Assembly (NCBI GenBank): GCA_002698785.1 | Contig: PAAG01000048.1 | Coordinates: forward strand, 1-64,000 | Origin: Verrucomicrobiales bacterium | GTDB taxonomy: Bacteria > Verrucomicrobiota > Verrucomicrobiia > Verrucomicrobiales > DEV007 | Length of the DNA: 64,000 bases | Direction: 5' to 3' | Part shown: one piece after another, positions 1 to 64,000 of the stretch | How positions within the stretch are numbered: position 1 is the stretch's first letter | How the letters are laid out: each line of letters begins with the position of its first letter | Made by a program: the position numbers and the translations under genes | Notes under the pieces: generated by a model | What the model saw: only the letters and a program-made list of their open reading frames with translations | The model's database searches: none | Told to the model about the DNA's origin: nothing

Positions 1-236
1 AGGCTTCGACTGAAGTCGAAGTTACGTCCATTGCTGGTGCTTCTCTTCTGTTGAGGCTTCGACTGAAGTCGAAGTTACGTCCATTGCTGGTGCTTCTCTT
101 CTGTTGAGGCTTCGACTGAAGTCGAAGTTACGTCCTTTGCTGGTGCTTCTCTTCTGTTGGGGCTTCGACTGAAGTCGAAGTTGCGTCCTTTGCTGGGGCT
201 TCGCTTCTGTTGGCTTCGACTGAAGTCGAAGTTACG
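1..236. repeat. 53-bp palindromic tandem repeat array
   Basis: Four full units start at 1, 54, 107 and 160, and a fifth truncated unit runs 213-236. Units 1 and 2 are identical, unit 3 differs by one base and unit 4 by several. Each unit holds an 8-bp inverted repeat, CTTCGACT/AGTCGAAG with a GA between, followed by a pyrimidine-rich spacer. The array starts at the window edge, so it may continue to the left. It lies just 3' of the minus-strand ABC gene (stop at 264), so in that transcript it would form a row of short hairpins. It is not a CRISPR array: the spacers are also repeated. Confidence 0.9.
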
Positions 237-263
237 TGTTTCGGAATTCGGGCGGAGGTGGTT

Positions 264-3200
264 TTACACCTTACGGAGTTGTCTTCCTAGTGCGGCTCGG
301 AGGAGGAGGAAGGCGATGAAGGGGAAGGTGAACATGGCGATGAGGTTGAGATGGAGGGTCTCGATATCAAAGGCAATCCAGGGCTTCTCGCTCCTTGGAG
401 GGAATTGGAAGTGGCGGTATTTTCCGAAGAAGACGTTGGGTGGATTTTTGACTCGTCGGTAGTCTTGCCGCTCGACTTCGGCGCGGTTGAAGAGGTCTTG
501 GACTTTTTCGTTGAGGTAGAGCTCGGTGGCGGTGTAGGTCTTGCCTTCGGTCTCGGGAATTTCGTAGTAGGGCTCGGGATCGAACTGGTGTTTGTCGAGT
601 GCGTTCCTGATTTTCCTGATCTGGCGGGCGACGCTCCGTGGGCTCTCGGCTTCGAGTCCGTGGACGATGGCGAGGGCTTGTTTGAGTTGGTAGAGGTAGT
701 CTTCTTGCTCTTCGGTGAGGGCTTGTTCAATGGGGATTTCGCTGAAGGCCTGGATTTCGTTTTCGATGTGGTTGGTGAGTTCGCTGGCGGGGTTGTTGTC
801 GGCGTGTTCGATGATGATGGATTCGTAGCTCCAGCGAAGGGGCATGAGGTGACAGACGGCGGGGACTTTGAGTTTGGAGTCTTCTTCGGTCTCGGCGGTG
901 GGGGTGAACCAGGAGCGGATGTTCTGGATGATGTTGAGGTCGCGGTTCATCTCGTCGTATTTGATGAGGGCTCCGCCGAGGATGATGTTGGGAATGAGGA
1001 TGAGGGGGATGATGTTGACGGCGGTCTTGGGGCTGGAGACGAGGCTGGAGATGAAGAGGCCTGCGGCGATGCCGACGAAGGAGGTAGCGAACATCCAGAG
1101 GAGGTTGGGCAGGAACATGGCCCGGATGCTGAGGATGGCGTCGCCTATGAGGAGGTAGATGACGCACTGGATGAGGGCGAAGAAGCCGAGGGAGATGTAT
1201 TTCCCGATGATGTAGCCGGAGACGCGGAAGCCGTGGTGTCTCTCGCGGAGGAGAAGGTTGCGGTCGCGGATGATTTCTTCGGCGGAGTTGGTCATGCCGA
1301 GGAAGAGGGCGGTGACGAGGGAGAGGAAGAGGTAGGTGGGGATGTGGAATGCGTTGGCGAAGGAGTAGGTGCCTTCTTCGGTGTAGCGCATGACTACGGA
1401 GATGAGGATGGCGAGGGCGGGGGCTTCGAGGAGGGTGGTGGCGAGGTTGGAGCGGTTCCGCAGTTTGGAGAAGAAGGCTCTTTTAAACTGGTTGGAGAAG
1501 CGGACCCAGTCGTGCCGAAGTCGGCGTGGGGGTGCCTGGGGTGTTTTCTGCAGGGCGACGGTCTGTGAGGTGTCGGACTCGATTTCGCGAAGGTTGACTT
1601 CTTCGAGGAGGCGGTAGGTCTGGAAGCGGTCGGCCCAGAAGGCGGAGTTGAAGCGGCGGGCGGGGATGAGGTTGCCGCGGGCGTCGCGTTCGAAGATGAT
1701 GTCGCCGCCGAGGTCGCGGAGGGGGGTCTCGAGGACGTCGAAGATGAAGTCGGGGGTGAAGTTGATGCGGTCGTCGTCGCCTTCGGAGACGGGGAGGGCG
1801 GAGGTGTAGATGCCTTCCTGTTTGCGGACGTCGTTGAAATATTCGAGCATCTGCATGGGGGTGCCGAAGAAGGCGAGCTTTCCTCCGTTGTCGAGGAGGA
1901 TGGCTTTGTCGAACATGTGGAAGAGTCGACTGGAGGGCTGGTGGATGGAGACGAGGGTGATCTTGTTGTGGGTGAGGCCACGGATCATCTCGAGGACGTG
2001 CTCGGAGTCTTTGGAGGAGAGGCCGGAGGTGGGTTCGTCGAAGAGGTAGATGTCGGCGATGCCGATCATGTCCATGGCGGCGTTGAGGCGGCGTCTTTGT
2101 CCTCCGGAAAGGGATTTGGTTTCGTTGTCGCCGGCGAGGCGGTGGCGGATTTCGTTGAGGCCGAGTTCGATGAGTTTGGAATCGACGCGGCGGCGGCGCT
2201 CGCCAATGGGGAAGTGGGGTGCGCGTATGGCGGCGGCGGTGTCGAGGTTTTCTTCGACGGTGAGGAGGGGATCGAATGTCTCGTCCTGGGGGATGAGGGC
2301 GATGTAGGAGGAGAGGTTTTTGTGTTCGGTATAGAGGTCGACTCCGTTGAGGTCGATGCGACCCTGGCGGGGTTTGATCTGGCCGCCGAGGGCTTTGAGA
2401 AGGGTTGATTTTCCGCAGCCGCTGGGGCCCATGACGCAGACCATTTCTCCGCGCTGTATGGAGAACGTGATCCCGTCGAGGGCGGGTGTCTTGCGATCGT
2501 AGGAGTGGGAGACGTCGCGGACTTTGAGGGTGGAGATGAGGTTACGCTCTTCTTCGATGATGCCGTCGGAGAAGTGACATCGGAGAAATTGACCGCCGCC
2601 GAGTGAAATGGTGGAGCCGTCTTTGAGGTTTGCTGTGCCGCGGACGGGTTCGCCTTCTACGGCGATGGGGCGCTCGGACTGGAGGATTTCTACGGAGCCG
2701 GTCTTTGTGCTGTTGTCGCAGCGGATGCGGAGCAGGATTTTGCCGGAGGCTCCGGGGGTAAGGAGGATGTCGCCGGGGGAGAGTTCGGCGGCGTCGTTGG
2801 AGACGAGGTAGATGGAGCGGTTGGGGGGAAGTTCGAAGCGGCCGCCAAGTTCGCGGGCTTTGCGGCGAAGGACGTCGAAGGAGATTTCGGTGTGGTCGGG
2901 AAAGTCGACTTTGTCCTGGGAGGTGACTTTGAATTTGTCGCCTGGGTTGAGGAGGCGGTTTCCAACGACGGCTTCGGTTTTGCGGAGGACTTCGACGTTG
3001 ATTTCGAGGCCGAAGGAAACTCGGAGGTAGCTCTGCTTGGTGCGGGTTTTCTCAATGAACTGGTTGCCGTTGAAGTCGCGGGCGAGGTAGAGCTGGACGG
3101 AGGAGACGTTTTTCTTGGAGTTGAAGTAGAAGACGAGGTCTTCAAAGGCGAGGACTTCTTCGCCGACAATGACGCGCTGGCCTTCGTAGAGGCGGCAGAA

Positions 3201-3953
3201 TTCTCCGGCGCTTACCTGGCGGCCGCGGGCGAGGATGGGGCCGGGACCGAGGTTCTTGATGAGGATGAGGTTGAGGAAGCGGAAGGCGACGACGGAGTGC
3301 TCGTCTTCGTCGGAGGCGATGTGGATGTCGCCGGTATCGGTGGTGGATAGAATAAGGGACTCGAGGTGGTGGGCGTCTTTGTCCTTTTTGGTGTCGGGCT
3401 GGGGATCGTTTTTCCGAAGCTGGGAGAGTTCGCTGGTGTTGAGCTGGTAGACGATGTTGATGGCCTCGGAGGCGACTCCGAGGGTGGTCATGAACTGGTA
3501 GAAGGTGATGAGGTTCTCTTTTGGCAGGCCTGCTCTGGATATGAGTACGTAGAGCTGGACGCCGAGGAGGACTTTATCTTCGAGGGGGAGGGACTCGGCG
3601 AGGTTTGAGGCAATGGCTTCGAGGTCTTGCCGACGGCTGAGGGACTTGATGAAGAGCTGGCGGAGCTCGGTGTAGACGGTCTCGGGAAAGTCGTAGCGAA
3701 GGAAGCCGAGGATGGAGTCGATTTCTTCTTCGACGACCTGCCCGTCGAGCTTGGTAAAGCCTGCGAAAACTTCGATGAGCATGGGCAGCATGGACTCTTC
3801 GGTGCGGGGAGTCTCGCTGCGAAAGAATGAGCGCTGGACGCGGTTCCAGAGTCGGCTACGGCTGCGTGCGGGAGCGGGTTCGGTGCGGGACTTTTTTCCC
3901 CGGGAGGTCAAATCGCTGATGGGGTCCCGGAGTGTGGGTGGAGTTTTCGACAT
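264..3953 (-). CDS. TerB-like/ABC transporter fusion (ABCG-type ATPase plus ABC-2 permease)
   Basis: A 1229-residue protein from the ATG at 3953; a GTG at 3998 would add 15 residues. Order seen: basic Arg/Ser/Pro-rich N-terminus; an acidic helical TerB/DjlA-like segment about residues 55-175; an unassigned beta-rich region to about 475 that may be FHA-like; then an ABC ATPase. The ATPase has Walker A GPSGCGKS near 509, LSGGQRRR near 615, Walker B YLFDEPTSG near 636 and an H-loop SIHQPSS near 670. A polytopic ABC-2 membrane region follows from about 850, with a last membrane helix at the C-terminus (IAMFTFPFIAFLLL). NBD before TMD is the ABCG half-transporter order. Substrate unknown. The gene is divergent from the C39-like membrane protein at 4125. 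The ABC assignment is firm; the TerB assignment is by pattern only. Confidence 0.85.
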   Translation of the reverse strand: MSKTPPTLRDPISDLTSRGKKSRTEPAPARSRSRLWNRVQRSFFRSETPRTEESMLPMLIEVFAGFTKLDGQVVEEEIDSILGFLRYDFPETVYTELRQLFIKSLSRRQDLEAIASNLAESLPLEDKVLLGVQLYVLISRAGLPKENLITFYQFMTTLGVASEAINIVYQLNTSELSQLRKNDPQPDTKKDKDAHHLESLILSTTDTGDIHIASDEDEHSVVAFRFLNLILIKNLGPGPILARGRQVSAGEFCRLYEGQRVIVGEEVLAFEDLVFYFNSKKNVSSVQLYLARDFNGNQFIEKTRTKQSYLRVSFGLEINVEVLRKTEAVVGNRLLNPGDKFKVTSQDKVDFPDHTEISFDVLRRKARELGGRFELPPNRSIYLVSNDAAELSPGDILLTPGASGKILLRIRCDNSTKTGSVEILQSERPIAVEGEPVRGTANLKDGSTISLGGGQFLRCHFSDGIIEEERNLISTLKVRDVSHSYDRKTPALDGITFSIQRGEMVCVMGPSGCGKSTLLKALGGQIKPRQGRIDLNGVDLYTEHKNLSSYIALIPQDETFDPLLTVEENLDTAAAIRAPHFPIGERRRRVDSKLIELGLNEIRHRLAGDNETKSLSGGQRRRLNAAMDMIGIADIYLFDEPTSGLSSKDSEHVLEMIRGLTHNKITLVSIHQPSSRLFHMFDKAILLDNGGKLAFFGTPMQMLEYFNDVRKQEGIYTSALPVSEGDDDRINFTPDFIFDVLETPLRDLGGDIIFERDARGNLIPARRFNSAFWADRFQTYRLLEEVNLREIESDTSQTVALQKTPQAPPRRLRHDWVRFSNQFKRAFFSKLRNRSNLATTLLEAPALAILISVVMRYTEEGTYSFANAFHIPTYLFLSLVTALFLGMTNSAEEIIRDRNLLLRERHHGFRVSGYIIGKYISLGFFALIQCVIYLLIGDAILSIRAMFLPNLLWMFATSFVGIAAGLFISSLVSSPKTAVNIIPLILIPNIILGGALIKYDEMNRDLNIIQNIRSWFTPTAETEEDSKLKVPAVCHLMPLRWSYESIIIEHADNNPASELTNHIENEIQAFSEIPIEQALTEEQEDYLYQLKQALAIVHGLEAESPRSVARQIRKIRNALDKHQFDPEPYYEIPETEGKTYTATELYLNEKVQDLFNRAEVERQDYRRVKNPPNVFFGKYRHFQFPPRSEKPWIAFDIETLHLNLIAMFTFPFIAFLLLRAALGRQLRKV

Positions 3954-4077
3954 TGGAAGGCTGAGTAGAGGGCGATCGGGTCTGGGAATGTATACCACTT
4001 CCGGGAAAGTTGGAAACCTGTGTTCTCGGATTCGGGGAAGGCTGAAATTGTTTCGGAGAGGTGAATTTTCTGCTTTT

Positions 4078-4105
4078 AAATATAATATTTATGGATATTA
4101 TATTT
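4078..4105. promoter_or_regulatory. AT-rich palindrome in the divergent promoter region
   Basis: Perfect 10-bp inverted repeat AAATATAATA (4078-4087) and TATTATATTT (4096-4105) around an 8-base centre, in an otherwise GC-rich region between the divergent starts at 3953 and 4125. Both strands carry a TATAAT-like hexamer inside the arms. It could be a pair of divergent -10 elements, an operator, or both. No clear -35 boxes were assigned. Confidence 0.5.
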
Positions 4106-4124
4106 GTAAGATCGTTTGTTTTCT

Positions 4125-5108
4125 ATGGATTCGTTTCGTGACCCCGATATTTCCCGTCCTTCTAAAGCGTTGAGCCTGGTGCGGTTGCACCATGGGGTGA
4201 GTCCGATTTCTGAGGATAGGATTCCGGCTGTGGAGGTGGCGAGTTCGATGAGGAAGGGTGCGATGTGGCGTGCGGGGGCAAGGGCAAACCATCTTCATGC
4301 AAGGCGCCGGAGGGTGAAGTTGGAGGAGATTCCGGAGAGGGCGTTTCCTGTGATCCTGGAGGTGAGTGGTGGAAGTAATTTTGTGATTTTGAAGGAGCGA
4401 ACGGACAGTGAGACGTTCCTTGTGCAATTCCCTGATTCTCGGGAATCGACTGTGTCGAGGAAGAGGCTGGCGGAGGTGTATGATGGGGAGTGTATTTTCC
4501 TGAGTCCGAAGCGGAGTGGTGGAATGGGAGGCGGTCTGCGTCGTTTGTTTTCTCGAGTTCGTGGCAGGAATGTGGCGGAGTCCGCGATGGTGAATGGTCT
4601 GATTGCGGTGGTGTCTCTGTTGTTGGTGATGAATCATGAGTCGGCTTTCGCTGGTTTTTCAACGCATTCGCTGGTGACGCCTCTTTTCGGGGTGATTGCA
4701 GCCGGGGCTGTTCTTGCTGGTATTGTGAGGATGAGGAAGGCATTTTTCGATCAGTCGAGTGAGAACCTGTTGGCGGACTGTTTTGCTCTTCCGATTTTTG
4801 CAGGGCTCCTGGTTGTATTGGCGGGATGGGCAACGGTGCCGTTTTTCCTGATGGGGTTGTCGATTCTTGCCTTTCGAGTTCTGTCGAAAACGGTGGGATC
4901 GGAAGAGTCGAGAATTGACCGAAATCGCCGTTGGCTGGTGGGGGCTTCGTTTCTCGCGGGCTGCCTGTCGATGGGAGGAGCGATGGCGATGGGGTTGATC
5001 AGCCCAGCTGTGATGACGGGTGCTCTCGTGTTGGGGACTTATGCTATGTATGTGCTGATCTGCAGTAGTCGCGTTTGGAAGGAAGCTCGTATCGAGTCAC
5101 TGGATTGA
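4125..5108 (+). CDS. Orphan C39-peptidase-like domain with six membrane helices
   Basis: A 327-residue protein from the ATG at 4125; a TTG at 4116 is the alternative. Residues about 12-130 resemble the N-terminal C39-like (CLD) region of type I secretion ABC exporters: an ALSLVRLHHG opening, a basic RARANHLHARRR patch, then PERAFPVILE and a Tyr-x-Gly-x-Cys segment (VYDGECIFLSP). No catalytic Cys-His pair is evident, as in the degenerate CLD domains that bind substrate rather than cut it. About six hydrophobic helices follow (from residue 155 to the end). There is no ATP-binding cassette, so the usual exporter is truncated or split. It is divergent from an ABC protein. The fold is inferred from pattern; the function is unknown. 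Confidence 0.6.
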   Translation: MDSFRDPDISRPSKALSLVRLHHGVSPISEDRIPAVEVASSMRKGAMWRAGARANHLHARRRRVKLEEIPERAFPVILEVSGGSNFVILKERTDSETFLVQFPDSRESTVSRKRLAEVYDGECIFLSPKRSGGMGGGLRRLFSRVRGRNVAESAMVNGLIAVVSLLLVMNHESAFAGFSTHSLVTPLFGVIAAGAVLAGIVRMRKAFFDQSSENLLADCFALPIFAGLLVVLAGWATVPFFLMGLSILAFRVLSKTVGSEESRIDRNRRWLVGASFLAGCLSMGGAMAMGLISPAVMTGALVLGTYAMYVLICSSRVWKEARIESLD

Positions 5109-5166
5109 AGGATTTCAGCGGGGATTTTTGGTGGCAGGTGCCGAACGACACCGCTAGTCTTGCCTC

Positions 5167-6333
5167 ATGGAGGTGCAGACGATACGTGATTTGAAGCAAC
5201 AAGCTGGTGCGGTGCCGGGGGCAGTGAAATTTCACGCCCAGCTCGAGAAGTTGCTACAGAAGACGACGAAGACGGGGAATCCGTTTTATGAGCTGACGTT
5301 TGCGGATGCGGAGGAGACGCTGGTGCTTCGTGTCTGGAATAATTCGCCGATGTTCGATTCGTGCAGTCAGTTGCAGGAGCGGCAGTATTACGAGATTTCG
5401 GGGGAGTTCGGTTTGGGAAATGATGGTCGTTCGATTGACAGTCGAAGCTGGACTCCGCGTGGGCTGGATGAACGGGAGGCGGCGGCGCTTTTGGCGGGGT
5501 CGCCTGAGTTGCGAGAGAAGCAGGAGCGCGACTACCGATACATTTGCGAGACGGTGGGTGCGGTATCTGATCCGAGGTTGAAGGCTCTGGGAGAGGCGTT
5601 TTTGAATCAATTTGGTGACCGTTTTCAACGTACGGGTGCGGCGCGGGATTATCACCATGCTCGTCGCGGTGGACTGGTGGAGCATGTTTCGCAGATGATG
5701 CGTGCGGCGGTGCAGATATGTGAGGCTTACGAGATGCTGAACCGTGATCTGCTGGTCACGGGTGTTCTTTTTCACGACATCGGAAAGCTGTGGGAGAATG
5801 CCTACACGCCGAAAGGTTTTACAATGCCTTTTACTGAGATCAGTGAACTGATCGGGCATATTCCGCTGGGAATGGAGATCGTGAACAAGCTGTGGCGCGA
5901 GTTGCAGGACGATCCTTCTGTGGGGGCGAATTGGGAGAACCTTGAGCCGAGTTCTGAGCGTGTCAGGCTGCATTTGCTACACTTGATCGTGTCGCATCAT
6001 GGCGAGCTGGAGTTCGGGTCGCCGGTGGTGCCGAAAACGCCGGAAGCGCAGGCGCTACATTATATTGATAACCTTGACGCGAAGATGGAAATGTTCGACC
6101 GGGGATATCAGGTAGCGGGTGAGTTAGGTAGGAATGTTTATGAGCGTGTCAGGCCTTTGCCGGGGAGGTTGATCACGCCGCTTCCTGCATTCGCTGGTGG
6201 AGGGGGAGCGCCTGCTTACCAGGAAGAGGTAGTGGAAGATCCGGGGCCGCCTGCGCCAGCCAATGCTGTAGAGGGGGATGGGCTGCCTATTCCGATGCCG
6301 GTGGATTCGGACGATCGACCCGAGCCGTTTTGA
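5167..6333 (+). CDS. HD-domain 3'-5' exoribonuclease, YhaM family
   Basis: A 388-residue cytoplasmic protein with the two-part YhaM layout. Residues about 5-100 form an OB-fold nucleic-acid-binding domain (starts IRDLKQQAG, ends around SRSWTPRG). Residues about 150-340 are an HD phosphohydrolase domain with HHARRGGLVEH (163-173), LFHDIGK (201-207), and later SHHG and DNLDAK metal-ligand motifs. YhaM proteins degrade RNA and single-stranded DNA from the 3' end with divalent metal. The C-terminal 50 residues are Pro/Gly/Glu-rich and probably disordered. The ATG at 5167 gives the usual N-terminus. It sits alone, 58 bp after the CLD gene. Confidence 0.85.
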   Translation: MEVQTIRDLKQQAGAVPGAVKFHAQLEKLLQKTTKTGNPFYELTFADAEETLVLRVWNNSPMFDSCSQLQERQYYEISGEFGLGNDGRSIDSRSWTPRGLDEREAAALLAGSPELREKQERDYRYICETVGAVSDPRLKALGEAFLNQFGDRFQRTGAARDYHHARRGGLVEHVSQMMRAAVQICEAYEMLNRDLLVTGVLFHDIGKLWENAYTPKGFTMPFTEISELIGHIPLGMEIVNKLWRELQDDPSVGANWENLEPSSERVRLHLLHLIVSHHGELEFGSPVVPKTPEAQALHYIDNLDAKMEMFDRGYQVAGELGRNVYERVRPLPGRLITPLPAFAGGGGAPAYQEEVVEDPGPPAPANAVEGDGLPIPMPVDSDDRPEPF

Positions 6334-6337
6334 TTTT

Positions 6338-6877
6338 CTATCGGGCTTCGAGTTCGGCGGGGTGCAGTTCGACCATGAGGTCGCCGGCGATGGTTTCAAT
6401 TTTCTGAAGAAGATCGGCGGCGTCGATGGAATCCGGGACCAGAAGGCGGGCGTTCGTTTTGAAAAGACGTTCGCCAGACCAGGGTGCGAGTGTGCAGTCG
6501 GTGGTGAGTTCGACGACGTTGACGCCTTCTGCTGCGAGGGTTTTGGAAATGACAGCAACGATTCCCTGTCGATCCTGCCCGACTACTTCCAGATCGTAGG
6601 ACAGGCCTGAGTCGGATGCTGTTTCCTCGTCGCCTTTGGTGATGTGCGCGATGGATGTGTGGAGGCCTGAGTCTTCCAGCTCGGCGAGGGAGTCGCGGAG
6701 GGCTGGCACTTTCTCTTCTTCGATCACGACCTGGACCATGCCGGAGAACTGCCCTGCCAGTTGGACGAGTCGGCTTCCTTCCCAGTTGCCTGAAGCGGCT
6801 CGAATAACGGCAGAAAGTTGCTCGACCAGACCGGGGCGATCGGGGCCAATGACGTGAACGATTACGGAGACCTGCAT
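6338..6877 (-). CDS. Double ACT-domain regulator, GcvR-like
   Basis: About 179 residues made of two ACT domains. The first opens VIVHVIGPDRPGLVEQL; the second opens about residue 90 with LEVVGQDRQGIVAVIS. Two tandem ACT domains and nothing else is the build of GcvR-type proteins, which modulate glycine-cleavage control in Enterobacteria; here the ligand and partner are unknown. The start at 6877 (MQVSV) is preferred over an upstream ATG at 6895, because the upstream six codons lie inside the inverted repeat at 6881 and a GAAAGG ribosome-binding site lies just upstream of 6877. It converges with the YhaM-like gene, 4 bp apart. Confidence 0.8.
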   Translation of the reverse strand: MQVSVIVHVIGPDRPGLVEQLSAVIRAASGNWEGSRLVQLAGQFSGMVQVVIEEEKVPALRDSLAELEDSGLHTSIAHITKGDEETASDSGLSYDLEVVGQDRQGIVAVISKTLAAEGVNVVELTTDCTLAPWSGERLFKTNARLLVPDSIDAADLLQKIETIAGDLMVELHPAELEAR

Positions 6878-6880
6878 AAA

Positions 6881-7094
6881 AATACCTTTCGCCAAAATTC
6901 TTTACCAAACAATTCTTTTTGACTCTTAGGATAAGCTTCGCTGCGCTCAGAGGTGTGTTGTAAGTCTCGGGCAGAAATCTGCAGTAACTTCGTTCCTCAT
7001 TCGATCGTTGGGGAACCCCAACTCACACCTGAGCGCCTCGTTACGACCAATTTCTGCCTCGAGGTTTTGACAAATAATTTTGGCGAAAGGTATT
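6881..7094. repeat. 214-bp inverted-repeat element with structured interior
   Basis: Perfect 19-bp terminal inverted repeats AATACCTTTCGCCAAAATT (6881-6899) and its complement (7076-7094). The interior holds a 7-bp perfect hairpin GTTGGGG/CCCCAAC at 7007-7022 and two further near-complementary pairs: GCGCTCAGAGGTGTG at about 6943 with CACACCTGAGCGC at about 7024, and CTCGGGCAGAAAT at about 6966 with ATTTCTGCCTCGAG at about 7050. These two pairs interleave rather than nest. The left arm carries the ribosome-binding site of the ACT gene. It fills most of the gap between the UbiA and ACT genes. A non-autonomous mobile element or a folded 5' leader are both possible. Confidence 0.75.
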
Positions 7095-7132
7095 CTGGAG
7101 TTAACGGGATTTGTTAGATTGGTCCAGACAGA

Positions 7133-8008
7133 TCAGGTGGCCGGAATGAACCTCTGTGCGATCAGGGTGAGGACGAAGCAAAGGAGGCAACCGAGAGCGG
7201 CGGGTAAGCTGGCGAAGGAGACTGCCGCGGCGTCGTAGAGGGCGATGCCGGCGATAGCGAAGGCGATTCCTTTGGGGATTTTCTCACGTAGGCTGGTCCG
7301 AATGATGGCGACCCATGCCCAGATAGCAATGATTCCGGTGAGGATGAGGCCATACATCTTCGGACTGTCAGGAACGGTGCGAGATGCGATGAGGGGAAAT
7401 AAGATCGGAAGCATCAGGAGAATGCGAGGGAGGAATGACAGGGCACTGGGTTGATCGAGATGTTCGTTGCGAGCGGCGAGCGTGAGGCCTGCAATGTAGA
7501 GAACGACTCCCCCCGCGATGGTGAAGAGGACTCCGGGTACCATCCACCCTGCCGAGGTGACGCCGACAGCGCTGCCTGCCCCGATGTAGACGAGCGCCCG
7601 GCAGAGGCCCATGATCAGGACCGAGCCTGACCATTTCTTATGCAACCAGTTGTAGAGTAGGATGGCGGCGACTAGACCCGTTGCCCAATACCAGTGGGTG
7701 GTGGTCAGGAGCATCAGGATTTTGAACCCGACGATCATCTGGAGGATGCCAATGAGCCAGACGGCTTTTTCAGACACTTTACCCGAGGGGATGGGGCGAC
7801 CGGGAGAGTGTTTACGATCCCAAAGGGCGTCGAATGCGTCGTTCAACGTCATTCCGCCGATGTAGAGAAAGCTCATGCCGCCGATGAGCCAGACCAATTC
7901 TGCGACGAGTCCGCCACCGCAAAGAAACCAGCCGACGGCGACGTTTGTCCAGACGGTTGGCAGGTTTGATATGCGACCGAGTATCAGAAGTGTTCGGAGG
8001 AAAGACAT
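7133..8008 (-). CDS. UbiA-family prenyltransferase
   Basis: A 291-residue integral membrane protein with about eight to nine hydrophobic helices. The family's first Asp-rich motif is clear: LNDAFDALWDRKHSPGRPIP, with Asn56-Asp57, Asp60 and Asp64, which binds prenyl diphosphate through magnesium. The second region (MGLCRALVYIGAG) lacks the usual Asp pair, as in the EboC-like branch of the family, so catalysis and substrate are uncertain. Members transfer prenyl chains to quinone, haem, chlorophyll or lipid acceptors. It is 6 bp downstream of the unknown gene at 8015, so the two are probably cotranscribed. Confidence 0.85.
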   Translation of the reverse strand: MSFLRTLLILGRISNLPTVWTNVAVGWFLCGGGLVAELVWLIGGMSFLYIGGMTLNDAFDALWDRKHSPGRPIPSGKVSEKAVWLIGILQMIVGFKILMLLTTTHWYWATGLVAAILLYNWLHKKWSGSVLIMGLCRALVYIGAGSAVGVTSAGWMVPGVLFTIAGGVVLYIAGLTLAARNEHLDQPSALSFLPRILLMLPILFPLIASRTVPDSPKMYGLILTGIIAIWAWVAIIRTSLREKIPKGIAFAIAGIALYDAAAVSFASLPAALGCLLCFVLTLIAQRFIPAT

Positions 8009-8014
8009 CGGGAT

Positions 8015-8584
8015 TTACGCAACTGGGAGGATGAAACCGCCGGGGACTTTTTCAATAGGGCCGTAAGCGTCGAGGTCGACGAATTGCTTGGCGAATTCTG
8101 AAATTTCCGCATCGTCTCCGTTGAGTTTCTTTTCGATGCTGGTGCCGATTCGGAGTGGGCCAGGTTCGAGTGAAAGGTTGAAGGTCATTTCCATTTGTTC
8201 GAGATCGTCTCGGTTTGCTTCGATTTCGAAGTCGACTTCTGTCTCAAATTGGAGGGAGATTTTGCCGTCTGAGATTTCTCCGAATGCAAGGCCGGTGACG
8301 TCTGCCGGATTTTGCTCTCCGAAGAGCATCATGGCGGCATCTACGGAACCGGGTTTCGGATAGTAAGGAAATTCGTAGGTCTGATTCTCGAGCTCTTTCC
8401 AGCTTCGAGAAGGGACGATGATGCTGTTTACGCGAAGGAGGGGCGTCATCTCCTCGTCGTCAATTTCGGTAGGCTGGAAGCGGATTTCGACGAAGAACTC
8501 AAGGCGCGGTTCAATTGCTGCTCCGGGGTTTTCGAAGAGTATCTGGCCCAGCGTTCCGCCGGTTGGTACGAAGAGTTCGCTCAT
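8015..8584 (-). CDS. Conserved hypothetical protein upstream of UbiA gene
   Basis: About 189 residues from the ATG at 8584 (MSELFVPTGG); an ATG at 8593 is also in frame. It is acidic, has no cysteine, signal peptide or membrane helix, and alternates short hydrophobic and charged stretches, suggesting a beta-rich soluble protein. Not recognised. The near-contact with the UbiA gene suggests the two proteins act together or are at least co-expressed. Confidence 0.65.
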   Translation of the reverse strand: MSELFVPTGGTLGQILFENPGAAIEPRLEFFVEIRFQPTEIDDEEMTPLLRVNSIIVPSRSWKELENQTYEFPYYPKPGSVDAAMMLFGEQNPADVTGLAFGEISDGKISLQFETEVDFEIEANRDDLEQMEMTFNLSLEPGPLRIGTSIEKKLNGDDAEISEFAKQFVDLDAYGPIEKVPGGFILPVA

Positions 8585-8600
8585 GGGGCGCATAGCCTAG

Positions 8601-8740
8601 CAGCCTGTTGAAAAACCATGAAACGAAAAATCTGTGGAATATTTGGTTTGGAAGTGTCCGGCTTCGCCGATGCAAAAGGGAAACCGCCCCTTTGGGCTGT
8701 GGCCCTTTTGTTTTTCATTCCCCGCTTTTTCAACAGACTG
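8601..8740. mobile_element. 140-bp MITE-like element
   Basis: Terminal inverted repeats CAGCCTGTTGAAAAA (8601-8615) and TTTTTCAACAGACTG (8726-8740), 14 of 15 positions complementary. Inside is a second inverted pair, CAAAAGGG at about 8670 with CCCTTTTG at 8703-8710. No open reading frame of note. It lies between divergent genes (8584 minus, 8830 plus). No clear target-site duplication was found. CAGxCTGTTGAAAAA ends are typical of small palindromic elements and some IS ends; no transposase is present. Confidence 0.7.
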
Positions 8741-8829
8741 CCAGGGTGATGCGAGACGGGTGACAACCGGGGATTTCTTAGTGCTTTCCATCTTTCGGGA
8801 AATGTGGCACGTATTATCCAGAGAAGACC

Positions 8830-9375
8830 ATGAGACTTCCTTTTTTCCTCTGTCCTTTGCTCGTTGCGGTCGGTATGGCGGGCTATTCCCAGGAAAACCC
8901 TGAGCCGGTTAAGGCGGTGCCGGTTGGGCCACCGCAACCAGCAGCGGAAAAGAAGGAGGAGAAACCAGCGGAGCCTGAAAAGTATGTCGTTCAGTCAGGT
9001 GACAATCCGTGGCTGATCGCGAAAAACCATGGGATCACCCTTGGGGAGTTGCAGAAAGCGAATTCTATCAAGGATCCGAAGAATCTGAAGATCGGTGATG
9101 TGCTGACTCTTCCTGCGGGGGTGAAATCGAAAAATAAGCCGAAGGAAATGGCTGTCGCAGAAACAGGGAATTCGGAGAAGAAAGACGAGAGTTCCAGCGA
9201 GTCAGCTAAGCCGACAGAAGGTGGCTGGGAAATGTATACTATCAAGGCCGGTGACAATCCGTGGAAGATCGCGAAAGCGAAGGGGCTGGATCACCAGATG
9301 ATCATGAAGCTGAACGAAGGTGTTGATTTTACCAAGTTGGCGATCGGGCAGGAGATCAAGATACCGAAGAAGTAA
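8830..9375 (+). CDS. Secreted protein with two LysM domains
   Basis: 181 residues. Signal peptide about 1-20 (MRLPFFLCPLLVAVG, cut near AGYSQ). After a Pro/Glu/Lys linker come two LysM domains: residues about 53-97 (YVVQSGDNPWLIAKNHGIT) and about 136-180 (YTIKAGDNPWKIAKAKGLD). LysM domains bind the glycan chains of peptidoglycan, so the protein should sit in the periplasm or on the wall. No catalytic domain is fused. AGAGAAG just upstream is a fair ribosome-binding site. A damaged copy of the second LysM domain occurs at 12745-12858. Confidence 0.85.
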   Translation: MRLPFFLCPLLVAVGMAGYSQENPEPVKAVPVGPPQPAAEKKEEKPAEPEKYVVQSGDNPWLIAKNHGITLGELQKANSIKDPKNLKIGDVLTLPAGVKSKNKPKEMAVAETGNSEKKDESSSESAKPTEGGWEMYTIKAGDNPWKIAKAKGLDHQMIMKLNEGVDFTKLAIGQEIKIPKK

Positions 9376-9567
9376 TATCAGGGCCTGTGGTCAAGGCTCT
9401 CTTCGCGATTCTCCCAGAAATGCCTTGCAACACCCAGCCCACCGTGGTGGGGTGGATGGTCGAAGTTCATCCGTTTCGATACGGCCGCTGAAGGAGTAAA
9501 AAGATCGAAACCGTGCGGGGGACCCGGAATCCCTGCTGATTATCAGGTTGCTCTTCGATGCAAATCT
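9376..9567 (+). other. Intergenic leader of the BCCT gene with hairpin
   Basis: Contains a compact inverted repeat CCCACC-GT-GGTGGG at 9438-9451 and a GCTGAAGGAG to GGGGGACCC stretch at about 9490-9534. The latter looks like the opening part of a c-di-AMP (ydaO) riboswitch, but the remaining conserved parts are absent. No -10/-35 pair was assigned with confidence. Confidence 0.3.
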
Positions 9568-11268
9568 ATGCCCGAAGTCACCGACCCCAAAAGCCCTGGC
9601 ACCGAAAATACCGACGAGGTACACAGCCCTGACTACATCAAGTTGGGCCCGCTTGAGTTCCACCCAATCGTTTTTCCTGTTTCTGCATTTCTTATTTTCG
9701 GTTTTGCCATCGGCGGGGCGATCTGGGCGCTGAATGACAAAGAAGGGGCTGAGGCGTCGTTTACTGCCATGCGAAACTGGATGAGTGACCAGTTTGGCTG
9801 GTTCTTTGTTCTGGCGACCAATGCATTGCTCATCGTGGCTGCCTTGCTGGCACTCACGAAGCTGGGTGATGTGAGGCTGGGGGGGAGGCATGCGCGGCCG
9901 AAATTTTCCACGCTAAGCTGGTTTGCCATGCTTTTCTCTGCCGGTATGGGGATTGGCCTGGTTTTCTGGTCCGTTGCTGAGCCGATTTTCCATTTTGGCG
10001 ACCCTCAGAACATTTCCCCGGTGCCAATTCCTACGGGAGAGCGCTCTGCTATGAGCATCACGTTCTTTCACTGGGGGCTCCACGCCTGGGGTGTCTACAC
10101 GGTGGTGGGGGCAGCTATTGCGTTCTTTTCCTACAACAAGGGCCTCCCTCTCACGATTCGTTCGACCTTTTATCCCATTCTCGGGGATCGGGTGAAGGGA
10201 CCTGTGGGGCACATTATCGACACTCTTGCTGTAGTTGCGACGCTCTTTGGAGTGGCGACTTCGCTGGGACTGGGGGTAAAACAGGTGGGGGCTGGTCTTC
10301 ATTACCTGCTGCCGGATGTTTTTGCGGCTGCAGGAAGTACCGGAGAAGGGACCGCGCTCGGATTGACTTCTGTCGGTGTTCAGATCTGCCTGATTGCTGT
10401 GATCACCCTGATAGCCACGTTCTCGGTGGTCAGCGGGCTCGATAAGGGCATCAAGATTCTTTCCAACACGAACATGGTGGTGGCGGCGTGCCTGCTGCTG
10501 ATGGTTTTCCTGCTTGGGCCTACGGTGCATTTGATGGATGCTTTTCTCCAGAATATCGGCGGTTACATCAGTCGCTTCGTCGGTATGGCTTTTTGGACCG
10601 AGGCCTATCAGGTAGATGAGGAGGGTAATCCGACTCACTGGCAGAATGGATGGACGATTTTTTACTGGGCCTGGTGGATTGCATGGAGCCCTTTTGTGGG
10701 AATGTTCATTGCCCGGATTTCCTATGGACGAAAGCTTCGCCAGTTTGCGCTTGGAGTTCTGCTAGTGCCGACTCTTGTTACTTTTTTCTGGCTTACAGTT
10801 TTCGGTAATACGGCTATTTTCGAGGAGTTGAGAGGTGGTGGTATCGTGGACGCCGTTGCTGACGATGTGAGCACCGCCCTGTTCGTTCTACTGGGTGAGT
10901 TTCCTCTCTCGGCGATAACGAGCGCATTTTCGATTTTTGTCATCATCACTTTCTTCGTCACGAGTTCGGACTCGGGCTCCCTTGTTATCGATACGATCAC
11001 CGGCGGTGGACATCCTAACCCTCCGGTGATCCAGAAAATATTCTGGGCAGTTCTGGAGGGCGCTGTTGCGGCAACCCTATTGCTCTGCGGAGGCCTGACA
11101 GCCCTGCAGACAGGATCGATTATGACCGGTTTGCCTTTTGCCGCTGTTCTCCTCGTCATGGCGTGGTGTCTGATAAAAGGGGTAGGTCGAGAACTCGGCG
11201 AGGAGGAGAAACTCTGGGAAGAGGAGGCCGACGAGATCGAGCAGCGGAAAAAGCAGGCGAGTTCGTAA
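9568..11268 (+). CDS. BCCT-family osmolyte (betaine/choline/carnitine) transporter
   Basis: 566 residues with twelve predicted membrane helices, the usual BCCT size. The glycine-rich motif GMGIGLVFWSVAEP (about 126-139) and the Trp-rich motif YWAWWIAWSPFVGMFIARIS (about 365-385) are diagnostic. The first-helix glycine pattern is of the sodium-coupled BetP type. A short charged C-terminal tail (EEADEIEQRKKQ) follows the last helix. It likely imports glycine betaine or a related zwitterion for osmoprotection. A porin gene follows after 31 bp, so inner- and outer-membrane steps may be cotranscribed. Exact substrate not determinable. Confidence 0.92.
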   Translation: MPEVTDPKSPGTENTDEVHSPDYIKLGPLEFHPIVFPVSAFLIFGFAIGGAIWALNDKEGAEASFTAMRNWMSDQFGWFFVLATNALLIVAALLALTKLGDVRLGGRHARPKFSTLSWFAMLFSAGMGIGLVFWSVAEPIFHFGDPQNISPVPIPTGERSAMSITFFHWGLHAWGVYTVVGAAIAFFSYNKGLPLTIRSTFYPILGDRVKGPVGHIIDTLAVVATLFGVATSLGLGVKQVGAGLHYLLPDVFAAAGSTGEGTALGLTSVGVQICLIAVITLIATFSVVSGLDKGIKILSNTNMVVAACLLLMVFLLGPTVHLMDAFLQNIGGYISRFVGMAFWTEAYQVDEEGNPTHWQNGWTIFYWAWWIAWSPFVGMFIARISYGRKLRQFALGVLLVPTLVTFFWLTVFGNTAIFEELRGGGIVDAVADDVSTALFVLLGEFPLSAITSAFSIFVIITFFVTSSDSGSLVIDTITGGGHPNPPVIQKIFWAVLEGAVAATLLLCGGLTALQTGSIMTGLPFAAVLLVMAWCLIKGVGRELGEEEKLWEEEADEIEQRKKQASS

Positions 11269-11299
11269 GGCGAGAGAGCATCAGATAGGAGGGACGATA

Positions 11300-12703
11300 A
11301 TGACTACACGAGCAGGAAGAAGGACTCAGGTGCTTCTGATGGTGGCGGCTTTGCTGGCCACCTTTTCCGTTTTTGCCGAGGAAGATCCTGATGCGTTACG
11401 CCGTCGGATTGCGGATCTGGAAGCGCAACTTGCTGCGGCTCGGGCGCAACTCGCACAGGTCGATGAGTCTTATTCTGAACCTGAATCCCATGCCGGCAGT
11501 GCCACTGTGACCCAAGCGGGGGCGTCGAAGCACGTTCTTGAAGATGCCGGGGAGGTTATTGAGGAACCTGAAGAGGACGTCTTTCGCATCGGCGATCTTT
11601 ATCTTGGCGGTGCGATTCGTTCCAACTACGTCCTTGGCGATTACGTCGAAGATGGTGGGACCGGCCCGCAGCGGGGCGGAAACGGTGGAAACATGGAGCT
11701 GGATACTTTCCGTATCAATCTGGACTACAATCCGGAAGGAACGGGATGGATCGGAAAAGGAGAGTATCGCTACTACAATGGGTATCATTTCGCCCATACG
11801 GGATGGATCGGTTGGAGACAGGAAGACGGGAGCGAGTGGCAACTTGGTTTGAACCGGGTTCCTTTTGGCGCGGGAGCCTATGGGACGTCTCACAACTGGT
11901 TTTTCGACCAGGGCTACTACGTTGGCCTAACTGACGACATGGACGTTGGCCTGCGCTTTTCGACGGAAAGAGGGCCGTGGAAGCTCGACGCGGCATACTA
12001 TGTGCAGGCCGAACCGAATTTCTTTGGGGATAGCACAGACAGCGCTCGGTATTCGTACGATATCGTGGACAACGGCACTGCCCATGCGCACTACAGTGAG
12101 AGGAATCAATTCAACGGGCGGGCTATTCGACATTTTGAGTTGGGGAAAGATCAGACTTTCGATGCCGGGGTCTCCGTGCAGGCGAGTCAACTCAAGGCCG
12201 ATCCCCGTTTTGCGGAAGATTCCTGGGCGGCGGCGGCGGCTGCGCACGGAAAGTGGAAGAAAGGGCCGTGGGAAGTCATCGCTCAGCTGACCGCCTACGA
12301 CTACCATGCTCGGTATAATTCTGGATCGGGCCTTTCAAACGATCTGATCGGTATGGGCGCCTACGATTTTGAATTTCCTGTGGCAAGCCAGGGGCTCCTT
12401 CCTGCCATCAGTGTAGCGCACACCATCGAGCCGAATATCGATTGGATCGACACGATTACTTTCTACAACGACTTTTCCGTGATCCTGAAGGATGGGCGAG
12501 ACGAAATGGGTAATGCCCTGAACGATTCCGCGATGAACGTGCTGGGCGCTGCCTTCGCACGGGGCGGGTGGTATATCTACGTGGACTGGGCTGTGTCCGA
12601 CGGGAACTACTTTGTCGGCGATGAGGCGTTTACAAATTTCGGATCAAATCAGCAGCAAACATGGCAGAGCCGTTTCAATGTGAATCTGGGATACTACTTC
12701 TAG
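11300..12703 (+). CDS. Outer-membrane porin with N-terminal coiled coil
   Basis: 467 residues. Signal peptide 1-26 ending VFAEE. Residues about 28-55 form a short coiled coil (LRRRIADLEAQLAAARAQL), as in porins that anchor to peptidoglycan through a trimeric stalk. The rest alternates aromatic and Gly-rich strands typical of OprP/OprO-like or DcaP-like porins and ends in LGYYF, the C-terminal Phe recognised by BamA. A strong AGGAGGG ribosome-binding site precedes the ATG. It lies 31 bp after the BCCT gene, suggesting it carries the same small solute across the outer membrane. Confidence 0.85.
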   Translation: MTTRAGRRTQVLLMVAALLATFSVFAEEDPDALRRRIADLEAQLAAARAQLAQVDESYSEPESHAGSATVTQAGASKHVLEDAGEVIEEPEEDVFRIGDLYLGGAIRSNYVLGDYVEDGGTGPQRGGNGGNMELDTFRINLDYNPEGTGWIGKGEYRYYNGYHFAHTGWIGWRQEDGSEWQLGLNRVPFGAGAYGTSHNWFFDQGYYVGLTDDMDVGLRFSTERGPWKLDAAYYVQAEPNFFGDSTDSARYSYDIVDNGTAHAHYSERNQFNGRAIRHFELGKDQTFDAGVSVQASQLKADPRFAEDSWAAAAAAHGKWKKGPWEVIAQLTAYDYHARYNSGSGLSNDLIGMGAYDFEFPVASQGLLPAISVAHTIEPNIDWIDTITFYNDFSVILKDGRDEMGNALNDSAMNVLGAAFARGGWYIYVDWAVSDGNYFVGDEAFTNFGSNQQQTWQSRFNVNLGYYF

Positions 12704-12744
12704 GGAGGACTGAGCGGACTGGGGCGTCTTGAACCAGACGGAGG

Positions 12745-12858
12745 AGGAAATCCGTGGAAGATCGTTAAATCGAAGGGGCTGGATCACCAAGCGATCATGA
12801 AGCTGTCGATTTCACCAAGTTGGCGATCGGGCAGGAGATCAAGTTACCAAAGAAGTAG
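12745..12858 (+). pseudogene. Frameshifted remnant of LysM gene 3' end
   Basis: About 90 per cent identical to 9253-9375, the second LysM domain and stop of the intact gene. A 10-bp deletion within the NEGV codons breaks the frame. Several differences are synonymous third-base changes (for example CAG/CAA, TTT/TTC, CCG/CCA, TAA/TAG), so the copy was probably once a working paralogue. There is no start codon or upstream part. The intact and decayed copies flank the BCCT-porin pair as direct repeats. Confidence 0.85.
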
Positions 12859-12872
12859 ATAAAATCTGACGA

Positions 12873-13388
12873 TTACTTCTTCACTGTTTCGGCAACCGCG
12901 TTCCTTAAGATTTCCAAATCGGTATTTTCTTCGGCATCTGAAGATTCTTTGGAGTCATTTTGATCAGTGTTGAGAAGGGCAATCAAATCGTTCGAATTGA
13001 TGTGCCAGCCAGCGAGAACTGCATTTTCGTTTTCAATTCGATATGTGAACGTTTCAATTCCCTTGCCAAATTCGAACTCGGTTTGGTATTGCAGCACAAC
13101 ATTTGTCTGCAGATTACGCGAGTTCGCTCGCCAGTTTATCTGATTTGCCGAGATTGATTTTCCTAGTTTGTTCCTAACTCCCCTCATGAATGAAAGTGCG
13201 TCTTCTTTCGAAGCAGCAGCTTTGAAGTCGGAATGAGAGGTGTCGTATATGTTCTCGAGATTACTGCTATTAAAATCTGCTCGAAATTCGATAACTTCAG
13301 ATTTTGCTTGGGCTGTTGACTTGCCTGGATTGCAGCTCGATTGAGCCAGGCTGAGCAATAAAATAGCGGGAAAGAATAGGCACCTCAT
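12873..13388 (-). CDS. Small exported protein, DUF4019-like
   Basis: 171 residues from the ATG at 13388; the in-frame upstream ATG lies in AT-rich DNA. Signal peptide MRCLFFPAILLLSLAQSSC with Cys at about 19, a weak lipobox because -3 is Gln. The body has the DUF4019-type pattern: FRADFNSSNLENIYDTSHSDFK, then FMRGVRNKLG, then strands. Such domains are small secreted cystatin/NTF2-like folds of unknown function. The C-terminus is acidic. AT-rich TATAATTATA stands immediately before the ATG, so the transcript may have little or no leader. Confidence 0.65.
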   Translation of the reverse strand: MRCLFFPAILLLSLAQSSCNPGKSTAQAKSEVIEFRADFNSSNLENIYDTSHSDFKAAASKEDALSFMRGVRNKLGKSISANQINWRANSRNLQTNVVLQYQTEFEFGKGIETFTYRIENENAVLAGWHINSNDLIALLNTDQNDSKESSDAEENTDLEILRNAVAETVKK

Positions 13389-13433
13389 TATAATTATAAT
13401 AAATACCATATTTCGATCATGGCTAGAGGAAAC

Positions 13434-13459
13434 CCACTTCGTTGACCTGATTGAAGTGG
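13434..13459 (-). terminator. Hairpin at the tRNA-Gln 3' end
   Basis: Inverted repeat CCACTTC/GAAGTGG; its right arm (13453-13459) includes the encoded CCA end of the tRNA. It could aid termination or 3' processing, but no T-run follows on the minus strand. Confidence 0.3.
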
Positions 13460-13530
13460 CAACTCCGCAAGGATTCGAACCTTGACAAACAGAACCAAAA
13501 TCTGTTGTGCTACCGTTACACCACGGAGTT
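13457..13530 (-). tRNA. tRNA-Gln (anticodon UUG)
   Basis: Read on the minus strand: 7-bp acceptor AACTCCG/CGGAGTT, D-arm with GGTGTAACGGTAGCAC, anticodon stem ACAGA/TCTGT around loop TTTTGGT (anticodon TTG), T-arm CAAGG-TTCGAAT-CCTTG, discriminator G, and an encoded CCA end (13457-13459). 74 nt in total. It stands alone between a lipoprotein gene and the phosphatase gene. Confidence 0.97.
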
Positions 13531-13653
13531 ACACGGGAGGGGGGATATTAATCGGATTTTCCGATGAATCAAGTCGATCTGGGTGAGATTTTTTCTTCCC
13601 TTTCTGCGCCTGTCTAGCCCATTGTTCGGCTGGTTTAACCCTCTTTCGCCCCC

Positions 13654-15201
13654 ATGGTTCGTCTTTTCTCTCTTCTCTCCGCCGTATTTTTGTTTTCCAC
13701 TGCGTTTGGGCAGCACGATGCCCAGAGAAATGCGATGTGGAAGATCGGGCAGGAGGATCCTGCTGCTTTTCTAAAGGAATTCACCAATCCGAAGGTCGAT
13801 GCGGGGATGCATGAGACCTACATGGTGAACATTCTGCGGCTTCTGGCGCACGATGAGGTCGATGATGCGATGGTGGTGGCGAAGGACGCGTTGGAGGCGG
13901 GGTTGCCGCCGGAGCGCTTGCTGGCTGGGCCACGGGATTTGCTGTCGAAATTGTCTGGGCAGCCGGGGTTCGATGAATTGCCAGGTATTGCGGAGGTGGC
14001 CCCTGTCATACACGGGCCGATGCTTGGGAATCTGACTGACGATGGTGTTTCGGTATGGGTCCGGACGCGGGATCCGGAGAGGTTGAAGCTCGTGATTGAT
14101 GGTGGAGGGGCGACGAGTGGGGTTTCGACAGTTGAGTCCGATCATACTGCAGAACTGACTATTTCCGGGCTGGAGGCGAATACGCACTACACGGGGAAAA
14201 TCGTAAGGGAGGGGGATGAGGAGACGGTGTTGGGATTTGTGGATTTTACCACTCGCTCTCCGGTAGGTGAGCCGGGCAAGTTCAAGGTCGCGTTTGGAGG
14301 CGGTGCTGGCTATGTCCCTGAGTGGGAATACATGTGGGATACCATTGCGGCTTTCGAGCCGAATGCTCTCCTGATGCTGGGGGACAATGTTTACATCGAT
14401 GATCCGGAGAGTCAGTGGACGCAGGATTATTGCTACCACCGTCGCCAGAGTCGTTCGGAATGGAGGCGGCTGGTGTCCGTGGTGCCGGTGTATTCGATTT
14501 ATGACGACCATGATTTTGGAGATAACGACTGTATTCCGGGGCCTGAAATCGAGAAGCCAGCCTGGAAGAGGCCGGTGTGGGAGACGTTTTGCCAGAACTG
14601 GGTGAATCCCGGTTATGGTGGAGGAGAAGAGCAACCGGGGTGCTGGTATTCGTTTTCGATCGCGGATGTGGATTTCTTCATGCTGGATGGGCGGTATTAT
14701 CGGGATTTGAAAGGGGGCAGCATGCTGGGGCCGGTGCAGAAGGCGTGGCTGAAAGAGGCGCTGAAGGCTTCTGATGCGACTTTCAAGCTGCTGGTTTCGC
14801 CAGTGCCGTTTACGCCGGGAATCAAGCCGGGGAGTAAGGATCCATGGGATGGGTATCCGGAGGAACGGGAGGAGATTTTCTCACTTCTGGAAGAAGAGGA
14901 GATCGAAGGTGTCTTTCTCGTCGCGGCAGATCGGCATCGGACGGACCTACGAAAGAATAAGCGGGAGAATGGCTATCCGCTATACGAGTTTGAGAGTTCC
15001 CGTCTGACGAACCGACATGTGCACAATATCCCACAAACACCGGGATTGATCTGGGGCTACCGGGATACGTGTTCCTTTGGGCTGATGGAGTTCGATACCA
15101 CTCAAGACGATCCTCGGGTGACGATGCGGTGTATCGATATCGATGGGGTGGAGAGGGAGTCGTTTGTGCTGAAGCGGAGTGAGCTGGGGTTCGGGGAGTG
15201 A
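13654..15201 (+). CDS. PhoD-like metallophosphatase, secreted
   Basis: 515 residues. Signal peptide about 1-20 (LFSLLSAVFLFSTAFG). Residues about 20-110 are helical and unassigned. A fibronectin/PhoD_N-like beta domain covers about 120-205 (VIHGPMLGNLTDDGVSVWVRT). The metallophosphatase core shows LMLGDNVYID (about 240), YDDHDFGDND (about 283), MLDGRYYRD (about 345) and a late ADRHRTD. These motifs bind Ca/Fe in PhoD alkaline phosphatases and phosphodiesterases. It probably releases phosphate from organic phosphoesters in the periplasm or outside. Monocistronic by spacing. Confidence 0.85.
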   Translation: MVRLFSLLSAVFLFSTAFGQHDAQRNAMWKIGQEDPAAFLKEFTNPKVDAGMHETYMVNILRLLAHDEVDDAMVVAKDALEAGLPPERLLAGPRDLLSKLSGQPGFDELPGIAEVAPVIHGPMLGNLTDDGVSVWVRTRDPERLKLVIDGGGATSGVSTVESDHTAELTISGLEANTHYTGKIVREGDEETVLGFVDFTTRSPVGEPGKFKVAFGGGAGYVPEWEYMWDTIAAFEPNALLMLGDNVYIDDPESQWTQDYCYHRRQSRSEWRRLVSVVPVYSIYDDHDFGDNDCIPGPEIEKPAWKRPVWETFCQNWVNPGYGGGEEQPGCWYSFSIADVDFFMLDGRYYRDLKGGSMLGPVQKAWLKEALKASDATFKLLVSPVPFTPGIKPGSKDPWDGYPEEREEIFSLLEEEEIEGVFLVAADRHRTDLRKNKRENGYPLYEFESSRLTNRHVHNIPQTPGLIWGYRDTCSFGLMEFDTTQDDPRVTMRCIDIDGVERESFVLKRSELGFGE

Positions 15202-15267
15202 AAATTGGGAGGGTGAAGGGTTCAGGGACTCTACCGACGGCCGGAAAGCCGCTGTTCTTTGGGGAAG

Positions 15268-15295
15268 TTGACAAAGATTGCCAATGTTTTATTTT
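15268..15295 (+). promoter_or_regulatory. Putative promoter of the toxin-antitoxin pair
   Basis: TTGACA at 15268-15273 and TATTTT at 15290-15295 with a 16-base spacer. This places transcription start at or very near the antitoxin ATG (15301), and no ribosome-binding site is visible before that ATG, so a leaderless or very short leader message is likely. Confidence 0.45.
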
Positions 15296-15300
15296 TCTGT

Positions 15301-15591
15301 ATGCCAACGCAGAACGTAAATCTGACGCCGGAGTTGGACCTTTTCGTAAAGGAGCAGGTTCAATCGGGATACTACAACAACGCGAGTGAGGTTCATCGTG
15401 CGGCGTTGGCTTCGATGGCGCGCGACGAGGAAGAGAGGCAACTTCGGCTGCAGGTATTGCGGGATGCTGTTCAGGTAGGTGTCGATGACATTGAGAACGG
15501 AAGGTATCAAACGGTATCTTCGGCTGAGGAACATTCGGAGTTTTTCGATCACCTTCGGAATCGTGTTTTGTCAGGTTCGAGGAAAGACTGA
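15301..15591 (+). CDS. ParD-like antitoxin
   Basis: 96 residues. The N-terminal part (QNVNLTPELDLFVKEQVQSGYYNNASEVHRAAL) is a ribbon-helix-helix DNA-binding domain of the ParD/CopG antidote type. The C-terminal acidic part should wrap the toxin. The start at 15301 is preferred over one 14 codons upstream, as those codons are not family-like and overlap the promoter. Stop and toxin start overlap as TGATG. Expected to autorepress the promoter at 15268. Confidence 0.88.
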   Translation: MPTQNVNLTPELDLFVKEQVQSGYYNNASEVHRAALASMARDEEERQLRLQVLRDAVQVGVDDIENGRYQTVSSAEEHSEFFDHLRNRVLSGSRKD

Positions 15592-15935
15592 TGCGGGCCT
15601 ACCGACTGGCCGAAGCGGCTGAGCAGGATATTTTTTCGCTCTCTGAGTATTCTATCGAGCAATTCGGAGAAGCTGCGATGGAGCGATATCTCCATTTGAT
15701 AAGCATAGCGATATCTGAACTTTGTGAGGACTCAAAGCGATTGGGAGTTCGCGAATTCGCTGAAGACATCAAAATGTTTCATCTCCGAAACAGCAGGGAA
15801 GCCGTTCAATTTCCTCCGGGAAAGGTCGGGAAACCGCGGCATTTGATTTTCTTTCGAGAGGCGAAAGACGGTGCGCTGGAAATTCTCCGGGTGCTCCATG
15901 AGCAAATGGATCACCAGAGGCATTTGGATGAGTAG
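15591..15935 (+). CDS. ParE/RelE-superfamily toxin
   Basis: 114 residues, the usual size. It opens MRAYRLAEAAEQDIFSLSEY and continues IEQFGEAAMERYLHLI, the ParE-type opening; the C-terminal half has FHLRNSREAVQF and EILRVLHEQMD. ParE toxins poison DNA gyrase; RelE relatives cut mRNA. Sequence alone favours ParE because of the ParD partner. The start overlaps the antitoxin stop by one base, which couples translation. Confidence 0.88.
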   Translation: MRAYRLAEAAEQDIFSLSEYSIEQFGEAAMERYLHLISIAISELCEDSKRLGVREFAEDIKMFHLRNSREAVQFPPGKVGKPRHLIFFREAKDGALEILRVLHEQMDHQRHLDE

Positions 15936-15938
15936 GCG

Positions 15939-17852
15939 CTAATTCCCGATCGCTTCCTCTTGTGCTTCGGCGTGGTCTTCGTCGTCGTGGAAGTATTCCT
16001 TAGGCTTGTAGAATTTTGCTACGAAAACGAAGAGGACGGCAGATCCGAGCATCACGAAGGTGAAAAACCAGAAATAGCTGGCGCCTTCGAGTTTGATCAA
16101 TCCGCCGACGAAATAGTTGCGAGAGATGCTGGGGCCCAAGGCGAGTGTTTCTTCCTGTGTTTCCAATCCGAGCTCTTCTTTGCGCTTTTCCAGCCAGGGC
16201 TTTTCGGGGCGCAGGGTATCGAGGAAGGAAAAGAAAGAAGCTGATTTCGGGCCTTCAGCGCGGGAGATTACCAAGGTGGCACCCTGATCCCATGGGGTCA
16301 GTTTTTCTTCGTCGGCGCCGTTGCTCCAGATGCGGATCCGATTTTTGTTTATGAGTTTGTACTGGTATTCGTGGCCCCAGGGATCTTTGACTTCTTTAGT
16401 GAGGGACTCGCCTTCTTCGTCAGAAAGAGCGGTGAAGTTCTTTTCTTCGATTGCCGCGATGACTGTGTCTAACAAGGTGTCGAGTTCTGCTTTTCCGGCG
16501 AACGCGAGGGAGGTGCGTTTGCCTTCATCATTGAAGGTGATTTTGATGTCGTCAGACGTTCCGGTCTGCTGGTCGAAGCCGCCGTGGACCACTTCGTTGG
16601 TGGTGGAGGTGATTTTTGCGGTCGGGCTGGGAACTTGTATAAAGTGGTTGATGGTCGAAGTGAGGTGATTGCCGAAAAAGACGGAAAGGAAAAAGACCCC
16701 CATGATGAGTGACTTCATCGTTCGGGGTGCTTGAGTGTAGCTAAATTCCAAACAGACCGTCGACACCATGACTTCACCTGAGGTGAGTAGAATGTAAGCG
16801 GCCGCTTGCCACGCGACCGAAGGTGTGGCACCGGCGTCGATCTGTTCCTGCGCCATAGCTATGACGACAAAAGATAGTGTTGTAAGAAAGAATCCGATGC
16901 TGATCTTTCTGATCGGTGTCAGATGGAAAAACTTATCTACGATCGGATAGAGTCCGTAGGAAAAAATCGGAATAAGTATAAGAATCAGCACAGGGTTCCA
17001 AGCTTGGATCTGAGACGGCAGCCATTCGAAGCCCAGCCAATTCCGGTCCATGTCTTCTGCCTGCAGGACCCACGATGATCCTGTCTGGTCAAAGAGGGCC
17101 CAAAACATTGCAACGAAGGCGTAAATGAGAAGGAGCTTCAGGACTGCGCGGATGCCCTCGCCGCTGAGCAATTCTTTGAAGAAATGCAACCCCTTGGATG
17201 GGATATGAGCGAACTTCCAGCGCCCCATCCAAAAGAAAAGTGTGGCGAGCCCCATGAGAATCCCAGGCACGCCGAAGGCGAGATGCGGGCCATACCATTC
17301 GAGTAGCCAAGGGGTGAGCAGTGAAGAGACGAAGGCTCCCAGATTGATCGACCAGTAAAACCAGTTGAAGACTTTTGCGAGGAGGTGTCGATTTTCTTTT
17401 CCAAACTGGTCGCCGACATGTGCTGTGACACAGCCCTTGATTCCGCCCGATCCCAGAATGATAAGCCAGAGTCCGATGTTAAGCCAAAGCGGAGCGGGAC
17501 CGACGATTCCCATCAGTGCAAGGGCGAGATGCCCTATGCAGTATACGAGTGAGAGCACCATGATAACTCGGTACTTCCCAAACAGAATATCAGCGAGAAG
17601 AGCACCGAGTAATGGAGTGAAGTAAACCCAGGCAGTGAAGAAGTGATATTTTTCAATCGCTTCTGAATCTGAAAGTTGCTCAGTGGCGGTGTCGCCCATC
17701 AACCACAGATAGTTCACCATGAAAATGGTGAGGATGGTGCGCATCCCGTAGAAGCTGAATCGCTCTGCGGCCTCGTTGCCGATGATGTAAGGGATGCCGG
17801 GAGGCATCTTGCTTGTCTTCAGCGGAGTGGAGGCGTAGGAGCGGGCTTCCAT
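15939..17852 (-). CDS. POT-family peptide transporter with large extracytoplasmic insert
   Basis: 637 residues, longer than the usual 460-500. The POT signature is present: GNEAAERFSFYG (residues 25-36), the ExxER proton-coupling motif. Membrane helices fill about 20-400 and 580-612. Residues about 405-580 are an inserted hydrophilic domain with DPWGHEYQYKL (490-500) and RIWSNGADEE (506-515), which match the C-terminal calcium-loop region of GspG-type pseudopilins. It imports di- and tripeptides with protons. It is the last gene of the run cdsA-dxr-ROK-POT, 17 bp after the ROK gene. Confidence 0.88.
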   Translation of the reverse strand: MEARSYASTPLKTSKMPPGIPYIIGNEAAERFSFYGMRTILTIFMVNYLWLMGDTATEQLSDSEAIEKYHFFTAWVYFTPLLGALLADILFGKYRVIMVLSLVYCIGHLALALMGIVGPAPLWLNIGLWLIILGSGGIKGCVTAHVGDQFGKENRHLLAKVFNWFYWSINLGAFVSSLLTPWLLEWYGPHLAFGVPGILMGLATLFFWMGRWKFAHIPSKGLHFFKELLSGEGIRAVLKLLLIYAFVAMFWALFDQTGSSWVLQAEDMDRNWLGFEWLPSQIQAWNPVLILILIPIFSYGLYPIVDKFFHLTPIRKISIGFFLTTLSFVVIAMAQEQIDAGATPSVAWQAAAYILLTSGEVMVSTVCLEFSYTQAPRTMKSLIMGVFFLSVFFGNHLTSTINHFIQVPSPTAKITSTTNEVVHGGFDQQTGTSDDIKITFNDEGKRTSLAFAGKAELDTLLDTVIAAIEEKNFTALSDEEGESLTKEVKDPWGHEYQYKLINKNRIRIWSNGADEEKLTPWDQGATLVISRAEGPKSASFFSFLDTLRPEKPWLEKRKEELGLETQEETLALGPSISRNYFVGGLIKLEGASYFWFFTFVMLGSAVLFVFVAKFYKPKEYFHDDEDHAEAQEEAIGN

Positions 17853-17869
17853 GGGAGTTACTTCATGCG

Positions 17870-18856
17870 CTACCCTTCAATCTTGCGCTTGGCCCACGCG
17901 GCGGCGCCCATGACTCCGGCGTCGTCTTCGAGTTGAGCGGCGACAATCTTGTAGGTTCCTTTATAGGGGGCGAGGACTCGATCTGCGGTGGACTCTTTTA
18001 CTGTCCGGAGATAGAGATCTGGCATGGCTTCGACGAGGCCGCCGCCGAGAACGATCACGTCTGGAGACATGAGGTGGATGACGGTAGCGACTCCGCAGCC
18101 CAGAAGTACGGCGGCACGCCTGACGATGTTCTCAATTTCTACGTCGCCGGATTCAATGGCGTCGGCAAGTTTGCCACTGGTGATGGCGGAGATGTCCGTG
18201 CCGCAGGTTTTCAGCAAGTTCGGGGCGAGGCCTCGATAAGCCGCTCGCGCAGCCTCGGATGCGATCTTGAGGCGGGAACATTCCATTTCCAATGTGGTGC
18301 CGTCTTCTCCGTCGCCGGATGTCTCCGGGAAGAGCGGGATATGCCCGATTTCCATGCAGGAGAGTTTGGATCCCTGAAGGAGTTTGCCATCCATGACAGC
18401 GCCACCGCCAATTCCGGTCCCCGGGAAAATTCCCACTGCGCAGCGTGCATCGCGAGCGGCTCCCTCGTAGTATTCGGCAAAAACTCCGGCGTCTACGTCG
18501 TTGCAGATTACGACCTGGGCATCGAAGGCGTCTCCGAGGTGCGCTTCCACCGGGACGTTGCGCCAGCCGAGATTGGGTGCTTCGACGATTTCTCCGATTT
18601 CGGGATTGATGGGACCCGGACAACCAACACCGATTCCTGCGATCTGGTCTGCGTCGACATCGGCATCTTTGAGAGCTTCTTCGATGACAGAAACCATCCG
18701 CTTGAGGCCAGATTTGGCTCCCTTGGCGCCGTGTGTTTTCTGCTTTGCCTTTCCAAGAGTTTCGAAATCGTCGTTGAAGACTTTTGCCAACATCTTGGTT
18801 CCACCGAGATCGAATCCGATCCAGACGCGACCGGTTGTCTTTTTCTTTTTACTCAT
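17870..18856 (-). CDS. ROK-family sugar kinase lacking the zinc motif
   Basis: 328 residues with the ASKHA fold: phosphate-1 motif IGFDLGGTKM (about 9-18), CPGPIN, catalytic Asp in NDVDAGVFAE, GIFPGTGIGGG, then EIGHIPL. The Cys-x-Cys-Gly-x2-Gly-Cys zinc site normal in ROK proteins is replaced by DGEDGTTLEMECSR. It probably phosphorylates glucose or another hexose using ATP; the missing zinc site leaves specificity open. The start overlaps the dxr stop (ATGA), so translation is likely coupled. Confidence 0.85.
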   Translation of the reverse strand: MSKKKKTTGRVWIGFDLGGTKMLAKVFNDDFETLGKAKQKTHGAKGAKSGLKRMVSVIEEALKDADVDADQIAGIGVGCPGPINPEIGEIVEAPNLGWRNVPVEAHLGDAFDAQVVICNDVDAGVFAEYYEGAARDARCAVGIFPGTGIGGGAVMDGKLLQGSKLSCMEIGHIPLFPETSGDGEDGTTLEMECSRLKIASEAARAAYRGLAPNLLKTCGTDISAITSGKLADAIESGDVEIENIVRRAAVLLGCGVATVIHLMSPDVIVLGGGLVEAMPDLYLRTVKESTADRVLAPYKGTYKIVAAQLEDDAGVMGAAAWAKRKIEG

Positions 18857-20016
18857 GAGATCAGTTCCTGCGCTTTGTTTCTAGCCCATTCGTCCGCTTC
18901 GATAATCTCTGCAAGAGCGGGACTGTGAATGTTGGAGTGGGAAGACATGGTCTCTGTGACGGTTTCCCAGATTCCAGGGAATGACAGTTTTTCGCCTAAA
19001 AATGCACTTACGGCTACTTCATTGGCGGCGTTAAGGACAGCAGGGAGGGTGCCGCCTTTTTCACCTGCTTCGCGGGCGAGTTTGAGGGCGGGAAAGTCGT
19101 CCCAGCGTGGTGCCTCGAAGTCGAGGCAGGCGAGTTCTGCAAAGTCCAATGGAGGGAGAGTATTTGGAACTCGCTCGGGCCAAGTGACGGCATACTGAAT
19201 GGGGAAACACATGTCGGTCGTGCTGAGTTGAGCAAGAATCGATCCGTCGATGAACTCGACCATGCTGTGCACGATGCTCTGTGGATGGACGATGACGTCG
19301 ACGCGTCCCATTTCAATATCGAAGAGCCAGCGAGCTTCGATCATCTCCAGACCTTTGTTGAACAGTGTGGCGGAGTCGATGGTGATTTTCTGCCCCATTT
19401 CCCAGGTTGGGTGCTTGAGGGCGCGGGCAACGGTGACGTCTTTGAGTTCCTCGGCAGGAAGTGTGCGAAAAGGACCGCCGGATGCGGTAAGGATGAGGCG
19501 GGATACGTCGGAAGATGGCTTTCCCTCAAGGCACTGGAAGATGGCGTTGTGCTCGGAATCGACGGGGAGGACGTTGACTCCTTTTTCCCGGGCAGCTGTC
19601 ATGACTGCTTCGCCTGCCATAACGAGAATCTCTTTACTGGCGACGGCGATGTCTTTTCCGGCTTCGATGGCAGCGAGGGCGGGGCGCAGGCCCGCCACGC
19701 CGACAATGGCGATGAGGACGATATCTGCCTCTGGGAGGGTGGCGAGTTCGACGAGGCCGTCTTCGCCGGTGGAAAGGGACACATCACTCGTGACCTTCGA
19801 GCGCAGGTCCGAGAAGCCGCTTTCATCGAACAGGCAGGCGTTTTTGACGCCGAATTCGGTGATCTGGGTGGCGAGGCTATAGGCACTGCGATTGGCGGCA
19901 AGCCCTATGACTTTCATGCGGTCGGGAATATCGCGAGCGACCTTCAGGCTGCTCTCTCCGATCGATCCGGTCGAGCCGAGCACGACCACTTTTTTGCGAG
20001 GGGGAAGGTCCGCCAT
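18853..20016 (-). CDS. dxr: 1-deoxy-D-xylulose 5-phosphate reductoisomerase
   Basis: 387 residues. It makes 2-C-methyl-D-erythritol 4-phosphate from DXP with NADPH, the second step of the MEP isoprenoid pathway. NADPH motif GSTGSIGESSL at residues about 14-24; metal and substrate motifs VDSEHNAIFQCLEG, TASGGPFR, KITIDSATLFNKGLE and VHPQSIVHSMVEF; C-terminal domain LNAANEVAVSAFL. The ATG at 20016 overlaps the cdsA stop as TGATG; an upstream TTG would add one residue. Downstream the ROK gene overlaps by 4 bp. Confidence 0.95.
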   Translation of the reverse strand: MADLPPRKKVVVLGSTGSIGESSLKVARDIPDRMKVIGLAANRSAYSLATQITEFGVKNACLFDESGFSDLRSKVTSDVSLSTGEDGLVELATLPEADIVLIAIVGVAGLRPALAAIEAGKDIAVASKEILVMAGEAVMTAAREKGVNVLPVDSEHNAIFQCLEGKPSSDVSRLILTASGGPFRTLPAEELKDVTVARALKHPTWEMGQKITIDSATLFNKGLEMIEARWLFDIEMGRVDVIVHPQSIVHSMVEFIDGSILAQLSTTDMCFPIQYAVTWPERVPNTLPPLDFAELACLDFEAPRWDDFPALKLAREAGEKGGTLPAVLNAANEVAVSAFLGEKLSFPGIWETVTETMSSHSNIHSPALAEIIEADEWARNKAQELIS

Positions 20017-20945
20017 CAACTGAAGATAAGGAGATAAATGTAAAAGAGAGGGGCAGTGAAGATGACCGAATCGATCAAGTCGAGAAAGCCTCCAATGCCG
20101 GGCATGACATGGCCGCTGTCTTTGGCTTCGAGACTACGTTTGAGGATCGATTCGGCGAGATCGCCTAATACGGCGACCAGCGAAAGTAGGACCGCGAGGA
20201 CAGCGGCGTGGACTGGTGTGATGAGGGGGATCTTGTCACCCATCACGAAATAGAGTGTGAAGCTACCTGCAATGGCAAAGAAGATTGCGCCGCCGAATCC
20301 CTGCCACGTTTTCCCGGGGCTGACGTGGGGGATCATTTTATCCCTTCCGATCATGGAGCCGACGAGGTAGGCGCCCATATCGGTGAGCTTGGTGACGGTG
20401 AGGAGATAAATGATATAGAAATGGGCAGATGGATCGCCATCTACGCTCGTCAGATTGTCCAGGAGGAGAAGCTTCGGAACGAAGGAAAACAGGAGAACGC
20501 AGTAAATGAACCCGAAAATGGTGGCGGCGATCTCGTCCAGCGTGCGGAAGCCTTCCAGCGGGAATCGAAGGCGCTCCAAAACGACCAGGGTGACGAGGAG
20601 AGACACGGCGAGACCTCCCAGTTCTTTCAGCCAAGCGGCCTCAAAACCCCAAAACGGGGCAAACAGGAGGGTGATGTAGGCGATACTGACGCCGTAGGTT
20701 TGCCATCTGAATCGACGGAAGCCCCGAATGGGAAAGAGGCGAAAGTATTCGATCAGTGCCCCGAGCGAGATCAAGCCGAACAACACGGCGTAGAGCCAAT
20801 CCTGTGAAAACCAAAAGGCTACAAACAAGACGCCGAGAATACAGACCGTACTGATCGTACGGCTGATGAACGCTTTTTTCTTTGGAGAAGGCCCTTTTGG
20901 GGGGATCTCGGGGACCTTCGCTTCAGCGGCTGATTCGTCCGGCAT
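20016..20945 (-). CDS. cdsA: Phosphatidate cytidylyltransferase
   Basis: 309 residues with about eight membrane helices after a hydrophilic, Lys/Pro-rich N-terminus. It makes CDP-diacylglycerol from CTP and phosphatidate in the inner membrane. The C-terminal signature is SILKRSLEAKDSGHVMPGIGGFLDLIDS; compared with the classical pattern the His-Gly-Gly is Ile-Gly-Gly and the Asp-Arg is Asp-Leu, a variant that seems common in PVC and related phyla. First gene of the minus operon. UppS, its usual upstream neighbour, is absent. Promoter expected in 20946-21105, shared with gpmI on the other strand. Confidence 0.92.
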   Translation of the reverse strand: MPDESAAEAKVPEIPPKGPSPKKKAFISRTISTVCILGVLFVAFWFSQDWLYAVLFGLISLGALIEYFRLFPIRGFRRFRWQTYGVSIAYITLLFAPFWGFEAAWLKELGGLAVSLLVTLVVLERLRFPLEGFRTLDEIAATIFGFIYCVLLFSFVPKLLLLDNLTSVDGDPSAHFYIIYLLTVTKLTDMGAYLVGSMIGRDKMIPHVSPGKTWQGFGGAIFFAIAGSFTLYFVMGDKIPLITPVHAAVLAVLLSLVAVLGDLAESILKRSLEAKDSGHVMPGIGGFLDLIDSVIFTAPLFYIYLLIFS

Positions 20946-21105
20946 TACTCTTGTCGGGTGCGGCCAATGAAACAGGCAAGGAGAAGGCTTGGCAATGAAT
21001 ATTTACGGAAGTGTCATGGTTGGAGGTTCGCTTTCGGCATTGTTCCTGCGACCGTTTTGGTGAATCAGTTGCCAAGCAGCGCATTGTGCCCGAATACTCT
21101 GAAAT

Positions 21106-22644
21106 ATGGCCAAGAAACCTGTCGTTTTGATCATTCGTGATGGTTGGGGAGATAACCCCGGCGGACCTGAGGAAGCGGAAAAGGTCGGGGATTGCCCTCG
21201 ACTCGCGAATACTCCGTTCACGGACGAGATGCATGAAAAATACCCTGTTGCTCATCTCAGTTGCAGTGGGATGGACGTGGGATTGCCGGAAGGCCAGATG
21301 GGAAACTCGGAGGTTGGGCACCTGAATCTCGGTGCGGGACGGATTGTGTATCAGGATTTTACCCGGATTAATAAGTGCATCGATGACGGCGAACTCGGTG
21401 ATATCGACGTGCTGAAAGATGCTTTTTCAAAAGCTTCAGGCTCTCGCCTGCACCTTCTTGGGCTCGTTTCTGATGGTGGGGTTCACAGTCACCAAGATCA
21501 CTTGATCGCCTTGGCGAATGCAGCCAAAGCAGCAGGAGTGGACGATATCATGGTGCATGCTATCACGGATGGGCGTGACACTTCACCAACGGGAGGGAAG
21601 AAATACCTCGCCTACTGTGAGGAAGGGCTGGCCGATTCGGGAGCGAAGATCGCTACGGTGATCGGTCGATATTTTGCGATGGACCGTGACAAGCGGTGGG
21701 ACCGAACCAAGCTCGCATGGGACGCTATTGTATTTGGTAAGGGTGAAGCTAAAGAGAATAAGCCATCAGAAGCACTTGCCGAGAAATACGATGAGGAAGT
21801 GACCGATGAGTTCATGAAGCCAATGGTTTTCGACGCGATCGATGAGCAGCGTGTTCGTGATGGAGATGTGGTGCTTTTCTTCAATTTCCGCGCAGACCGA
21901 GCACGTCAGTTGAGTATCGCGTTTCTGAAGGAAGATTTCGATGGGTTCGATCGCGGTAACTTTCCGAAGATCGAGTATTACACGATGACTGAATATGACG
22001 AGACGTATGGCTGTCCTGTCGTGTTTCCCCCGGAGGAATTGACGAACACCTTGGGTGAGGTAGTCGCTGGTGCTGGTATGACACAGCTTCGTATCGCGGA
22101 GACGGAGAAGTACCCGCACGTGTCATTTTTCTTCAATGGAGGTGTTGAACTTGAAAATGAAGGCGAGGACCGGCAGATGCTTCAATCGCCGCAAGACGTG
22201 GCCACTTATGATGAGAAGCCAGAGATGTCTGCGGAAGGTGTGACCCAGACGATTCTTGATCGCATTGAAAACTACGACATGGCGATCATCAACTACGCCA
22301 ACCCTGATATGGTGGGACACACGGGAAGCGTGCCTGCTGCTATCAAGGCAGTGGAGTGTGTGGACGATTGCGTGCGTCGAGTGGTTGAGAAGGTGTTAGG
22401 CCTCGGTGGAAAGCTTTTGATTACTGCCGATCATGGAAACTGTGAGGTGATGATCAATCCTGATGGATCTCCACAGACCGCACACACTACAAATTTGGTT
22501 CCCCTGATTTACGTCGGTGACGACGCAGAGAATGTGAATTTGAGCGATGGAATACTTGCTGACATTGCTCCGACGATACTTGGCCTTCTTGGCGTGGAGC
22601 AGCCGTCGGAGATGACAGGTAAGTCGCTCTTGAGTGCGAAGTAA
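21106..22644 (+). CDS. gpmI: 2,3-bisphosphoglycerate-independent phosphoglycerate mutase
   Basis: 512 residues, the normal size. It interconverts 3- and 2-phosphoglycerate in glycolysis using two Mn ions. N-terminal IRDGWGDNPGG (residue 12 Asp metal ligand), phosphorylated-Ser motif QMGNSEVGHLNLGAGR, then VSDGGVHSHQDHL, DGRDTSP, FNFRADRARQ, and C-terminal NYANPDMVGHTG and TADHGNCE metal motifs. All ligands are present. Divergent from cdsA; the stop lies 9 bp from the convergent sulfatase stop. Confidence 0.96.
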   Translation: MAKKPVVLIIRDGWGDNPGGPEEAEKVGDCPRLANTPFTDEMHEKYPVAHLSCSGMDVGLPEGQMGNSEVGHLNLGAGRIVYQDFTRINKCIDDGELGDIDVLKDAFSKASGSRLHLLGLVSDGGVHSHQDHLIALANAAKAAGVDDIMVHAITDGRDTSPTGGKKYLAYCEEGLADSGAKIATVIGRYFAMDRDKRWDRTKLAWDAIVFGKGEAKENKPSEALAEKYDEEVTDEFMKPMVFDAIDEQRVRDGDVVLFFNFRADRARQLSIAFLKEDFDGFDRGNFPKIEYYTMTEYDETYGCPVVFPPEELTNTLGEVVAGAGMTQLRIAETEKYPHVSFFFNGGVELENEGEDRQMLQSPQDVATYDEKPEMSAEGVTQTILDRIENYDMAIINYANPDMVGHTGSVPAAIKAVECVDDCVRRVVEKVLGLGGKLLITADHGNCEVMINPDGSPQTAHTTNLVPLIYVGDDAENVNLSDGILADIAPTILGLLGVEQPSEMTGKSLLSAK

Positions 22645-22653
22645 TTCTGGTTC

Positions 22654-24126
22654 TCACATATCCTTTTCCGTCGGCGGGAAGCGCTTCCTTGAGGCGCTGT
22701 CGACGGGTTCGCCGGAGCGGAGGCTCCACCACTCGCCTGCGCGGCTTTCGTCGTAGTGGGGATTGATGATGGGCATGCGAGCCGAAACATCGGTTTGCCA
22801 TGCCTGGAGCTTCTTCTTGAGGTCGGCAACGCGTCCTGCTTTCTCTTTGCTGAGGTCTTTGGTTTCTCCTAGATCCTGAGCGAGGTTGAAGAGTTCGACC
22901 TGCCCAGTTTTGTCGAGATACTGGATCAGTTTCCATTCTCCTTCGCGAATTGCTGATGCGGGGCGGTGGTGATGATAATGGGGGTAGTGAAAGTGGATCG
23001 CTTTCCTTTCGAGGCCGGCTTCGGGATCTTTGATAGTGGGAGTGAGATCGTATCCGTCGATCGTCTGGTTCTCGGGTAGGTCTGCTCCAGCCGCCGCCGC
23101 GAAGGTGGGGTAGAAGTCGTAGCTGATGGCGACGGTGTCGGTGGTCGTGCCGGGTTTGGCTACGCCGGGATATTTTACGATTAGCGGAACTCGGATGCCG
23201 CCCTCATAGAGTTGGCCTTTCTCGCCTCTTAGAGGTGCGTTTGTGGTGACGTCGTCGTCGGCCTCAGGGGTGTAGTCGTAGCGGCGGTAAAGGCCACCAT
23301 TGTCGGAGGTAAAGAGGATCATCGTTTTTCCGGTCAATCCCTGCTCTTCGATTTCGGCGATGATGCTACCAACCATGTCGTCGAGATGTTCTGTCATGGC
23401 GGCGTAGACCGGGTGAGGGAGGTTTTTTCCTGTCTCTTTGGCCTTTGCTTCGTATTTGGCCACTTTGTCAGACATGGCGCCGAGGGGAATGTGGACGGCA
23501 TACGGAGAGACCATCAGGAAGAACGGTTTGTCTTTGTTAGTCGTGATGAATTTCTCGGAGAGGCGGGCTTCGAAATCGGTGCGGTATTCGCCGGTCTCAG
23601 GTTTGAGGTCTTTGTCTCCGTGTTGAACTCGGTATTTCCCTGGAAGATGAGGTCCGCCTACTACGGCTGACCAGTCGTAGCCTTGGTGCTCGGGCTGAAA
23701 TTGGGGAGCATTCCCAAGGTGCCACTTTCCAATGTAGCCCGTGGTGTAGCCGGCGGTCTTCAATGTTTCTGCGACAGTTACCGTGTCGAGCGGCATGGCC
23801 ATGGTTGTGAGCGGTGTCTGAACTCTTTCGAACGGCCGCCAGTGGCCCGGGATGTGCGCTGTGATACCGATGCGTGCCTGATTCTGGCCAGACTGCACGG
23901 CGCAACGTGTCGGAGAACACACTGCGCCAGCCGCGTAGAAATCGGTGAAGCGGATTCCTTCTTTGGCGAGACCATCGATGTTCGGCGTCTCAATGAAGTC
24001 GTTTCCATAGCAGCCGAGATCGGAGTAGCCGAGGTCATCCGCCATGATGAAGACGATGTTGGGTTGCTCGGCTCTGGCCGCGAAAATCAGGGTGAGGATA
24101 ATCAGATGAACAAAGAGGCTTTTCAT
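22654..24126 (-). CDS. Secreted type I sulfatase (arylsulfatase family)
   Basis: 490 residues from the ATG at 24126; the open frame runs further up but has no signal-like start there. Signal peptide MKSLFVHLIILTLIFAARA. N-terminal PNIVFIMADDLGYSDLGCYG holds the Asp-Asp calcium ligands; AVCSPTRCAVQSG carries the Cys70-x-Pro-x-Arg74 site converted to formylglycine by FGE. Later motifs include GKWHLG and FTSDNGG. It cleaves sulfate esters from polysaccharides or aryl sulfates outside the cytoplasm. Gene-rich sulfatase content is typical of marine PVC bacteria. Divergent from NiSOD, with 205 bp between them. Confidence 0.93.
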   Translation of the reverse strand: MKSLFVHLIILTLIFAARAEQPNIVFIMADDLGYSDLGCYGNDFIETPNIDGLAKEGIRFTDFYAAGAVCSPTRCAVQSGQNQARIGITAHIPGHWRPFERVQTPLTTMAMPLDTVTVAETLKTAGYTTGYIGKWHLGNAPQFQPEHQGYDWSAVVGGPHLPGKYRVQHGDKDLKPETGEYRTDFEARLSEKFITTNKDKPFFLMVSPYAVHIPLGAMSDKVAKYEAKAKETGKNLPHPVYAAMTEHLDDMVGSIIAEIEEQGLTGKTMILFTSDNGGLYRRYDYTPEADDDVTTNAPLRGEKGQLYEGGIRVPLIVKYPGVAKPGTTTDTVAISYDFYPTFAAAAGADLPENQTIDGYDLTPTIKDPEAGLERKAIHFHYPHYHHHRPASAIREGEWKLIQYLDKTGQVELFNLAQDLGETKDLSKEKAGRVADLKKKLQAWQTDVSARMPIINPHYDESRAGEWWSLRSGEPVDSASRKRFPPTEKDM

Positions 24127-24331
24127 TTTCGGGGGATTCTTGGGAAGGCTACTTTCGTAGAAGGGAGGATTGCAACGCAATTCAGAAACTGAAATGACAC
24201 AGATTTTGCGGGAATGAGGACGCATGTCACTGGTGGGTTAAATGCGTGTTTTTTCTGAAACATTTCTGCTTAATGGCAACTGAGTGGGGAATCGCCCCGT
24301 ATCAATTTGGAACAAGAAAAACCATTGCCTT

Positions 24332-24805
24332 ATGAAGAAACTCCTTACGTTTGCTGCTATAATTATTGCCGTATCTGGAATGCTGATGCCGCGTCTGGAT
24401 GCGCACTGCCAAGTTCCCTGCGGAATCTTTCACGACCAACTGCGATTCGAAGCCATGTTGGAAGACCAAAGCACGATTGCCAAGGCAAACGTCCAGATCG
24501 CCGAGTTGATCAAGGAATCTACTCCGCTGAGCACCAATCAGGCGACGCGGTGGATCATGACGAAGGAGGATCATTGCAAGAACATCATTTCCACTGTTTC
24601 GGAGTATTTCATGGCGCAGCGGATCAAGCTTGGGGATGACGAGGAGGCATACACGAAGACTCTAGTTGCAGCGCACACTTTGATGCAGGCTGCCATGAAG
24701 GCGAAGCAGGATCCTTCTGCTGAAGTCGCCGAGGCTGTGAAAGAAGCGATCTTCGACCTTTACCGGGCCTACGAAGGGAAAGAGCCGGATTTTCATTCCC
24801 ACTAA
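24332..24805 (+). CDS. sodN: Nickel superoxide dismutase, exported form
   Basis: 157 residues: signal peptide 1-24 (MKKLLTFAAIIIAVSG, ending RLDA) followed at once by HCQVPCGIF. The Ni-hook of NiSOD is His1-Cys2-x2-Pro5-Cys6, so signal peptidase cleavage would create the free His1 needed for nickel. Position 9 is Phe where Tyr is normal. The four-helix body follows (TRWIMTKEDHCKNIISTVSEYF). It disproportionates superoxide. Streptomyces and cyanobacteria use the SodX protease; none is seen here. The start at 24332 is preferred over 24284 because it begins the signal peptide. Confidence 0.9.
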   Translation: MKKLLTFAAIIIAVSGMLMPRLDAHCQVPCGIFHDQLRFEAMLEDQSTIAKANVQIAELIKESTPLSTNQATRWIMTKEDHCKNIISTVSEYFMAQRIKLGDDEEAYTKTLVAAHTLMQAAMKAKQDPSAEVAEAVKEAIFDLYRAYEGKEPDFHSH

Positions 24806-24811
24806 GACTTT

Positions 24812-24960
24812 TATCCCGCCTCCATACGTAGGAGGCGGGAAACGGTCGACTACAAGTCGACTTGAGCATTTGGGAGAGCAAGGTTTCGCAAGCTCTCCCC
24901 CACGCGTGCCAGCTGCGGTAGCGCGATGCAGTAAGTACCGCTAACGCGATACCGTGAGCG
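24812..24960. repeat. Cluster of four inverted repeats
   Basis: TCCCGCCTCC/GGAGGCGGGA at 24814-24840 (10-bp stem, 7-base loop); GTCGACT/AGTCGAC at 24845-24861; GGGAGAGC/GCTCTCCC at 24872-24899; GCGGTA/TACCGC at about 24914-24940. They follow the NiSOD stop and precede the DUF1501 start. None is followed by a T-run, so they are not classical terminators. They may form a folded mRNA 3' end or a REP/BIME-like cluster. Confidence 0.65.
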
Positions 24961-24996
24961 GATTTGACCCGGTTTTCTGGCAGATTGTTTGCTGTT

Positions 24997-26439
24997 ATGA
25001 GCCGCATGTCTTCTCGTCAATGCTCTGGGCCAATGCGCCGTCGCAGTTTCCTTCAAATCGGCGGTCTTACTGCTGCCGGCCTGGGGATGAGCGACTTTCT
25101 TCGTTATGAAGCGAATGCCGCAGCCCATGATGCTACTCATGTTTCCAACGATCACTCTGTGATCTTCATCTGGCTCCCAGGGGGGATGCCTCACATGGAG
25201 ACATACGACATGAAGCCGGATGCTCCGTCGGAGTATCGTGGGATTTACAGTCCAATTAAGACGAATGTTCCGGGCATCGAGGTTTGCGAGCTACTTCCGA
25301 TGCATGCGAAGATTGCCGACAAGTTCGCTGTCGTGCGTTCGCTACATCATGAGTTTCCCGATCATGGTGGTGCTCACAAACGGATGATGACGGGGCGGCC
25401 TCCGAAAGTTCCAACAGGCACCGTTAACGATGCGCCAGCTGTTTCCAGCATTGTGAAGAGCGTGCTCGGAAAAGATGCCACCCGTGGGACGGGTATGCCG
25501 ACCTGTGTGTCTGCGGTCGATCGCGGCAGACAGGGGGTAGATACGTATGCTTTTGGCGCTGCTTACCTGGGAGCATCGAACACTCCCTTTATCGTTCCTG
25601 GTGACCCCAGTGCCGCTGACTTTAAAGTCGAGAATATTGGCGTGAAGCAGGAGATGGAGACTCGTCTCGATGATCGACTTGCTATGCTAAAGGGCATGGA
25701 TCGGCTGCGCCGCGAAGTGGATGGCAACGGCATCATGGATGCGATGGACTCTTTCAATCAGCAGGCCATGGGAATGCTGACCAGCGACCAAGTTCGGGAT
25801 GCCTTTGACCTTTCCAAAGAAAATGATCGGACACGTGATCGCTATGGCCACCATGCCTATGGACAGCGTGCACTTCTTGCGCGCCGACTGGTCGAGTCCG
25901 GAACACGTTTTGTTACCGCGGTCTGGGAAAATCCATGGCCAGGCAAAACGATGCCAAAGAACTGTGCGTCGAACTGGGATTCCCATGCGGTCAACTGCGA
26001 CATTTTTGCAGACTGTAAGTGGCGGCTTCCTAACTACGACCAGGCGCTCACGGCTTTGATTGAGGACGTTTACCAGCGTGGCCTCGACAAGAAGGTGATG
26101 ATCGTCGTTGCAAGTGACTTTGGACACACTCCGAAAATCAATCCTCAGCGTGGTAACAAGTCGAAAGTGATTCAGCCGGGACGCGACCACTGGCCCAAGG
26201 CGATGTCGATTCTTGTCTCCGGTGGTGGAGCTCCTATGGGGCAGCTGATTGGGGCAACGGACGCGAAGGGTGAAACTCCGGTCGAGCGGATCATGACTCC
26301 GAACGACATGTGGGCGACCGTTTATCGCCACCTCGGTATCGATTACAACGACTACCTCAAGAATCTCGAAGGCCTGCCGATGCAGATTCTTCCTTTCGGT
26401 AAGCCAATCGAGGAACTCGCTCCTTCCGGGCTTACATAA
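24997..26439 (+). CDS. DUF1501 protein with Tat signal (plus-strand cluster)
   Basis: 480 residues from the ATG at 24997. Twin-arginine signal [18 protein letters not shown], so it is exported folded. DUF1501 belongs to the alkaline phosphatase/sulfatase superfamily: FIWLPGGMPHMETYDMKPDAP, then HHEFPDHGGAHKRMMTGR, LARRLVESGTRFVTA, WDSHAVNCD, and ASDFGHTPKIN with GRDHWPKA. These give the metal-binding His and Asp set without a sulfatase Cys. Function unknown; it always pairs with DUF1549/1553 cytochromes in PVC bacteria. The stop overlaps the next start by one base (TAATG). Confidence 0.92.
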   Translation: MSRMSSRQCSGPMRRRSFLQIGGLTAAGLGMSDFLRYEANAAAHDATHVSNDHSVIFIWLPGGMPHMETYDMKPDAPSEYRGIYSPIKTNVPGIEVCELLPMHAKIADKFAVVRSLHHEFPDHGGAHKRMMTGRPPKVPTGTVNDAPAVSSIVKSVLGKDATRGTGMPTCVSAVDRGRQGVDTYAFGAAYLGASNTPFIVPGDPSAADFKVENIGVKQEMETRLDDRLAMLKGMDRLRREVDGNGIMDAMDSFNQQAMGMLTSDQVRDAFDLSKENDRTRDRYGHHAYGQRALLARRLVESGTRFVTAVWENPWPGKTMPKNCASNWDSHAVNCDIFADCKWRLPNYDQALTALIEDVYQRGLDKKVMIVVASDFGHTPKINPQRGNKSKVIQPGRDHWPKAMSILVSGGGAPMGQLIGATDAKGETPVERIMTPNDMWATVYRHLGIDYNDYLKNLEGLPMQILPFGKPIEELAPSGLT

Positions 26440-28952
26440 TGGACTCTCCAATTAATGTTTTCGAGGGGCTCTTTCGGAGTTCTCTTTTCTGCCTGCTCAC
26501 GTTTCTTGCTGGCTCAGCAATTGGTGGGGAACTTCGTGTCCATACTGGTCAGGGTGGCTCTTCGCTTTCTTTCGTGACTGGAACGGATCGGGCGCAGGTC
26601 GTTGTTTCTCTCGATGGGAAACACGATGTGACTGGAAAGGTGCAATACTCGGTAGAGCCTTCTGATATTGCCAGCGTTGACTCGACTGGTTACGTAACTC
26701 CGCTGAAGAATGGAAAAGCGACTCTGAATATCACTCTTCCTGGCGAGCAGCCGATTTCTGCGAAGGCTCCGATTCAGGTTTCGAAGGTTGAGCAAGACCG
26801 GGTCGTAAGTTTTCCGAATGATGTTGTGCCGGTTTTTACTCGGAATCACTGTAATGCGGGAGCCTGCCATGCGAAGTCGACCGGTCAGAATGGGTTCCAG
26901 CTGTCTCTTCTCGGATATGAGCCAGAGAGCGACTATGACTTCATTGTCAGGCACTCCCGTGGACGCCGCGTTTCACCGTCTGCTCCTGAGAACAGTTTGC
27001 TGCTCCTGAAAGCGTCCGGTGAAATTCCGCACCAAGGTGGAGCACGATTGGATAAGAATGGACCGGACTACGAAACCATCGTTCGCTGGATCGAGAGCGG
27101 TTTGAAATATCGTCCGGAAAATGACGCGGATGTAGAGAGGATCGAGATATTTCCCAAGTCGATTGTGACAACCCCTAAGAGCAAGCAGCAGATTGCTGTG
27201 ACCGTCTATTTCAGCGACGGCTCTGTTCGAGACATTACACGGATGGCTCAGTACGAGGCCAATCAACCTGACATGGCGGAAGCGAGCGAGACTGGTTTAG
27301 TTTCACTCCAGGATAAGACGGGCAAGACCGCAGTGATCGTCCGCTTCCAGGAACACATCGATACATTCACCGCGACGATTCCTGTGAGCAATGAGGCTCC
27401 CGAGTTGCCGGCTCCGAAGAATTTTATCGATGAGCATATTTTCAAGCAGCTCAGCCTGATGGGGCTCCCACCTTCGAAAGGCGTCAGTGACAGTGTGTTC
27501 TTAAGGCGCGTAACGCTCGATATTGCTGGGCGTCTTCCGACTCTAGAAGAGACAAACACATTTCTTGCATCGACCGATGCGGAAAAGCGTTCGAAGAAGA
27601 TCGATCAATTGCTCGACTCGACCGATTACGGTGACTACTTCGCAGGGAAATGGGCGGGTATCCTGAGAAACAAAGTGAACCGAGGACGTCCCTGGGTTGC
27701 TCGAGATTCGCACGCGTTCCATGCCTGGATCCGGACGAGCTTGATTCAAAATAAGCCATTCGATCAGTTTGCTTCTGAGCTTATTCTTGCGAGCGGCAAA
27801 GCGATAGAGAATCCGGCAGTGAGTTGGTATCGTGTAGTGGAAGATCAAAAGGAGCGGATGGAAAACCTGTCTCAGGCGTTTCTGGGAATCCGGATGCAGT
27901 GTGCGCAGTGTCACCATCACCCTTACGAACAGTGGAGCCAGGACGACTACTTTGCCTTCACGGCATTTTTCTCCACGGTTGAGCAGAAGAACATTCGTAA
28001 GCTGCCTGAGGAAGACATCATTTATCACAATCGAAAGCAGGCATTGATGAAGAATCCTGCTTCGGGAGAAAACTTGAAGCCTCGACTTCTTGGGAATGCC
28101 GAGCCTATCGATATTCCTGCGGTACAGGATCCGAGGATCGAGTTGGCTGAGTGGATTCGTGATCCCAAGAATCCGTATTTCTCCCGGATGTTGGTGAATC
28201 GCTATTGGAAGCATTTCTTCAACCGTGGACTGGTAGAGCCAGAGGACGATATTCGTCCCACGAACCCTGCCACTCATCCCGAATTGCTGGAGGAGCTTGC
28301 GATTTCTTTTTCGGATAATGGATTTGATCTGAAGGAATTGGTTCGGACGATCTGCAACAGCCAGACCTACCAGCTCAGTTCTGAGCCGAATTCGGGCAAC
28401 TTGGGAGACGAGCAGAATTACGCCCGGTATTATCCGAAGAGGTTGCCGGCAGAGGTGTTGCTCGATTCTGTGAATGACATGACAGGGGCGACGAACTCGT
28501 TCAGCAATCAGCCACAGGCTGTGCGTGCCGTTGCTCTTCCCAATGAAAAGGGCACTCTCGAATCTGAATTTCTGATGATGTTTGGGCGGCCCGCGATGGA
28601 TACTGCGTGCGAATGTGAAAGGACGGGCGAGGCGAATCTGGGTCAAAGCCTCCATCTGTTGAACTCTGACACGATCCAGAAGAAACTGACATCGAACAGT
28701 GGGAAGGCTGCGGAGTTGGCAAAAGCGACGGATCGTAGCGATGAGGATCGGGTCACTGAACTTTATCTCCATGCCTTCAGTCGTAATCCGGTTGCGGAAG
28801 AGTTGAAGATCGCTCTTGAGCACCTGAAGAAAAAGCGAGATCTCTCAGCCGCAGATCCGAAGAGTCTTTCTCCTCAACAGGCCGAACGGGAGGCCTTTGA
28901 AGATATCGTTTGGGTGATCATGAATACGAAAGAGTTCATGTTTGTTCGCTGA
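26439..28952 (+). CDS. DUF1549/DUF1553 planctomycete-type cytochrome with Big_2 domain
   Basis: 837 residues. Signal sequence about 1-30; bacterial Ig-like (Big_2) domain about 31-115 (VDSTGYVTPLKNGKATLNI); a cytochrome-like segment with atypical CNAGACH (138-144, CX4CH); DUF1549 about 325-520 containing a standard CAQCH (488-492) followed by HHPYE; then DUF1553 to about 820 with [11 protein letters not shown] and QTYQLSSEPN. Family members are exported, probably redox-active, and found in large numbers in Planctomycetes and Verrucomicrobia. Paralogue of the gene at 37432, with the same length. Translationally coupled to the DUF1501 gene. Confidence 0.93.
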   Translation: MDSPINVFEGLFRSSLFCLLTFLAGSAIGGELRVHTGQGGSSLSFVTGTDRAQVVVSLDGKHDVTGKVQYSVEPSDIASVDSTGYVTPLKNGKATLNITLPGEQPISAKAPIQVSKVEQDRVVSFPNDVVPVFTRNHCNAGACHAKSTGQNGFQLSLLGYEPESDYDFIVRHSRGRRVSPSAPENSLLLLKASGEIPHQGGARLDKNGPDYETIVRWIESGLKYRPENDADVERIEIFPKSIVTTPKSKQQIAVTVYFSDGSVRDITRMAQYEANQPDMAEASETGLVSLQDKTGKTAVIVRFQEHIDTFTATIPVSNEAPELPAPKNFIDEHIFKQLSLMGLPPSKGVSDSVFLRRVTLDIAGRLPTLEETNTFLASTDAEKRSKKIDQLLDSTDYGDYFAGKWAGILRNKVNRGRPWVARDSHAFHAWIRTSLIQNKPFDQFASELILASGKAIENPAVSWYRVVEDQKERMENLSQAFLGIRMQCAQCHHHPYEQWSQDDYFAFTAFFSTVEQKNIRKLPEEDIIYHNRKQALMKNPASGENLKPRLLGNAEPIDIPAVQDPRIELAEWIRDPKNPYFSRMLVNRYWKHFFNRGLVEPEDDIRPTNPATHPELLEELAISFSDNGFDLKELVRTICNSQTYQLSSEPNSGNLGDEQNYARYYPKRLPAEVLLDSVNDMTGATNSFSNQPQAVRAVALPNEKGTLESEFLMMFGRPAMDTACECERTGEANLGQSLHLLNSDTIQKKLTSNSGKAAELAKATDRSDEDRVTELYLHAFSRNPVAEELKIALEHLKKKRDLSAADPKSLSPQQAEREAFEDIVWVIMNTKEFMFVR

Positions 28953-28986
28953 TCTGAATTCATCCCGAGACATTTCCCCCGCAGTT

Positions 28987-31518
28987 ATGAAGAGTTTCTT
29001 ATCCGGCTTTTTCGGAGTCGTTGCTTTCGCTTTCGTTTGTCCGGCGTATGCCTTTCTTCCGAATCCTGACTTGCTCACCATTTCTCCTTCTGTCGCCAAG
29101 GCGGGTACTACGGTTGAAGTTTCGATTTCGGGAAAGGATATCGAGGAAGCTGAGACGTTGCGGTTCTCAAGCGCGGCGATCAAGGTGGAGCCCGTGATGC
29201 TGCCTGCCGATGAATTTCATCCCACGCCAAGACCGGTCGAGGGGAAGTTTAAGGTGACTATCCCGAAAGAGGTCGAACCTACTGTTTACGAAGTGCGATC
29301 GAAAGGATACTTCGGGCTTTCCACGGCGAGGCCGTTTCTCGTGGTCCCTGCCGATGGAGTGCATATCGCGGAAGAGGGAGATCACTCAACGGCGGAAACC
29401 GCAATGTCTCTCGATGTAAATGCGGGATTGTTAGGGACTCTGGCAGGCGGAAAGTTTGACTGGTATAGCGTGACTGCGAAGAAAGGACAGCGCCTGTTGA
29501 TCGAAGTTATTGCTGAGCGCCTGGATTCCAAGGCGGATGTTCTCCTCGCGGTTAGTGACGTTGCTGGTGTTGAACTGGAGACAAGTCGCCACCACTTCGG
29601 AAGAGATCCATTCATTGATTTCACAGCTCCTGCTGATGGAACTTACCATATCTCTGTGACCGACACGCTTTACAGTGGCGGTAAGGAATATTTTTATCAC
29701 ATTCAGGTGAGCGATGGGCCACATGTCGATTTTGTCTTTCCTCCAGCGGGAGAACCCGGACAGAAAAGACGATTCACTTTCTTCGGTAGAAACCTGCCGG
29801 AAGGATCACTTGGTGAAGGGCACGAACTGAACGGAAAGAAAATCGAAACGGTAGAGAAAGAGTTGGTCGTTCCTGCTGATGTCACCGTTCCGGCCAGTTT
29901 TCATCCGGGAGTTCCACGCCAGGGAATGCTGCCGGGCTTCGAAGCGAGTCTGGGAAATTCGAATTCAGTTAGGGTTGGGTTTGCGACGGCTCCGGTTGTT
30001 GAAGAGAATGCCGAGGCGGAGGAGCAATCATTGACCGTTCCTTGTGAGGTGGCTGGACGATTTAATGAGCCTTCGGACTATGATGTGTTTCGCTTCCAGG
30101 GGAAAAAGGGGGCAACCTACTGGATCGACGTCGTTTCGCACCGCATGGGGACAGTGGCCGATCCGTATATTCTTGTGGAGAAGGTCGCGAAAGACAAAGG
30201 GGGGAATGAAACTTTCACCAAAGTGGCTGAAAACGACGATCTTCCTTCTTTCTTCAGTCCAGATGCGCTGAATGACCTCAATGCGGACTCTTATGATCCG
30301 GGGCTGAGTTTTACTCCTGATGCAGATGGGGACTATCGCGTTTCGCTTTTTAACCAGAGTGCCGATGGTAGCCTGGCCCATTTGTACCGGCTTGCGATTC
30401 GTGAGGCATTGCCTGACTTCCAGATTATCGCCGGGCACGAATTGACCAAGACAATTAATAACGATGCCTATCCCGCTGCACCATTGCTTCGCCGAGGTGG
30501 GTCGATGATCTATCGAATTATGGCGTTTCGTCAGGATGGGTTTGACGGAGATATTACGATCACAGCCAAAGGGCTTCCTAAAGGAGTGACAGCCAAGCCG
30601 CTCGTATTGAGCGGGGATTCGAGAGAAGGGTTCCTGACACTATGGTCTGAGCCAGACGCTCCCGCCTGGAGTGGTAAGATCGAGTTGGAAGGAAAGGCCA
30701 AGGTGGGTGATAAGGAGGTTGTAAGAATGGCACGGCCTGCCTCGCTTATCTGGGGGACACGTGTGTTCGGGTATGCTTCCCAAGTTCGGTCACGTCTCGA
30801 CCTGGAAAATGTTCTGTCCGTGATCGAATCGGAGACAGAGCCGACCCGGCTCACTGTTGCCGAGGATAAAGTCTGGGAAGTGGAAATGGATGGAACGCTG
30901 GAGATACCTCTTAAGACAATTGAGACGGGAAAGCGTGTCGGAAACCTTCAGGTAAACGTTCATGGCTTTCCCGGAATCCTGCGCAGTCCGCCGAGTGTTG
31001 CAATCGGAGAGAAGGACAAGGAAGCCAAGCTAAGTTTTCCTTTTAAGAAGACTGGAAACTTTGATTTGAAACCGGGCACTTACCAATTCGTTTTGCAAGG
31101 TGTCGGTAATGCAAAATACAGTCAGAACCCAGCTGCAGCAGAGAAGGCGAAGACCGAAGTAGAACGTTTGAAAAAAATCTCTGAAGCGATCCCTTCGAAG
31201 GTGACGGATGCGAAGAACGAGTTGGCCAAGGCCGAGAAATCACTCGCTGAGGCGAAGCAGAAAGAAGCGGGTGCGGCGGATGACAAGGCGCGTCAGTCCA
31301 TGAAAGAGGCAACTGCTCAGGCGCAGAAGCAGGTCGACGAGTCCAAGAAGAAAGTTCAGGAGGAAGAAGCGAAAGTAGCTGAAGTTAAGAAGCTTGTGGA
31401 TGCTTCGGTTAAGGTTGAGCAGAAGGCAAGTGCGACAGCCAGCGAGAAAACAAATCAGTTTGCGACGTTCTCTATGCCGATCACCGTTGTGGTAAAGGAA
31501 AAGGCGGAGAAGAAGTGA
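28987..31518 (+). CDS. PPC-domain surface protein with C-terminal coiled coil
   Basis: 843 residues from the ATG at 28987. Signal peptide about 1-23. An IPT-like beta domain (SPSVAKAGTTVEVSISG) starts it; two pre-peptidase C-terminal (PPC) domains follow, about 110-215 (FDWYSVTAKKGQRLLIEV) and 345-470 (YDVFRFQGKKGATYWIDV). Residues about 715-820 are a Lys/Glu/Ala coiled coil, and the chain then returns to a beta strand (FATFSMPITVVV). So the coil is inserted in the last beta sandwich. No enzyme motif. Paralogue, equally long, of the gene at 34858. Third gene of the plus cluster, 34 bp after the cytochrome gene. Confidence 0.88.
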   Translation: MKSFLSGFFGVVAFAFVCPAYAFLPNPDLLTISPSVAKAGTTVEVSISGKDIEEAETLRFSSAAIKVEPVMLPADEFHPTPRPVEGKFKVTIPKEVEPTVYEVRSKGYFGLSTARPFLVVPADGVHIAEEGDHSTAETAMSLDVNAGLLGTLAGGKFDWYSVTAKKGQRLLIEVIAERLDSKADVLLAVSDVAGVELETSRHHFGRDPFIDFTAPADGTYHISVTDTLYSGGKEYFYHIQVSDGPHVDFVFPPAGEPGQKRRFTFFGRNLPEGSLGEGHELNGKKIETVEKELVVPADVTVPASFHPGVPRQGMLPGFEASLGNSNSVRVGFATAPVVEENAEAEEQSLTVPCEVAGRFNEPSDYDVFRFQGKKGATYWIDVVSHRMGTVADPYILVEKVAKDKGGNETFTKVAENDDLPSFFSPDALNDLNADSYDPGLSFTPDADGDYRVSLFNQSADGSLAHLYRLAIREALPDFQIIAGHELTKTINNDAYPAAPLLRRGGSMIYRIMAFRQDGFDGDITITAKGLPKGVTAKPLVLSGDSREGFLTLWSEPDAPAWSGKIELEGKAKVGDKEVVRMARPASLIWGTRVFGYASQVRSRLDLENVLSVIESETEPTRLTVAEDKVWEVEMDGTLEIPLKTIETGKRVGNLQVNVHGFPGILRSPPSVAIGEKDKEAKLSFPFKKTGNFDLKPGTYQFVLQGVGNAKYSQNPAAAEKAKTEVERLKKISEAIPSKVTDAKNELAKAEKSLAEAKQKEAGAADDKARQSMKEATAQAQKQVDESKKKVQEEEAKVAEVKKLVDASVKVEQKASATASEKTNQFATFSMPITVVVKEKAEKK

Positions 31519-31670
31519 TTCGTTCTTAGAGCTTGATCGTATTTTTTCTCCCGTGCCTTGAGTAGGTTACGAACGTAGTCCGAATTCCGGATGTCATACT
31601 TTGATGCACTAACAATGCCGCATCGATCGAGCCTTTGGGTTGGCGCGATCCTTTCTTTTTAGGGGCCTAA

Positions 31671-31850
31671 ATGGCGAAGGATATACGTCTAACTGAAAGT
31701 AAGGAAAGAATCGAAGTGATGAACGAAACCGGAGAACTCAGCAGCGCCGATCGCATCTGGCTACACCTGAGATGCCCCTGTAAGAACTGGGAGCAGGCTC
31801 GGTTTCACATTGCTGGGATACTGCGCGAATTTGATTCACTCGTATCCTAG
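31671..31850 (+). CDS. Small unrecognised ORF (59 aa)
   Basis: MAKDIRLTESKERIEVMNET opens a 59-residue frame; the C-terminal half has LHLRCPCKNWEQARFHIAG with a Cys-Pro-Cys. It lies in the 349-bp gap between the convergent PPC and WD40 genes; nothing else was seen in 31519-31670. The upstream AGGGG is a weak ribosome-binding site. No family recognised. It may be a small protein, a remnant, or chance. Confidence 0.35.
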   Translation: MAKDIRLTESKERIEVMNETGELSSADRIWLHLRCPCKNWEQARFHIAGILREFDSLVS

Positions 31851-31867
31851 CAGTATTCTCGAATCGA

Positions 31868-34861
31868 TTATTCAGAAGCCACCTTGCCGTCATTCGCTTC
31901 GGGTGAAGGGAATTCCCCAATCAGCTTCTTTGCTGTAGCATCCCACAGTCGGAGGACACTGTCCTGACCTCCTGCGATAATCAGTTTCCCATCTTCGCTG
32001 ACATCTGCTGTGTGGAGAAAGGTATCTCCTGTGTTGGGGAGAGCTGCGGTGGAGAGTTTTAATGTTTTGTCTCCACTGGCGGTCAAAAGCGTTTCTGTTC
32101 CTCCAACATAGGATACAGAGCTGACCTCCTTATCGAAGCCCTCCACCTTCGACTTCTCTTGTCCTGCAGTGAGGTCCCACACCTTGACCTGAAGGTCGGC
32201 ACCAGAGCTGGCGATAGTAAGGTCGTCTTCGTTCCACGTAACATCGAGGACATGGCTTGTGTGACCTTCAAATGTTTGGACGTATGTGAGTGAATCAGTT
32301 TCGAAGACTTTTACCTTCTGATCGGTAGAAGCGGTTGCGAACTTCGATCCGTCTGGAGAGAAAGAAACGGCAGTAATGGCGTCGTCGTGTGCATCGTCGT
32401 TGGTGGCGATTGGCTCCCATGTTTTGGTATCCCATGTGACCAGAATGCCGTTTCGAGAAGGAACTCCCGTACCTGTGACCAGACGATTGCCGTCCGGTGA
32501 GAAGGCAAGAGCAGGAACGCGGTCAACAAACGGGTCTGCTGCTTTTCCGTCCCCGAGGGTTTTCGCAAGCGTCCATTGCTGGCCTGGAAGTGTCCAGACA
32601 AGCATGTTCTTCGCTTTTCCGACGGTGAGGATTTTGTTGCCGGAAGAGAAGGCGAGAGATTGGATTCCGTCCATTACAGGGACGTCTTCCAACCATTTTC
32701 CGTCGGTGGCAGACCAGAGGCGAATCGTATTTTCGCCGACTGCCTGGGCCAGTTGAGATCCGTCAGAAGAGAAAGAGAGGGATTGAAGAGTGAGCTTGGC
32801 AGCAGCTTCATTCTCGGCTTTCTGGAGTGCTTCACTCTCCGCTTTGAGCGCGGCTACGAGAGCCTCGGCTTCTGCGGCTGAGGACTGTGCTGCGATCTGG
32901 CGACCGTAGCCTTCGCCGGCGAGGCGTGCGGAAAGCTCACGATTTCGGATTGCCCCGCCAAGGGTCCGTTTTGCTTCGTCGTATGCTTTTTGTGCCGCTT
33001 CGATTTCTTCAGGTTTTGCTTCGGGTGTTTTTGTCTGGATTGCTTCGAGATCTTTTTGCTTTGCCACGACGTCTCGGCGCGCTTTGGCGATGGCCTCTCC
33101 TGCGGCTTTTGCTTTTTCTTCCTCGGCTTTCCACAATTTCTCTTCCTCAGGTCCTTTCTTGTCCCAGTAACCTTTTAGCCGAGTCGCGACAGAACTCTGG
33201 CGGTTGAATGCGTCGACCTTGGGTTGTGTGGCAGGGTTTGCTTTTAATTCCGCTACCAAATTTCCGGCGGCAATATTCCAGAGCTTGGTGGTTCCGTTGT
33301 TTCCTGAAGTGGCGAGCCGTGCGCCTCCTGGAGTTTTCAGTGAAACTGCCATATGCTTTAGTGCCCCACCGTGAGAGATCCGGCGAATTTGGGCGGGAGC
33401 TGCTGTGGGTTTGGCGGGATCGAATTTACAATGGATTACTGTCCCATCTGCGTGGCCGACAAAGAATTCATTGCCAGCTGGATTTGCAGTTGCCACGGCA
33501 ATGACTGGTTGCCCATGAAATTTGAACTGCACCAGTTTCTGAGGTTTGGGTGGGGCAGGTGCCGGTTTCGGCGGAGTAGGTGCGGGCTTTTTCGCTTCCT
33601 CTTTTTTCGGCGCTGGTGGTGTTGCAGCCGTTTTTTGCTTTTCTCCCGATGGCTTGGCTGGGGCGGGCTTTGGAGCCGGAGCAGGTTTTGTCTCCGGTTT
33701 CGGTTTTGCAGCAGGGACTTCCTTCGGCTTGTCTGCTGGTGGATTTGGTTTCTTTGCTTCTGGCTCCGGGCTGGGCTTGGGGGCAGGAACTGGAAAGGTG
33801 CTTGTCAGGTCGGCGTTGCAGATCCGGATCACTTGATCGGCAAAACCAAGGACGAGGTGCTTTCCTCCATCGATCAGGGCCAGGGAGTTGGCTGCCGAGG
33901 GGAGGGGGAGGGAAACTGATTTGGTAGGATCTCCGAGGCTACGTCGCTTTGCCGTCTTGTCAGCGGAAACTGAGTAGAGCTGAGCGCCGTCTGCGTTAAA
34001 TGCGAGTGCTTCTACTTTCCCTGCATGGTCTTTCACTGTGACAGGTGTGGAGTCTGGTTTCGAAATGTCGAGCAACTGAATCGATCCATCGGCACCGCCA
34101 ATCGCGACACGTTTTCCATCAGGAGAAACTGTCAGGGAAGAGGGATCGCTTGGTAGTGCGATTGCTGCTCCGGCAGAAGCTTCGCTGCGTTGCCAAATCT
34201 TCACTGTTCGGTAACCACCTGTGGCAATCGTTCCATCAGGGCTGAAAGCAACAGCCTGAACAAGATCTCGATGTGCTGCAGGCTTCTCAAGAGATGGGTC
34301 GGTTAGTGAGGCGACCAGTTCTCCTAGGCGGAGGTCGTAAAGATCTACTTTCTGTCCGCGACCTGCGGCGGCGAATCGGCCGTCTTTTGTAAGGGCAGCG
34401 GTGTAGATTGGCTGCGGACCACTCAAGTACGTCCACGACTCGGGGGCTGCTGTAGAAACCACGTCGCCCTTCGCGCCTTCTTCGATCCAGCGCTTGAGGA
34501 GACCGAGTTGCTCCGAAGTCAGGTTCTTCGCCTTCGACTTGTTATTCGCCGGAGGCATGGTGGGCTCCTCGATGTGAGCAGCCGTGGTGAAGAGGAGGGA
34601 ATATTCGGAATTGCCCGGTTCGATTGCAGGGCCAGTGTCGCCGCCTTTTAGCATATCCTGAGGAGACTCCAGATTGAGGTCTGCTTTGGCTTTGGTGGAG
34701 TTGTGGCAAGCGAGGCAGTTCGCTTTCAGAAAGGGATACACTTCGGTCGCGAATTGGACCGGTTCTTCTCGTTTGATTTCTGCTACTGGCAATTCGGCCT
34801 TTGCGATTGTGGCGCAAAAACAAAAGAGGAGTAATAGAAGGGAGCAGGGAGTTTTCATCAT
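31868..34861 (-). CDS. Cytochrome c/WD40-repeat protein with Pro-rich linker and coiled coil
   Basis: 997 residues. Signal peptide 1-22. A PSCyt1 cytochrome domain has CLACH (49-53) and a likely distal Met in EEPTMPP (102). First WD40 block about 140-355; Pro/Ala/Lys linker about 355-440; WD40 repeats resume (LVQFKFHGQPVIAVA); a charged coiled coil about 575-690 interrupts; a second WD40 block fills to the end (ITAVSFSPDGSKFATASTD, VLDVTWNEDDLTIASSG, GGQDSVLRLWD). This gives a haem-bearing beta-propeller scaffold outside the cytoplasm. The start overlaps the PPC stop as ATGA. No counterpart exists in the plus-strand cluster. Confidence 0.9.
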   Translation of the reverse strand: MMKTPCSLLLLLFCFCATIAKAELPVAEIKREEPVQFATEVYPFLKANCLACHNSTKAKADLNLESPQDMLKGGDTGPAIEPGNSEYSLLFTTAAHIEEPTMPPANNKSKAKNLTSEQLGLLKRWIEEGAKGDVVSTAAPESWTYLSGPQPIYTAALTKDGRFAAAGRGQKVDLYDLRLGELVASLTDPSLEKPAAHRDLVQAVAFSPDGTIATGGYRTVKIWQRSEASAGAAIALPSDPSSLTVSPDGKRVAIGGADGSIQLLDISKPDSTPVTVKDHAGKVEALAFNADGAQLYSVSADKTAKRRSLGDPTKSVSLPLPSAANSLALIDGGKHLVLGFADQVIRICNADLTSTFPVPAPKPSPEPEAKKPNPPADKPKEVPAAKPKPETKPAPAPKPAPAKPSGEKQKTAATPPAPKKEEAKKPAPTPPKPAPAPPKPQKLVQFKFHGQPVIAVATANPAGNEFFVGHADGTVIHCKFDPAKPTAAPAQIRRISHGGALKHMAVSLKTPGGARLATSGNNGTTKLWNIAAGNLVAELKANPATQPKVDAFNRQSSVATRLKGYWDKKGPEEEKLWKAEEEKAKAAGEAIAKARRDVVAKQKDLEAIQTKTPEAKPEEIEAAQKAYDEAKRTLGGAIRNRELSARLAGEGYGRQIAAQSSAAEAEALVAALKAESEALQKAENEAAAKLTLQSLSFSSDGSQLAQAVGENTIRLWSATDGKWLEDVPVMDGIQSLAFSSGNKILTVGKAKNMLVWTLPGQQWTLAKTLGDGKAADPFVDRVPALAFSPDGNRLVTGTGVPSRNGILVTWDTKTWEPIATNDDAHDDAITAVSFSPDGSKFATASTDQKVKVFETDSLTYVQTFEGHTSHVLDVTWNEDDLTIASSGADLQVKVWDLTAGQEKSKVEGFDKEVSSVSYVGGTETLLTASGDKTLKLSTAALPNTGDTFLHTADVSEDGKLIIAGGQDSVLRLWDATAKKLIGEFPSPEANDGKVASE

Positions 34862-37389
34862 TTCTTGTCCGGTGTTGGTGCCGGCTTGATCTCGACCGTC
34901 AAGGGAAGGGAGTAGGTTGTGAAATTTACATCCTTCTGGGCGGCTCGCTTTGCCAGAGAGGTGGCGCGTTCGGTTACCTCTTTCTTAGCCGTTTCGGCAG
35001 CTTTCTGCTTGGATTCGGCTTCGCTTTGGGCTTTTTGCGCGGCTTCGTATTTTGCTTTCGCTTCTACGACTGCCTTTTCCAGATTGGGTTTGGCTTCGTT
35101 GGAAGCGGAGGCCAGATTCGCTTCTTTGGCTGCGAGGTCTTTCTTTGCTGCCTCTGCCTGGGATCTCGCTTGAGTAGACGCTGCGGTGTATTTTTTGAGA
35201 AGGGCCTCTACGTGTTGCTGCTCTTCTTTTGCGCGCTCGGCCGCTTGCGGGTTGTGTTTGTAGCGCGTGACGCCATTAGCTTTCAGGGTGAAGTTCCAGG
35301 TGCCGGACTTTGGTGAAAAGACGTTCTTCTGCTCTTTGAATGAAAGTTTCAAAACACCTTTATTCTCTTTCTCTGCGATCGTAAGGGTTGGTGGCTTGCT
35401 GAGGCCGTTCAGGTCAGAAGGGGTGATGGTGAGGTTGCCCTTGATGTCGTTTTTTGTCGGGACTTTGACCGGGATCTCTAATGTCTCACCGAGAGTGACT
35501 GTGAAATTTCGTGTCCCTTCTACGGTGACGAAGGCTGGTGTGGATTCTTCCTGACTAACAGCAAGAGGGATCTGTGAATCGAGCCGTGACGCTGGACGAT
35601 CGGCGTTGTGGTCGGCAGAACCTCGAGTCAGGGTGCCTCCTCGAACGGGGCGTGTGATTTCGTTTTCTCCAATCTTTGCTTTTCCGGTGATCTGGATTGT
35701 GCTGTTCGCGCCGGGGGCATCCAATTTTGAATGGAATACGAGGCGTGCGGATTTCTCAGAACCTGACAAAGTCACCTCTGGGCAGAATGTTCCCTCGGGG
35801 AGGTTGGATGCGGTGAGTGTGATCGGTCCGTTGAAGCCGTCTTTTCTAAGAGCGAGAACTCGGAGGGAGAAAGAACCGCCTTTTCTTAGTAGCGGAGTTG
35901 CCGGGTACATCTGGCGTTGATCAAGATAGGGGCGTTCCATCACTGCGATAAGATCGAAGTCAGGCTGCGCCTCCCGGAATGCGAGACGGTAGAGGTAATC
36001 TGGGCCGCCAGAATCGAATTGATTTGCGAGAGTGACTTTTACCTCGCCGTCCTGGTCTGAGGTGAATCCCACGGAAGCATCCCTGGTGCCTGCGTAGAAC
36101 GTGTTTCCTCCGATACCGTTGTCGTCATCATTGTCCGCAATTCTTGAAAGCGTTTCTGTGCCGTCTTCCTTCTTCGTGACTTTCTCCACAAGAAGATATG
36201 GATCTACTTTTCCTGAGAGGCGGTCACCGATTGTTTCGACCCGATAGGCAATCCCTTTCTTTACGATGAAGCGAAATGTATCGCTGTCTCCATTCTGGTC
36301 GAACCGGCCCGCAATTTCTATTGGAGCGTTCTGAGCGGGAATATCGTTGTCGTTTTGTTCCGTAACAACAGGTAGGTCTGTTAGACTAATTTCTACCACA
36401 TTGGTTTCTGCCGCTCCGATGGCGGAAACGGGAAAGGAAGGAATGAGAGCCGCTGTCGGTTTCTTGACCGTGTATTCGGGGATAACAGGAGTTTTGGGGA
36501 TGGGAATTTTAAGGGATAGAGTTTCAACGGGCTTGCCGTCAATTTCGAGTCCCTCTCCCGGACTTCCTCCGGGAAGGTTTCTGCCGATGATTGTGGCCGA
36601 AAGCTCAGTTCCTTTTGTGCCTGCCGGTGGAAATACAGCATCAATCCAGGGCCCCTTTGTGGCGGTCAATTGGTAGGGGGACTTTGTGCCGCCTCGATAG
36701 AGGAAGTCGTGCACGCCGATCCAATAGGCTCCGTTTTTCTCAGGAGAGAAATCGATGAGAGGATCTCGCCCTTTGTAGTCGCGACTGCGCTCAAGCTCGA
36801 AGCCGTTTGAATCGACTAGAGTGAGTGTTGCGTCGGTTTGCGAATCAATCTGTTGAGCGCGTGCCTGGATCAGGATTCGATCTCCTTTTTTTGCTTCGAT
36901 TTTCCACCAGTCGATGCGGTTGGGGTCAGTGGTGCCGTATGCGATCGAATCGAGGGGAAGTGATGGGGCTGTTTCTCTTTCGTGATGCGCGACGCCTGCT
37001 GAGTCTGGGAGGAGCTGCGTTCCTTTTGATGCGATGGTTACGGGGCAGGAGGTAGACATCCCAAAGTAGCCTATCGTCCTGACAGTGACCTCTCCCTCGG
37101 GTGCATTCTCTGGCACTGTGATACGAAACTTTGTTCCATTCTGACGGGGGTATTTTTGGAATTCAGTTTTGGGAAGTAAGACGGGCTCCGCTTTAATAAG
37201 CCCGTTCGAGAAATGAAGCCCGGACAGATCTTCCAGGTTGCTCCCTGTCAGAGTTACTTCAGTTGTTTCCCCGGCGGTGATGATGGGCGGGGAAATGGCA
37301 TCCAACTCAGCAGTGGGTAATTGAGCGTGAGTGGTCAGGCACAACAGTGCAAAATAGACATAGAGGATAGTAGGGATCGAAAACTTCAT
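34858..37389 (-). CDS. PPC-domain surface protein with coiled coil (minus-strand cluster)
   Basis: 843 residues from the ATG at 37389 (MKFSIPTIL); the open frame extends nine codons further. Signal peptide ends THAQ. Same plan as its paralogue at 28987: IPT-like start (SPPIITAGETTEVTLTG), two PPC domains (IDWWKIEAKKGDRILIQA and SDTFRFIVKKGIAYRVE), Ig-like stretches, an Ala/Lys/Glu coiled coil about 713-813, then a final strand FTTYSLPLTVEI. It likely sits on the cell surface. The downstream WD40 gene overlaps by 4 bp; the cytochrome gene lies 42 bp upstream. Confidence 0.88.
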   Translation of the reverse strand: MKFSIPTILYVYFALLCLTTHAQLPTAELDAISPPIITAGETTEVTLTGSNLEDLSGLHFSNGLIKAEPVLLPKTEFQKYPRQNGTKFRITVPENAPEGEVTVRTIGYFGMSTSCPVTIASKGTQLLPDSAGVAHHERETAPSLPLDSIAYGTTDPNRIDWWKIEAKKGDRILIQARAQQIDSQTDATLTLVDSNGFELERSRDYKGRDPLIDFSPEKNGAYWIGVHDFLYRGGTKSPYQLTATKGPWIDAVFPPAGTKGTELSATIIGRNLPGGSPGEGLEIDGKPVETLSLKIPIPKTPVIPEYTVKKPTAALIPSFPVSAIGAAETNVVEISLTDLPVVTEQNDNDIPAQNAPIEIAGRFDQNGDSDTFRFIVKKGIAYRVETIGDRLSGKVDPYLLVEKVTKKEDGTETLSRIADNDDDNGIGGNTFYAGTRDASVGFTSDQDGEVKVTLANQFDSGGPDYLYRLAFREAQPDFDLIAVMERPYLDQRQMYPATPLLRKGGSFSLRVLALRKDGFNGPITLTASNLPEGTFCPEVTLSGSEKSARLVFHSKLDAPGANSTIQITGKAKIGENEITRPVRGGTLTRGSADHNADRPASRLDSQIPLAVSQEESTPAFVTVEGTRNFTVTLGETLEIPVKVPTKNDIKGNLTITPSDLNGLSKPPTLTIAEKENKGVLKLSFKEQKNVFSPKSGTWNFTLKANGVTRYKHNPQAAERAKEEQQHVEALLKKYTAASTQARSQAEAAKKDLAAKEANLASASNEAKPNLEKAVVEAKAKYEAAQKAQSEAESKQKAAETAKKEVTERATSLAKRAAQKDVNFTTYSLPLTVEIKPAPTPDKK

Positions 37390-37431
37390 CCGAACGGCGG
37401 GTGGGGATATCCCCAAGTGGGGGGGGCTTGA

Positions 37432-39945
37432 TCAGTGGTTGAAGAGAAACTCCTTCGTGTTCACGATGGCCCAGAGGATGTCTTCGAAGGCTTCTTTTTC
37501 TGCGAGATCGGGAGTGATTTCGTCGTCAGGTTTTTCGGCTGCCTTCGAGCGTTTTTTCTTCAGGTGAGCTTTCGCTGCTTCCAGTTCTTTTGCATTGGGC
37601 TCTCTGGCGAGTGCATGCAGGTAGAGATCAGAAAGGCGATCGGTGTCGGGTCGGTCAGTAGCCGTTGCGAGAGCTGCAGCTCGGCCATCTTCATCGGCGA
37701 GTTTCTTCTGAATGGTGTCGGAGTTAATCAGGTGAAGACTCTGGGCAAGGTTTGCATCGGCAACGCGTTCGCATTCGCATGCACTGTCCATTTCCGGGCG
37801 ACCAAATACTGTGAGAAAGAATGAGTCATCGTTGAACTTGTCATCCGGAAGCCAGGTGGCTCGAACTCCGGCGGGTTGGCCGTTGAAGGTATCCTCTGCG
37901 TCGGAGACGGTGTTGATGGCATCGAGGAGAACCTCGGCCTGGAGACGTTTGGGATAATAACGGGAGAAGTTCTGCGAATCCTTCGCGTTGTGCTCATTCG
38001 GAACGGCGCTGAGCTGGTAGGTGCGACTGTTGCAAATCGTCCGAATCAATTCCTTCAAATCGAAATCGGTTGAGGCAAAGTGTATGGCCAATTCATTCAA
38101 CAGGTCGGGATGAGAGGCCGGGTTGGTGACGCGCATGTCATCCTCTGGCTCCACCAGGCCAATGCTGAAAAAATGCTTCCAGTAGCGATTGACTAACATG
38201 CGTGCAAACCAAGGGTTGTCTGATGAGGTCAGCCAATCGGCCAATTGTTTGCGAGGATCTTGTGCAGCCGGAATGTCGAGTGGCTCTTCGCCCAGTGGCG
38301 TCGGTTTGAGGGTGACTTTGGTGTTCGGGTTCTGCATTGCCGCAGTGGTACGCCGATGATAGACGATCTCTTCGTCCGGTTGTTCTCCCTGCTTTCGGCC
38401 GACGGTGGTGAGGAAAGCGGCGAAGCCGTAGTAGTCGTCCTGCGACCACTTTTCGTATGGGTGATGGTGGCATTGCGCGCACTGCATGCGTATGCCGAGA
38501 AATACCTGGGCGATGTCCTGCATCTGCTCTTTCTGATCCTTTACTGCGCGGTACCAACCGACCGCTGGATTCTGTCCGATTTCACCGGAAGCGGTTACCA
38601 GTTCGGAAACCAATTCATCGTAAGGGCGGTTGTTTGCGAGGTTGGTGCGCAGCCAGTCGTGAAAAGCAAACGTGCCGCGCTGATAGGTGTCCTTGGCTCT
38701 CTTGTTGCGGAAGATTCCGGCCCACTTCTGAGCGAAGTAGGCGGCGTAGTCAGGGGAGTCGAGGAGTTCATCAATCTTCCTGGTTCGCTTGTCAGGATTC
38801 TTCGACGAAAGGAATTCTCTCGTTTCTTCTACCGAAGGAAGTCGGCCAGCAATGTCGACAGTGACCCGTCGCAGGAACTCTGCGTCTCCTGTGCCTCTGG
38901 AGGGTGGAAGGCCGAGTAGCGTGAGCTTCGAAAAAATGTGTTCGTCGATCAGATTGTTGGGTGAAGGAAGTGAATCGATCTCTTTCCCGAGAGGGATTGT
39001 TGCTCGGAAAACGTCGACGTGTTCCTGGAAGCGAATCATAACGGAAGTTGTGCCCGTCTTATCATTCAAGGTGACCAGTCCGTTGGTGTCGACTTCAGCC
39101 CTGTCTTCCTGATTGGCTTCGTAGATCGCCGTGCGGGTGATGTCCTGAGCGGTGCCGTCGGAGTAGAATGCGGTAACAGCGAGTTGTTGCTGCGCTTCTG
39201 CAGAGAGCACTCTCTCTTTTGGAAAGACTTCAATGCGTTCCACTTTTGGATTTCCGTCGTTCGGGTAGGGCATCCCCTGTTTGATCCAACGAACGAGAGT
39301 CTGGTAGTCGGTTGATTCTCTATCGAGGCGGATTCCTCCCTCGTGAGGAATCTCTCCGGTGGCTTTCATGAGAAGGAGGCTGTTCTGCGGTGCTGCTGGG
39401 GAAATACGCCGTCCTTTTGATTCTTTTACTAACCAGTCGTGGTCGTTCCACGGTTCGTAGCCGAGAAGGGAGAGCCGAAAGTTATTCTGCCCTCCTGACT
39501 TTCCATGACATCCTCCGCCATTGCATCCGTATTTTGTGAAGACGGGAACGACTTCGTTCGGAAAGTCGATAGCAGGTTCGGAATCGAAATCGGTGACAGT
39601 TGCCTTGGTAGTGGCTGCCGGGCCTGTGTGTCCGGGAAGCGTCGCCGAGATGGTGGCTGTCCCGTTCTTGAGAGGGGTTATGTAGCCATGAGAATCGATG
39701 GCTACGATGCCCTCTGGTTTCGCCTGGAATTGTGCTGATCCGGTGACATCGGTTTCCCCATTGGACTTGTTCGTGACGACAATCTGTTGCCCTCCGTAGG
39801 GGCCTTTCAGAGAAAAGGCGCTGACCTGCGTTTCGAGCTGAGCTTTTGGAAGCGCCGGTGCCTTTTCCTTTTCCTGCGCATCGCTGGTGGTGAAGCCAAG
39901 AAGAACTGGGAAGAGAATTGAGAATATATGCTTCGTTGTTTTCAT
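37432..39945 (-). CDS. DUF1549/DUF1553 planctomycete-type cytochrome (minus-strand cluster)
   Basis: 837 residues, exactly the length of its plus-strand paralogue. Signal peptide 1-23 (ends TSDAQ). Big_2 domain about 40-120 ([18 protein letters not shown]). CX4CH motif CNGGGCH at 141-147, then [16 protein letters not shown]1549 from about 325 with [17 protein letters not shown]1553 with [21 protein letters not shown] and [13 protein letters not shown]. Probably an exported electron-transfer or haem-using enzyme of unknown substrate. The start overlaps the DUF1501 stop as ATGA. Confidence 0.93.
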
Positions 39946-41300
39946 CCTACCAATTCCTTCATCGGTGCATATTCCGGATCGACCAGATAAGTTGGTCGTC
40001 CTGTTAGGTCCTCTATCGTCGTGTTGCGTGCGTCGATGCCCACGTTGTGGTAGAGGGTCGAGAACACTTCCTGAAATTCGACTGGTCGTTCAGCCGCTTC
40101 ACCGCCGAGGCGATCAGTCGCTCCGATGATCTGGCCGTGATTCATGCCGCCTCCAGCGAGGAGTGCACAACTGACTCGGGGCCAGTGGTCGCGCCCGGCT
40201 TTCTCGTTAATCTTTGGCGTTCTGCCAAACTCACCCCAGACAACGACGCTGACGTCTTTGTCCAAGCCTCGATCGTGTAGGTCCTGAACGAGGGCGCTCA
40301 CACCCTGATCCAGAAGTGGGAAATCTTCGCGGCCTCTCTTGAAGTTACGGTCATGCCAGTCCCAGCGTGAGAAGCCGATGGTGACACAGCGAGCTCCCGC
40401 CTCGACGAGGCGTCTGGCCATCAGGAATTGATCGAGACGTTTCCAGCATCCATCGGCTCGAAGTTCTTCACTTCCTTTACCATAACGAAGTACCAGGTCA
40501 GGATCTTCTTTCGACAGATCCATCGCATCGGCAAGGGCGCTGGAAGTCAGGACTCCGAATGCCTGCTGGTTGAAGACGTCGAGGCCTTCCATCATTCCGG
40601 AGTTGTCGACATCTCTACGGAAGTTGTCGAAGCTGGTGAGGAGAGACTGCCTGTCACGGAGGCGTTCCAGAGAAATCCCATCGAGCACGATGTCTTCTTT
40701 ACCGCCTCCTCGAAAAGGAGTGAACGCAGAGTGAGCTGGTCCGAGGAAACCGGACTGACCGGGATCGCCCCATTCGTCGTGGCGACATTTGGGAGACAGG
40801 CCAACAAACGGAGGACAGGAATCGTTCGTTGCTCCTTGAAGCTTTGATAGGGCTGCGCCCATGCTTGGCCATCCTCCGGGAGGAGCGCCTTTCCGGCCCG
40901 GTCGCCCGGTGAGGCACATCATGAGATCGTGGGGGCCCTCGCAGCCGACCATGGATCGAACGAAACTGAACTTGTCCGCCATACCGGCGATGCGGGGAAA
41001 CTCTTCGCAGATTTCAATGCCGGGGACATTGGTTTTGATTGGGCGGAACTCTCCACGGTATTCGGAGGGAGCGTCAGCTTTCAAATCCCACATGTCCTGA
41101 TGGGGCGGGCCCCCGGGGAGCATGATCATGATGACTGCTTTGTGATTGATTCCGCGATGGGCGATTTTGCTTTGGGCCTCTGCCGCAAGTAACTGGGGGA
41201 GAGATGCACCGCCGAGGGCCAGTCCTCCTATCTGGAGGAAGGATCGCCGAGAAAAGCCGTCGCAGAAGCGATCGGAATCTTCGCCTAAGATTGTAAGCAT
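39942..41300 (-). CDS. DUF1501 protein with Tat signal (minus-strand cluster)
   Basis: 452 residues. Twin-arginine signal [21 protein letters not shown]1501 core: [84 protein letters not shown]. Closest plan to the gene at 24997. First gene of the four-gene minus cluster; its promoter must lie in 41301-41498, shared with a third DUF1501 gene that reads away from it. Confidence 0.92.
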
Positions 41301-41498
41301 GAGGATTTGAAAACGGGGGTTTTTGTTCCGGAAAAGCGGAGTTCCCGAACCTTGTAAGAATAAGGAATCGTGGGCTTTTGAGCCAGACTGCTCGGGTACG
41401 TGTTGGCGTGGTAAGTGATCGCGGCCCCTGAAGCATTTACTCGGTCCGTCGGCCTGTGAGATAACCCCTTGTAATCAAGCGCTTTCTGACGCTCGAAT

Positions 41499-42950
41499 AT
41501 GGCTAGTGACTTTCGATCTCCCAGTGGTTCTGGCTTTGCCCTCCGATCGACCCGCAGGGCTATGGTCAAGGCCGGTGCGTTAGGGTTGCTCGGAGGCTTC
41601 AGCCTTGATCGGCTCGCGGCCGCGGGATCGACTGGGAGCAAGTCCCCAAAATCGGTGATTTACGTGTTTTTATCCGGAGGGTTGGCTCAACACGAAAGCT
41701 TCGATATGAAGCCTGAGGCGCCATCTGAAGTTCGGGGGGAGTTTCGACCAATTCCGACAAAAACTCCGGGGCTGCACATCTGTGAACATTTGCCCGAGCT
41801 CGCCAAACGCAGCGACAAGTGGGCGATATGTCGATCTTTGTCGCATGGATCCAATGAGCATTCTGACGGTCATCTGATCATGATGACTGGGCGCACAGAT
41901 TTGCCTCCGGGATTTGATCGCAATAAACCTACGGAAACCGATTGGCCTTCTATGGCTGCTTTGATGGGACATTTGCTACCGAAAGGCGGCACGCTTCCTC
42001 CGGCGATGGTTCTGCCAGAAAAGATGGTGCACCGGACTGGTCGTGTTATTCCGGGACAGTTCGGTGGCTTATTGGGGCGACAGCACGATCCCTTCTTCGT
42101 CGAAGCGTCGCAATACAATCCAAAGCAATACGGAGCGTATCCTGAATATCTTTTTCACCATGCTGACGGCTCAGTGAAACGTGATGACCTGCAGTTCCGG
42201 ACACTCAGTCTTGATTTGCCTGATACCATTGATTTTGAGCGGTTTCGCGATCGGCTGGGATTACGAGGGCTGCTCGATAAGCAGCAGGAGCATCTTGAGG
42301 TCGCGATGCACGCCCAAGGGATGGATCGCTATCGAGAAATGGCCGTGAGCCTTTTATCTGATCCGAAAGTGAAAGAGGCTTTCGACGTTCACAGTGTGGA
42401 TGATTCCATTCAAGATCGCTATGGAAGGAATGCCTTTGGTTGGTCTTTGCTGATGGCGCGGCAATTGGTGGAGTCAGGTGTGCGGATGGTGCAGGTGAAT
42501 CTCGGAAATAATGAAACCTGGGACACTCACCAAGCTGCTTTTCCCAATTTGAAGAACTATCTTTTTCCGCCTACGGATCGGGCGATTTCGGCTCTATTGG
42601 ACGATCTGGAGGAGCGGGGGATGCTTGACGATACGCTGGTTGTGGTGGCCAGTGAATTTGGCAGAACTCCCAAGGTCACTACTCTACGTGGTGCGGAACT
42701 GCCCGGGCGTGATCACTGGGGCGCCGTCCAGAGCATACTGCTGGCGGGAGGCGGGGTGCAGGGCGGAGCCGTTCTGGGCGAGACCGATAAGCTGGGCGGA
42801 GAACCGATTGCGGATGGAAGAAAGGCAGAGGATCTAGCGGCAACAATCTTTGATACACTCGGCGTGCCTCGCGATACTCACTGGACTGATGTCACAGGGC
42901 GACCGATGCCTCTCTATCTGGGAGAGCCGATCCGCGAACTGTTCGCGTGA
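41499..42950 (+). CDS. Third DUF1501 protein, Tat-type signal
   Basis: 483 residues. N-terminus RSTRRAMVKAGALGLLGGFS is a twin-arginine signal. Core motifs: YVFLSGGLAQHESFDMKPEAP, SHGSNEHSDGHLIMMTGR, MARQLVESGVRMVQVNLG, WDTHQAAFPNLK, ASEFGRTPKVTTL, GRDHWGAVQ. It is more distant from the two cluster copies than they look from each other, and has no cytochrome partner next to it. It diverges from the minus cluster (198-bp gap) and ends at the start of uvrC. Confidence 0.9.
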   Translation: MASDFRSPSGSGFALRSTRRAMVKAGALGLLGGFSLDRLAAAGSTGSKSPKSVIYVFLSGGLAQHESFDMKPEAPSEVRGEFRPIPTKTPGLHICEHLPELAKRSDKWAICRSLSHGSNEHSDGHLIMMTGRTDLPPGFDRNKPTETDWPSMAALMGHLLPKGGTLPPAMVLPEKMVHRTGRVIPGQFGGLLGRQHDPFFVEASQYNPKQYGAYPEYLFHHADGSVKRDDLQFRTLSLDLPDTIDFERFRDRLGLRGLLDKQQEHLEVAMHAQGMDRYREMAVSLLSDPKVKEAFDVHSVDDSIQDRYGRNAFGWSLLMARQLVESGVRMVQVNLGNNETWDTHQAAFPNLKNYLFPPTDRAISALLDDLEERGMLDDTLVVVASEFGRTPKVTTLRGAELPGRDHWGAVQSILLAGGGVQGGAVLGETDKLGGEPIADGRKAEDLAATIFDTLGVPRDTHWTDVTGRPMPLYLGEPIRELFA

Positions 42951-42988
42951 TACCTTGGCTGTGCGAGGGGCGTAGGCTATATTCGACT

Positions 42989-44587
42989 GTGCCCAGCGAC
43001 GCAAAACCTGATCTGCAGAAGAAACTGCGGGAAGTTCCTCACAAACCCGGCGTGTATCTCCACAAAGACCGCTTCGGGACCGTGATCTATGTGGGAAAGG
43101 CTCGAGACCTGAGAAAACGGTTGGCGTCATATTTTACCCCTTCTCGGCAGCGGATGGCCGAGCACAAAACGCGCGCCTTGATCGAGAGTATCTGGGACTT
43201 CGAGATTCACGAGGTTCGGAACGAGCCTGAGGCACTGTTGTTGGAAGGGAAGCTGATCAAAGAATATCGGCCCAAATACAATGTGGCCTTCAGGGACGAT
43301 AAGCGATTTCTGCTGGTGAAGATTCACCCCGAGGAGCCGTGGCCCCGTTTTCAGCTTACGAGGGTAAAGAAGGAAGATGGAGCGAGGTATTTTGGACCCT
43401 TTGCTCATTCTGGAGCACTTCGGCGCACCATTTCGTGGATGAATCGAGAGTTCGGGCTGCGGAGTTGCCGTCCGATGAATCCGGGGGAGACCGATTATCA
43501 GCATTGCCATGACGATGTGATCAAAAACTGCTCGGCACCCTGCATCGGGCGGATCGATCGAGAGGGCTACCTGGCTAGGGTCGAGCAGGCATGTGATTTC
43601 CTGAAAGGGCATTCGAAGGACATGGTTCGGTCCATCGAGGAGGATATGGAAGAGGCGGCGAAGGCGCTCGATTTTGAACGGGCAGCGGAGCTTCGCGACA
43701 TGATCGATAATTTGAAGAAGACGCTGCGTCCGACTCGACAATTCAAGAGGCGAGGGGTTCCCGGAAAGGCTATCGATCCCGAGGCAGATGTTAAGGAATT
43801 ACAAGAATATTTGCAGTTGGGACGCGAGCCGACGGTGATGGAGTGCTTTGATATTTCGAATATTTCTTCGAATCACATTGTGGCTTCGATGGTTCGCTTC
43901 CGAAATGGGGTTTCGGACAACAGCAACTACAGGCGCTATCGAATCAAGACTGTGAAAGGGCAGGACGACTTTGCGAGTATGGCTGAAGTAATTCGCAGGC
44001 GGTATTCCCGCATTTTACTCGAAGCTCGTGAGAGAGTCGGGGAAGAGGTCGCCGATGCTTCTCAGGAGAATCCTCTCGATGCCATGCGCCGCATCGAAGC
44101 GGATGAGGAGGAGGCGACCGATGAGGGAGGAAAGAAGCGCAAACCATTTGTTCGACTGCCGGATCTTGTGGTCGTCGATGGCGGGAAGGGGCAACTGAGC
44201 ATGGCCGTGAAGGAATTGAATCGCCTGGGGCTCCATGATTTGCCGGTGATCGGACTCGCGAAACAGAGGGAAGAAGTCTTTTTGCCGGGAGAATCGGATC
44301 CTCTTGTCATTCCTCACGATCGTGGCGCGTTGAAGCTGCTGCAGCGTATCCGGGATGAAGCACACCGCTTTGCCAACGGCTACCACCAGTTGCTGATGAA
44401 GCGTCGTGTGGAAGAAAGTATCCTTGATGACTGCCCGGGTATCAGCCGAAACAGGAAGGAAAAACTGCTCGAGCGCTTTGGTTCTGTTTCTCGATTGAGG
44501 AAGGCGAGCGTGGAAGAAATCGCCGGAGTTTCTGGAATTACTGAGAAATTAGCCTTGGAAATCCAACATTTTTTGAAAACTCACTGA
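42989..44587 (+). CDS. uvrC: Excinuclease ABC subunit C
   Basis: About 532 residues from GTG at 42989; an earlier GTG at 42947 overlaps the DUF1501 stop (GTGA) and would add 14 residues. UvrC makes both incisions in nucleotide excision repair. GIY-YIG domain PHKPGVYLHKD with VIYVGKARDLRKRL and EPEALLLEGKLIK; UVR domain EAAKALDFERAAELRDMI; RNase H-like endonuclease domain with MECFDISNIS and VVVDGGKGQLS; helix-hairpin-helix tail (ISRNRKEKLLERFGSV). Somewhat shorter than the 600-residue enterobacterial enzyme but all domains are present. Confidence 0.95.
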   Translation: MPSDAKPDLQKKLREVPHKPGVYLHKDRFGTVIYVGKARDLRKRLASYFTPSRQRMAEHKTRALIESIWDFEIHEVRNEPEALLLEGKLIKEYRPKYNVAFRDDKRFLLVKIHPEEPWPRFQLTRVKKEDGARYFGPFAHSGALRRTISWMNREFGLRSCRPMNPGETDYQHCHDDVIKNCSAPCIGRIDREGYLARVEQACDFLKGHSKDMVRSIEEDMEEAAKALDFERAAELRDMIDNLKKTLRPTRQFKRRGVPGKAIDPEADVKELQEYLQLGREPTVMECFDISNISSNHIVASMVRFRNGVSDNSNYRRYRIKTVKGQDDFASMAEVIRRRYSRILLEARERVGEEVADASQENPLDAMRRIEADEEEATDEGGKKRKPFVRLPDLVVVDGGKGQLSMAVKELNRLGLHDLPVIGLAKQREEVFLPGESDPLVIPHDRGALKLLQRIRDEAHRFANGYHQLLMKRRVEESILDDCPGISRNRKEKLLERFGSVSRLRKASVEEIAGVSGITEKLALEIQHFLKTH

Positions 44588-44671
44588 GAAAGTGCCCGTA
44601 TTGACCGTATGCGAAGGTGTCGTTTCGTGATACTCTGTAGAAACGCATATTGCACACCACTGCCAGTGAGG

Positions 44672-47101
44672 ATGGGAAAATTATTTGGAAATCGATTCTG
44701 CTTGCTCAGTCTTTTCGTTGGATTGACCGTTTCTGCTATCACTTGTTTGAGCGATGTTCATGCTCAAGCCGCGGCAGAGGAAGGTGTAACCAGTCCTAAT
44801 CAACCATCCGGGACGTATCCTGATCCTCGAAACGTTCAGCCTCAGGTATCTGAAGAGGTCGCAGCGCCAGCGGCTCCGGACGAAACGCAGCCGCCCGATA
44901 CCATCACAATTCCACGATTCGAGGATGCTCCTGCAGGGACTCGGGCGCCGATCATGGCGGCGGAACCTGTTCCGGATGATGTAGAGGCGGTCGAAATTCC
45001 GAAGGAGCTTGTGGGCGAGGAAGAACCTGCAGCGGAACCTTCTGCTGAAGACATGGCAAAAGAGGCCACGCTCGAAGAAGAAGTGAAAGAAGAGGAGTCA
45101 CTCCAGAAGAAGATCGAGGAAATTGGTGAAACAGCGCCAACGCGAGGCGGAAGCTCCAGCACCTCGACAACGAATAAGAAAGGAGAATTGAACTCTCATC
45201 TCCTTACGAGAAAAGAAGCTCGCACTTTCAATTTCACCGTTCCCGCACCGCGAGGGCAGTTGCTCGATCGGAACGGATATCCGCTGGCACAGTCGAAGGT
45301 GGCCTACTATGCGGCAATTTCTTTCCCTTTTCTGGGATCGGAGATTTCCGATGAGGAAATCCTTCGATACGCTTATGAGCGTGTCGCGCATGTGAACAAC
45401 ATTCTCGGAGCCGATTGGAATCCGTCGTTCAAGAAGCTCGTGAAGCACTATCACGATCGGCGCTGGTTTCCTTTCATTTTCTCATCCGTGCTCTCAGATG
45501 AAGAGGTCGACGAACTGGAGCGACAGAAGATGCAGGGGCTCTCGCTCCAGCCAGTGTACCTGCGACATTATCCGCAAGGAAAAGCACTCTCTCACATCAT
45601 TGGCTTTGTTGGAAAGCGGCCACCTCAGGCACAGGGAGAGATCGTCAATGAGGAGCCTCTCTGGGGACAAGGGCTGGGCGTAGATGGACTGGAAAAAGCC
45701 TTTGAGACGGACCTTCGCGGCACTCCTGGACGGGTGAACGTGCTGTTTGAGGCTGATGGAACGAAGGTGAAAGAGGAGGTTCTTGCTCATCCGAAGCCCG
45801 GATACAATGTGGTGACGAGTATTGACCTAGAGATGCAGCGCATCTGTGAACGCCTTCTGGAAGAAAAGGTGAAGCGCGGTGCCATGGTGGTCATGGATGC
45901 TCGGAATGGGGATATCGTGGCGATGGCGAGCTTCCCTCAGTTTGATCCCAATGACTTCATCCCATCCATCTCCCCGGAGAAGTACAAAGAGTTGACGGAC
46001 GACCCGGCCAATCCTCTCTATCCGAGAGCTTTCCGCGCAGAGTATCCTCCTGCGTCTACTTTCAAGGTGCCGGTTGCTCTTGGCTTCCTTGAGAGCGGCT
46101 ACATCTCTGCCAGCGACGTGTATCCTTGCCCGTCGTCCTGGACGATCGGGAATCTCACCATGCGAAACTGGAATACGAAGGGCGAGGGATACATGAATGT
46201 GATCGGGGCGATCACTCGTTCCTGCAACACCTGGTTCTATGAAGTGGCGATCAGTGCGGGTGCTGATTCGATGAGCTACATGGCCATGCGTCTGGGACTC
46301 GGTCAGAAAACCGGTATTCCGCTCAATGAATCTGAAGGTTTCATTCCTAACAACCGATGGTGGTTGGAGAAAAATGGATACATGATGTCGGACGGTGAAG
46401 AGGCCGTGATGAGTATCGGGCAGGGCAAAGTGGAGGTAACTCCGCTGCAGGTAGCTCGCATGATGGCTGCGATCGGCAATGGGCGTCAGGTTTTAAAACC
46501 TCGGCTCGTGCTGCAAGTGCAGGACTTGAATCATAAAATCGTGCGGCCTTTCCCTGTCGAGGTGGCAAATTCCCTGAACGTTGATTCCTATTCTCTGAAG
46601 ACCGTTCAACGTGGCATGTATGATGTGGTGAACGCCGGAAACGGAACAGGAAAGCGTGCCTATCATAAGATTACCGTTTCCGGGAAAACAGGCACGGGAC
46701 AGTGGAAGGTTGCCAAAAAGCAGAATATCGCCTGGTTCGCAGGATACTTCCCTTCCAAGTACCCAGTCTATTCATTCGCTGTCATCTACGAAGGTGATCC
46801 TGGTGAGAGCGTCAGCGGTGGTAAGAATGGAGCGCCCGTGGTGGGTGAGTTTCTCGAAGAATACCTGACAGAAGAGAATTATAATAAAGTCAGGGACATG
46901 GCGAATCAGATCAAGGAGGAGCGAGGAGAAGAAGAGGAAGAGTATAGTTTTCGCGAGCCGGTTCGTTCGATCTTCCGAAGTGCTCCGGAAGAGACCGTCA
47001 TCGAGGAGATCACGGACATGCAGCAGGATCCGCGGGCTCAGCCAAGGCCTAGTAATGGTGGAGGATTGTTCAAGCGTTTCTTCAATAAGAAAAATCGCTA
47101 G
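44672..47101 (+). CDS. Class B penicillin-binding protein (PBP2-like transpeptidase)
   Basis: About 809 residues from the ATG at 44672; one at 44609 is in frame but gives a less natural signal anchor. Membrane anchor/signal about 5-30 (RFCLLSLFVGLTVSAI). Residues about 35-185 are an Ala/Pro/Glu-rich extension not usual in PBP2. The pedestal domain starts at FTVPAPRGQLLDRNGYPLA. Transpeptidase motifs: Ser-x2-Lys in PPASTFKVP, Ser-x-Asn in RSCNTW, Lys-Thr-Gly in SGKTGTGQW. It cross-links peptidoglycan during elongation. A charged Glu-rich tail ends in a basic FKRFFNKKNR. 21-84 bp after uvrC; no mreBCD neighbours. Confidence 0.88.
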   Translation: MGKLFGNRFCLLSLFVGLTVSAITCLSDVHAQAAAEEGVTSPNQPSGTYPDPRNVQPQVSEEVAAPAAPDETQPPDTITIPRFEDAPAGTRAPIMAAEPVPDDVEAVEIPKELVGEEEPAAEPSAEDMAKEATLEEEVKEEESLQKKIEEIGETAPTRGGSSSTSTTNKKGELNSHLLTRKEARTFNFTVPAPRGQLLDRNGYPLAQSKVAYYAAISFPFLGSEISDEEILRYAYERVAHVNNILGADWNPSFKKLVKHYHDRRWFPFIFSSVLSDEEVDELERQKMQGLSLQPVYLRHYPQGKALSHIIGFVGKRPPQAQGEIVNEEPLWGQGLGVDGLEKAFETDLRGTPGRVNVLFEADGTKVKEEVLAHPKPGYNVVTSIDLEMQRICERLLEEKVKRGAMVVMDARNGDIVAMASFPQFDPNDFIPSISPEKYKELTDDPANPLYPRAFRAEYPPASTFKVPVALGFLESGYISASDVYPCPSSWTIGNLTMRNWNTKGEGYMNVIGAITRSCNTWFYEVAISAGADSMSYMAMRLGLGQKTGIPLNESEGFIPNNRWWLEKNGYMMSDGEEAVMSIGQGKVEVTPLQVARMMAAIGNGRQVLKPRLVLQVQDLNHKIVRPFPVEVANSLNVDSYSLKTVQRGMYDVVNAGNGTGKRAYHKITVSGKTGTGQWKVAKKQNIAWFAGYFPSKYPVYSFAVIYEGDPGESVSGGKNGAPVVGEFLEEYLTEENYNKVRDMANQIKEERGEEEEEYSFREPVRSIFRSAPEETVIEEITDMQQDPRAQPRPSNGGGLFKRFFNKKNR

Positions 47102-47132
47102 ACTGGATCGAAACTCGTAAACCTCTGCGACT

Positions 47133-48005
47133 ATGAGACAGTGCAGTGCGATTCTTCTGATTGCGGTTGTTTCCCTTTTTGCCACTTCGTGCATCCGAAG
47201 TTCGATGGTCGTTGAAGTGAAGAAGGATGGATCGGGTTCGATTCTTTCCCGTTACTATTTCTCTCCTCAGATGCTGGCCCTGATCGATCAGCTGGGAGCC
47301 TTGCCTCAGTTGGAAGGAGCGGGTCAACAGGGGCCGGACCTCGGGATGATAAAGGAATTGGCGAAGCCTGATAAGGAATCGCTGGAAGCGGATGAGAAGA
47401 ATTTAGGAGAAGGGGTTCGCTACGTGAAGCACGAGGCTGGCAAGGACGCGGATGGATGGGAAGGATACGTGGTTACCTATGAATTTGACGACATTTCAAA
47501 AGTGCACATCAACCAGAAGTCGGTGCCGGGTAAAGCCAAAGAACTGGCCGAATCTGCTGGCGAAGACCTGGAAGCAAATAAGGGTGGGCAGGTTACCTTC
47601 AGCAAAGAAGGCGATGTGTTGACCATACACACAACATTGGCAGAAGGGAGTATGGACGAGTTCGTGGATCAGGACCAGTTGGATCAAGCGAAGCAAATGG
47701 GAATGAAGCCCTCGCAGGCAATCCAGATGGCGGCCGGTATGAGCGATGGGATGCGTGTCGGAATGTTTGTTCGAATCGATGGAGGAATCGCGGAAACGAA
47801 TGCAGAGCATGTGACTGGAAACCTGATCATTTTGACCGAGGCGGACGTTACCAAAGTGCTGAGTGATCCAGATTTCGCCCAATTTGTCGATCGTGTCGCT
47901 GATGATCCTGACGGGATTGAAGACGGCGAGATACAGGAGCTGTTCGGTAAACTTGAGGCGATGACCCTGGAGACCTCGGACACTGTGACGGTGCGGTTTC
48001 AGTAG
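47133..48005 (+). CDS. Lipoprotein of unknown function
   Basis: 290 residues. Lipoprotein signal MRQCSAILLIAVVSLFATSC with Cys20 (lipobox FATSC). The body is acidic, with a beta-rich start (SSMVVEVKKDGSGSILSRYYFS) reminiscent of LppM-like or DUF-type lipoproteins that open with a strand after the lipid anchor, a helical Lys/Glu stretch, and EVTFSKEGDVL-type strands. No catalytic motif. Downstream of the PBP gene by 31 bp, so possibly part of the same transcript. Confidence 0.75.
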   Translation: MRQCSAILLIAVVSLFATSCIRSSMVVEVKKDGSGSILSRYYFSPQMLALIDQLGALPQLEGAGQQGPDLGMIKELAKPDKESLEADEKNLGEGVRYVKHEAGKDADGWEGYVVTYEFDDISKVHINQKSVPGKAKELAESAGEDLEANKGGQVTFSKEGDVLTIHTTLAEGSMDEFVDQDQLDQAKQMGMKPSQAIQMAAGMSDGMRVGMFVRIDGGIAETNAEHVTGNLIILTEADVTKVLSDPDFAQFVDRVADDPDGIEDGEIQELFGKLEAMTLETSDTVTVRFQ

Positions 48006-48061
48006 GTCCTATCGCCATTCTGGATTACGCGATTTTCCCTCGGGCGAGATTGCCTGCGGGC

Positions 48062-48083
48062 GAGCAATTTGATTGAATTGCTC
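48062..48083 (+). promoter_or_regulatory. Hairpin abutting the start codon at 48085
   Basis: Perfect 8-bp inverted repeat GAGCAATT/AATTGCTC with a 6-base loop, ending one base before the ATG at 48085. It covers the place where a ribosome-binding site would stand and could limit initiation; no T-run follows, so it is not a clear terminator for the upstream gene. Confidence 0.4.
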
Positions 48084-48084
48084 T

Positions 48085-50268
48085 ATGAGGAAGCTGTGTT
48101 CGTCTCTTCTTGCCGCCGTAGTTTGTTTTGCAGTTGCAGAGGGGGAGGAGCTTCCGCGAGTTGAAGAGGCGAAGCTGCAACCCGTCCGTGTGAATCTATC
48201 TCGGTTGGTTCAGGCGATGAATTACATCGGTTGGCCGTTTCCGGGAGGCGTGGAAGAAGGTGCGTTTCGTGACCTGAAAGGAATACAGGATACCTTTGAT
48301 CCGCTCTGTCTAGCTGTTGTGACGATTAATCCGGAATCCCGCGTATCTGTGGACGCTGGGCTTCCTTCTGCGGCGATCGTTCAGAACGAGTGGACTTGCT
48401 TTCTGATAAAGGTCATCAATGAGGCTGGTGTGACAGCTCCACTACGGATTTCAACGGAAGAAACTTCTGTATGGGTAGATACCTACGGTGATCGACCGGT
48501 GAACCCACGCCTCTCAGGTATCCCGCTTGAGTACCGAATTGCGATGGTTCGGACGAGCGAGTTGGGAAAGGTCTCAGCTGTGTTAACCTTTGATGTCGGG
48601 CAGGGAACGCAGGATGTTGGATTTCGTTCGGATTTACTGGTTACCTTTGATGCCAAGGAGACTTTTCCTGTGTATCTGCGACCGCTGGATGAGGATGGTC
48701 AACCTACGACAGCGGCGTTCGAATTTCGGGATGAGGAAGGTCAGGTGTGGCCTCCTCAGGTAAAACGAATCGAACCCGACTTTCGATTTCATCCGCAGGT
48801 CTACCGGGCTTTCGGACAATCGGTCTCTCTTCCGGAGGGGAAATACGAAGTCACTGTCACTAGAGGGCCAGAGTATTTTCCGAAGACGGTGGAGTTGAAA
48901 GTGGATGAGCAGCAGAGCGTTCTCGATGTATCCCTGAAGCGCTGGATTGATCCTTCGGATTTTGGGTGGTGGTCAGGGGATCATCACATTCATGCGGCGG
49001 GGTGTAAGCACTACGAAAGTCCGAGTGAAGGCGTCCACGCCGATGCGATGTATCGGCACGTTGTGGGAGAGGACTTGAAAGTGGGTGCGAATCTGACGTG
49101 GGGACCATGCTTTGATTATCAAAAGCAGTTCTTTACGGGAAAGGTAGATAACGTGTCTCGCTATCCGTATTTGATCCGCTATGATGTGGAAGTGTCAGGG
49201 TTTGGTTCGCATCGTTCTGGGCATCTGTGTCTGCTTCGTCTAAAGGAACAGATTATTCCCGGTGGTGATTCAAAAGAACATTGGCCGACGCTTTGCCTGA
49301 ATACCTTGAAATGGGCGCAGAAGCAGGGTGCAGTTTGTGGGCCCGCTCATTCGGGGTGGGGGCTGATGTTGCCGACGGATGATCTGCCGAATTACAATAT
49401 TCCACCCTACGATGGTATCGGTGCAAATGAGTATATCGTGGATGTCACTCACATGGTTGAAGGCCCTGAGGGAGAGCCTGTTCCGGCGGTTGATTTTCTC
49501 AGTATGGTGGATACTCCGCATGTGTGGGAGCTGAATATCTGGTATCACACCTTGAACTGCGGTTACCGCACCCGGATCAGTGGAGAGACGGATTTTCCCT
49601 GCATTTATGGAGAGCGGGTTGGGTTGGGCAGGAGTTACATCAAGTTGGATGGAAAGCTCGATTACGATGCTTGGTGTGAGGGCATTTCGAAGGGAAGAGG
49701 ATATGTCTCCGACGGGAATTCTCATTTGATCGATATGAGTGTGAATGGTGTTGGGTTAGGAACCGCCGGAAGCGAAGTAAAAATTTCCCCCGGGGAAACA
49801 ATCAGCATTTCTGCAAAGGTCGCAGCTCGGCTCACCGGTGATCGAGGCTACGCAAAACTCGGCGTCGCGGAAAAGCCTTTCTGGCATATTGAGAGAGCGC
49901 GAATCGGTGATTCGGAGAAAGTGCCTCTGGAATTGGTGGTGAATGGGGAAGTTGTTGCGAAGAAGGAAATCCAGGCTGACGGGAGTTTGAGCGATGTCTC
50001 GTTTGATGATGTCTCCTTGGATAACAGTTCATGGGTGGCCTTGCGCATTTTGCCTAGCAGTCACACCAATCCGGTGTTTGTCCTTGTGGATGAAAAGCCG
50101 ATCCGGGCTAGCCGGAAGAGTGCCCGATGGTGCTTGGATAGTGTAGAGCAGTGTTGGTCCCAGAAAGAAAAATTGATCGATGCTGGTGAAATGGAAGACG
50201 CGATCGCGGCCTATGAGCATGCGCGGAGGGCTTACTCGACCATTCTGAAAGAATCCGCAGTCGATTAA
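48085..50268 (+). CDS. CehA/McbA-family metallohydrolase, secreted
   Basis: 727 residues from the ATG at 48085. Signal peptide about 1-20 (KLCSSLLAAVVCFAVAEG). N-terminal 290 residues are beta-rich with no known motif (start VNLSRLVQAMNYIGWPFPGG). The PHP-like hydrolase domain begins with WWSGDHHIHAAG (about 299-310) and has GPAHSGWG and VDFLSMVDTPHVWELN. CehA of carbaryl degraders cleaves carbamate esters; most family members have unknown natural substrates. The C-terminal 150 residues form further strands and a helical end. Monocistronic by spacing. Confidence 0.8.
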   Translation: MRKLCSSLLAAVVCFAVAEGEELPRVEEAKLQPVRVNLSRLVQAMNYIGWPFPGGVEEGAFRDLKGIQDTFDPLCLAVVTINPESRVSVDAGLPSAAIVQNEWTCFLIKVINEAGVTAPLRISTEETSVWVDTYGDRPVNPRLSGIPLEYRIAMVRTSELGKVSAVLTFDVGQGTQDVGFRSDLLVTFDAKETFPVYLRPLDEDGQPTTAAFEFRDEEGQVWPPQVKRIEPDFRFHPQVYRAFGQSVSLPEGKYEVTVTRGPEYFPKTVELKVDEQQSVLDVSLKRWIDPSDFGWWSGDHHIHAAGCKHYESPSEGVHADAMYRHVVGEDLKVGANLTWGPCFDYQKQFFTGKVDNVSRYPYLIRYDVEVSGFGSHRSGHLCLLRLKEQIIPGGDSKEHWPTLCLNTLKWAQKQGAVCGPAHSGWGLMLPTDDLPNYNIPPYDGIGANEYIVDVTHMVEGPEGEPVPAVDFLSMVDTPHVWELNIWYHTLNCGYRTRISGETDFPCIYGERVGLGRSYIKLDGKLDYDAWCEGISKGRGYVSDGNSHLIDMSVNGVGLGTAGSEVKISPGETISISAKVAARLTGDRGYAKLGVAEKPFWHIERARIGDSEKVPLELVVNGEVVAKKEIQADGSLSDVSFDDVSLDNSSWVALRILPSSHTNPVFVLVDEKPIRASRKSARWCLDSVEQCWSQKEKLIDAGEMEDAIAAYEHARRAYSTILKESAVD

Positions 50269-50319
50269 ATTTTTTCTGCAAATTGAAAGAGGCTCAGGCG
50301 TCCAATCGTAGTGAACGCC

Positions 50320-50898
50320 ATGAAATACTTCTCTCTCATACTCTTTGGCATCTGGGTGGTTGCTGAAGTGATGTCCGCGAAAGCGAAGGGTGCTGAATTG
50401 CCCTTTGATCAGCGGCTCATCGAGGCGGCGGAGTTCCGCACTACCCAGAATGTTCGATACGATCCTGCATATGTGGTGCTCGATTACCCAGGGGGGGATG
50501 TGCCCGCAGATACCGGTGTCTGTACGGACGTCGTGATTCGCTCCTATCGAGCACTTGGAGTTGATCTGCAGAAGCTTGTTCACGAGGATATGAAGCGAAA
50601 CTTCTCCTTCTATCCGAAGCTATGGGGGCTGAGCCGACCGGATAAAAATATCGATCACCGGCGTGTTCCCAATCTCCAGAAGTTTTTCGAGCGGTCAGGC
50701 GCGGAACTGGAAGACGAGGACTACCAACCCGGCGACTTGATTGCCTGGGATCTGACCGGGAATGGCCTATGGCACATCGGGGTCGTCGTGGCGCCCGATA
50801 CATTTGTTCACAATATCGGCGGCGGACCAGTCAAGGAATCAGGTATTGGGCAGTGGAAAATTGTCGGGCACTACCGCTATCACCCAGCACCGAATTAA
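50320..50898 (+). CDS. DUF1287 protein (YijF-like), exported
   Basis: 192 residues from the ATG at 50320; a GTG at 50311 is in frame. Signal peptide about 1-26 (MKYFSLILFGIWVVAEV). The body is a single DUF1287 domain: VRYDPAYVVLDYPGGDVPADTG, CTDVVIRSYRALGVDLQ, HRRVPNLQKFF, WDLTGNGLWHIGVVV, GHYRYHP. The conserved Cys in TGVCTDVV and His in LWHIGVV form an NlpC/P60-like pair, so it may act on peptidoglycan, but no activity is established. It converges with clpS, 4 bp apart. Confidence 0.85.
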   Translation: MKYFSLILFGIWVVAEVMSAKAKGAELPFDQRLIEAAEFRTTQNVRYDPAYVVLDYPGGDVPADTGVCTDVVIRSYRALGVDLQKLVHEDMKRNFSFYPKLWGLSRPDKNIDHRRVPNLQKFFERSGAELEDEDYQPGDLIAWDLTGNGLWHIGVVVAPDTFVHNIGGGPVKESGIGQWKIVGHYRYHPAPN

Positions 50899-50902
50899 TC
50901 GA

Positions 50903-51193
50903 TCACGAGGATTTTTTCATAGCGGCAAGCAACTGATAGCTTTGTAGCTGCTGAACGTACAATTCAGCCTTCTCCCGCTGTCCGGTCCAAACGACAGACT
51001 GTCCCATGCGGTGGACTTCGAGCATGAGTGACTCTGCTTTCTCTTGGGGATATCCAAATACTCTCCGGAGGACGAGCGTGACAAAGCTCATCAGATTTAC
51101 GGGATCATCATATACGATAACGTTCCACGGAGTATCCACGTCGGTCTCCGTTTCCGGCTCGATGATTACGGTTTCGTCGATATCCGGTGGCAT
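50903..51193 (-). CDS. clpS: ATP-dependent Clp protease adaptor ClpS
   Basis: 96 residues: a short acidic tail followed by the ClpS core TPWNVIVYDDPVNLMSFVTLVL, MLEVHRMGQSVVWTG and REKAELYVQQLQSY. ClpS carries N-end-rule substrates to ClpAP/ClpCP; the DDPVN pocket and the first His of MLEVHRMG are present. The SVVWTGQREKAE segment resembles the actinobacterial and PVC type. Last gene of the minus-strand group rpmB-unknown-clpS. Confidence 0.92.
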   Translation of the reverse strand: MPPDIDETVIIEPETETDVDTPWNVIVYDDPVNLMSFVTLVLRRVFGYPQEKAESLMLEVHRMGQSVVWTGQREKAELYVQQLQSYQLLAAMKKSS

Positions 51194-51202
51194 TGTGCTT
51201 CA

Positions 51203-51826
51203 CTAGATCGCCCGGAGTGTGCCGGGGCCGTCGTTATTGTCGTTGTTAATTCCACTTGCGGCAACAGCAAGGTGAGGAAGGACAGAGTTAAAAATATCAA
51301 TACCCCAGTTCTCGTCCATTTTTCCTTTGGGAGAGGATCCGCAGCGGAATTCGAACCAGCAATAGGCAGAGAGTGCTGGAAGCAAGGGTAATCGGTAGAG
51401 CACGGTATGGAGTGCGAAAACGGTGGTGACGTGACCGGGGGATTCTTTCGCGAAGACTTTGTCAGCAAATTTCTTCCACTCCCGGTGACCCTGCATTTCG
51501 CTCTTCCCTTCCAGAAACAGTCTGCCAGCATCCTGACTGCGCGTGCGCATGGAATCGGAAAATTGTTGATCGAGGGCATTATCCTGATCGCAGATCTCCA
51601 GAACACGGGAGTTCATGCCCAATCGATAGGTCTCAGAAAAAGAAGGGCCTAAAACAGGAATGAGCCACTCCTGCTGCCAAATATTCCATGCGGATTCCAG
51701 ATTTCCCTCTGGTCTACAAAAAAATGTGGCTGGCGATCCGGCGGATACACCGAGTCGGGCTACAAAGCCAGCGAAGGAGAATTCCTCGTTATCACCGGGT
51801 TCAGCAATGTAGAGGGTGTCGGACAT
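51203..51826 (-). CDS. Unrecognised protein between rpmB and clpS
   Basis: 207 residues. The ATG at 51826 is supported by a GAAGGTG ribosome-binding site 6-8 bases upstream; the longer frame from 51844 is less likely. Soluble, mostly helical, with Trp-rich WNIWQQEWLIP and SAYCWFEFRCG segments. The helical layout around QQFSDSMRTRSQDAGRLFL loosely recalls UreF, but no urease genes are near. Function unknown. It lies 24 bp after rpmB and 9 bp before clpS. Confidence 0.75.
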   Translation of the reverse strand: MSDTLYIAEPGDNEEFSFAGFVARLGVSAGSPATFFCRPEGNLESAWNIWQQEWLIPVLGPSFSETYRLGMNSRVLEICDQDNALDQQFSDSMRTRSQDAGRLFLEGKSEMQGHREWKKFADKVFAKESPGHVTTVFALHTVLYRLPLLPALSAYCWFEFRCGSSPKGKMDENWGIDIFNSVLPHLAVAASGINNDNNDGPGTLRAI

Positions 51827-51850
51827 GCGGACACCTTCGCACACAATGCC

Positions 51851-52114
51851 TTAAATGAGACCAGCTTCTTTGAGGGTCTTGTAAGCGCCCTTTTTGTCGA
51901 TGGTCTTCAGACCACGTGCGCTGACACGGACTCGGACGTAACGATTTAGCTCAGGAACCCAGATACGCTTGGTGCGGAGGTTCGGCTTGAATTGACGCTT
52001 CACGGTCTTGGTCACGTGACGACCGATACCACCTTGCTTCTTCGCCTTACCAGAACGGTGAATTCTCCGTCCCGAGGTAACGCGTGCGCCGGTAATTTTA
52101 CAAACTCTTGCCAT
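51851..52114 (-). CDS. rpmB: 50S ribosomal protein L28
   Basis: 87 residues, basic, with the L28 pattern MARVCKITGARVTSGRRIHRSG, KRQFKPNLRTKRIWVPE and VRVRVSARGLKTIDKKG. A structural protein of the large ribosomal subunit. Not followed by rpmG, its frequent partner; instead it leads a minus-strand group with an unknown gene and clpS. The 258-bp gap to glyS on the other strand must hold both promoters. Confidence 0.97.
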   Translation of the reverse strand: MARVCKITGARVTSGRRIHRSGKAKKQGGIGRHVTKTVKRQFKPNLRTKRIWVPELNRYVRVRVSARGLKTIDKKGAYKTLKEAGLI

Positions 52115-52372
52115 CGTTCAGATCCGTTGAAGGTTTCGCTGCAGTCTTGGCCCGTTTCGCTTATGGCCTCCAAATGACTGCGGGCGGGCAATGTCCGCAC
52201 AAATTCCCGTAGGTCAAGGGAAAATCCGCTGGTCTATCTCCAGTATTGCCCGACAGTTGCACCCCGCCGAGTGAAGAGAGGGTGGGTGGACTTTCCCCTT
52301 GCGGAACAGTTTCCCCGGCTATCTTGTGCCGCTCTTTTTAAAATTTTAATCAAAAACACCCTGAAAACCGCC

Positions 52373-53956
52373 ATGAGCGATGCTGCCTCCGAGAAAAATA
52401 CCGAGTTGATGGAGAAAATCGTCAGCCTGTGTAAGCGACGTGGATTCGTCTTCCAGTCTGCTGAAATCTATGGTGGTTTGAACGGTTGCTGGGATTACGG
52501 CCCGCTTGGAGCAGAGCTGAAGCGCAATCTCAAAGACTACTGGTGGCGGAAGAACGTTCAGGAAAGAGAAGACATTCTCGGATTGGATGGATCGATTTTG
52601 ACTCACCAGGATGTTTTGAAGGCGTCAGGGCATGTCGGCGGATTCTCCGACCCGATGTGCGACTGTCTTCTAAGTAAGGCGCGGCTTCGCGCGGATCAGA
52701 TTCCTGCCCAGTCCGGAACGGCATACTGGTATTCCGGTGCTTCGCACGAGGAATCAGGATGGTACGTTGAAAGGGAATACGCGGTTCTCCTTCAGGAAGG
52801 GCAGGATGAGAATAAGGCGAGAAAGACGGCTCGCCAATACTATGCGCAGTTTCTGACGGATAAGCGTATATCGCCAAAGAAACTCGAACTGGCGGGAGAG
52901 AAAACCGAAGAGATCAAGGAATCCACACGGTTTAATCCAGAAAACGGTTCGCTGCTCACCGAGCCACGTGAGTTCAACCTGATGTTCAAAACCCATGTGG
53001 GAGCTTCGGCTGATGACGGTGATGAGTCGGCCGTTGCGTATCTTCGTCCTGAGACGGCACAGTCGATCTTTTCGCAGTTCAAGAACGTGATGGACTCAAA
53101 CCGCATCAAGTTGCCATTTGGTATTGCCCAGATCGGTAAGTCTTTCCGGAATGAGATCAATCCGAGAAACTACACCTTCCGTTCACGTGAGTTTGAGCAG
53201 ATGGAGATCGAGTTTTTCTGCCGTCCTGAAGATGGTATGCAGCTTACTGATGACTGGTTGGAACTTCGACTCAAGTTTTACGAAGAGATCGGGATCCCGC
53301 GCGAGCACCTGCATATTCTTGATGTGCCCGATGGTGAGCGGGCGCACTATTCGAAAAAGACTTACGACATCGAATACGAGTTTCCATTTGGCATCCAGGA
53401 GTTGGAAGGGGTGGCCTACAGAACGGATTACGACCTTTCCAAGCATCAGGAGCACAGCAAGAAGCCACTCGCGGTTTTTGACGAAGATACCAAGGAGAAG
53501 CTCATTCCCCACGTGGTTGAGCCCAGTGCAGGTTGTGACCGGACTGTCCTCGCTCTCATCTGTGAGGCCTTTGACGAAGAGACTGTCACTGACGAGAAAG
53601 GAAAAGAGGAAGTACGCACGGTGATGAGATTTTCACCACGCATGGCTCCGATCAAAGTCGGAGTAATGCCTCTGCTAAAGAATAAGCCCGAATTGGTCGA
53701 GAAGGCACGTGAGATTCAGGCGATGCTCACGCCTTTCATGACCGTTTTCTATGACGAAACGGCAGCGATCGGTCGTCGCTATCGTCGACAGGACGAAGTT
53801 GGAACGCCATTCTGTGTGACCGTCGATTTCGAAACGCTTGGCGAGAGCGGCGACGAATTGAAAGACACCGTGACTCTCCGCCACCGTGACTCGATGGAGC
53901 AGGAGAGAATCGCAATCAGTGAACTGCGTGCTTATCTGCTGGATCAGATTGCGTGA
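52373..53956 (+). CDS. glyS: Glycine--tRNA ligase, single-chain type
   Basis: 527 residues from the ATG at 52373 (MSDAASEK); the upstream open frame is not family-like. Class II synthetase of the homodimeric alpha2 kind used by eukaryotes, archaea and many bacteria, not the GlyQ/GlyS tetramer. Motifs: AEIYGGLNGCWDYGPLG, FNLMFKTHVG, LRPETAQSIFSQFKN, motif 2 FRNEINPRNY, motif 3 PSAGCDRTVLALICEAFDE, then the anticodon-binding domain with MPLLKNKPELVEKA and TVDFETL. It charges tRNA-Gly. Convergent with the helicase gene. Confidence 0.95.
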   Translation: MSDAASEKNTELMEKIVSLCKRRGFVFQSAEIYGGLNGCWDYGPLGAELKRNLKDYWWRKNVQEREDILGLDGSILTHQDVLKASGHVGGFSDPMCDCLLSKARLRADQIPAQSGTAYWYSGASHEESGWYVEREYAVLLQEGQDENKARKTARQYYAQFLTDKRISPKKLELAGEKTEEIKESTRFNPENGSLLTEPREFNLMFKTHVGASADDGDESAVAYLRPETAQSIFSQFKNVMDSNRIKLPFGIAQIGKSFRNEINPRNYTFRSREFEQMEIEFFCRPEDGMQLTDDWLELRLKFYEEIGIPREHLHILDVPDGERAHYSKKTYDIEYEFPFGIQELEGVAYRTDYDLSKHQEHSKKPLAVFDEDTKEKLIPHVVEPSAGCDRTVLALICEAFDEETVTDEKGKEEVRTVMRFSPRMAPIKVGVMPLLKNKPELVEKAREIQAMLTPFMTVFYDETAAIGRRYRRQDEVGTPFCVTVDFETLGESGDELKDTVTLRHRDSMEQERIAISELRAYLLDQIA

Positions 53957-54033
53957 AGGTGGGTGGCCATTCAAAGGTGAAATATCTCCCGGTTTATGAC
54001 GTGAGTCAGCCTGAATAGAGGGGCATTGCACCT

Positions 54034-57000
54034 TTATTCTCCGGTTCTTACGGTTTCACCGTCCTTTGCTAACTTCTGTTGTTCAACCAGATTGCTCACT
54101 TCATGAGCCACGAGATCGCGCAACTGCTTGCTGGTTGATTTGAATCCGAGCATGCGAGCTACCCCAACAGCAAGTTCTCCAATTTCCAAGCTATGGCTCG
54201 CTTTGACGAGCTGCAGAATTCCGGACTGAATTTCCTGTGGTGGAAGAGATTCAATTTTTTTGAGTGATGTGGACTGCGTGTTGGAGCGATCTCTAATTTG
54301 GATGGATTTCCCGGGAAAGAGAATGATGTCCTTCTGGGCCACTAACAGATTTGCCTGGAGGGCTCCATCGATCCCTTTGGAAACCGCTTCTTGAATCCGT
54401 CTGCCAGCACGTCCAACTCCCCACGCATTTCGGACTCGAGCAACTATCTCGTTTCGGTGGATAGGGGATTCTACTTCGACAATGTACTTCACTAAATCGA
54501 TCATCCAATGAGTATCCACTTCGTGAATATCCAAGGTGGTATCGGCAGTATATTCTGCCTCCACATAGGGAATTCCTGACGGGGTAACGTCCGCCTGGAT
54601 CGGATCGGCAGGAAGTCGGTCGATCTCGATATCAGTCGAAACCGATACTGTGGGTAAAGCATTCGCACAGTTGCCAGCCATAGCATCTTCGATCGCGAGA
54701 ATAGTTCTCTCAAGCTGGTCCTGAGGGCGAGTGAACCAATCTGAGCTCCATATTCGATGTATTGTCCAACCGTGCCCTTCGAGCACCGCTTGTCGCTGGC
54801 GATCACGCTCACGCGCAGATCGAGCCGAATGATACGTTGCTCCATCGCACTCCAGCCCTAACACGTAACTGCCGGGATTGTCTGGATGGACAATTGCCAA
54901 ATCTATGAAGAATCCTGCTGATCCAACCTGAGAGTGAACCGTGTAGCCTTCGTTAATCAGTGCGCGATAAACGGCTTCTTCAAACGGAGACTCGAGTTCG
55001 CGACCGGTATCTGGATCTGGTATTCCCAGTAAGCCGGACTCCGCGTATTGCAGGAAGGTTTTGAGAGCCTTGATGCCGTGCCCACGGCCAGCGACGTCCA
55101 AATCTTCCGCATGAATTGAGGAAAAGACCTCGCAACGTTCTTTTGCTCGTGAAATAAGGACATTCAACCGACGCTCTCCGCCTGCGTTATTCAATGGACC
55201 GAAATTCATGAGTCGGTTTCCCGCTTCATCTTTTCCGTATCCGACCGATATGAAAACGACATCTCTCTCGTCACCTTGAATGTTTTCCAGGTTCTTCACG
55301 AAAAACGGTTCGGTAGGATGACTACGGAAGAAGTTTTCTACTTCAGGGTTCTCTCGTCTGCGTATCTCCAATTCGTCCAGGATTGCGTCTCGTTGAGCCA
55401 CTGAAAATGCTCCCACGCCGAGTGTCTTTTCTGGTTGTTCTTTTGCGTGAAGAATCACTGCATCTGCCACAGCTCTGGCCTCTCCGAAATTTTTGCGAGA
55501 CTTCCCTCTGTCGAAATAGCCGTCTTCCACAAAGTGGAACTTGAGCCCTAAATCTGGATCGGCAGAACGCGGACTCGGGACAACAAACAGCTTATCATCG
55601 TAGAATTCGTGATTCGAGACAGATATTAGACTCTGGTGGCGACTACGGTAGTGCCATCTTAACATGGAAGAAATCAGGCCCTTGGCGTTGGCCAGGCCGA
55701 GGATGCTCTCGATCTCACCTGCACTAACAATATCGTCTTCTTCCTCTTCAGCGTCGTCCAGCCCCATTTTTGCGAAGAAGCGAGTCGGTGGCAGTTGCCG
55801 CTCATCTCCGACTACGACGAGTTGGTTTCCTCGAGCAATGGCACCGATCGCATCGACTGGTTCCACTTGGCTCGCTTCATCAAACACCACAAGATCAAAC
55901 TCAATGGCTCCAGGCGTCAAGAACTGTGCGACAGACATCGGGCTCATCATGAAGACCGGCTTGATGGCCTGCGTGGCATTCCCCGCTTTCTCCAGGAGTT
56001 TGCGAATGGACATGTGGCCTCGTTTTCTTGCCATTTGGCCTTTCAAGATGCCGACTTCTCCCATCCCGCCTGCAGTGGAGGATACACTCTCGTGATGCCT
56101 CGAAAGGACTTCGTAGCGGGCAAAATCAATTCTTTTCCTGTCGGCTGCGCGGAAACGTTCAACCAACTGATTGTGAGTGCTCCCTTCGAAGTGAGCTAAA
56201 TGAGGAAACTCCTCGATCAGTTTCTGGTAGAGGCGTCTGTAGTATCCTAGATCGAAAGCTGGTAGCATCTCTTGTGAGGATAGGGTGCCGTCGAGGATGG
56301 CGTCTGTAATCTCTCCAATTCCCTTTTCATTGGAGAGTGAAACGCGGTGTTGGAGATTTACCCAAAGGAAAAGGGATTCCGGTGAGCTGGCCCATGTTTC
56401 CAATTTTCTGGCTAGCAGTTCTAGATCGACATATACGATGTCGCTTTCACCAAAGGCTTCATCAGGAACTAATAACAAGTCGTCCCTGAGGGTGGTGAGA
56501 AGGTTCAACAATTCTGTCAATGTCTGCTGTGTTTCTCTAGCGGCTTTTACGCAATCTTCGAAGGAGTCGATTTTTGAAAGTGAGTCAAAAAAGCGGTCGT
56601 CCACCCCATTGTTCAGGCAATTTTGTCTCCACGAAATTATCTCTTCAAGGCTTCCCCATTCGGAGTCACATCCCTGCCACCTGGCCTTTCCGAAACACTC
56701 AACGCCCAGATCGAACGATTCGCGAATGAGTTGGCGAATCTTGCGCCCTTCGATGAGTGCGTCGATCCACTGGAGACGTTCGTCGAACTTCTTCGGAAGG
56801 GTAGCGTCGACTAGTAGAGCTTTGAATTCTGCTAGGGCGGCTCTGTATTTTCCGTTGATGATCCGTAGCGGCGATTTTCCATGAGCCGCGATCTGCATTC
56901 GAATATGGCTAAGGTCAATATCCCATGCTGAATCGATAAAATGCTTGGCCTCATTGGAGTCGATCTCTTTCAATCGAACTCCGCCCTGCACAATAGAATT

Positions 57001-58755
57001 TATCTTGGTGGTCTGTGCTGACCAATTGGGATTTGAGATTGCTGCTTTGTCGAAGTCCGGTGCCGACTCCAATTGCTCTCCCATTGCGATGAGGCGGTCG
57101 ACCTCTGCCAGGTTAGCCGGTTCCTCTGAGTACAGTAGTTCTGCCAGCCTCGATGCCTGAGACCTTAATTCGAACATCGTAGAGGTCGCCTCTTTCGTTT
57201 TTCTATGTATTTCCTCGCCGTCGATTTTTGTTAGCACAGTGCGAGTAACGCCTTTCCATGAATGTCCTGGCACATCTCCCACTTCACCAAGGAGGGGGGA
57301 GAGTGTTTCAAGAAACTCGCGACGTTCTTTTACTTCCGCTTTGTTCCATGAGGCGGCGTCTAACAACTGTGGCAGCTGCTCTGTATTAATCCCATCACCG
57401 GCCAGTGAGAGTTTTCCGATGATGAAAATAGGTGTGTGTTTCGCTGCTCCCCACGGTTCGTTGAGAAGGTTTGCGTGCGAATTGAGTTGTTCACGAAGTT
57501 CGTGCAATTCCTCTAGCACTCCGTTAGCACCCTGAACGGTCGGTTGCCCCTGTTCCATCGTTCTGCGGATTTCTTCGAGCACTGACCGTTTGTTGCTTTT
57601 GTGGCTGTGAAGTTCGAGAGCCAATGCGCCAAGGCCATAGGCGTCGAGACGGCGCTTCACCACCTCGAGGGCGGCAAGCTTTTCTGCAACAAACAAAACC
57701 CGTTTGCCATCAAGGACAGCCGTGGCGATCAGGTTGGTGATTGTCTGGGACTTGCCTGTTCCAGGAGGGCCCTGGATAACAAGGTTCTTCTGCGCTCTTA
57801 CTTCCTCGATTGCTGCGGATTGCGAGGAATCGGCGTCGATGACATGACTCAATCGGTTTACGGGGATCGCCGGATCAAGAGGGGCTTCCTCTGTTAGCGT
57901 GGGCTCCGATGCTGGGAAGCCTTCACCCATCAAGCCACTCACTAACGGATGCTCACTGAGTGCTTTCTCTCCCGGCCAATTTTCGGGATCCAAATCCCGA
58001 TACATCAAAAACTTAGAGAACGAGAAGAATCCCAGAACGATTGCATCGGGAATCACCTCCCAGCCTTCCTGGCCTTCGATCACTTCCGCCATTCGGCTGA
58101 AGTAGTGGTCAAGGTCGAAGTCATCGCTGAATTCCAAATCGGGAGCGGTTATCCCAAACTCCTTCATTTTCTGGCAGAGTGAAAGGTTGTCGCTCGGCTC
58201 TTGATCGAGGGTTACTAGTTTGAAGCGTTCTTTCGCACTCTGGCGCTCCAGTTCGACGGGGATGAGAAGCAGTGGAGCATATCTGTCTACGGCGGAAGAT
58301 TTGTCTTCTCGCCATTTCATCTGCCCTAGTGCAAGGAACAGAGTATTTACGCCCTGCTCCTCAATTGCGGTTCGTGCGTCGTAATATATCGAGAGAAGTC
58401 GGCGTTGTAGCACTTCGGATTTTAACTTCGTTTGAAGTCGAGTGTCTCTGTGACGTGCCGCAATACCTCTCTCGTCGTATTCTTCATCCTCTTCTTCGGG
58501 CTGAGGAAGTAGATCGACAGTTTCTTCATCGGTATCAACCTCGCTGTCACTTTCATCTTCTGTTTCCAGAAATGTCAGCTTCTTTCCTTGGCGAAGGAGT
58601 AGGTCGAAAATTTCAGTGCTCAACTCGTCATCAACAACGATGGACTTAGCACTGGGGCGCTGTGGGATATTGAGCAGGCGATTTCTCGCGGTAAGATCAA
58701 GAAGCTTCTCGCGGGCTTTCTCCAGTTCCCGTTTGATAGTCGATGGTTCCGTCAC
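54034..58755 (-). CDS. DUF4011/SF1 helicase/Vsr-like nuclease/DUF3320 protein (Hhe-type defence)
   Basis: 1573 residues from a GTG start. DUF4011 about 8-65 and on (REKLLDLTARNRLLNIPQR), acidic spacer; SF1 helicase with Walker A GPPGTGKS (329-336), Walker B VVFDEASQVEP (near 956), VVVGDERQLPPTRFF and the late motifs ENIQGDERDVVFISVGYG and NVLISRAKERCEVF. A Vsr/MTES_1575-type PD-(D/E)xK nuclease lies about 1250-1345 (FIDLAIVHPD, LGLECDGATYHSA, WTIHRIWSSDWF). DUF3320 is near the C-terminus (IVEVESPIHRNEIVARV). This order is that of the single-gene anti-phage system reported as Hhe. Flanked by ordinary genes. Confidence 0.92.
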   Translation of the reverse strand: MTEPSTIKRELEKAREKLLDLTARNRLLNIPQRPSAKSIVVDDELSTEIFDLLLRQGKKLTFLETEDESDSEVDTDEETVDLLPQPEEEDEEYDERGIAARHRDTRLQTKLKSEVLQRRLLSIYYDARTAIEEQGVNTLFLALGQMKWREDKSSAVDRYAPLLLIPVELERQSAKERFKLVTLDQEPSDNLSLCQKMKEFGITAPDLEFSDDFDLDHYFSRMAEVIEGQEGWEVIPDAIVLGFFSFSKFLMYRDLDPENWPGEKALSEHPLVSGLMGEGFPASEPTLTEEAPLDPAIPVNRLSHVIDADSSQSAAIEEVRAQKNLVIQGPPGTGKSQTITNLIATAVLDGKRVLFVAEKLAALEVVKRRLDAYGLGALALELHSHKSNKRSVLEEIRRTMEQGQPTVQGANGVLEELHELREQLNSHANLLNEPWGAAKHTPIFIIGKLSLAGDGINTEQLPQLLDAASWNKAEVKERREFLETLSPLLGEVGDVPGHSWKGVTRTVLTKIDGEEIHRKTKEATSTMFELRSQASRLAELLYSEEPANLAEVDRLIAMGEQLESAPDFDKAAISNPNWSAQTTKINSIVQGGVRLKEIDSNEAKHFIDSAWDIDLSHIRMQIAAHGKSPLRIINGKYRAALAEFKALLVDATLPKKFDERLQWIDALIEGRKIRQLIRESFDLGVECFGKARWQGCDSEWGSLEEIISWRQNCLNNGVDDRFFDSLSKIDSFEDCVKAARETQQTLTELLNLLTTLRDDLLLVPDEAFGESDIVYVDLELLARKLETWASSPESLFLWVNLQHRVSLSNEKGIGEITDAILDGTLSSQEMLPAFDLGYYRRLYQKLIEEFPHLAHFEGSTHNQLVERFRAADRKRIDFARYEVLSRHHESVSSTAGGMGEVGILKGQMARKRGHMSIRKLLEKAGNATQAIKPVFMMSPMSVAQFLTPGAIEFDLVVFDEASQVEPVDAIGAIARGNQLVVVGDERQLPPTRFFAKMGLDDAEEEEDDIVSAGEIESILGLANAKGLISSMLRWHYRSRHQSLISVSNHEFYDDKLFVVPSPRSADPDLGLKFHFVEDGYFDRGKSRKNFGEARAVADAVILHAKEQPEKTLGVGAFSVAQRDAILDELEIRRRENPEVENFFRSHPTEPFFVKNLENIQGDERDVVFISVGYGKDEAGNRLMNFGPLNNAGGERRLNVLISRAKERCEVFSSIHAEDLDVAGRGHGIKALKTFLQYAESGLLGIPDPDTGRELESPFEEAVYRALINEGYTVHSQVGSAGFFIDLAIVHPDNPGSYVLGLECDGATYHSARSARERDRQRQAVLEGHGWTIHRIWSSDWFTRPQDQLERTILAIEDAMAGNCANALPTVSVSTDIEIDRLPADPIQADVTPSGIPYVEAEYTADTTLDIHEVDTHWMIDLVKYIVEVESPIHRNEIVARVRNAWGVGRAGRRIQEAVSKGIDGALQANLLVAQKDIILFPGKSIQIRDRSNTQSTSLKKIESLPPQEIQSGILQLVKASHSLEIGELAVGVARMLGFKSTSKQLRDLVAHEVSNLVEQQKLAKDGETVRTGE

Positions 58756-59058
58756 AGCAAAGAGGATGTGGTAAACTAATACGCAGGTTCTGCCTAATAA
58801 TGATTAAACTCTCATAATTTCCAATACCCTAATTCAGTATCGAAAAGGATGGGCGTTCGCTGGAGGTGATCGCAAAAATTTTCTCCGCTAATTTAAAAGA
58901 GAGGCTGATAACAGTTCCTTGAACTGATCTTAGGAATGGTTCCGTTTGTTGGGATTAGCAGACCCGCAAAAGATCTTACGTCAGCTTTGCATCTATATGC
59001 CCGAGAAGAGCTATGAAAATCAATCGTTTGTATTGCAGGGCGCAATCGGAATCAGCAG
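58756..59058. other. 303-bp AT-richer intergenic region upstream of the helicase gene
   Basis: Lies between the NDH-2 fusion stop and the helicase start, both on the minus strand. It is visibly richer in A and T than its surroundings and should hold the helicase promoter. No credible ORF, repeat, tRNA remnant or attachment site was found. Confidence 0.6.
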
Positions 59059-61155
59059 CTACTGATCCGCTTTTACTGTCAGAGTATTTTCGATCGCTTC
59101 TTCTCCGAGGAGGTCCATGACTGTTACGATCCCGAGGAGGCAGTTCTCTGAATCTGTGATGAGGCATTTGTAGCGACCGGCGCGGACCATTTCCTCGATG
59201 GCTTCCTGGACGGTCGCTGATGCATCGCACTGGGGAAGATGCATGAGGTCGATTCTCTCCAGCTTCGTATCTTCCGAAACGTCTCCTCGCTTGATAAAGT
59301 CGAAGAAGTCTTCCCGCCCAAGAACGCCGACAAGTTTCCTGTCCGCAGTTACAAGGGGATAAACGCTGTATCGTCTCTTTTTGAATAGAATCAGCGCATC
59401 CTGTACGGTTTGGTCGCTTCTCAGTGTGGCGCAGTCTTCCCGCATCACCTTGGTAACTGATCGTTCCAGGGTGTGGGTATGTAGATTACGGACGACTGCT
59501 TCGACTTCTGCCTCGGCGGAAACCTGGGCGGTGGTTTTTGCCAGGAGCCTTCTGAAACGGCGGCTGCTCTGGAAGAATGGCAGGACGACTTCTCCACTAA
59601 GGGAGACCAGTTCGGTCTGTTCCACAGCGACTGCATCAAGAAGATATCCGCCTCCGTGAACGAGTGCTCGCTCGCCGAAGTAGTCTCCTTCTTTGATAAA
59701 ACGAACGGCTTTTCCGTCGGCGTCACGAAGATGGATTTCCCCTTTCTGAACGACGTAGAGTGAAAAGGCTGGCTCGCCCCGATTGAAAAGGACGTCGTTC
59801 GGTTCAAGATGGACGTGGCGAAACAGGCTAGTGTATTTCGGACTGAGCAGGTTGATATCGCGAGGAAAGAAAAGGTCGAGCGTCCAATCGATGAGGACTC
59901 GCAGTTTTCGATCAAGGCCGGGAAGTTTCGATACGTAGATCGTTCGCCACATGAACCAGGCAATGAAACCGGAGAACTGTTTGCCCATGATGCTGGCGAC
60001 AGCAGTCTGGTGACCAATGGAGGCCAGCTCACCAAGGCCCTTGAAGAGGAATGGTTTGAGTTTCTCTTTTCGTATTTCCAGGCTGATGTTGTCTGCGAGA
60101 TATATCCCCTGTCGCATGGCGAACTGGGCTGTCTGCGGACAATCTTCTCCGCCGCCGTCGGCGAGGGGTACGAGTGCACAATCTCCTGCGGTCCAAAGCC
60201 CCTCGTGACCGGGGACCTTGAGATACTCATTGGCCCGGATCCGATATCGTTCGTGCTCGACACCATAGGTGTCGCACATTTTCTTGACGGTTTTGTTAGG
60301 GGCGGTTCCAACGGTTGAAACAACCGTGGAGGTTTCAATGACCATTCCGGATTGTAGATATACCTTCGTGGCTGTGACTGCCTTCACCCGGTCTTCCAGG
60401 CAAAGTTCGAGGCCGCGTTCGGAGAGCTTTTTTCCGGCGTAGTCGGCCAGTTCTTCACCGAGGGTATGGAGAATACGGTCGCGGCTGTGGACGAGCACGA
60501 CTCGAATATCCTCTTCTGCTACGTTCGTGTAGTACCTCGCCACACTGAGGAGCATATCCAGAATTTCACCAGCGGTTTCAACTCCTGAATACCCGCCTCC
60601 CACGACAACGAAAGTGAGAAGACGTTTTCTAACATCCGGTCGATATTCGGCATTGGCCTCTTCGATCCGCGAAATGATAGTGGATCGAAGAACCATCGCG
60701 TCACCGACGTTCTGCATCAGGTAGGCATGCTCAGGCATTCCCGGGACACGACTGAGGTCGATCTCTGCACCGAGCGTGACGACCAGGTGATTGAATTCAA
60801 TGGTGACACCTGCGGAGAAGCTACCGGTGTTCACTTCCACTTCCCGCTTCTCCAAGTCAATGTCGTGTGCCGTGCCTCGCAGGACAGTGAGTCCTTTGCA
60901 GAGCTGGCGGATGGGGTTGACTACGTGGCGTGGAGAAATCGATCCGCCTGCGACTTCGGCGAGCATCGGTTGAAAGACCATGTAGTTCTGGTCTGAGATG
61001 ATTACCGCTTCTCTCGGAGAAACTCCCGCCTTTTTCAGCGATTTTGCGAGTCTCTGGCCGCAGAAGACGCCAGCGAAGCCTCCCCCGAGGATAGCAACTT
61101 CGAATTTCAAGCGGTTCGGCTCGGGACCATTGTGATCAGCGGCAGTATCGGTCAT
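59059..61155 (-). CDS. NDH-2-type NADH dehydrogenase fused to cNMP-binding and two CBS domains
   Basis: 698 residues. Residues about 17-430 are an FAD-dependent NADH:quinone reductase: FAD motif AILGGGFAG (21-29), NAD motif VVVGGGYSGVE (about 188-198), WTAGDCALVP, a C-terminal membrane-binding part with IAWFMWRTIYVSKL. Then a cyclic-nucleotide-binding domain about 440-555 (VLFNRGEPAFSLYVVQKGEIHL, GDYFGERALVHGG) and two CBS domains about 570-630 (VMREDCATLRSDQTVQDALILF) and 635-690. It moves electrons from NADH to quinone without pumping. The added domains suggest allosteric control by a nucleotide. Possibly cotranscribed with the DUF456 and lpxK genes upstream. Confidence 0.92.
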   Translation of the reverse strand: MTDTAADHNGPEPNRLKFEVAILGGGFAGVFCGQRLAKSLKKAGVSPREAVIISDQNYMVFQPMLAEVAGGSISPRHVVNPIRQLCKGLTVLRGTAHDIDLEKREVEVNTGSFSAGVTIEFNHLVVTLGAEIDLSRVPGMPEHAYLMQNVGDAMVLRSTIISRIEEANAEYRPDVRKRLLTFVVVGGGYSGVETAGEILDMLLSVARYYTNVAEEDIRVVLVHSRDRILHTLGEELADYAGKKLSERGLELCLEDRVKAVTATKVYLQSGMVIETSTVVSTVGTAPNKTVKKMCDTYGVEHERYRIRANEYLKVPGHEGLWTAGDCALVPLADGGGEDCPQTAQFAMRQGIYLADNISLEIRKEKLKPFLFKGLGELASIGHQTAVASIMGKQFSGFIAWFMWRTIYVSKLPGLDRKLRVLIDWTLDLFFPRDINLLSPKYTSLFRHVHLEPNDVLFNRGEPAFSLYVVQKGEIHLRDADGKAVRFIKEGDYFGERALVHGGGYLLDAVAVEQTELVSLSGEVVLPFFQSSRRFRRLLAKTTAQVSAEAEVEAVVRNLHTHTLERSVTKVMREDCATLRSDQTVQDALILFKKRRYSVYPLVTADRKLVGVLGREDFFDFIKRGDVSEDTKLERIDLMHLPQCDASATVQEAIEEMVRAGRYKCLITDSENCLLGIVTVMDLLGEEAIENTLTVKADQ

Positions 61156-61237
61156 CCTGACTTATCAACCGCGAGACTGGGGAGACGCGCAAGTTCCAAT
61201 TCGGTAAGTATTGGAAGATTCGCCTCGGAAATTCTCT

Positions 61238-61780
61238 CTAATTCACGACAAAAACGTCGCCGACGTACCAAGCGATCATTCCGAAAGCGAGGATTACACG
61301 CCCAATCATTCCTGCGACACCTCCGACGACGGTCCCGATGGTCGAGTTTGAGGCATCTTTCATGTGTTTCTTTGCAAAGAGAATCTCAAATAGGAAGACG
61401 CCGAGAATTGGGCCAATTATCAATCCTGGAAGGTGGAAAAACAGACCCACGATCCCCCCGATTATTGCCCCTATGATACCCCACTTACTGGATCCAAACC
61501 AACGTGCACCGATCGCTCCGCTGAACCAGTCGAGTATCAGCGATAGAATGTAGAGTATTCCCATGAAGACGAGCCCCTGCCAGGCGAGTCCGGATGCTTC
61601 CATGCCCATTGCGAAATAGTGAATCAACGCTCCTGCGTAGATGAGTGTCGTGCCGGGTAGAATGGGGAGGAAGGTGCCCAGAAACCCGGTCACCAGACAG
61701 ACTATCACAATGGTCCAGCTGAAGACTGAAAGGGTCGTCTCTGAAGTGAAGAAATCAAAAAATCCAGCAAGCACAGGCAT
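61238..61780 (-). CDS. DUF456 membrane protein
   Basis: 180 residues, about four to five membrane helices. Conserved pattern: VTGFLGTFLPILPGTTLIYAG, then DWFSGAIGARWFGSSKWG, then GLIIGPILGVFLFEIL. The Gly-rich helices and repeated GIIGAIIGG suggest close packing. Function of the family is unknown. Between lpxK (54 bp upstream) and the NDH-2 fusion (82 bp downstream). Confidence 0.85.
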   Translation of the reverse strand: MPVLAGFFDFFTSETTLSVFSWTIVIVCLVTGFLGTFLPILPGTTLIYAGALIHYFAMGMEASGLAWQGLVFMGILYILSLILDWFSGAIGARWFGSSKWGIIGAIIGGIVGLFFHLPGLIIGPILGVFLFEILFAKKHMKDASNSTIGTVVGGVAGMIGRVILAFGMIAWYVGDVFVVN

Positions 61781-61834
61781 GGTCGGGGATCACTATTGCA
61801 GCGAAACATTTGGAGGGCCACTACGTGAATTGGT

Positions 61835-63025
61835 TCAAAAAAACCGACGTGCGGGCATGTCGGCTCTCGGAGTGCAAATACGGGCGATGCACTGATCGAA
61901 GCTTTCTTCGTTACTCAGGATCCCGATCTCAACACGAAGGAAGTATATGGGGACATCCATTCGGGCGAGGCGGGGGAACCTTACCGCGTCTTTCTCGGTG
62001 GTGATGATCATGTCCACATCGGATTCCACGCAGCAATTGATGAACGTGATGATTTCCTGTTCCGTGAACCGGTGGTGGTCCATGAAGCGGCAGGTAGCTT
62101 CTATGGTGGCTCCTAGTTTGCGAACTCCGTGCTCAAAGCTTTCGGGAACGGCAATCGCGCTGACGGTGCCTACTTTTGCTCCTTGAAGAGATTCGAGCGT
62201 TCGTTTTTCCCGAGTCTCGAGGTGCTCGAGATGGCAGGGGCGATGTTCGCATTCAATTATCTCTGCGGTACGGTTGTATTTGCGAATGCGATTGATGAGT
62301 TCTTCGTTCGGCTCGCCGTTGCATTTTGTTATGAAAATATAAGATGCTCGTTTCAGGTTCTTAGGGGGCTCCCGGAGGGTTCCTCTTGGCAGAAGGCGTT
62401 CACTGCCAAATGGTTGCCACCTATCTACAAGGACGATATCGAGTCGATGTTTGAGTCTGAGGTATTGAAGGCCGTCGTCGAGGATAAGAGTGTCGCAGTT
62501 GAGGGTTCCGATGGCGTGTTTTCCGCTCTTTACCCGGTCTTTGTCGACCACAACTGGGACGTCGCGAAGGTTAGCCGCGAGCATGTAGGGTTCGTCGCCA
62601 GCCGTCTTTGAATCGAGAAGGAGTGATTTTCCGTCACTAACGACACGGGGAGGGTCAATTTCGTTTTTTCCCTGAATCTTTCCAGCGAGACGCTTCAAGA
62701 ATGGCTGTTTTACTGATTTGTATCCTCGGCTGAGGATTGCGACCCGCCTTCCGCCGTCCTGAAGGGAGCGTGCGAATTTCTCCACGACCGGGGTTTTTCC
62801 GGTGCCGCCAACGGTCATATTGCCGATGGAGACTACGAGGCAACCCAGGTTTCGCTCGCGAAGGATTCTATTTCGATAAAGCCAGAGGCGGGCATTTACT
62901 GCGCCTCCATACAGATGAGCCATGGTGCCCAGGAAACCGCGGAGCATCGATGCGCGAATTCCCTGACGACGATCCAGAATGACGTCGACTACAAACTGTT
63001 CGAGTTTTTCAGTGGTTTGCCCCAT
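61835..63025 (-). CDS. lpxK: Tetraacyldisaccharide 4'-kinase
   Basis: 396 residues, a little longer than E. coli LpxK (328). It phosphorylates the 4' position of the lipid A precursor on the cytoplasmic face of the inner membrane. Walker [15 protein letters not shown] (66-79), [58 protein letters not shown] and the late [11 protein letters not shown]. The N-terminus has a hydrophobic/amphipathic helix. Its presence shows lipid A synthesis and hence an LPS outer membrane. Divergent from rph. Confidence 0.95.
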
Positions 63026-63126
63026 GGTCCTGCGCCGGCGGCGACTATGGTCGCTAATTCAGATCTTCACGCAACAAGGAATGTGAACGGTTGCGTTTCT
63101 CTCTGTATTAGGGCAAAGCGTAGGAC

Positions 63127-63894
63127 ATGAATAGAATCGATGGCAGGGCGTTGGATGAAATGCGGGAAGTTCGCTTCGAACTCGATGTTGCTCGCCATGC
63201 TCATGGCAGTGTGCTTGTAAGCTTTGGCGACACCCAGGTAATCTGTGCGGCGATGCTCGAGTCCGGGGTACCGCGCTGGATGATGCACCAGGGAGTTCCC
63301 GGTGGCTGGTTGACAGCTGAATACAACATGTTGCCGTATTCGACACTCCAGCGAAAACCGCGCGACATCAGTCGTGGTAAATTGGATGGGCGGAGTTCTG
63401 AGATTCAGCGATTGATCGGGCGTAGTCTGCGGGCTGTGGTCGATTTGAAAACGATGGGACAACGAACTCTCTGGGTCGATTGTGATGTTCTGCGGGCGGA
63501 TGGGGGAACTCGGACGGCTTCGATTACTGGTGCGTGTGTCGCTGTGGAGATGGCATTTCAGAGATTTATCGCTGCTGGAAAAATGACTTCTTCACCTATG
63601 TCGCAGTATGCTGCAGCGATCAGCGCCGGTGTTTACGAGGATACCTGTTGTCTCGATCTCAACTATGTCGAAGACAAGGGAGCCACGGTCGATTTCAATT
63701 TTGCGATGACCGAAGATCTGAAAATGATCGAGGTCCAGGGGACGGGAGAGGAGGCTACCTTCTCGGAAGAGGAAATGACTGAGATGCTGCGTCTTGGGAA
63801 AAAAGGCGTCAGTGAGTTGGTAGCTCTGCAAAAGAAAGCGGTGGAATCTTTCGATCCCACCGCGGATGTCGATCTTCTGAGTCGATTGTCCTAG
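63127..63894 (+). CDS. rph: Ribonuclease PH
   Basis: 255 residues, the normal length. Phosphorolytic 3'-5' exoribonuclease that trims tRNA 3' ends. Motifs: VLVSFGDTQVICAAML, YNMLPYSTLQRKPRDISRGK, DGRSSEIQRLIGRSLRAVVD (RNA-binding Arg residues), LWVDCDVLRADGGTRTASI, and DLNYVEDKGATVDFNF with VQGTGEEATFS. All phosphate- and metal-binding residues appear intact. Ends 3 bp from the sigma-factor stop. Confidence 0.96.
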   Translation: MNRIDGRALDEMREVRFELDVARHAHGSVLVSFGDTQVICAAMLESGVPRWMMHQGVPGGWLTAEYNMLPYSTLQRKPRDISRGKLDGRSSEIQRLIGRSLRAVVDLKTMGQRTLWVDCDVLRADGGTRTASITGACVAVEMAFQRFIAAGKMTSSPMSQYAAAISAGVYEDTCCLDLNYVEDKGATVDFNFAMTEDLKMIEVQGTGEEATFSEEEMTEMLRLGKKGVSELVALQKKAVESFDPTADVDLLSRLS

Positions 63895-63897
63895 TGC

Positions 63898-64000
63898 TCA
63901 CTCAGCATCGACTGTCTTCCGCAGTTTTGCGAGGCCCCTGCGGATGCGGGCTTTCACCGTACCTAATGGTTCACCAAGTTCGTTTGCAATTTCCTGCTGT
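63898..64000 (-). CDS. ECF-type RNA polymerase sigma factor, 3' end only
   Basis: The last 33 codons of a minus-strand gene that starts outside the window. The translation QQEIANELGEPLGTVKARI continues into RRGLAKLRK, the sigma-70 region 4 helix-turn-helix that reads the -35 box; the short tail after it fits an ECF sigma of the RpoE/SigW kind. Convergent with rph. Confidence 0.85.
   Translation of the reverse strand, partial: QQEIANELGEPLGTVKARIRRGLAKLRKTVDAE

Follow-up and report, generated by a model that had tools for sequence, protein, structure and literature searches.

Two clusters of a conserved, predicted exported four-gene module in a Verrucomicrobiales contig

Gene content of the two clusters

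The window, a stretch of 64,000 nucleotides from a Verrucomicrobiales contig (PAAG01000048.1), contains two gene clusters on opposite strands. The plus-strand cluster begins with a DUF1501 protein carrying a twin-arginine motif (D1, 24997..26439), followed by a putative cytochrome (C2, 26439..28952) with the architecture Ig, PSCyt1-like (CX4CH), Ig, PSCyt2 (CAQCH), PSD1, and by a PPC exported protein (P3, 28987..31518) with a charged helical segment near its C-terminus. The minus-strand cluster reads D7 (DUF1501, 39942..41300), C6 (C2 paralogue, 37432..39945), P5 (P3 paralogue, 34858..37389) and W (31868..34861), the last combining a PSCyt1 domain (CxxCH) with a WD40 propeller and a charged helical segment. 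A third, divergent DUF1501 gene, D8 (41499..42950, plus strand), points away from the minus cluster, and its relatives in other genomes adjoin the same cluster type. A first-pass annotation had described this arrangement, with W in the minus cluster alone, and its eight genes are all (8/8) ORFs at the positions given here with the Pfam families that it named; the assignments are further based on trees (D1, D8, C2, C6, P3, P5 and W), profile comparison (C2), alignment (C2, C6, P3 and P5) and predicted structures (C6, D7). A sulfatase gene adjoins the plus cluster, and one terminator-like site lies between the two clusters, where 0.4 would be expected.

Counted from their ATG starts, the two C proteins are both 837 aa long and the two P proteins both 843 aa. 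These equalities look like coincidence, because ORF lengths in both families differ among relatives. Identity between paralogues in alignments is 38% for D1/D7, 58% for C2/C6 and 37% for P3/P5. Start-stop overlaps occur at D1/C2 (TAATG), D7/C6 (ATGA) and P5/W (ATGA), as previously noted, whereas both C/P junctions are gaps, of 34 and 42 nt provided that the ATG starts are correct. A further overlap joins D8 and uvrC, whose start codon is GTG. The stoichiometric synthesis proposed on the basis of such overlaps finds no support, since as many as four DUF1501 genes on the same strand lie in the 8 kb upstream of C in relatives.

All three DUF1501 proteins exceed the PF07394 cut-off (E 3.8e-80 for D1, 1.2e-84 and 3.5e-88 for the others). 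PSCyt2 (PF07583) and PSD1 (PF07587) are both above cut-off in C2 and C6, and both were matched, at E up to 1, in 50/50 members of a C alignment (A5, 50 of the 62 sequences of alignment A4, made up of 60 of 75 C proteins and the two of the window). Two motifs of C, CX4CH and CAQCH, are candidate haem sites. The CX4CH motif is kept in 86/86 C rows; retention of CxxCH in C is partly guaranteed, because the 80 related loci were found with the search peptides MQCAQCH and HHPYE[KQ]W. The PSCyt1 family (PF07635) has no Pfam match in either window C protein (P0002, P0006) and matches 1/50 A5 members. Profile comparison nevertheless relates the CX4CH domain to PSCyt1 (E 4e-15), and on this evidence the domain is a divergent PSCyt1, an identification new here. 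W itself meets PSCyt1, and CxxCH is found in 36/36 complete W proteins. From these motifs, c-type haem is predicted in C and W. The cytochrome-c assembly family PF01578 and TatC are present. The sequences imply passage of the inner membrane only, and a surface location is a prediction. The NCBIfam scan gave nothing near its cut-offs, and the C profile searched against solved structures returned Ig-like regions and one weak BRO1 match.

Gene order in related loci and earlier descriptions

The 80 loci compared belong to Acidobacteria, Planctomycetota and Verrucomicrobiota. The order D-C-P(-W) is repeated across Verrucomicrobiota, and some Planctomycetota and Acidobacteria have it too. With locus types labelled by hand from the C tree, the 64 loci that are not of plus type have an adjacent D in 49/56 cases, P in 47/52 and W in 35/42; the corresponding values for plus-type loci are 12/13, 13/14 and 2/11. 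Within the plus type, C, P and D co-diverge with r 0.97-0.99 (36 pairs, 9 loci). The joint function suggested for these genes is supported both by this order, conserved across phyla, and by the co-divergence. Of the other neighbours recurring in at least 5 of the 80 loci, in groups named by eye, the sulfatase-like group occurs in 15 loci, a propeller-like protein in 9 and the rest in 6 or 5. None of them is general, and among the 80 loci no further conserved neighbour names a substrate.

Genomes like this one have dozens of DUF1501 and PSCyt/PSD genes. In the genome to which the window belongs, 49 of the 50 DUF1501 genes (from 52 matches, two pieces of one gene being merged and one sub-cut-off match omitted) have a partner no more than 4 kb away, a PSCyt2/PSD1 match in 47 cases and DUF1800 in two. 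The partners used were 88 of 89 C-profile matches and two of three DUF1800 matches, the third DUF1800 match being located in a PSD1 gene. D precedes C for 4/50 of these DUF1501 genes, and C precedes D on the same strand for 42/50.

He et al. (2017, PMC5615132) described the planctomycete-specific cytochrome (PSCyt/PSD) genes of Verrucomicrobia as encoding PSCyt2-PSD1 proteins, with Big_2 and WD40 combinations, high copy number, unknown function and conserved neighbours that belong to no known family. The genes studied here share these features; relative to that description as far as consulted, they add a defined D-C-P-W order, the CX4CH form of PSCyt1 and the position of D before C. Genomic clusters of DUF1501 with exported neighbours, signal peptides being noted, are known from PVC bacteria (Kamneva et al. 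2012, as cited in PMC4452313 and PMC4960237). DUF1501 with exported neighbours is common to both cases, and the present analysis of haem, fold and subunit exchange extends what the cited passages of these two accounts contain. The papers found assign no function to DUF1501 or PSCyt/PSD, and those searched offered no biochemical data on any module member.

DUF1501, DUF1800 and possible functions

The twin-arginine motif reads RRSFLQ in D1 and D7 and RRAMVK in D8. An RR-type motif occurs in 112/115 complete D ORFs, and RR is invariant across the 62 aligned D sequences (alignment A3, 59 of 121 complete D ORFs plus the three window proteins). The predicted structure of D7 (pLDDT 84) resembles NPP-type structures (VIA-align Z 19.3 for 7cba, 252 aligned, 3.2 A) and the sulfatase 1p49 (Foldseek E 3.1e-6, but with a low TM-score, 0.35). 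The DUF1501 profile also matched sulfatases of the same genome (E 9.4e-7), and its match to Phosphodiest by hhalign was weak (E 0.0055). A sequence search for solved relatives of D7 found none; ribosomal S20 and isocitrate lyase, the sole matches of the DUF1501 profile to solved structures, had E-values of 0.017 or worse and were taken as chance. Judged from the model, DUF1501 has the alkaline-phosphatase/NPP/sulfatase fold, an assignment new here, and D1 would share it as a paralogue of D7.

An Asp, a His and a second His are invariant in the 62 aligned DUF1501 sequences. In the sulfatase DN motif, the Asn aligns with the invariant Phe358 and the Asp with E357. The full set of metal ligands and nucleophile of a sulfatase (PF00884) or of an active AlkP enzyme was not found in DUF1501. 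If the residue roles are what we take them to be, the nucleophile and the second-metal region are altered relative to the superfamily. DUF1501 may not be an enzyme, because residues used by AlkP enzymes are missing (Phe358 for Asn).

In other bacteria, a twin-arginine DUF1501 occurs in operons beside one partner gene, DUF1800 (PMC5122149). The pairing of such a DUF1501 with one partner is common to both systems, but their partner, as described there, is DUF1800, and CxxCH was not seen in DUF1800 proteins among the ORFs listed; haem is thus not essential to the pairing. Nine of ten sub-cut-off DUF1800 (PF08811) matches were scanned and all nine are PSCyt2-PSD1 proteins, with PSD1 aligned to about 239-418 of the model. 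By hhalign, PSCyt2-PSD1 matched DUF1800 with E 6.5e-4 and a probability of 28%, the controls reaching 0.018 at best; a smaller DUF1800 set gave 0.003. Weak DUF1800 matches occur in 16/50 C proteins (best E 0.001), about as often as CCP_MauG (19) and PBS_linker (18). The resemblance of DUF1800 to PSD1 is weak. Tentatively, and at somewhat less than even odds, PSCyt2-PSD1 may be a haem-bearing counterpart of DUF1800. The DUF1501-PSD1 pairs of PVC bacteria and the DUF1501-DUF1800 pairs of other bacteria would then be one widespread extracytoplasmic two-subunit system, consisting of a Tat-exported metallo-subunit of altered AlkP fold and a helical partner dedicated to it. PVC bacteria would have added one to three c-type haems and P/W adaptors to this system and made dozens of copies of it with exchangeable DUF1501.

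In our working model, DUF1501 would fold in the cytoplasm, probably around metal, and be exported by Tat, while C, P and W would be exported by Sec, C and W receiving c-type haem outside. The four proteins would assemble into a complex. In it DUF1501 would be the metal subunit, either substrate-binding or catalytic, and C, with two haems, would carry electrons as the partner of DUF1501; W would be a further propeller with one haem, and P an adaptor. DUF1501 probably sets specificity, because it varies in number and was exchanged. A redox-metalloenzyme function of this kind is possible, although we regard it as doubtful.

The same proteins could instead build a structural or adhesive envelope assembly, with Ig, PPC, WD40 and charged helices as scaffold, DUF1501 as a catalytically dead binder of AlkP fold, and haems that are structural or vestigial. 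A fold search with the C6 model (pLDDT 89) reached its Ig domains only, and these resemble S-layer and adhesin domains; charged helical segments occur in 46/64 P and 32/36 W proteins, and the altered DUF1501 site and the DUF1800 partner lacking CxxCH in the ORFs listed would also fit. The strictly kept haem motifs of C and W and the invariant Asp and His residues of DUF1501 argue against this reading, which we consider conceivable rather than probable. He et al. (2017, PMC5615132) proposed a role of PSCyt genes in the breakdown of (sulfated) polysaccharides and report sulfatase genes in their vicinity, as well as some PSCyt proteins that contain carbohydrate-binding modules. The sulfatase beside the plus cluster and the about 136 sulfatase places of the genome agree with this role, but the surroundings of the 50 DUF1501 genes show no enrichment of sulfatases: 4/50 have one within 5 kb against 9.2 expected, counting 136 places from 141 match rows, with most contig extents approximated by the largest coordinate seen. 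Sulfatase-like genes, recognised by eye, moreover occur in only 15/80 related loci, and the lists of families matched by the eight proteins (for W, 25 of 46 matches) include no carbohydrate-binding domain, so that we find this role unlikely. That the genes are merely co-inherited neighbours forming no physical complex would accommodate the variable number of DUF1501 genes but not the order conserved across phyla, the start/stop overlaps or the co-divergence, and seems quite improbable.

History of the two clusters

C2 and C6 belong to separate clades of the C tree, which co-occur in five other named genomes, and the two are less alike (58%) than each is to genes found in other genomes (71% and 74%). 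The P tree follows the C tree, but the DUF1501 tree does not, D1 coming from another branch. An AU test rejected the sisterhood of D1 and D7 implied by C and P (p 0.001); this first test included two rows from the D1 side that do not belong to the plus type, and a repeat without them rejected it more strongly, with a far lower p. These comparisons show that the C and P genes of the two clusters split early and remained associated, and that the plus cluster carries a DUF1501 of a different branch. An exchange of DUF1501 is to be read with the caution due to quick trees, long branches and groups named after the tree was seen, and one plus-type locus (L061) has only a 133-aa DUF1501 fragment, nearest D7.

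Recent inverted duplication, as the origin of the two facing, specialised forms of a single surface machine that the first-pass annotation proposed, would account for the shared order and architecture, the 58% identity of C, the convergent layout and the junction shared with the congener G007, but it is largely refuted by the trees and appears very improbable, because the C clades are old and co-occurring, D1 and D7 are only 38% identical, the DUF1501 trees are discordant, and G015, G001 and G005 hold both types on different contigs (those of G001 being just 13 and 15 kb). We favour, at a probability of about 85%, the reading that the region contains two representatives of an ancient and conserved four-part module of exported proteins. 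Extended to the redox-metalloenzyme model, the explanation as a whole stands at about even odds. The fixed four-gene unit, the DUF1501 fold, the likely second haem site and the possible DUF1800 link provide testable expectations for a large unexplained share of such genomes.

The facing layout is not general: it was traced to the congener G007 only, which has the W-facing-P3 junction in common with the window; there, a break separates C from P in the plus cluster. As to whether W might be shared between the clusters, one hint comes from the genome holding loci L086 and L052, whose plus-type cluster has its own W; this W groups with the W of the minus-type cluster in the same genome, both on long branches.

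Gene order and composition of the two clusters

The eight reading frames of the first-pass annotation were borne out as stated and their families were confirmed by Pfam. The plus cluster comprises a DUF1501 gene (D1, 24997-26439), a gene for an Ig/PSCyt2/PSD1 protein (C2, 26439-28952) and a PPC gene (P3, 28987-31518), all on the plus strand. The minus cluster repeats this order on the minus strand (D7, 41300-39942; C6, 39945-37432; P5, 37389-34858) and continues with a PSCyt1-WD40 gene (W, 34861-31868); a third DUF1501 gene (D8, 41499-42950), divergent from it, overlaps uvrC. Pairwise alignment of the plus and minus paralogues gave identities of 38% for D, 58% for C and 37% for P. A long charged, probably helical segment, present in 46 of the 64 complete P proteins and 32 of the 36 complete W proteins, may be a contact between the two.

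Related loci were collected from named genome records with a profile of both C proteins, the search peptides being MQCAQCH and HHPYE[KQ]W. Of the best 80 of at least 569 confirmed relatives, most belong by record title to Verrucomicrobiota, the remainder including some Planctomycetota and two Acidobacteria. Position in the C tree defined 16 loci as plus-type and left 64, and order was counted where enough DNA was present to see the neighbour. Among these 64, D adjoins C on the same strand in 49/56, P lies downstream of C in 47/52 and W is present in 35/42. Plus-type loci have D in 12/13 (8 divergent and 4 on the same strand, one of which, in L061, is only a 133-aa DUF1501 fragment closest to D7), P in 13/14 and W in 2/11. 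The gene order therefore recurs across genomes and the D-C-P(-W) module is real, with W a regular component of the minus-type cluster and not of the plus type. A single hint that W could serve both types is that W of the plus-type locus L086 groups with W of the minus-type locus of the same genome, L052 (support 98, long branches).

In the 42 non-plus-type loci with at least 7 kb upstream of C, the number of same-strand D genes within 8 kb is one in 15, two in 10, three in 9, four in 2 and zero in 6. This variation speaks against the fixed stoichiometry that had been suggested for the products and in favour of D as the variable part of the module. Two loci (L117 and L108) have several DUF1501 genes upstream and another between C and P, and L061 carries a tandem pair of P genes between C and W (12410-17553).

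The genome from which the window comes (7.0 Mb, 60 contigs) contains 50 DUF1501 genes by our count. Of these, 46 have a same-strand C-profile (PSCyt2/PSD1) match at most 4 kb away, upstream in 42 and downstream in 4, so that the D-before-C order of the window is a minority form in its own genome. D8 has such a match within 4 kb on the opposite strand, two genes have DUF1800 within 4 kb, and one has neither partner. At G000:C34:82965-85277 (L013, L172), a C-like protein of 1,670-1,709 aa with CX4CH and CNKCH motifs has a same-strand DUF1501 gene downstream.

History and layout of the clusters

The two clusters had been regarded as products of duplication. The tree of C (86 rows) places the plus copy with L069, L086 and L089, joined next by L061, L065, L068 and a clade consisting mainly of planctomycetes, whereas the minus copy groups with L046, L047, L048 and others; the P tree (57 rows) has the same split. 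Both types co-occur in five other named genomes (prefixes JAGRPB, JARGOZ, JAGRPC, JAEUHH and CAJXQE). The D tree (129 rows) does not repeat this split: D1 and its plus-type kin form a separate long branch, with two DUF1501 genes downstream of C-P-W clusters (L125 and L104) as nearest outgroup. A constraint uniting the D1 and D7 groups in a single clade was rejected (AU p 0.001, and far lower without two rows not of plus type), on quick trees with long branches and with groups named after the D tree had been seen. Together, the trees and AU tests contradict a recent duplication as the source of the window pair.

Mean distances between types, followed by those within types, are 0.60 against 0.38 and 0.28 for D, 0.50 against 0.43 and 0.39 for C, and 0.68 against 0.68 and 0.47 for P; the excess is far larger for D than for C. 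Inside the plus type, C, P and D co-diverge (r 0.97-0.99; 9 loci, 36 pairs), and in 42 non-plus-type loci r is 0.86 for C-P, 0.73 for C-D and 0.70 for P-D. Rapid evolution of D1 is a possible alternative to an exchange; the simplest reading of these comparisons is that an early plus-type cluster would have exchanged its DUF1501.

In the congener G007, one contig carries the left flank of the window (Dxr, CdsA-like, iPGM, sulfatase) with D1 and C2, and on a second contig P3 faces W, after which come P5, C6, D7 and D8, two further C/D-like genes, uvrC and a PBP transpeptidase gene. The facing layout therefore probably predates the split from G007. In G007 it is nevertheless broken between C2 and P3 (L175, L176), by either a rearrangement or an assembly error. 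Three other genomes (G015, G001, G005) have the two types on separate contigs, those of G001 being only 13 and 15 kb. In both L046 and L048 the minus-type cluster still has D8 and uvrC beside it, and in L048 the PBP gene as well. The sulfatase gene (PF00884, SGSH_C; 22654-24225) adjoining the plus cluster is kept in G007.

Predicted haem and metal sites

All 86 C rows contain CNxGxCH (CX4CH) and a CxxCH; the latter is partly guaranteed by the search peptides, whereas CX4CH played no part in finding the loci. The CX4CH domain of both window C proteins has no Pfam PSCyt1 match, and profile comparison with PSCyt1 domains (E 4e-15) identifies it as a PSCyt1 relative with a longer predicted haem motif. 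Haem attachment through CX4CH occurs in other cytochromes. The C model (pLDDT 89) has Ig domains at 34-122 and 233-319 on either side of the CX4CH domain and a helical region at 325-837; prediction is poor for residues 141-155, at CX4CH, which the lack of haem in the model might explain.

The D7 model (pLDDT 84) matches NPP-type phosphodiesterases (Z 19.3, 252 residues, 3.2 A) and sulfatases (Foldseek 3.1e-6, TM-score 0.35). Compared with a set of 30 sulfatase domains from the same genome, the DUF1501 profile reaches E 9.4e-7, with the sulfatase D-N-G motif aligned to E357-F358-G359. Invariant residues in 62 aligned D include RR18-19, H124, D314, H316, F358, G369, R370 and H372. From NPP chemistry, we assume that D314, H316 and H372 could form the first metal site, that the second is altered, with E357 retained and Phe in place of His/Asn, and that H124 lies near the nucleophile position. 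Membership of DUF1501 in the AlkP fold may already be recorded in Pfam.

Run over 36 genomes, a DUF1800 model produced ten matches short of its cut-off; all nine that were scanned are PSCyt2-PSD1 proteins, in which PSD1 consistently falls at one end of the model. Comparison by hhalign gave E 6.5e-4 (probability 28%), or 0.003 when fewer DUF1800 sequences were used, and no unrelated control did better than 0.018. Taken together with a common partner, DUF1501, these matches suggest, without proving, homology of PSCyt2-PSD1 to DUF1800. Weak DUF1800 matches in 16/50 C proteins add little, two other families being about as frequent. Since the DUF1800 ORFs listed have no CxxCH, haem would not be needed for pairing with DUF1501.

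Export and possible function

Of 115 complete D ORFs, 112 carry an RR-type motif (RR followed by any residue and two hydrophobic ones), and the genome encodes TatC and a cytochrome c assembly family; predicted export is therefore well supported. PMC5615132 describes how many PSCyt/PSD proteins there are, in which domain combinations they occur and that they have unknown neighbours, and proposes that PSCyt genes are connected with sulfatases and carbohydrates. Against about 136 sulfatase places in the genome, the 50 DUF1501 genes show no enrichment within 5 kb (4 against 9.2 expected); the counts are 14 against 13.6 within 8 kb and 22 against 18.6 within 12 kb, the last being reached in 542 of 3000 shuffles. 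No other recurring neighbour in the 80 loci names a substrate. An extracytoplasmic redox-linked metallo-complex is a tentative reading of the module (probability about 0.3); its main rival is a structural assembly.

DUF1501 clusters of PVC bacteria trace to Kamneva 2012, as cited in PMC4452313 and PMC4960237; PMC5587647 places WD40 genes next to DUF1501 in Planctomycetes, and PMC5122149 reports a DUF1501-DUF1800 operon. The literature searched, which comprised non-subscription journal papers and, for the motif, the 12 hits listed out of 3,898 unspecific ones, yielded no account of a CX4CH form of PSCyt1, of the fold of DUF1501 or of a PSD1-DUF1800 link.

Elsewhere in the window, 54034-58755 encodes a large DUF4011/AAA_11-AAA_12/MTES_1575 nuclease/DUF3320 protein, of a type that occurs among defence genes. 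The gene at 59059-61155 encodes a fusion that joins an NDH2-like pyridine nucleotide-disulphide oxidoreductase with a cyclic-nucleotide-binding domain and two CBS stretches.
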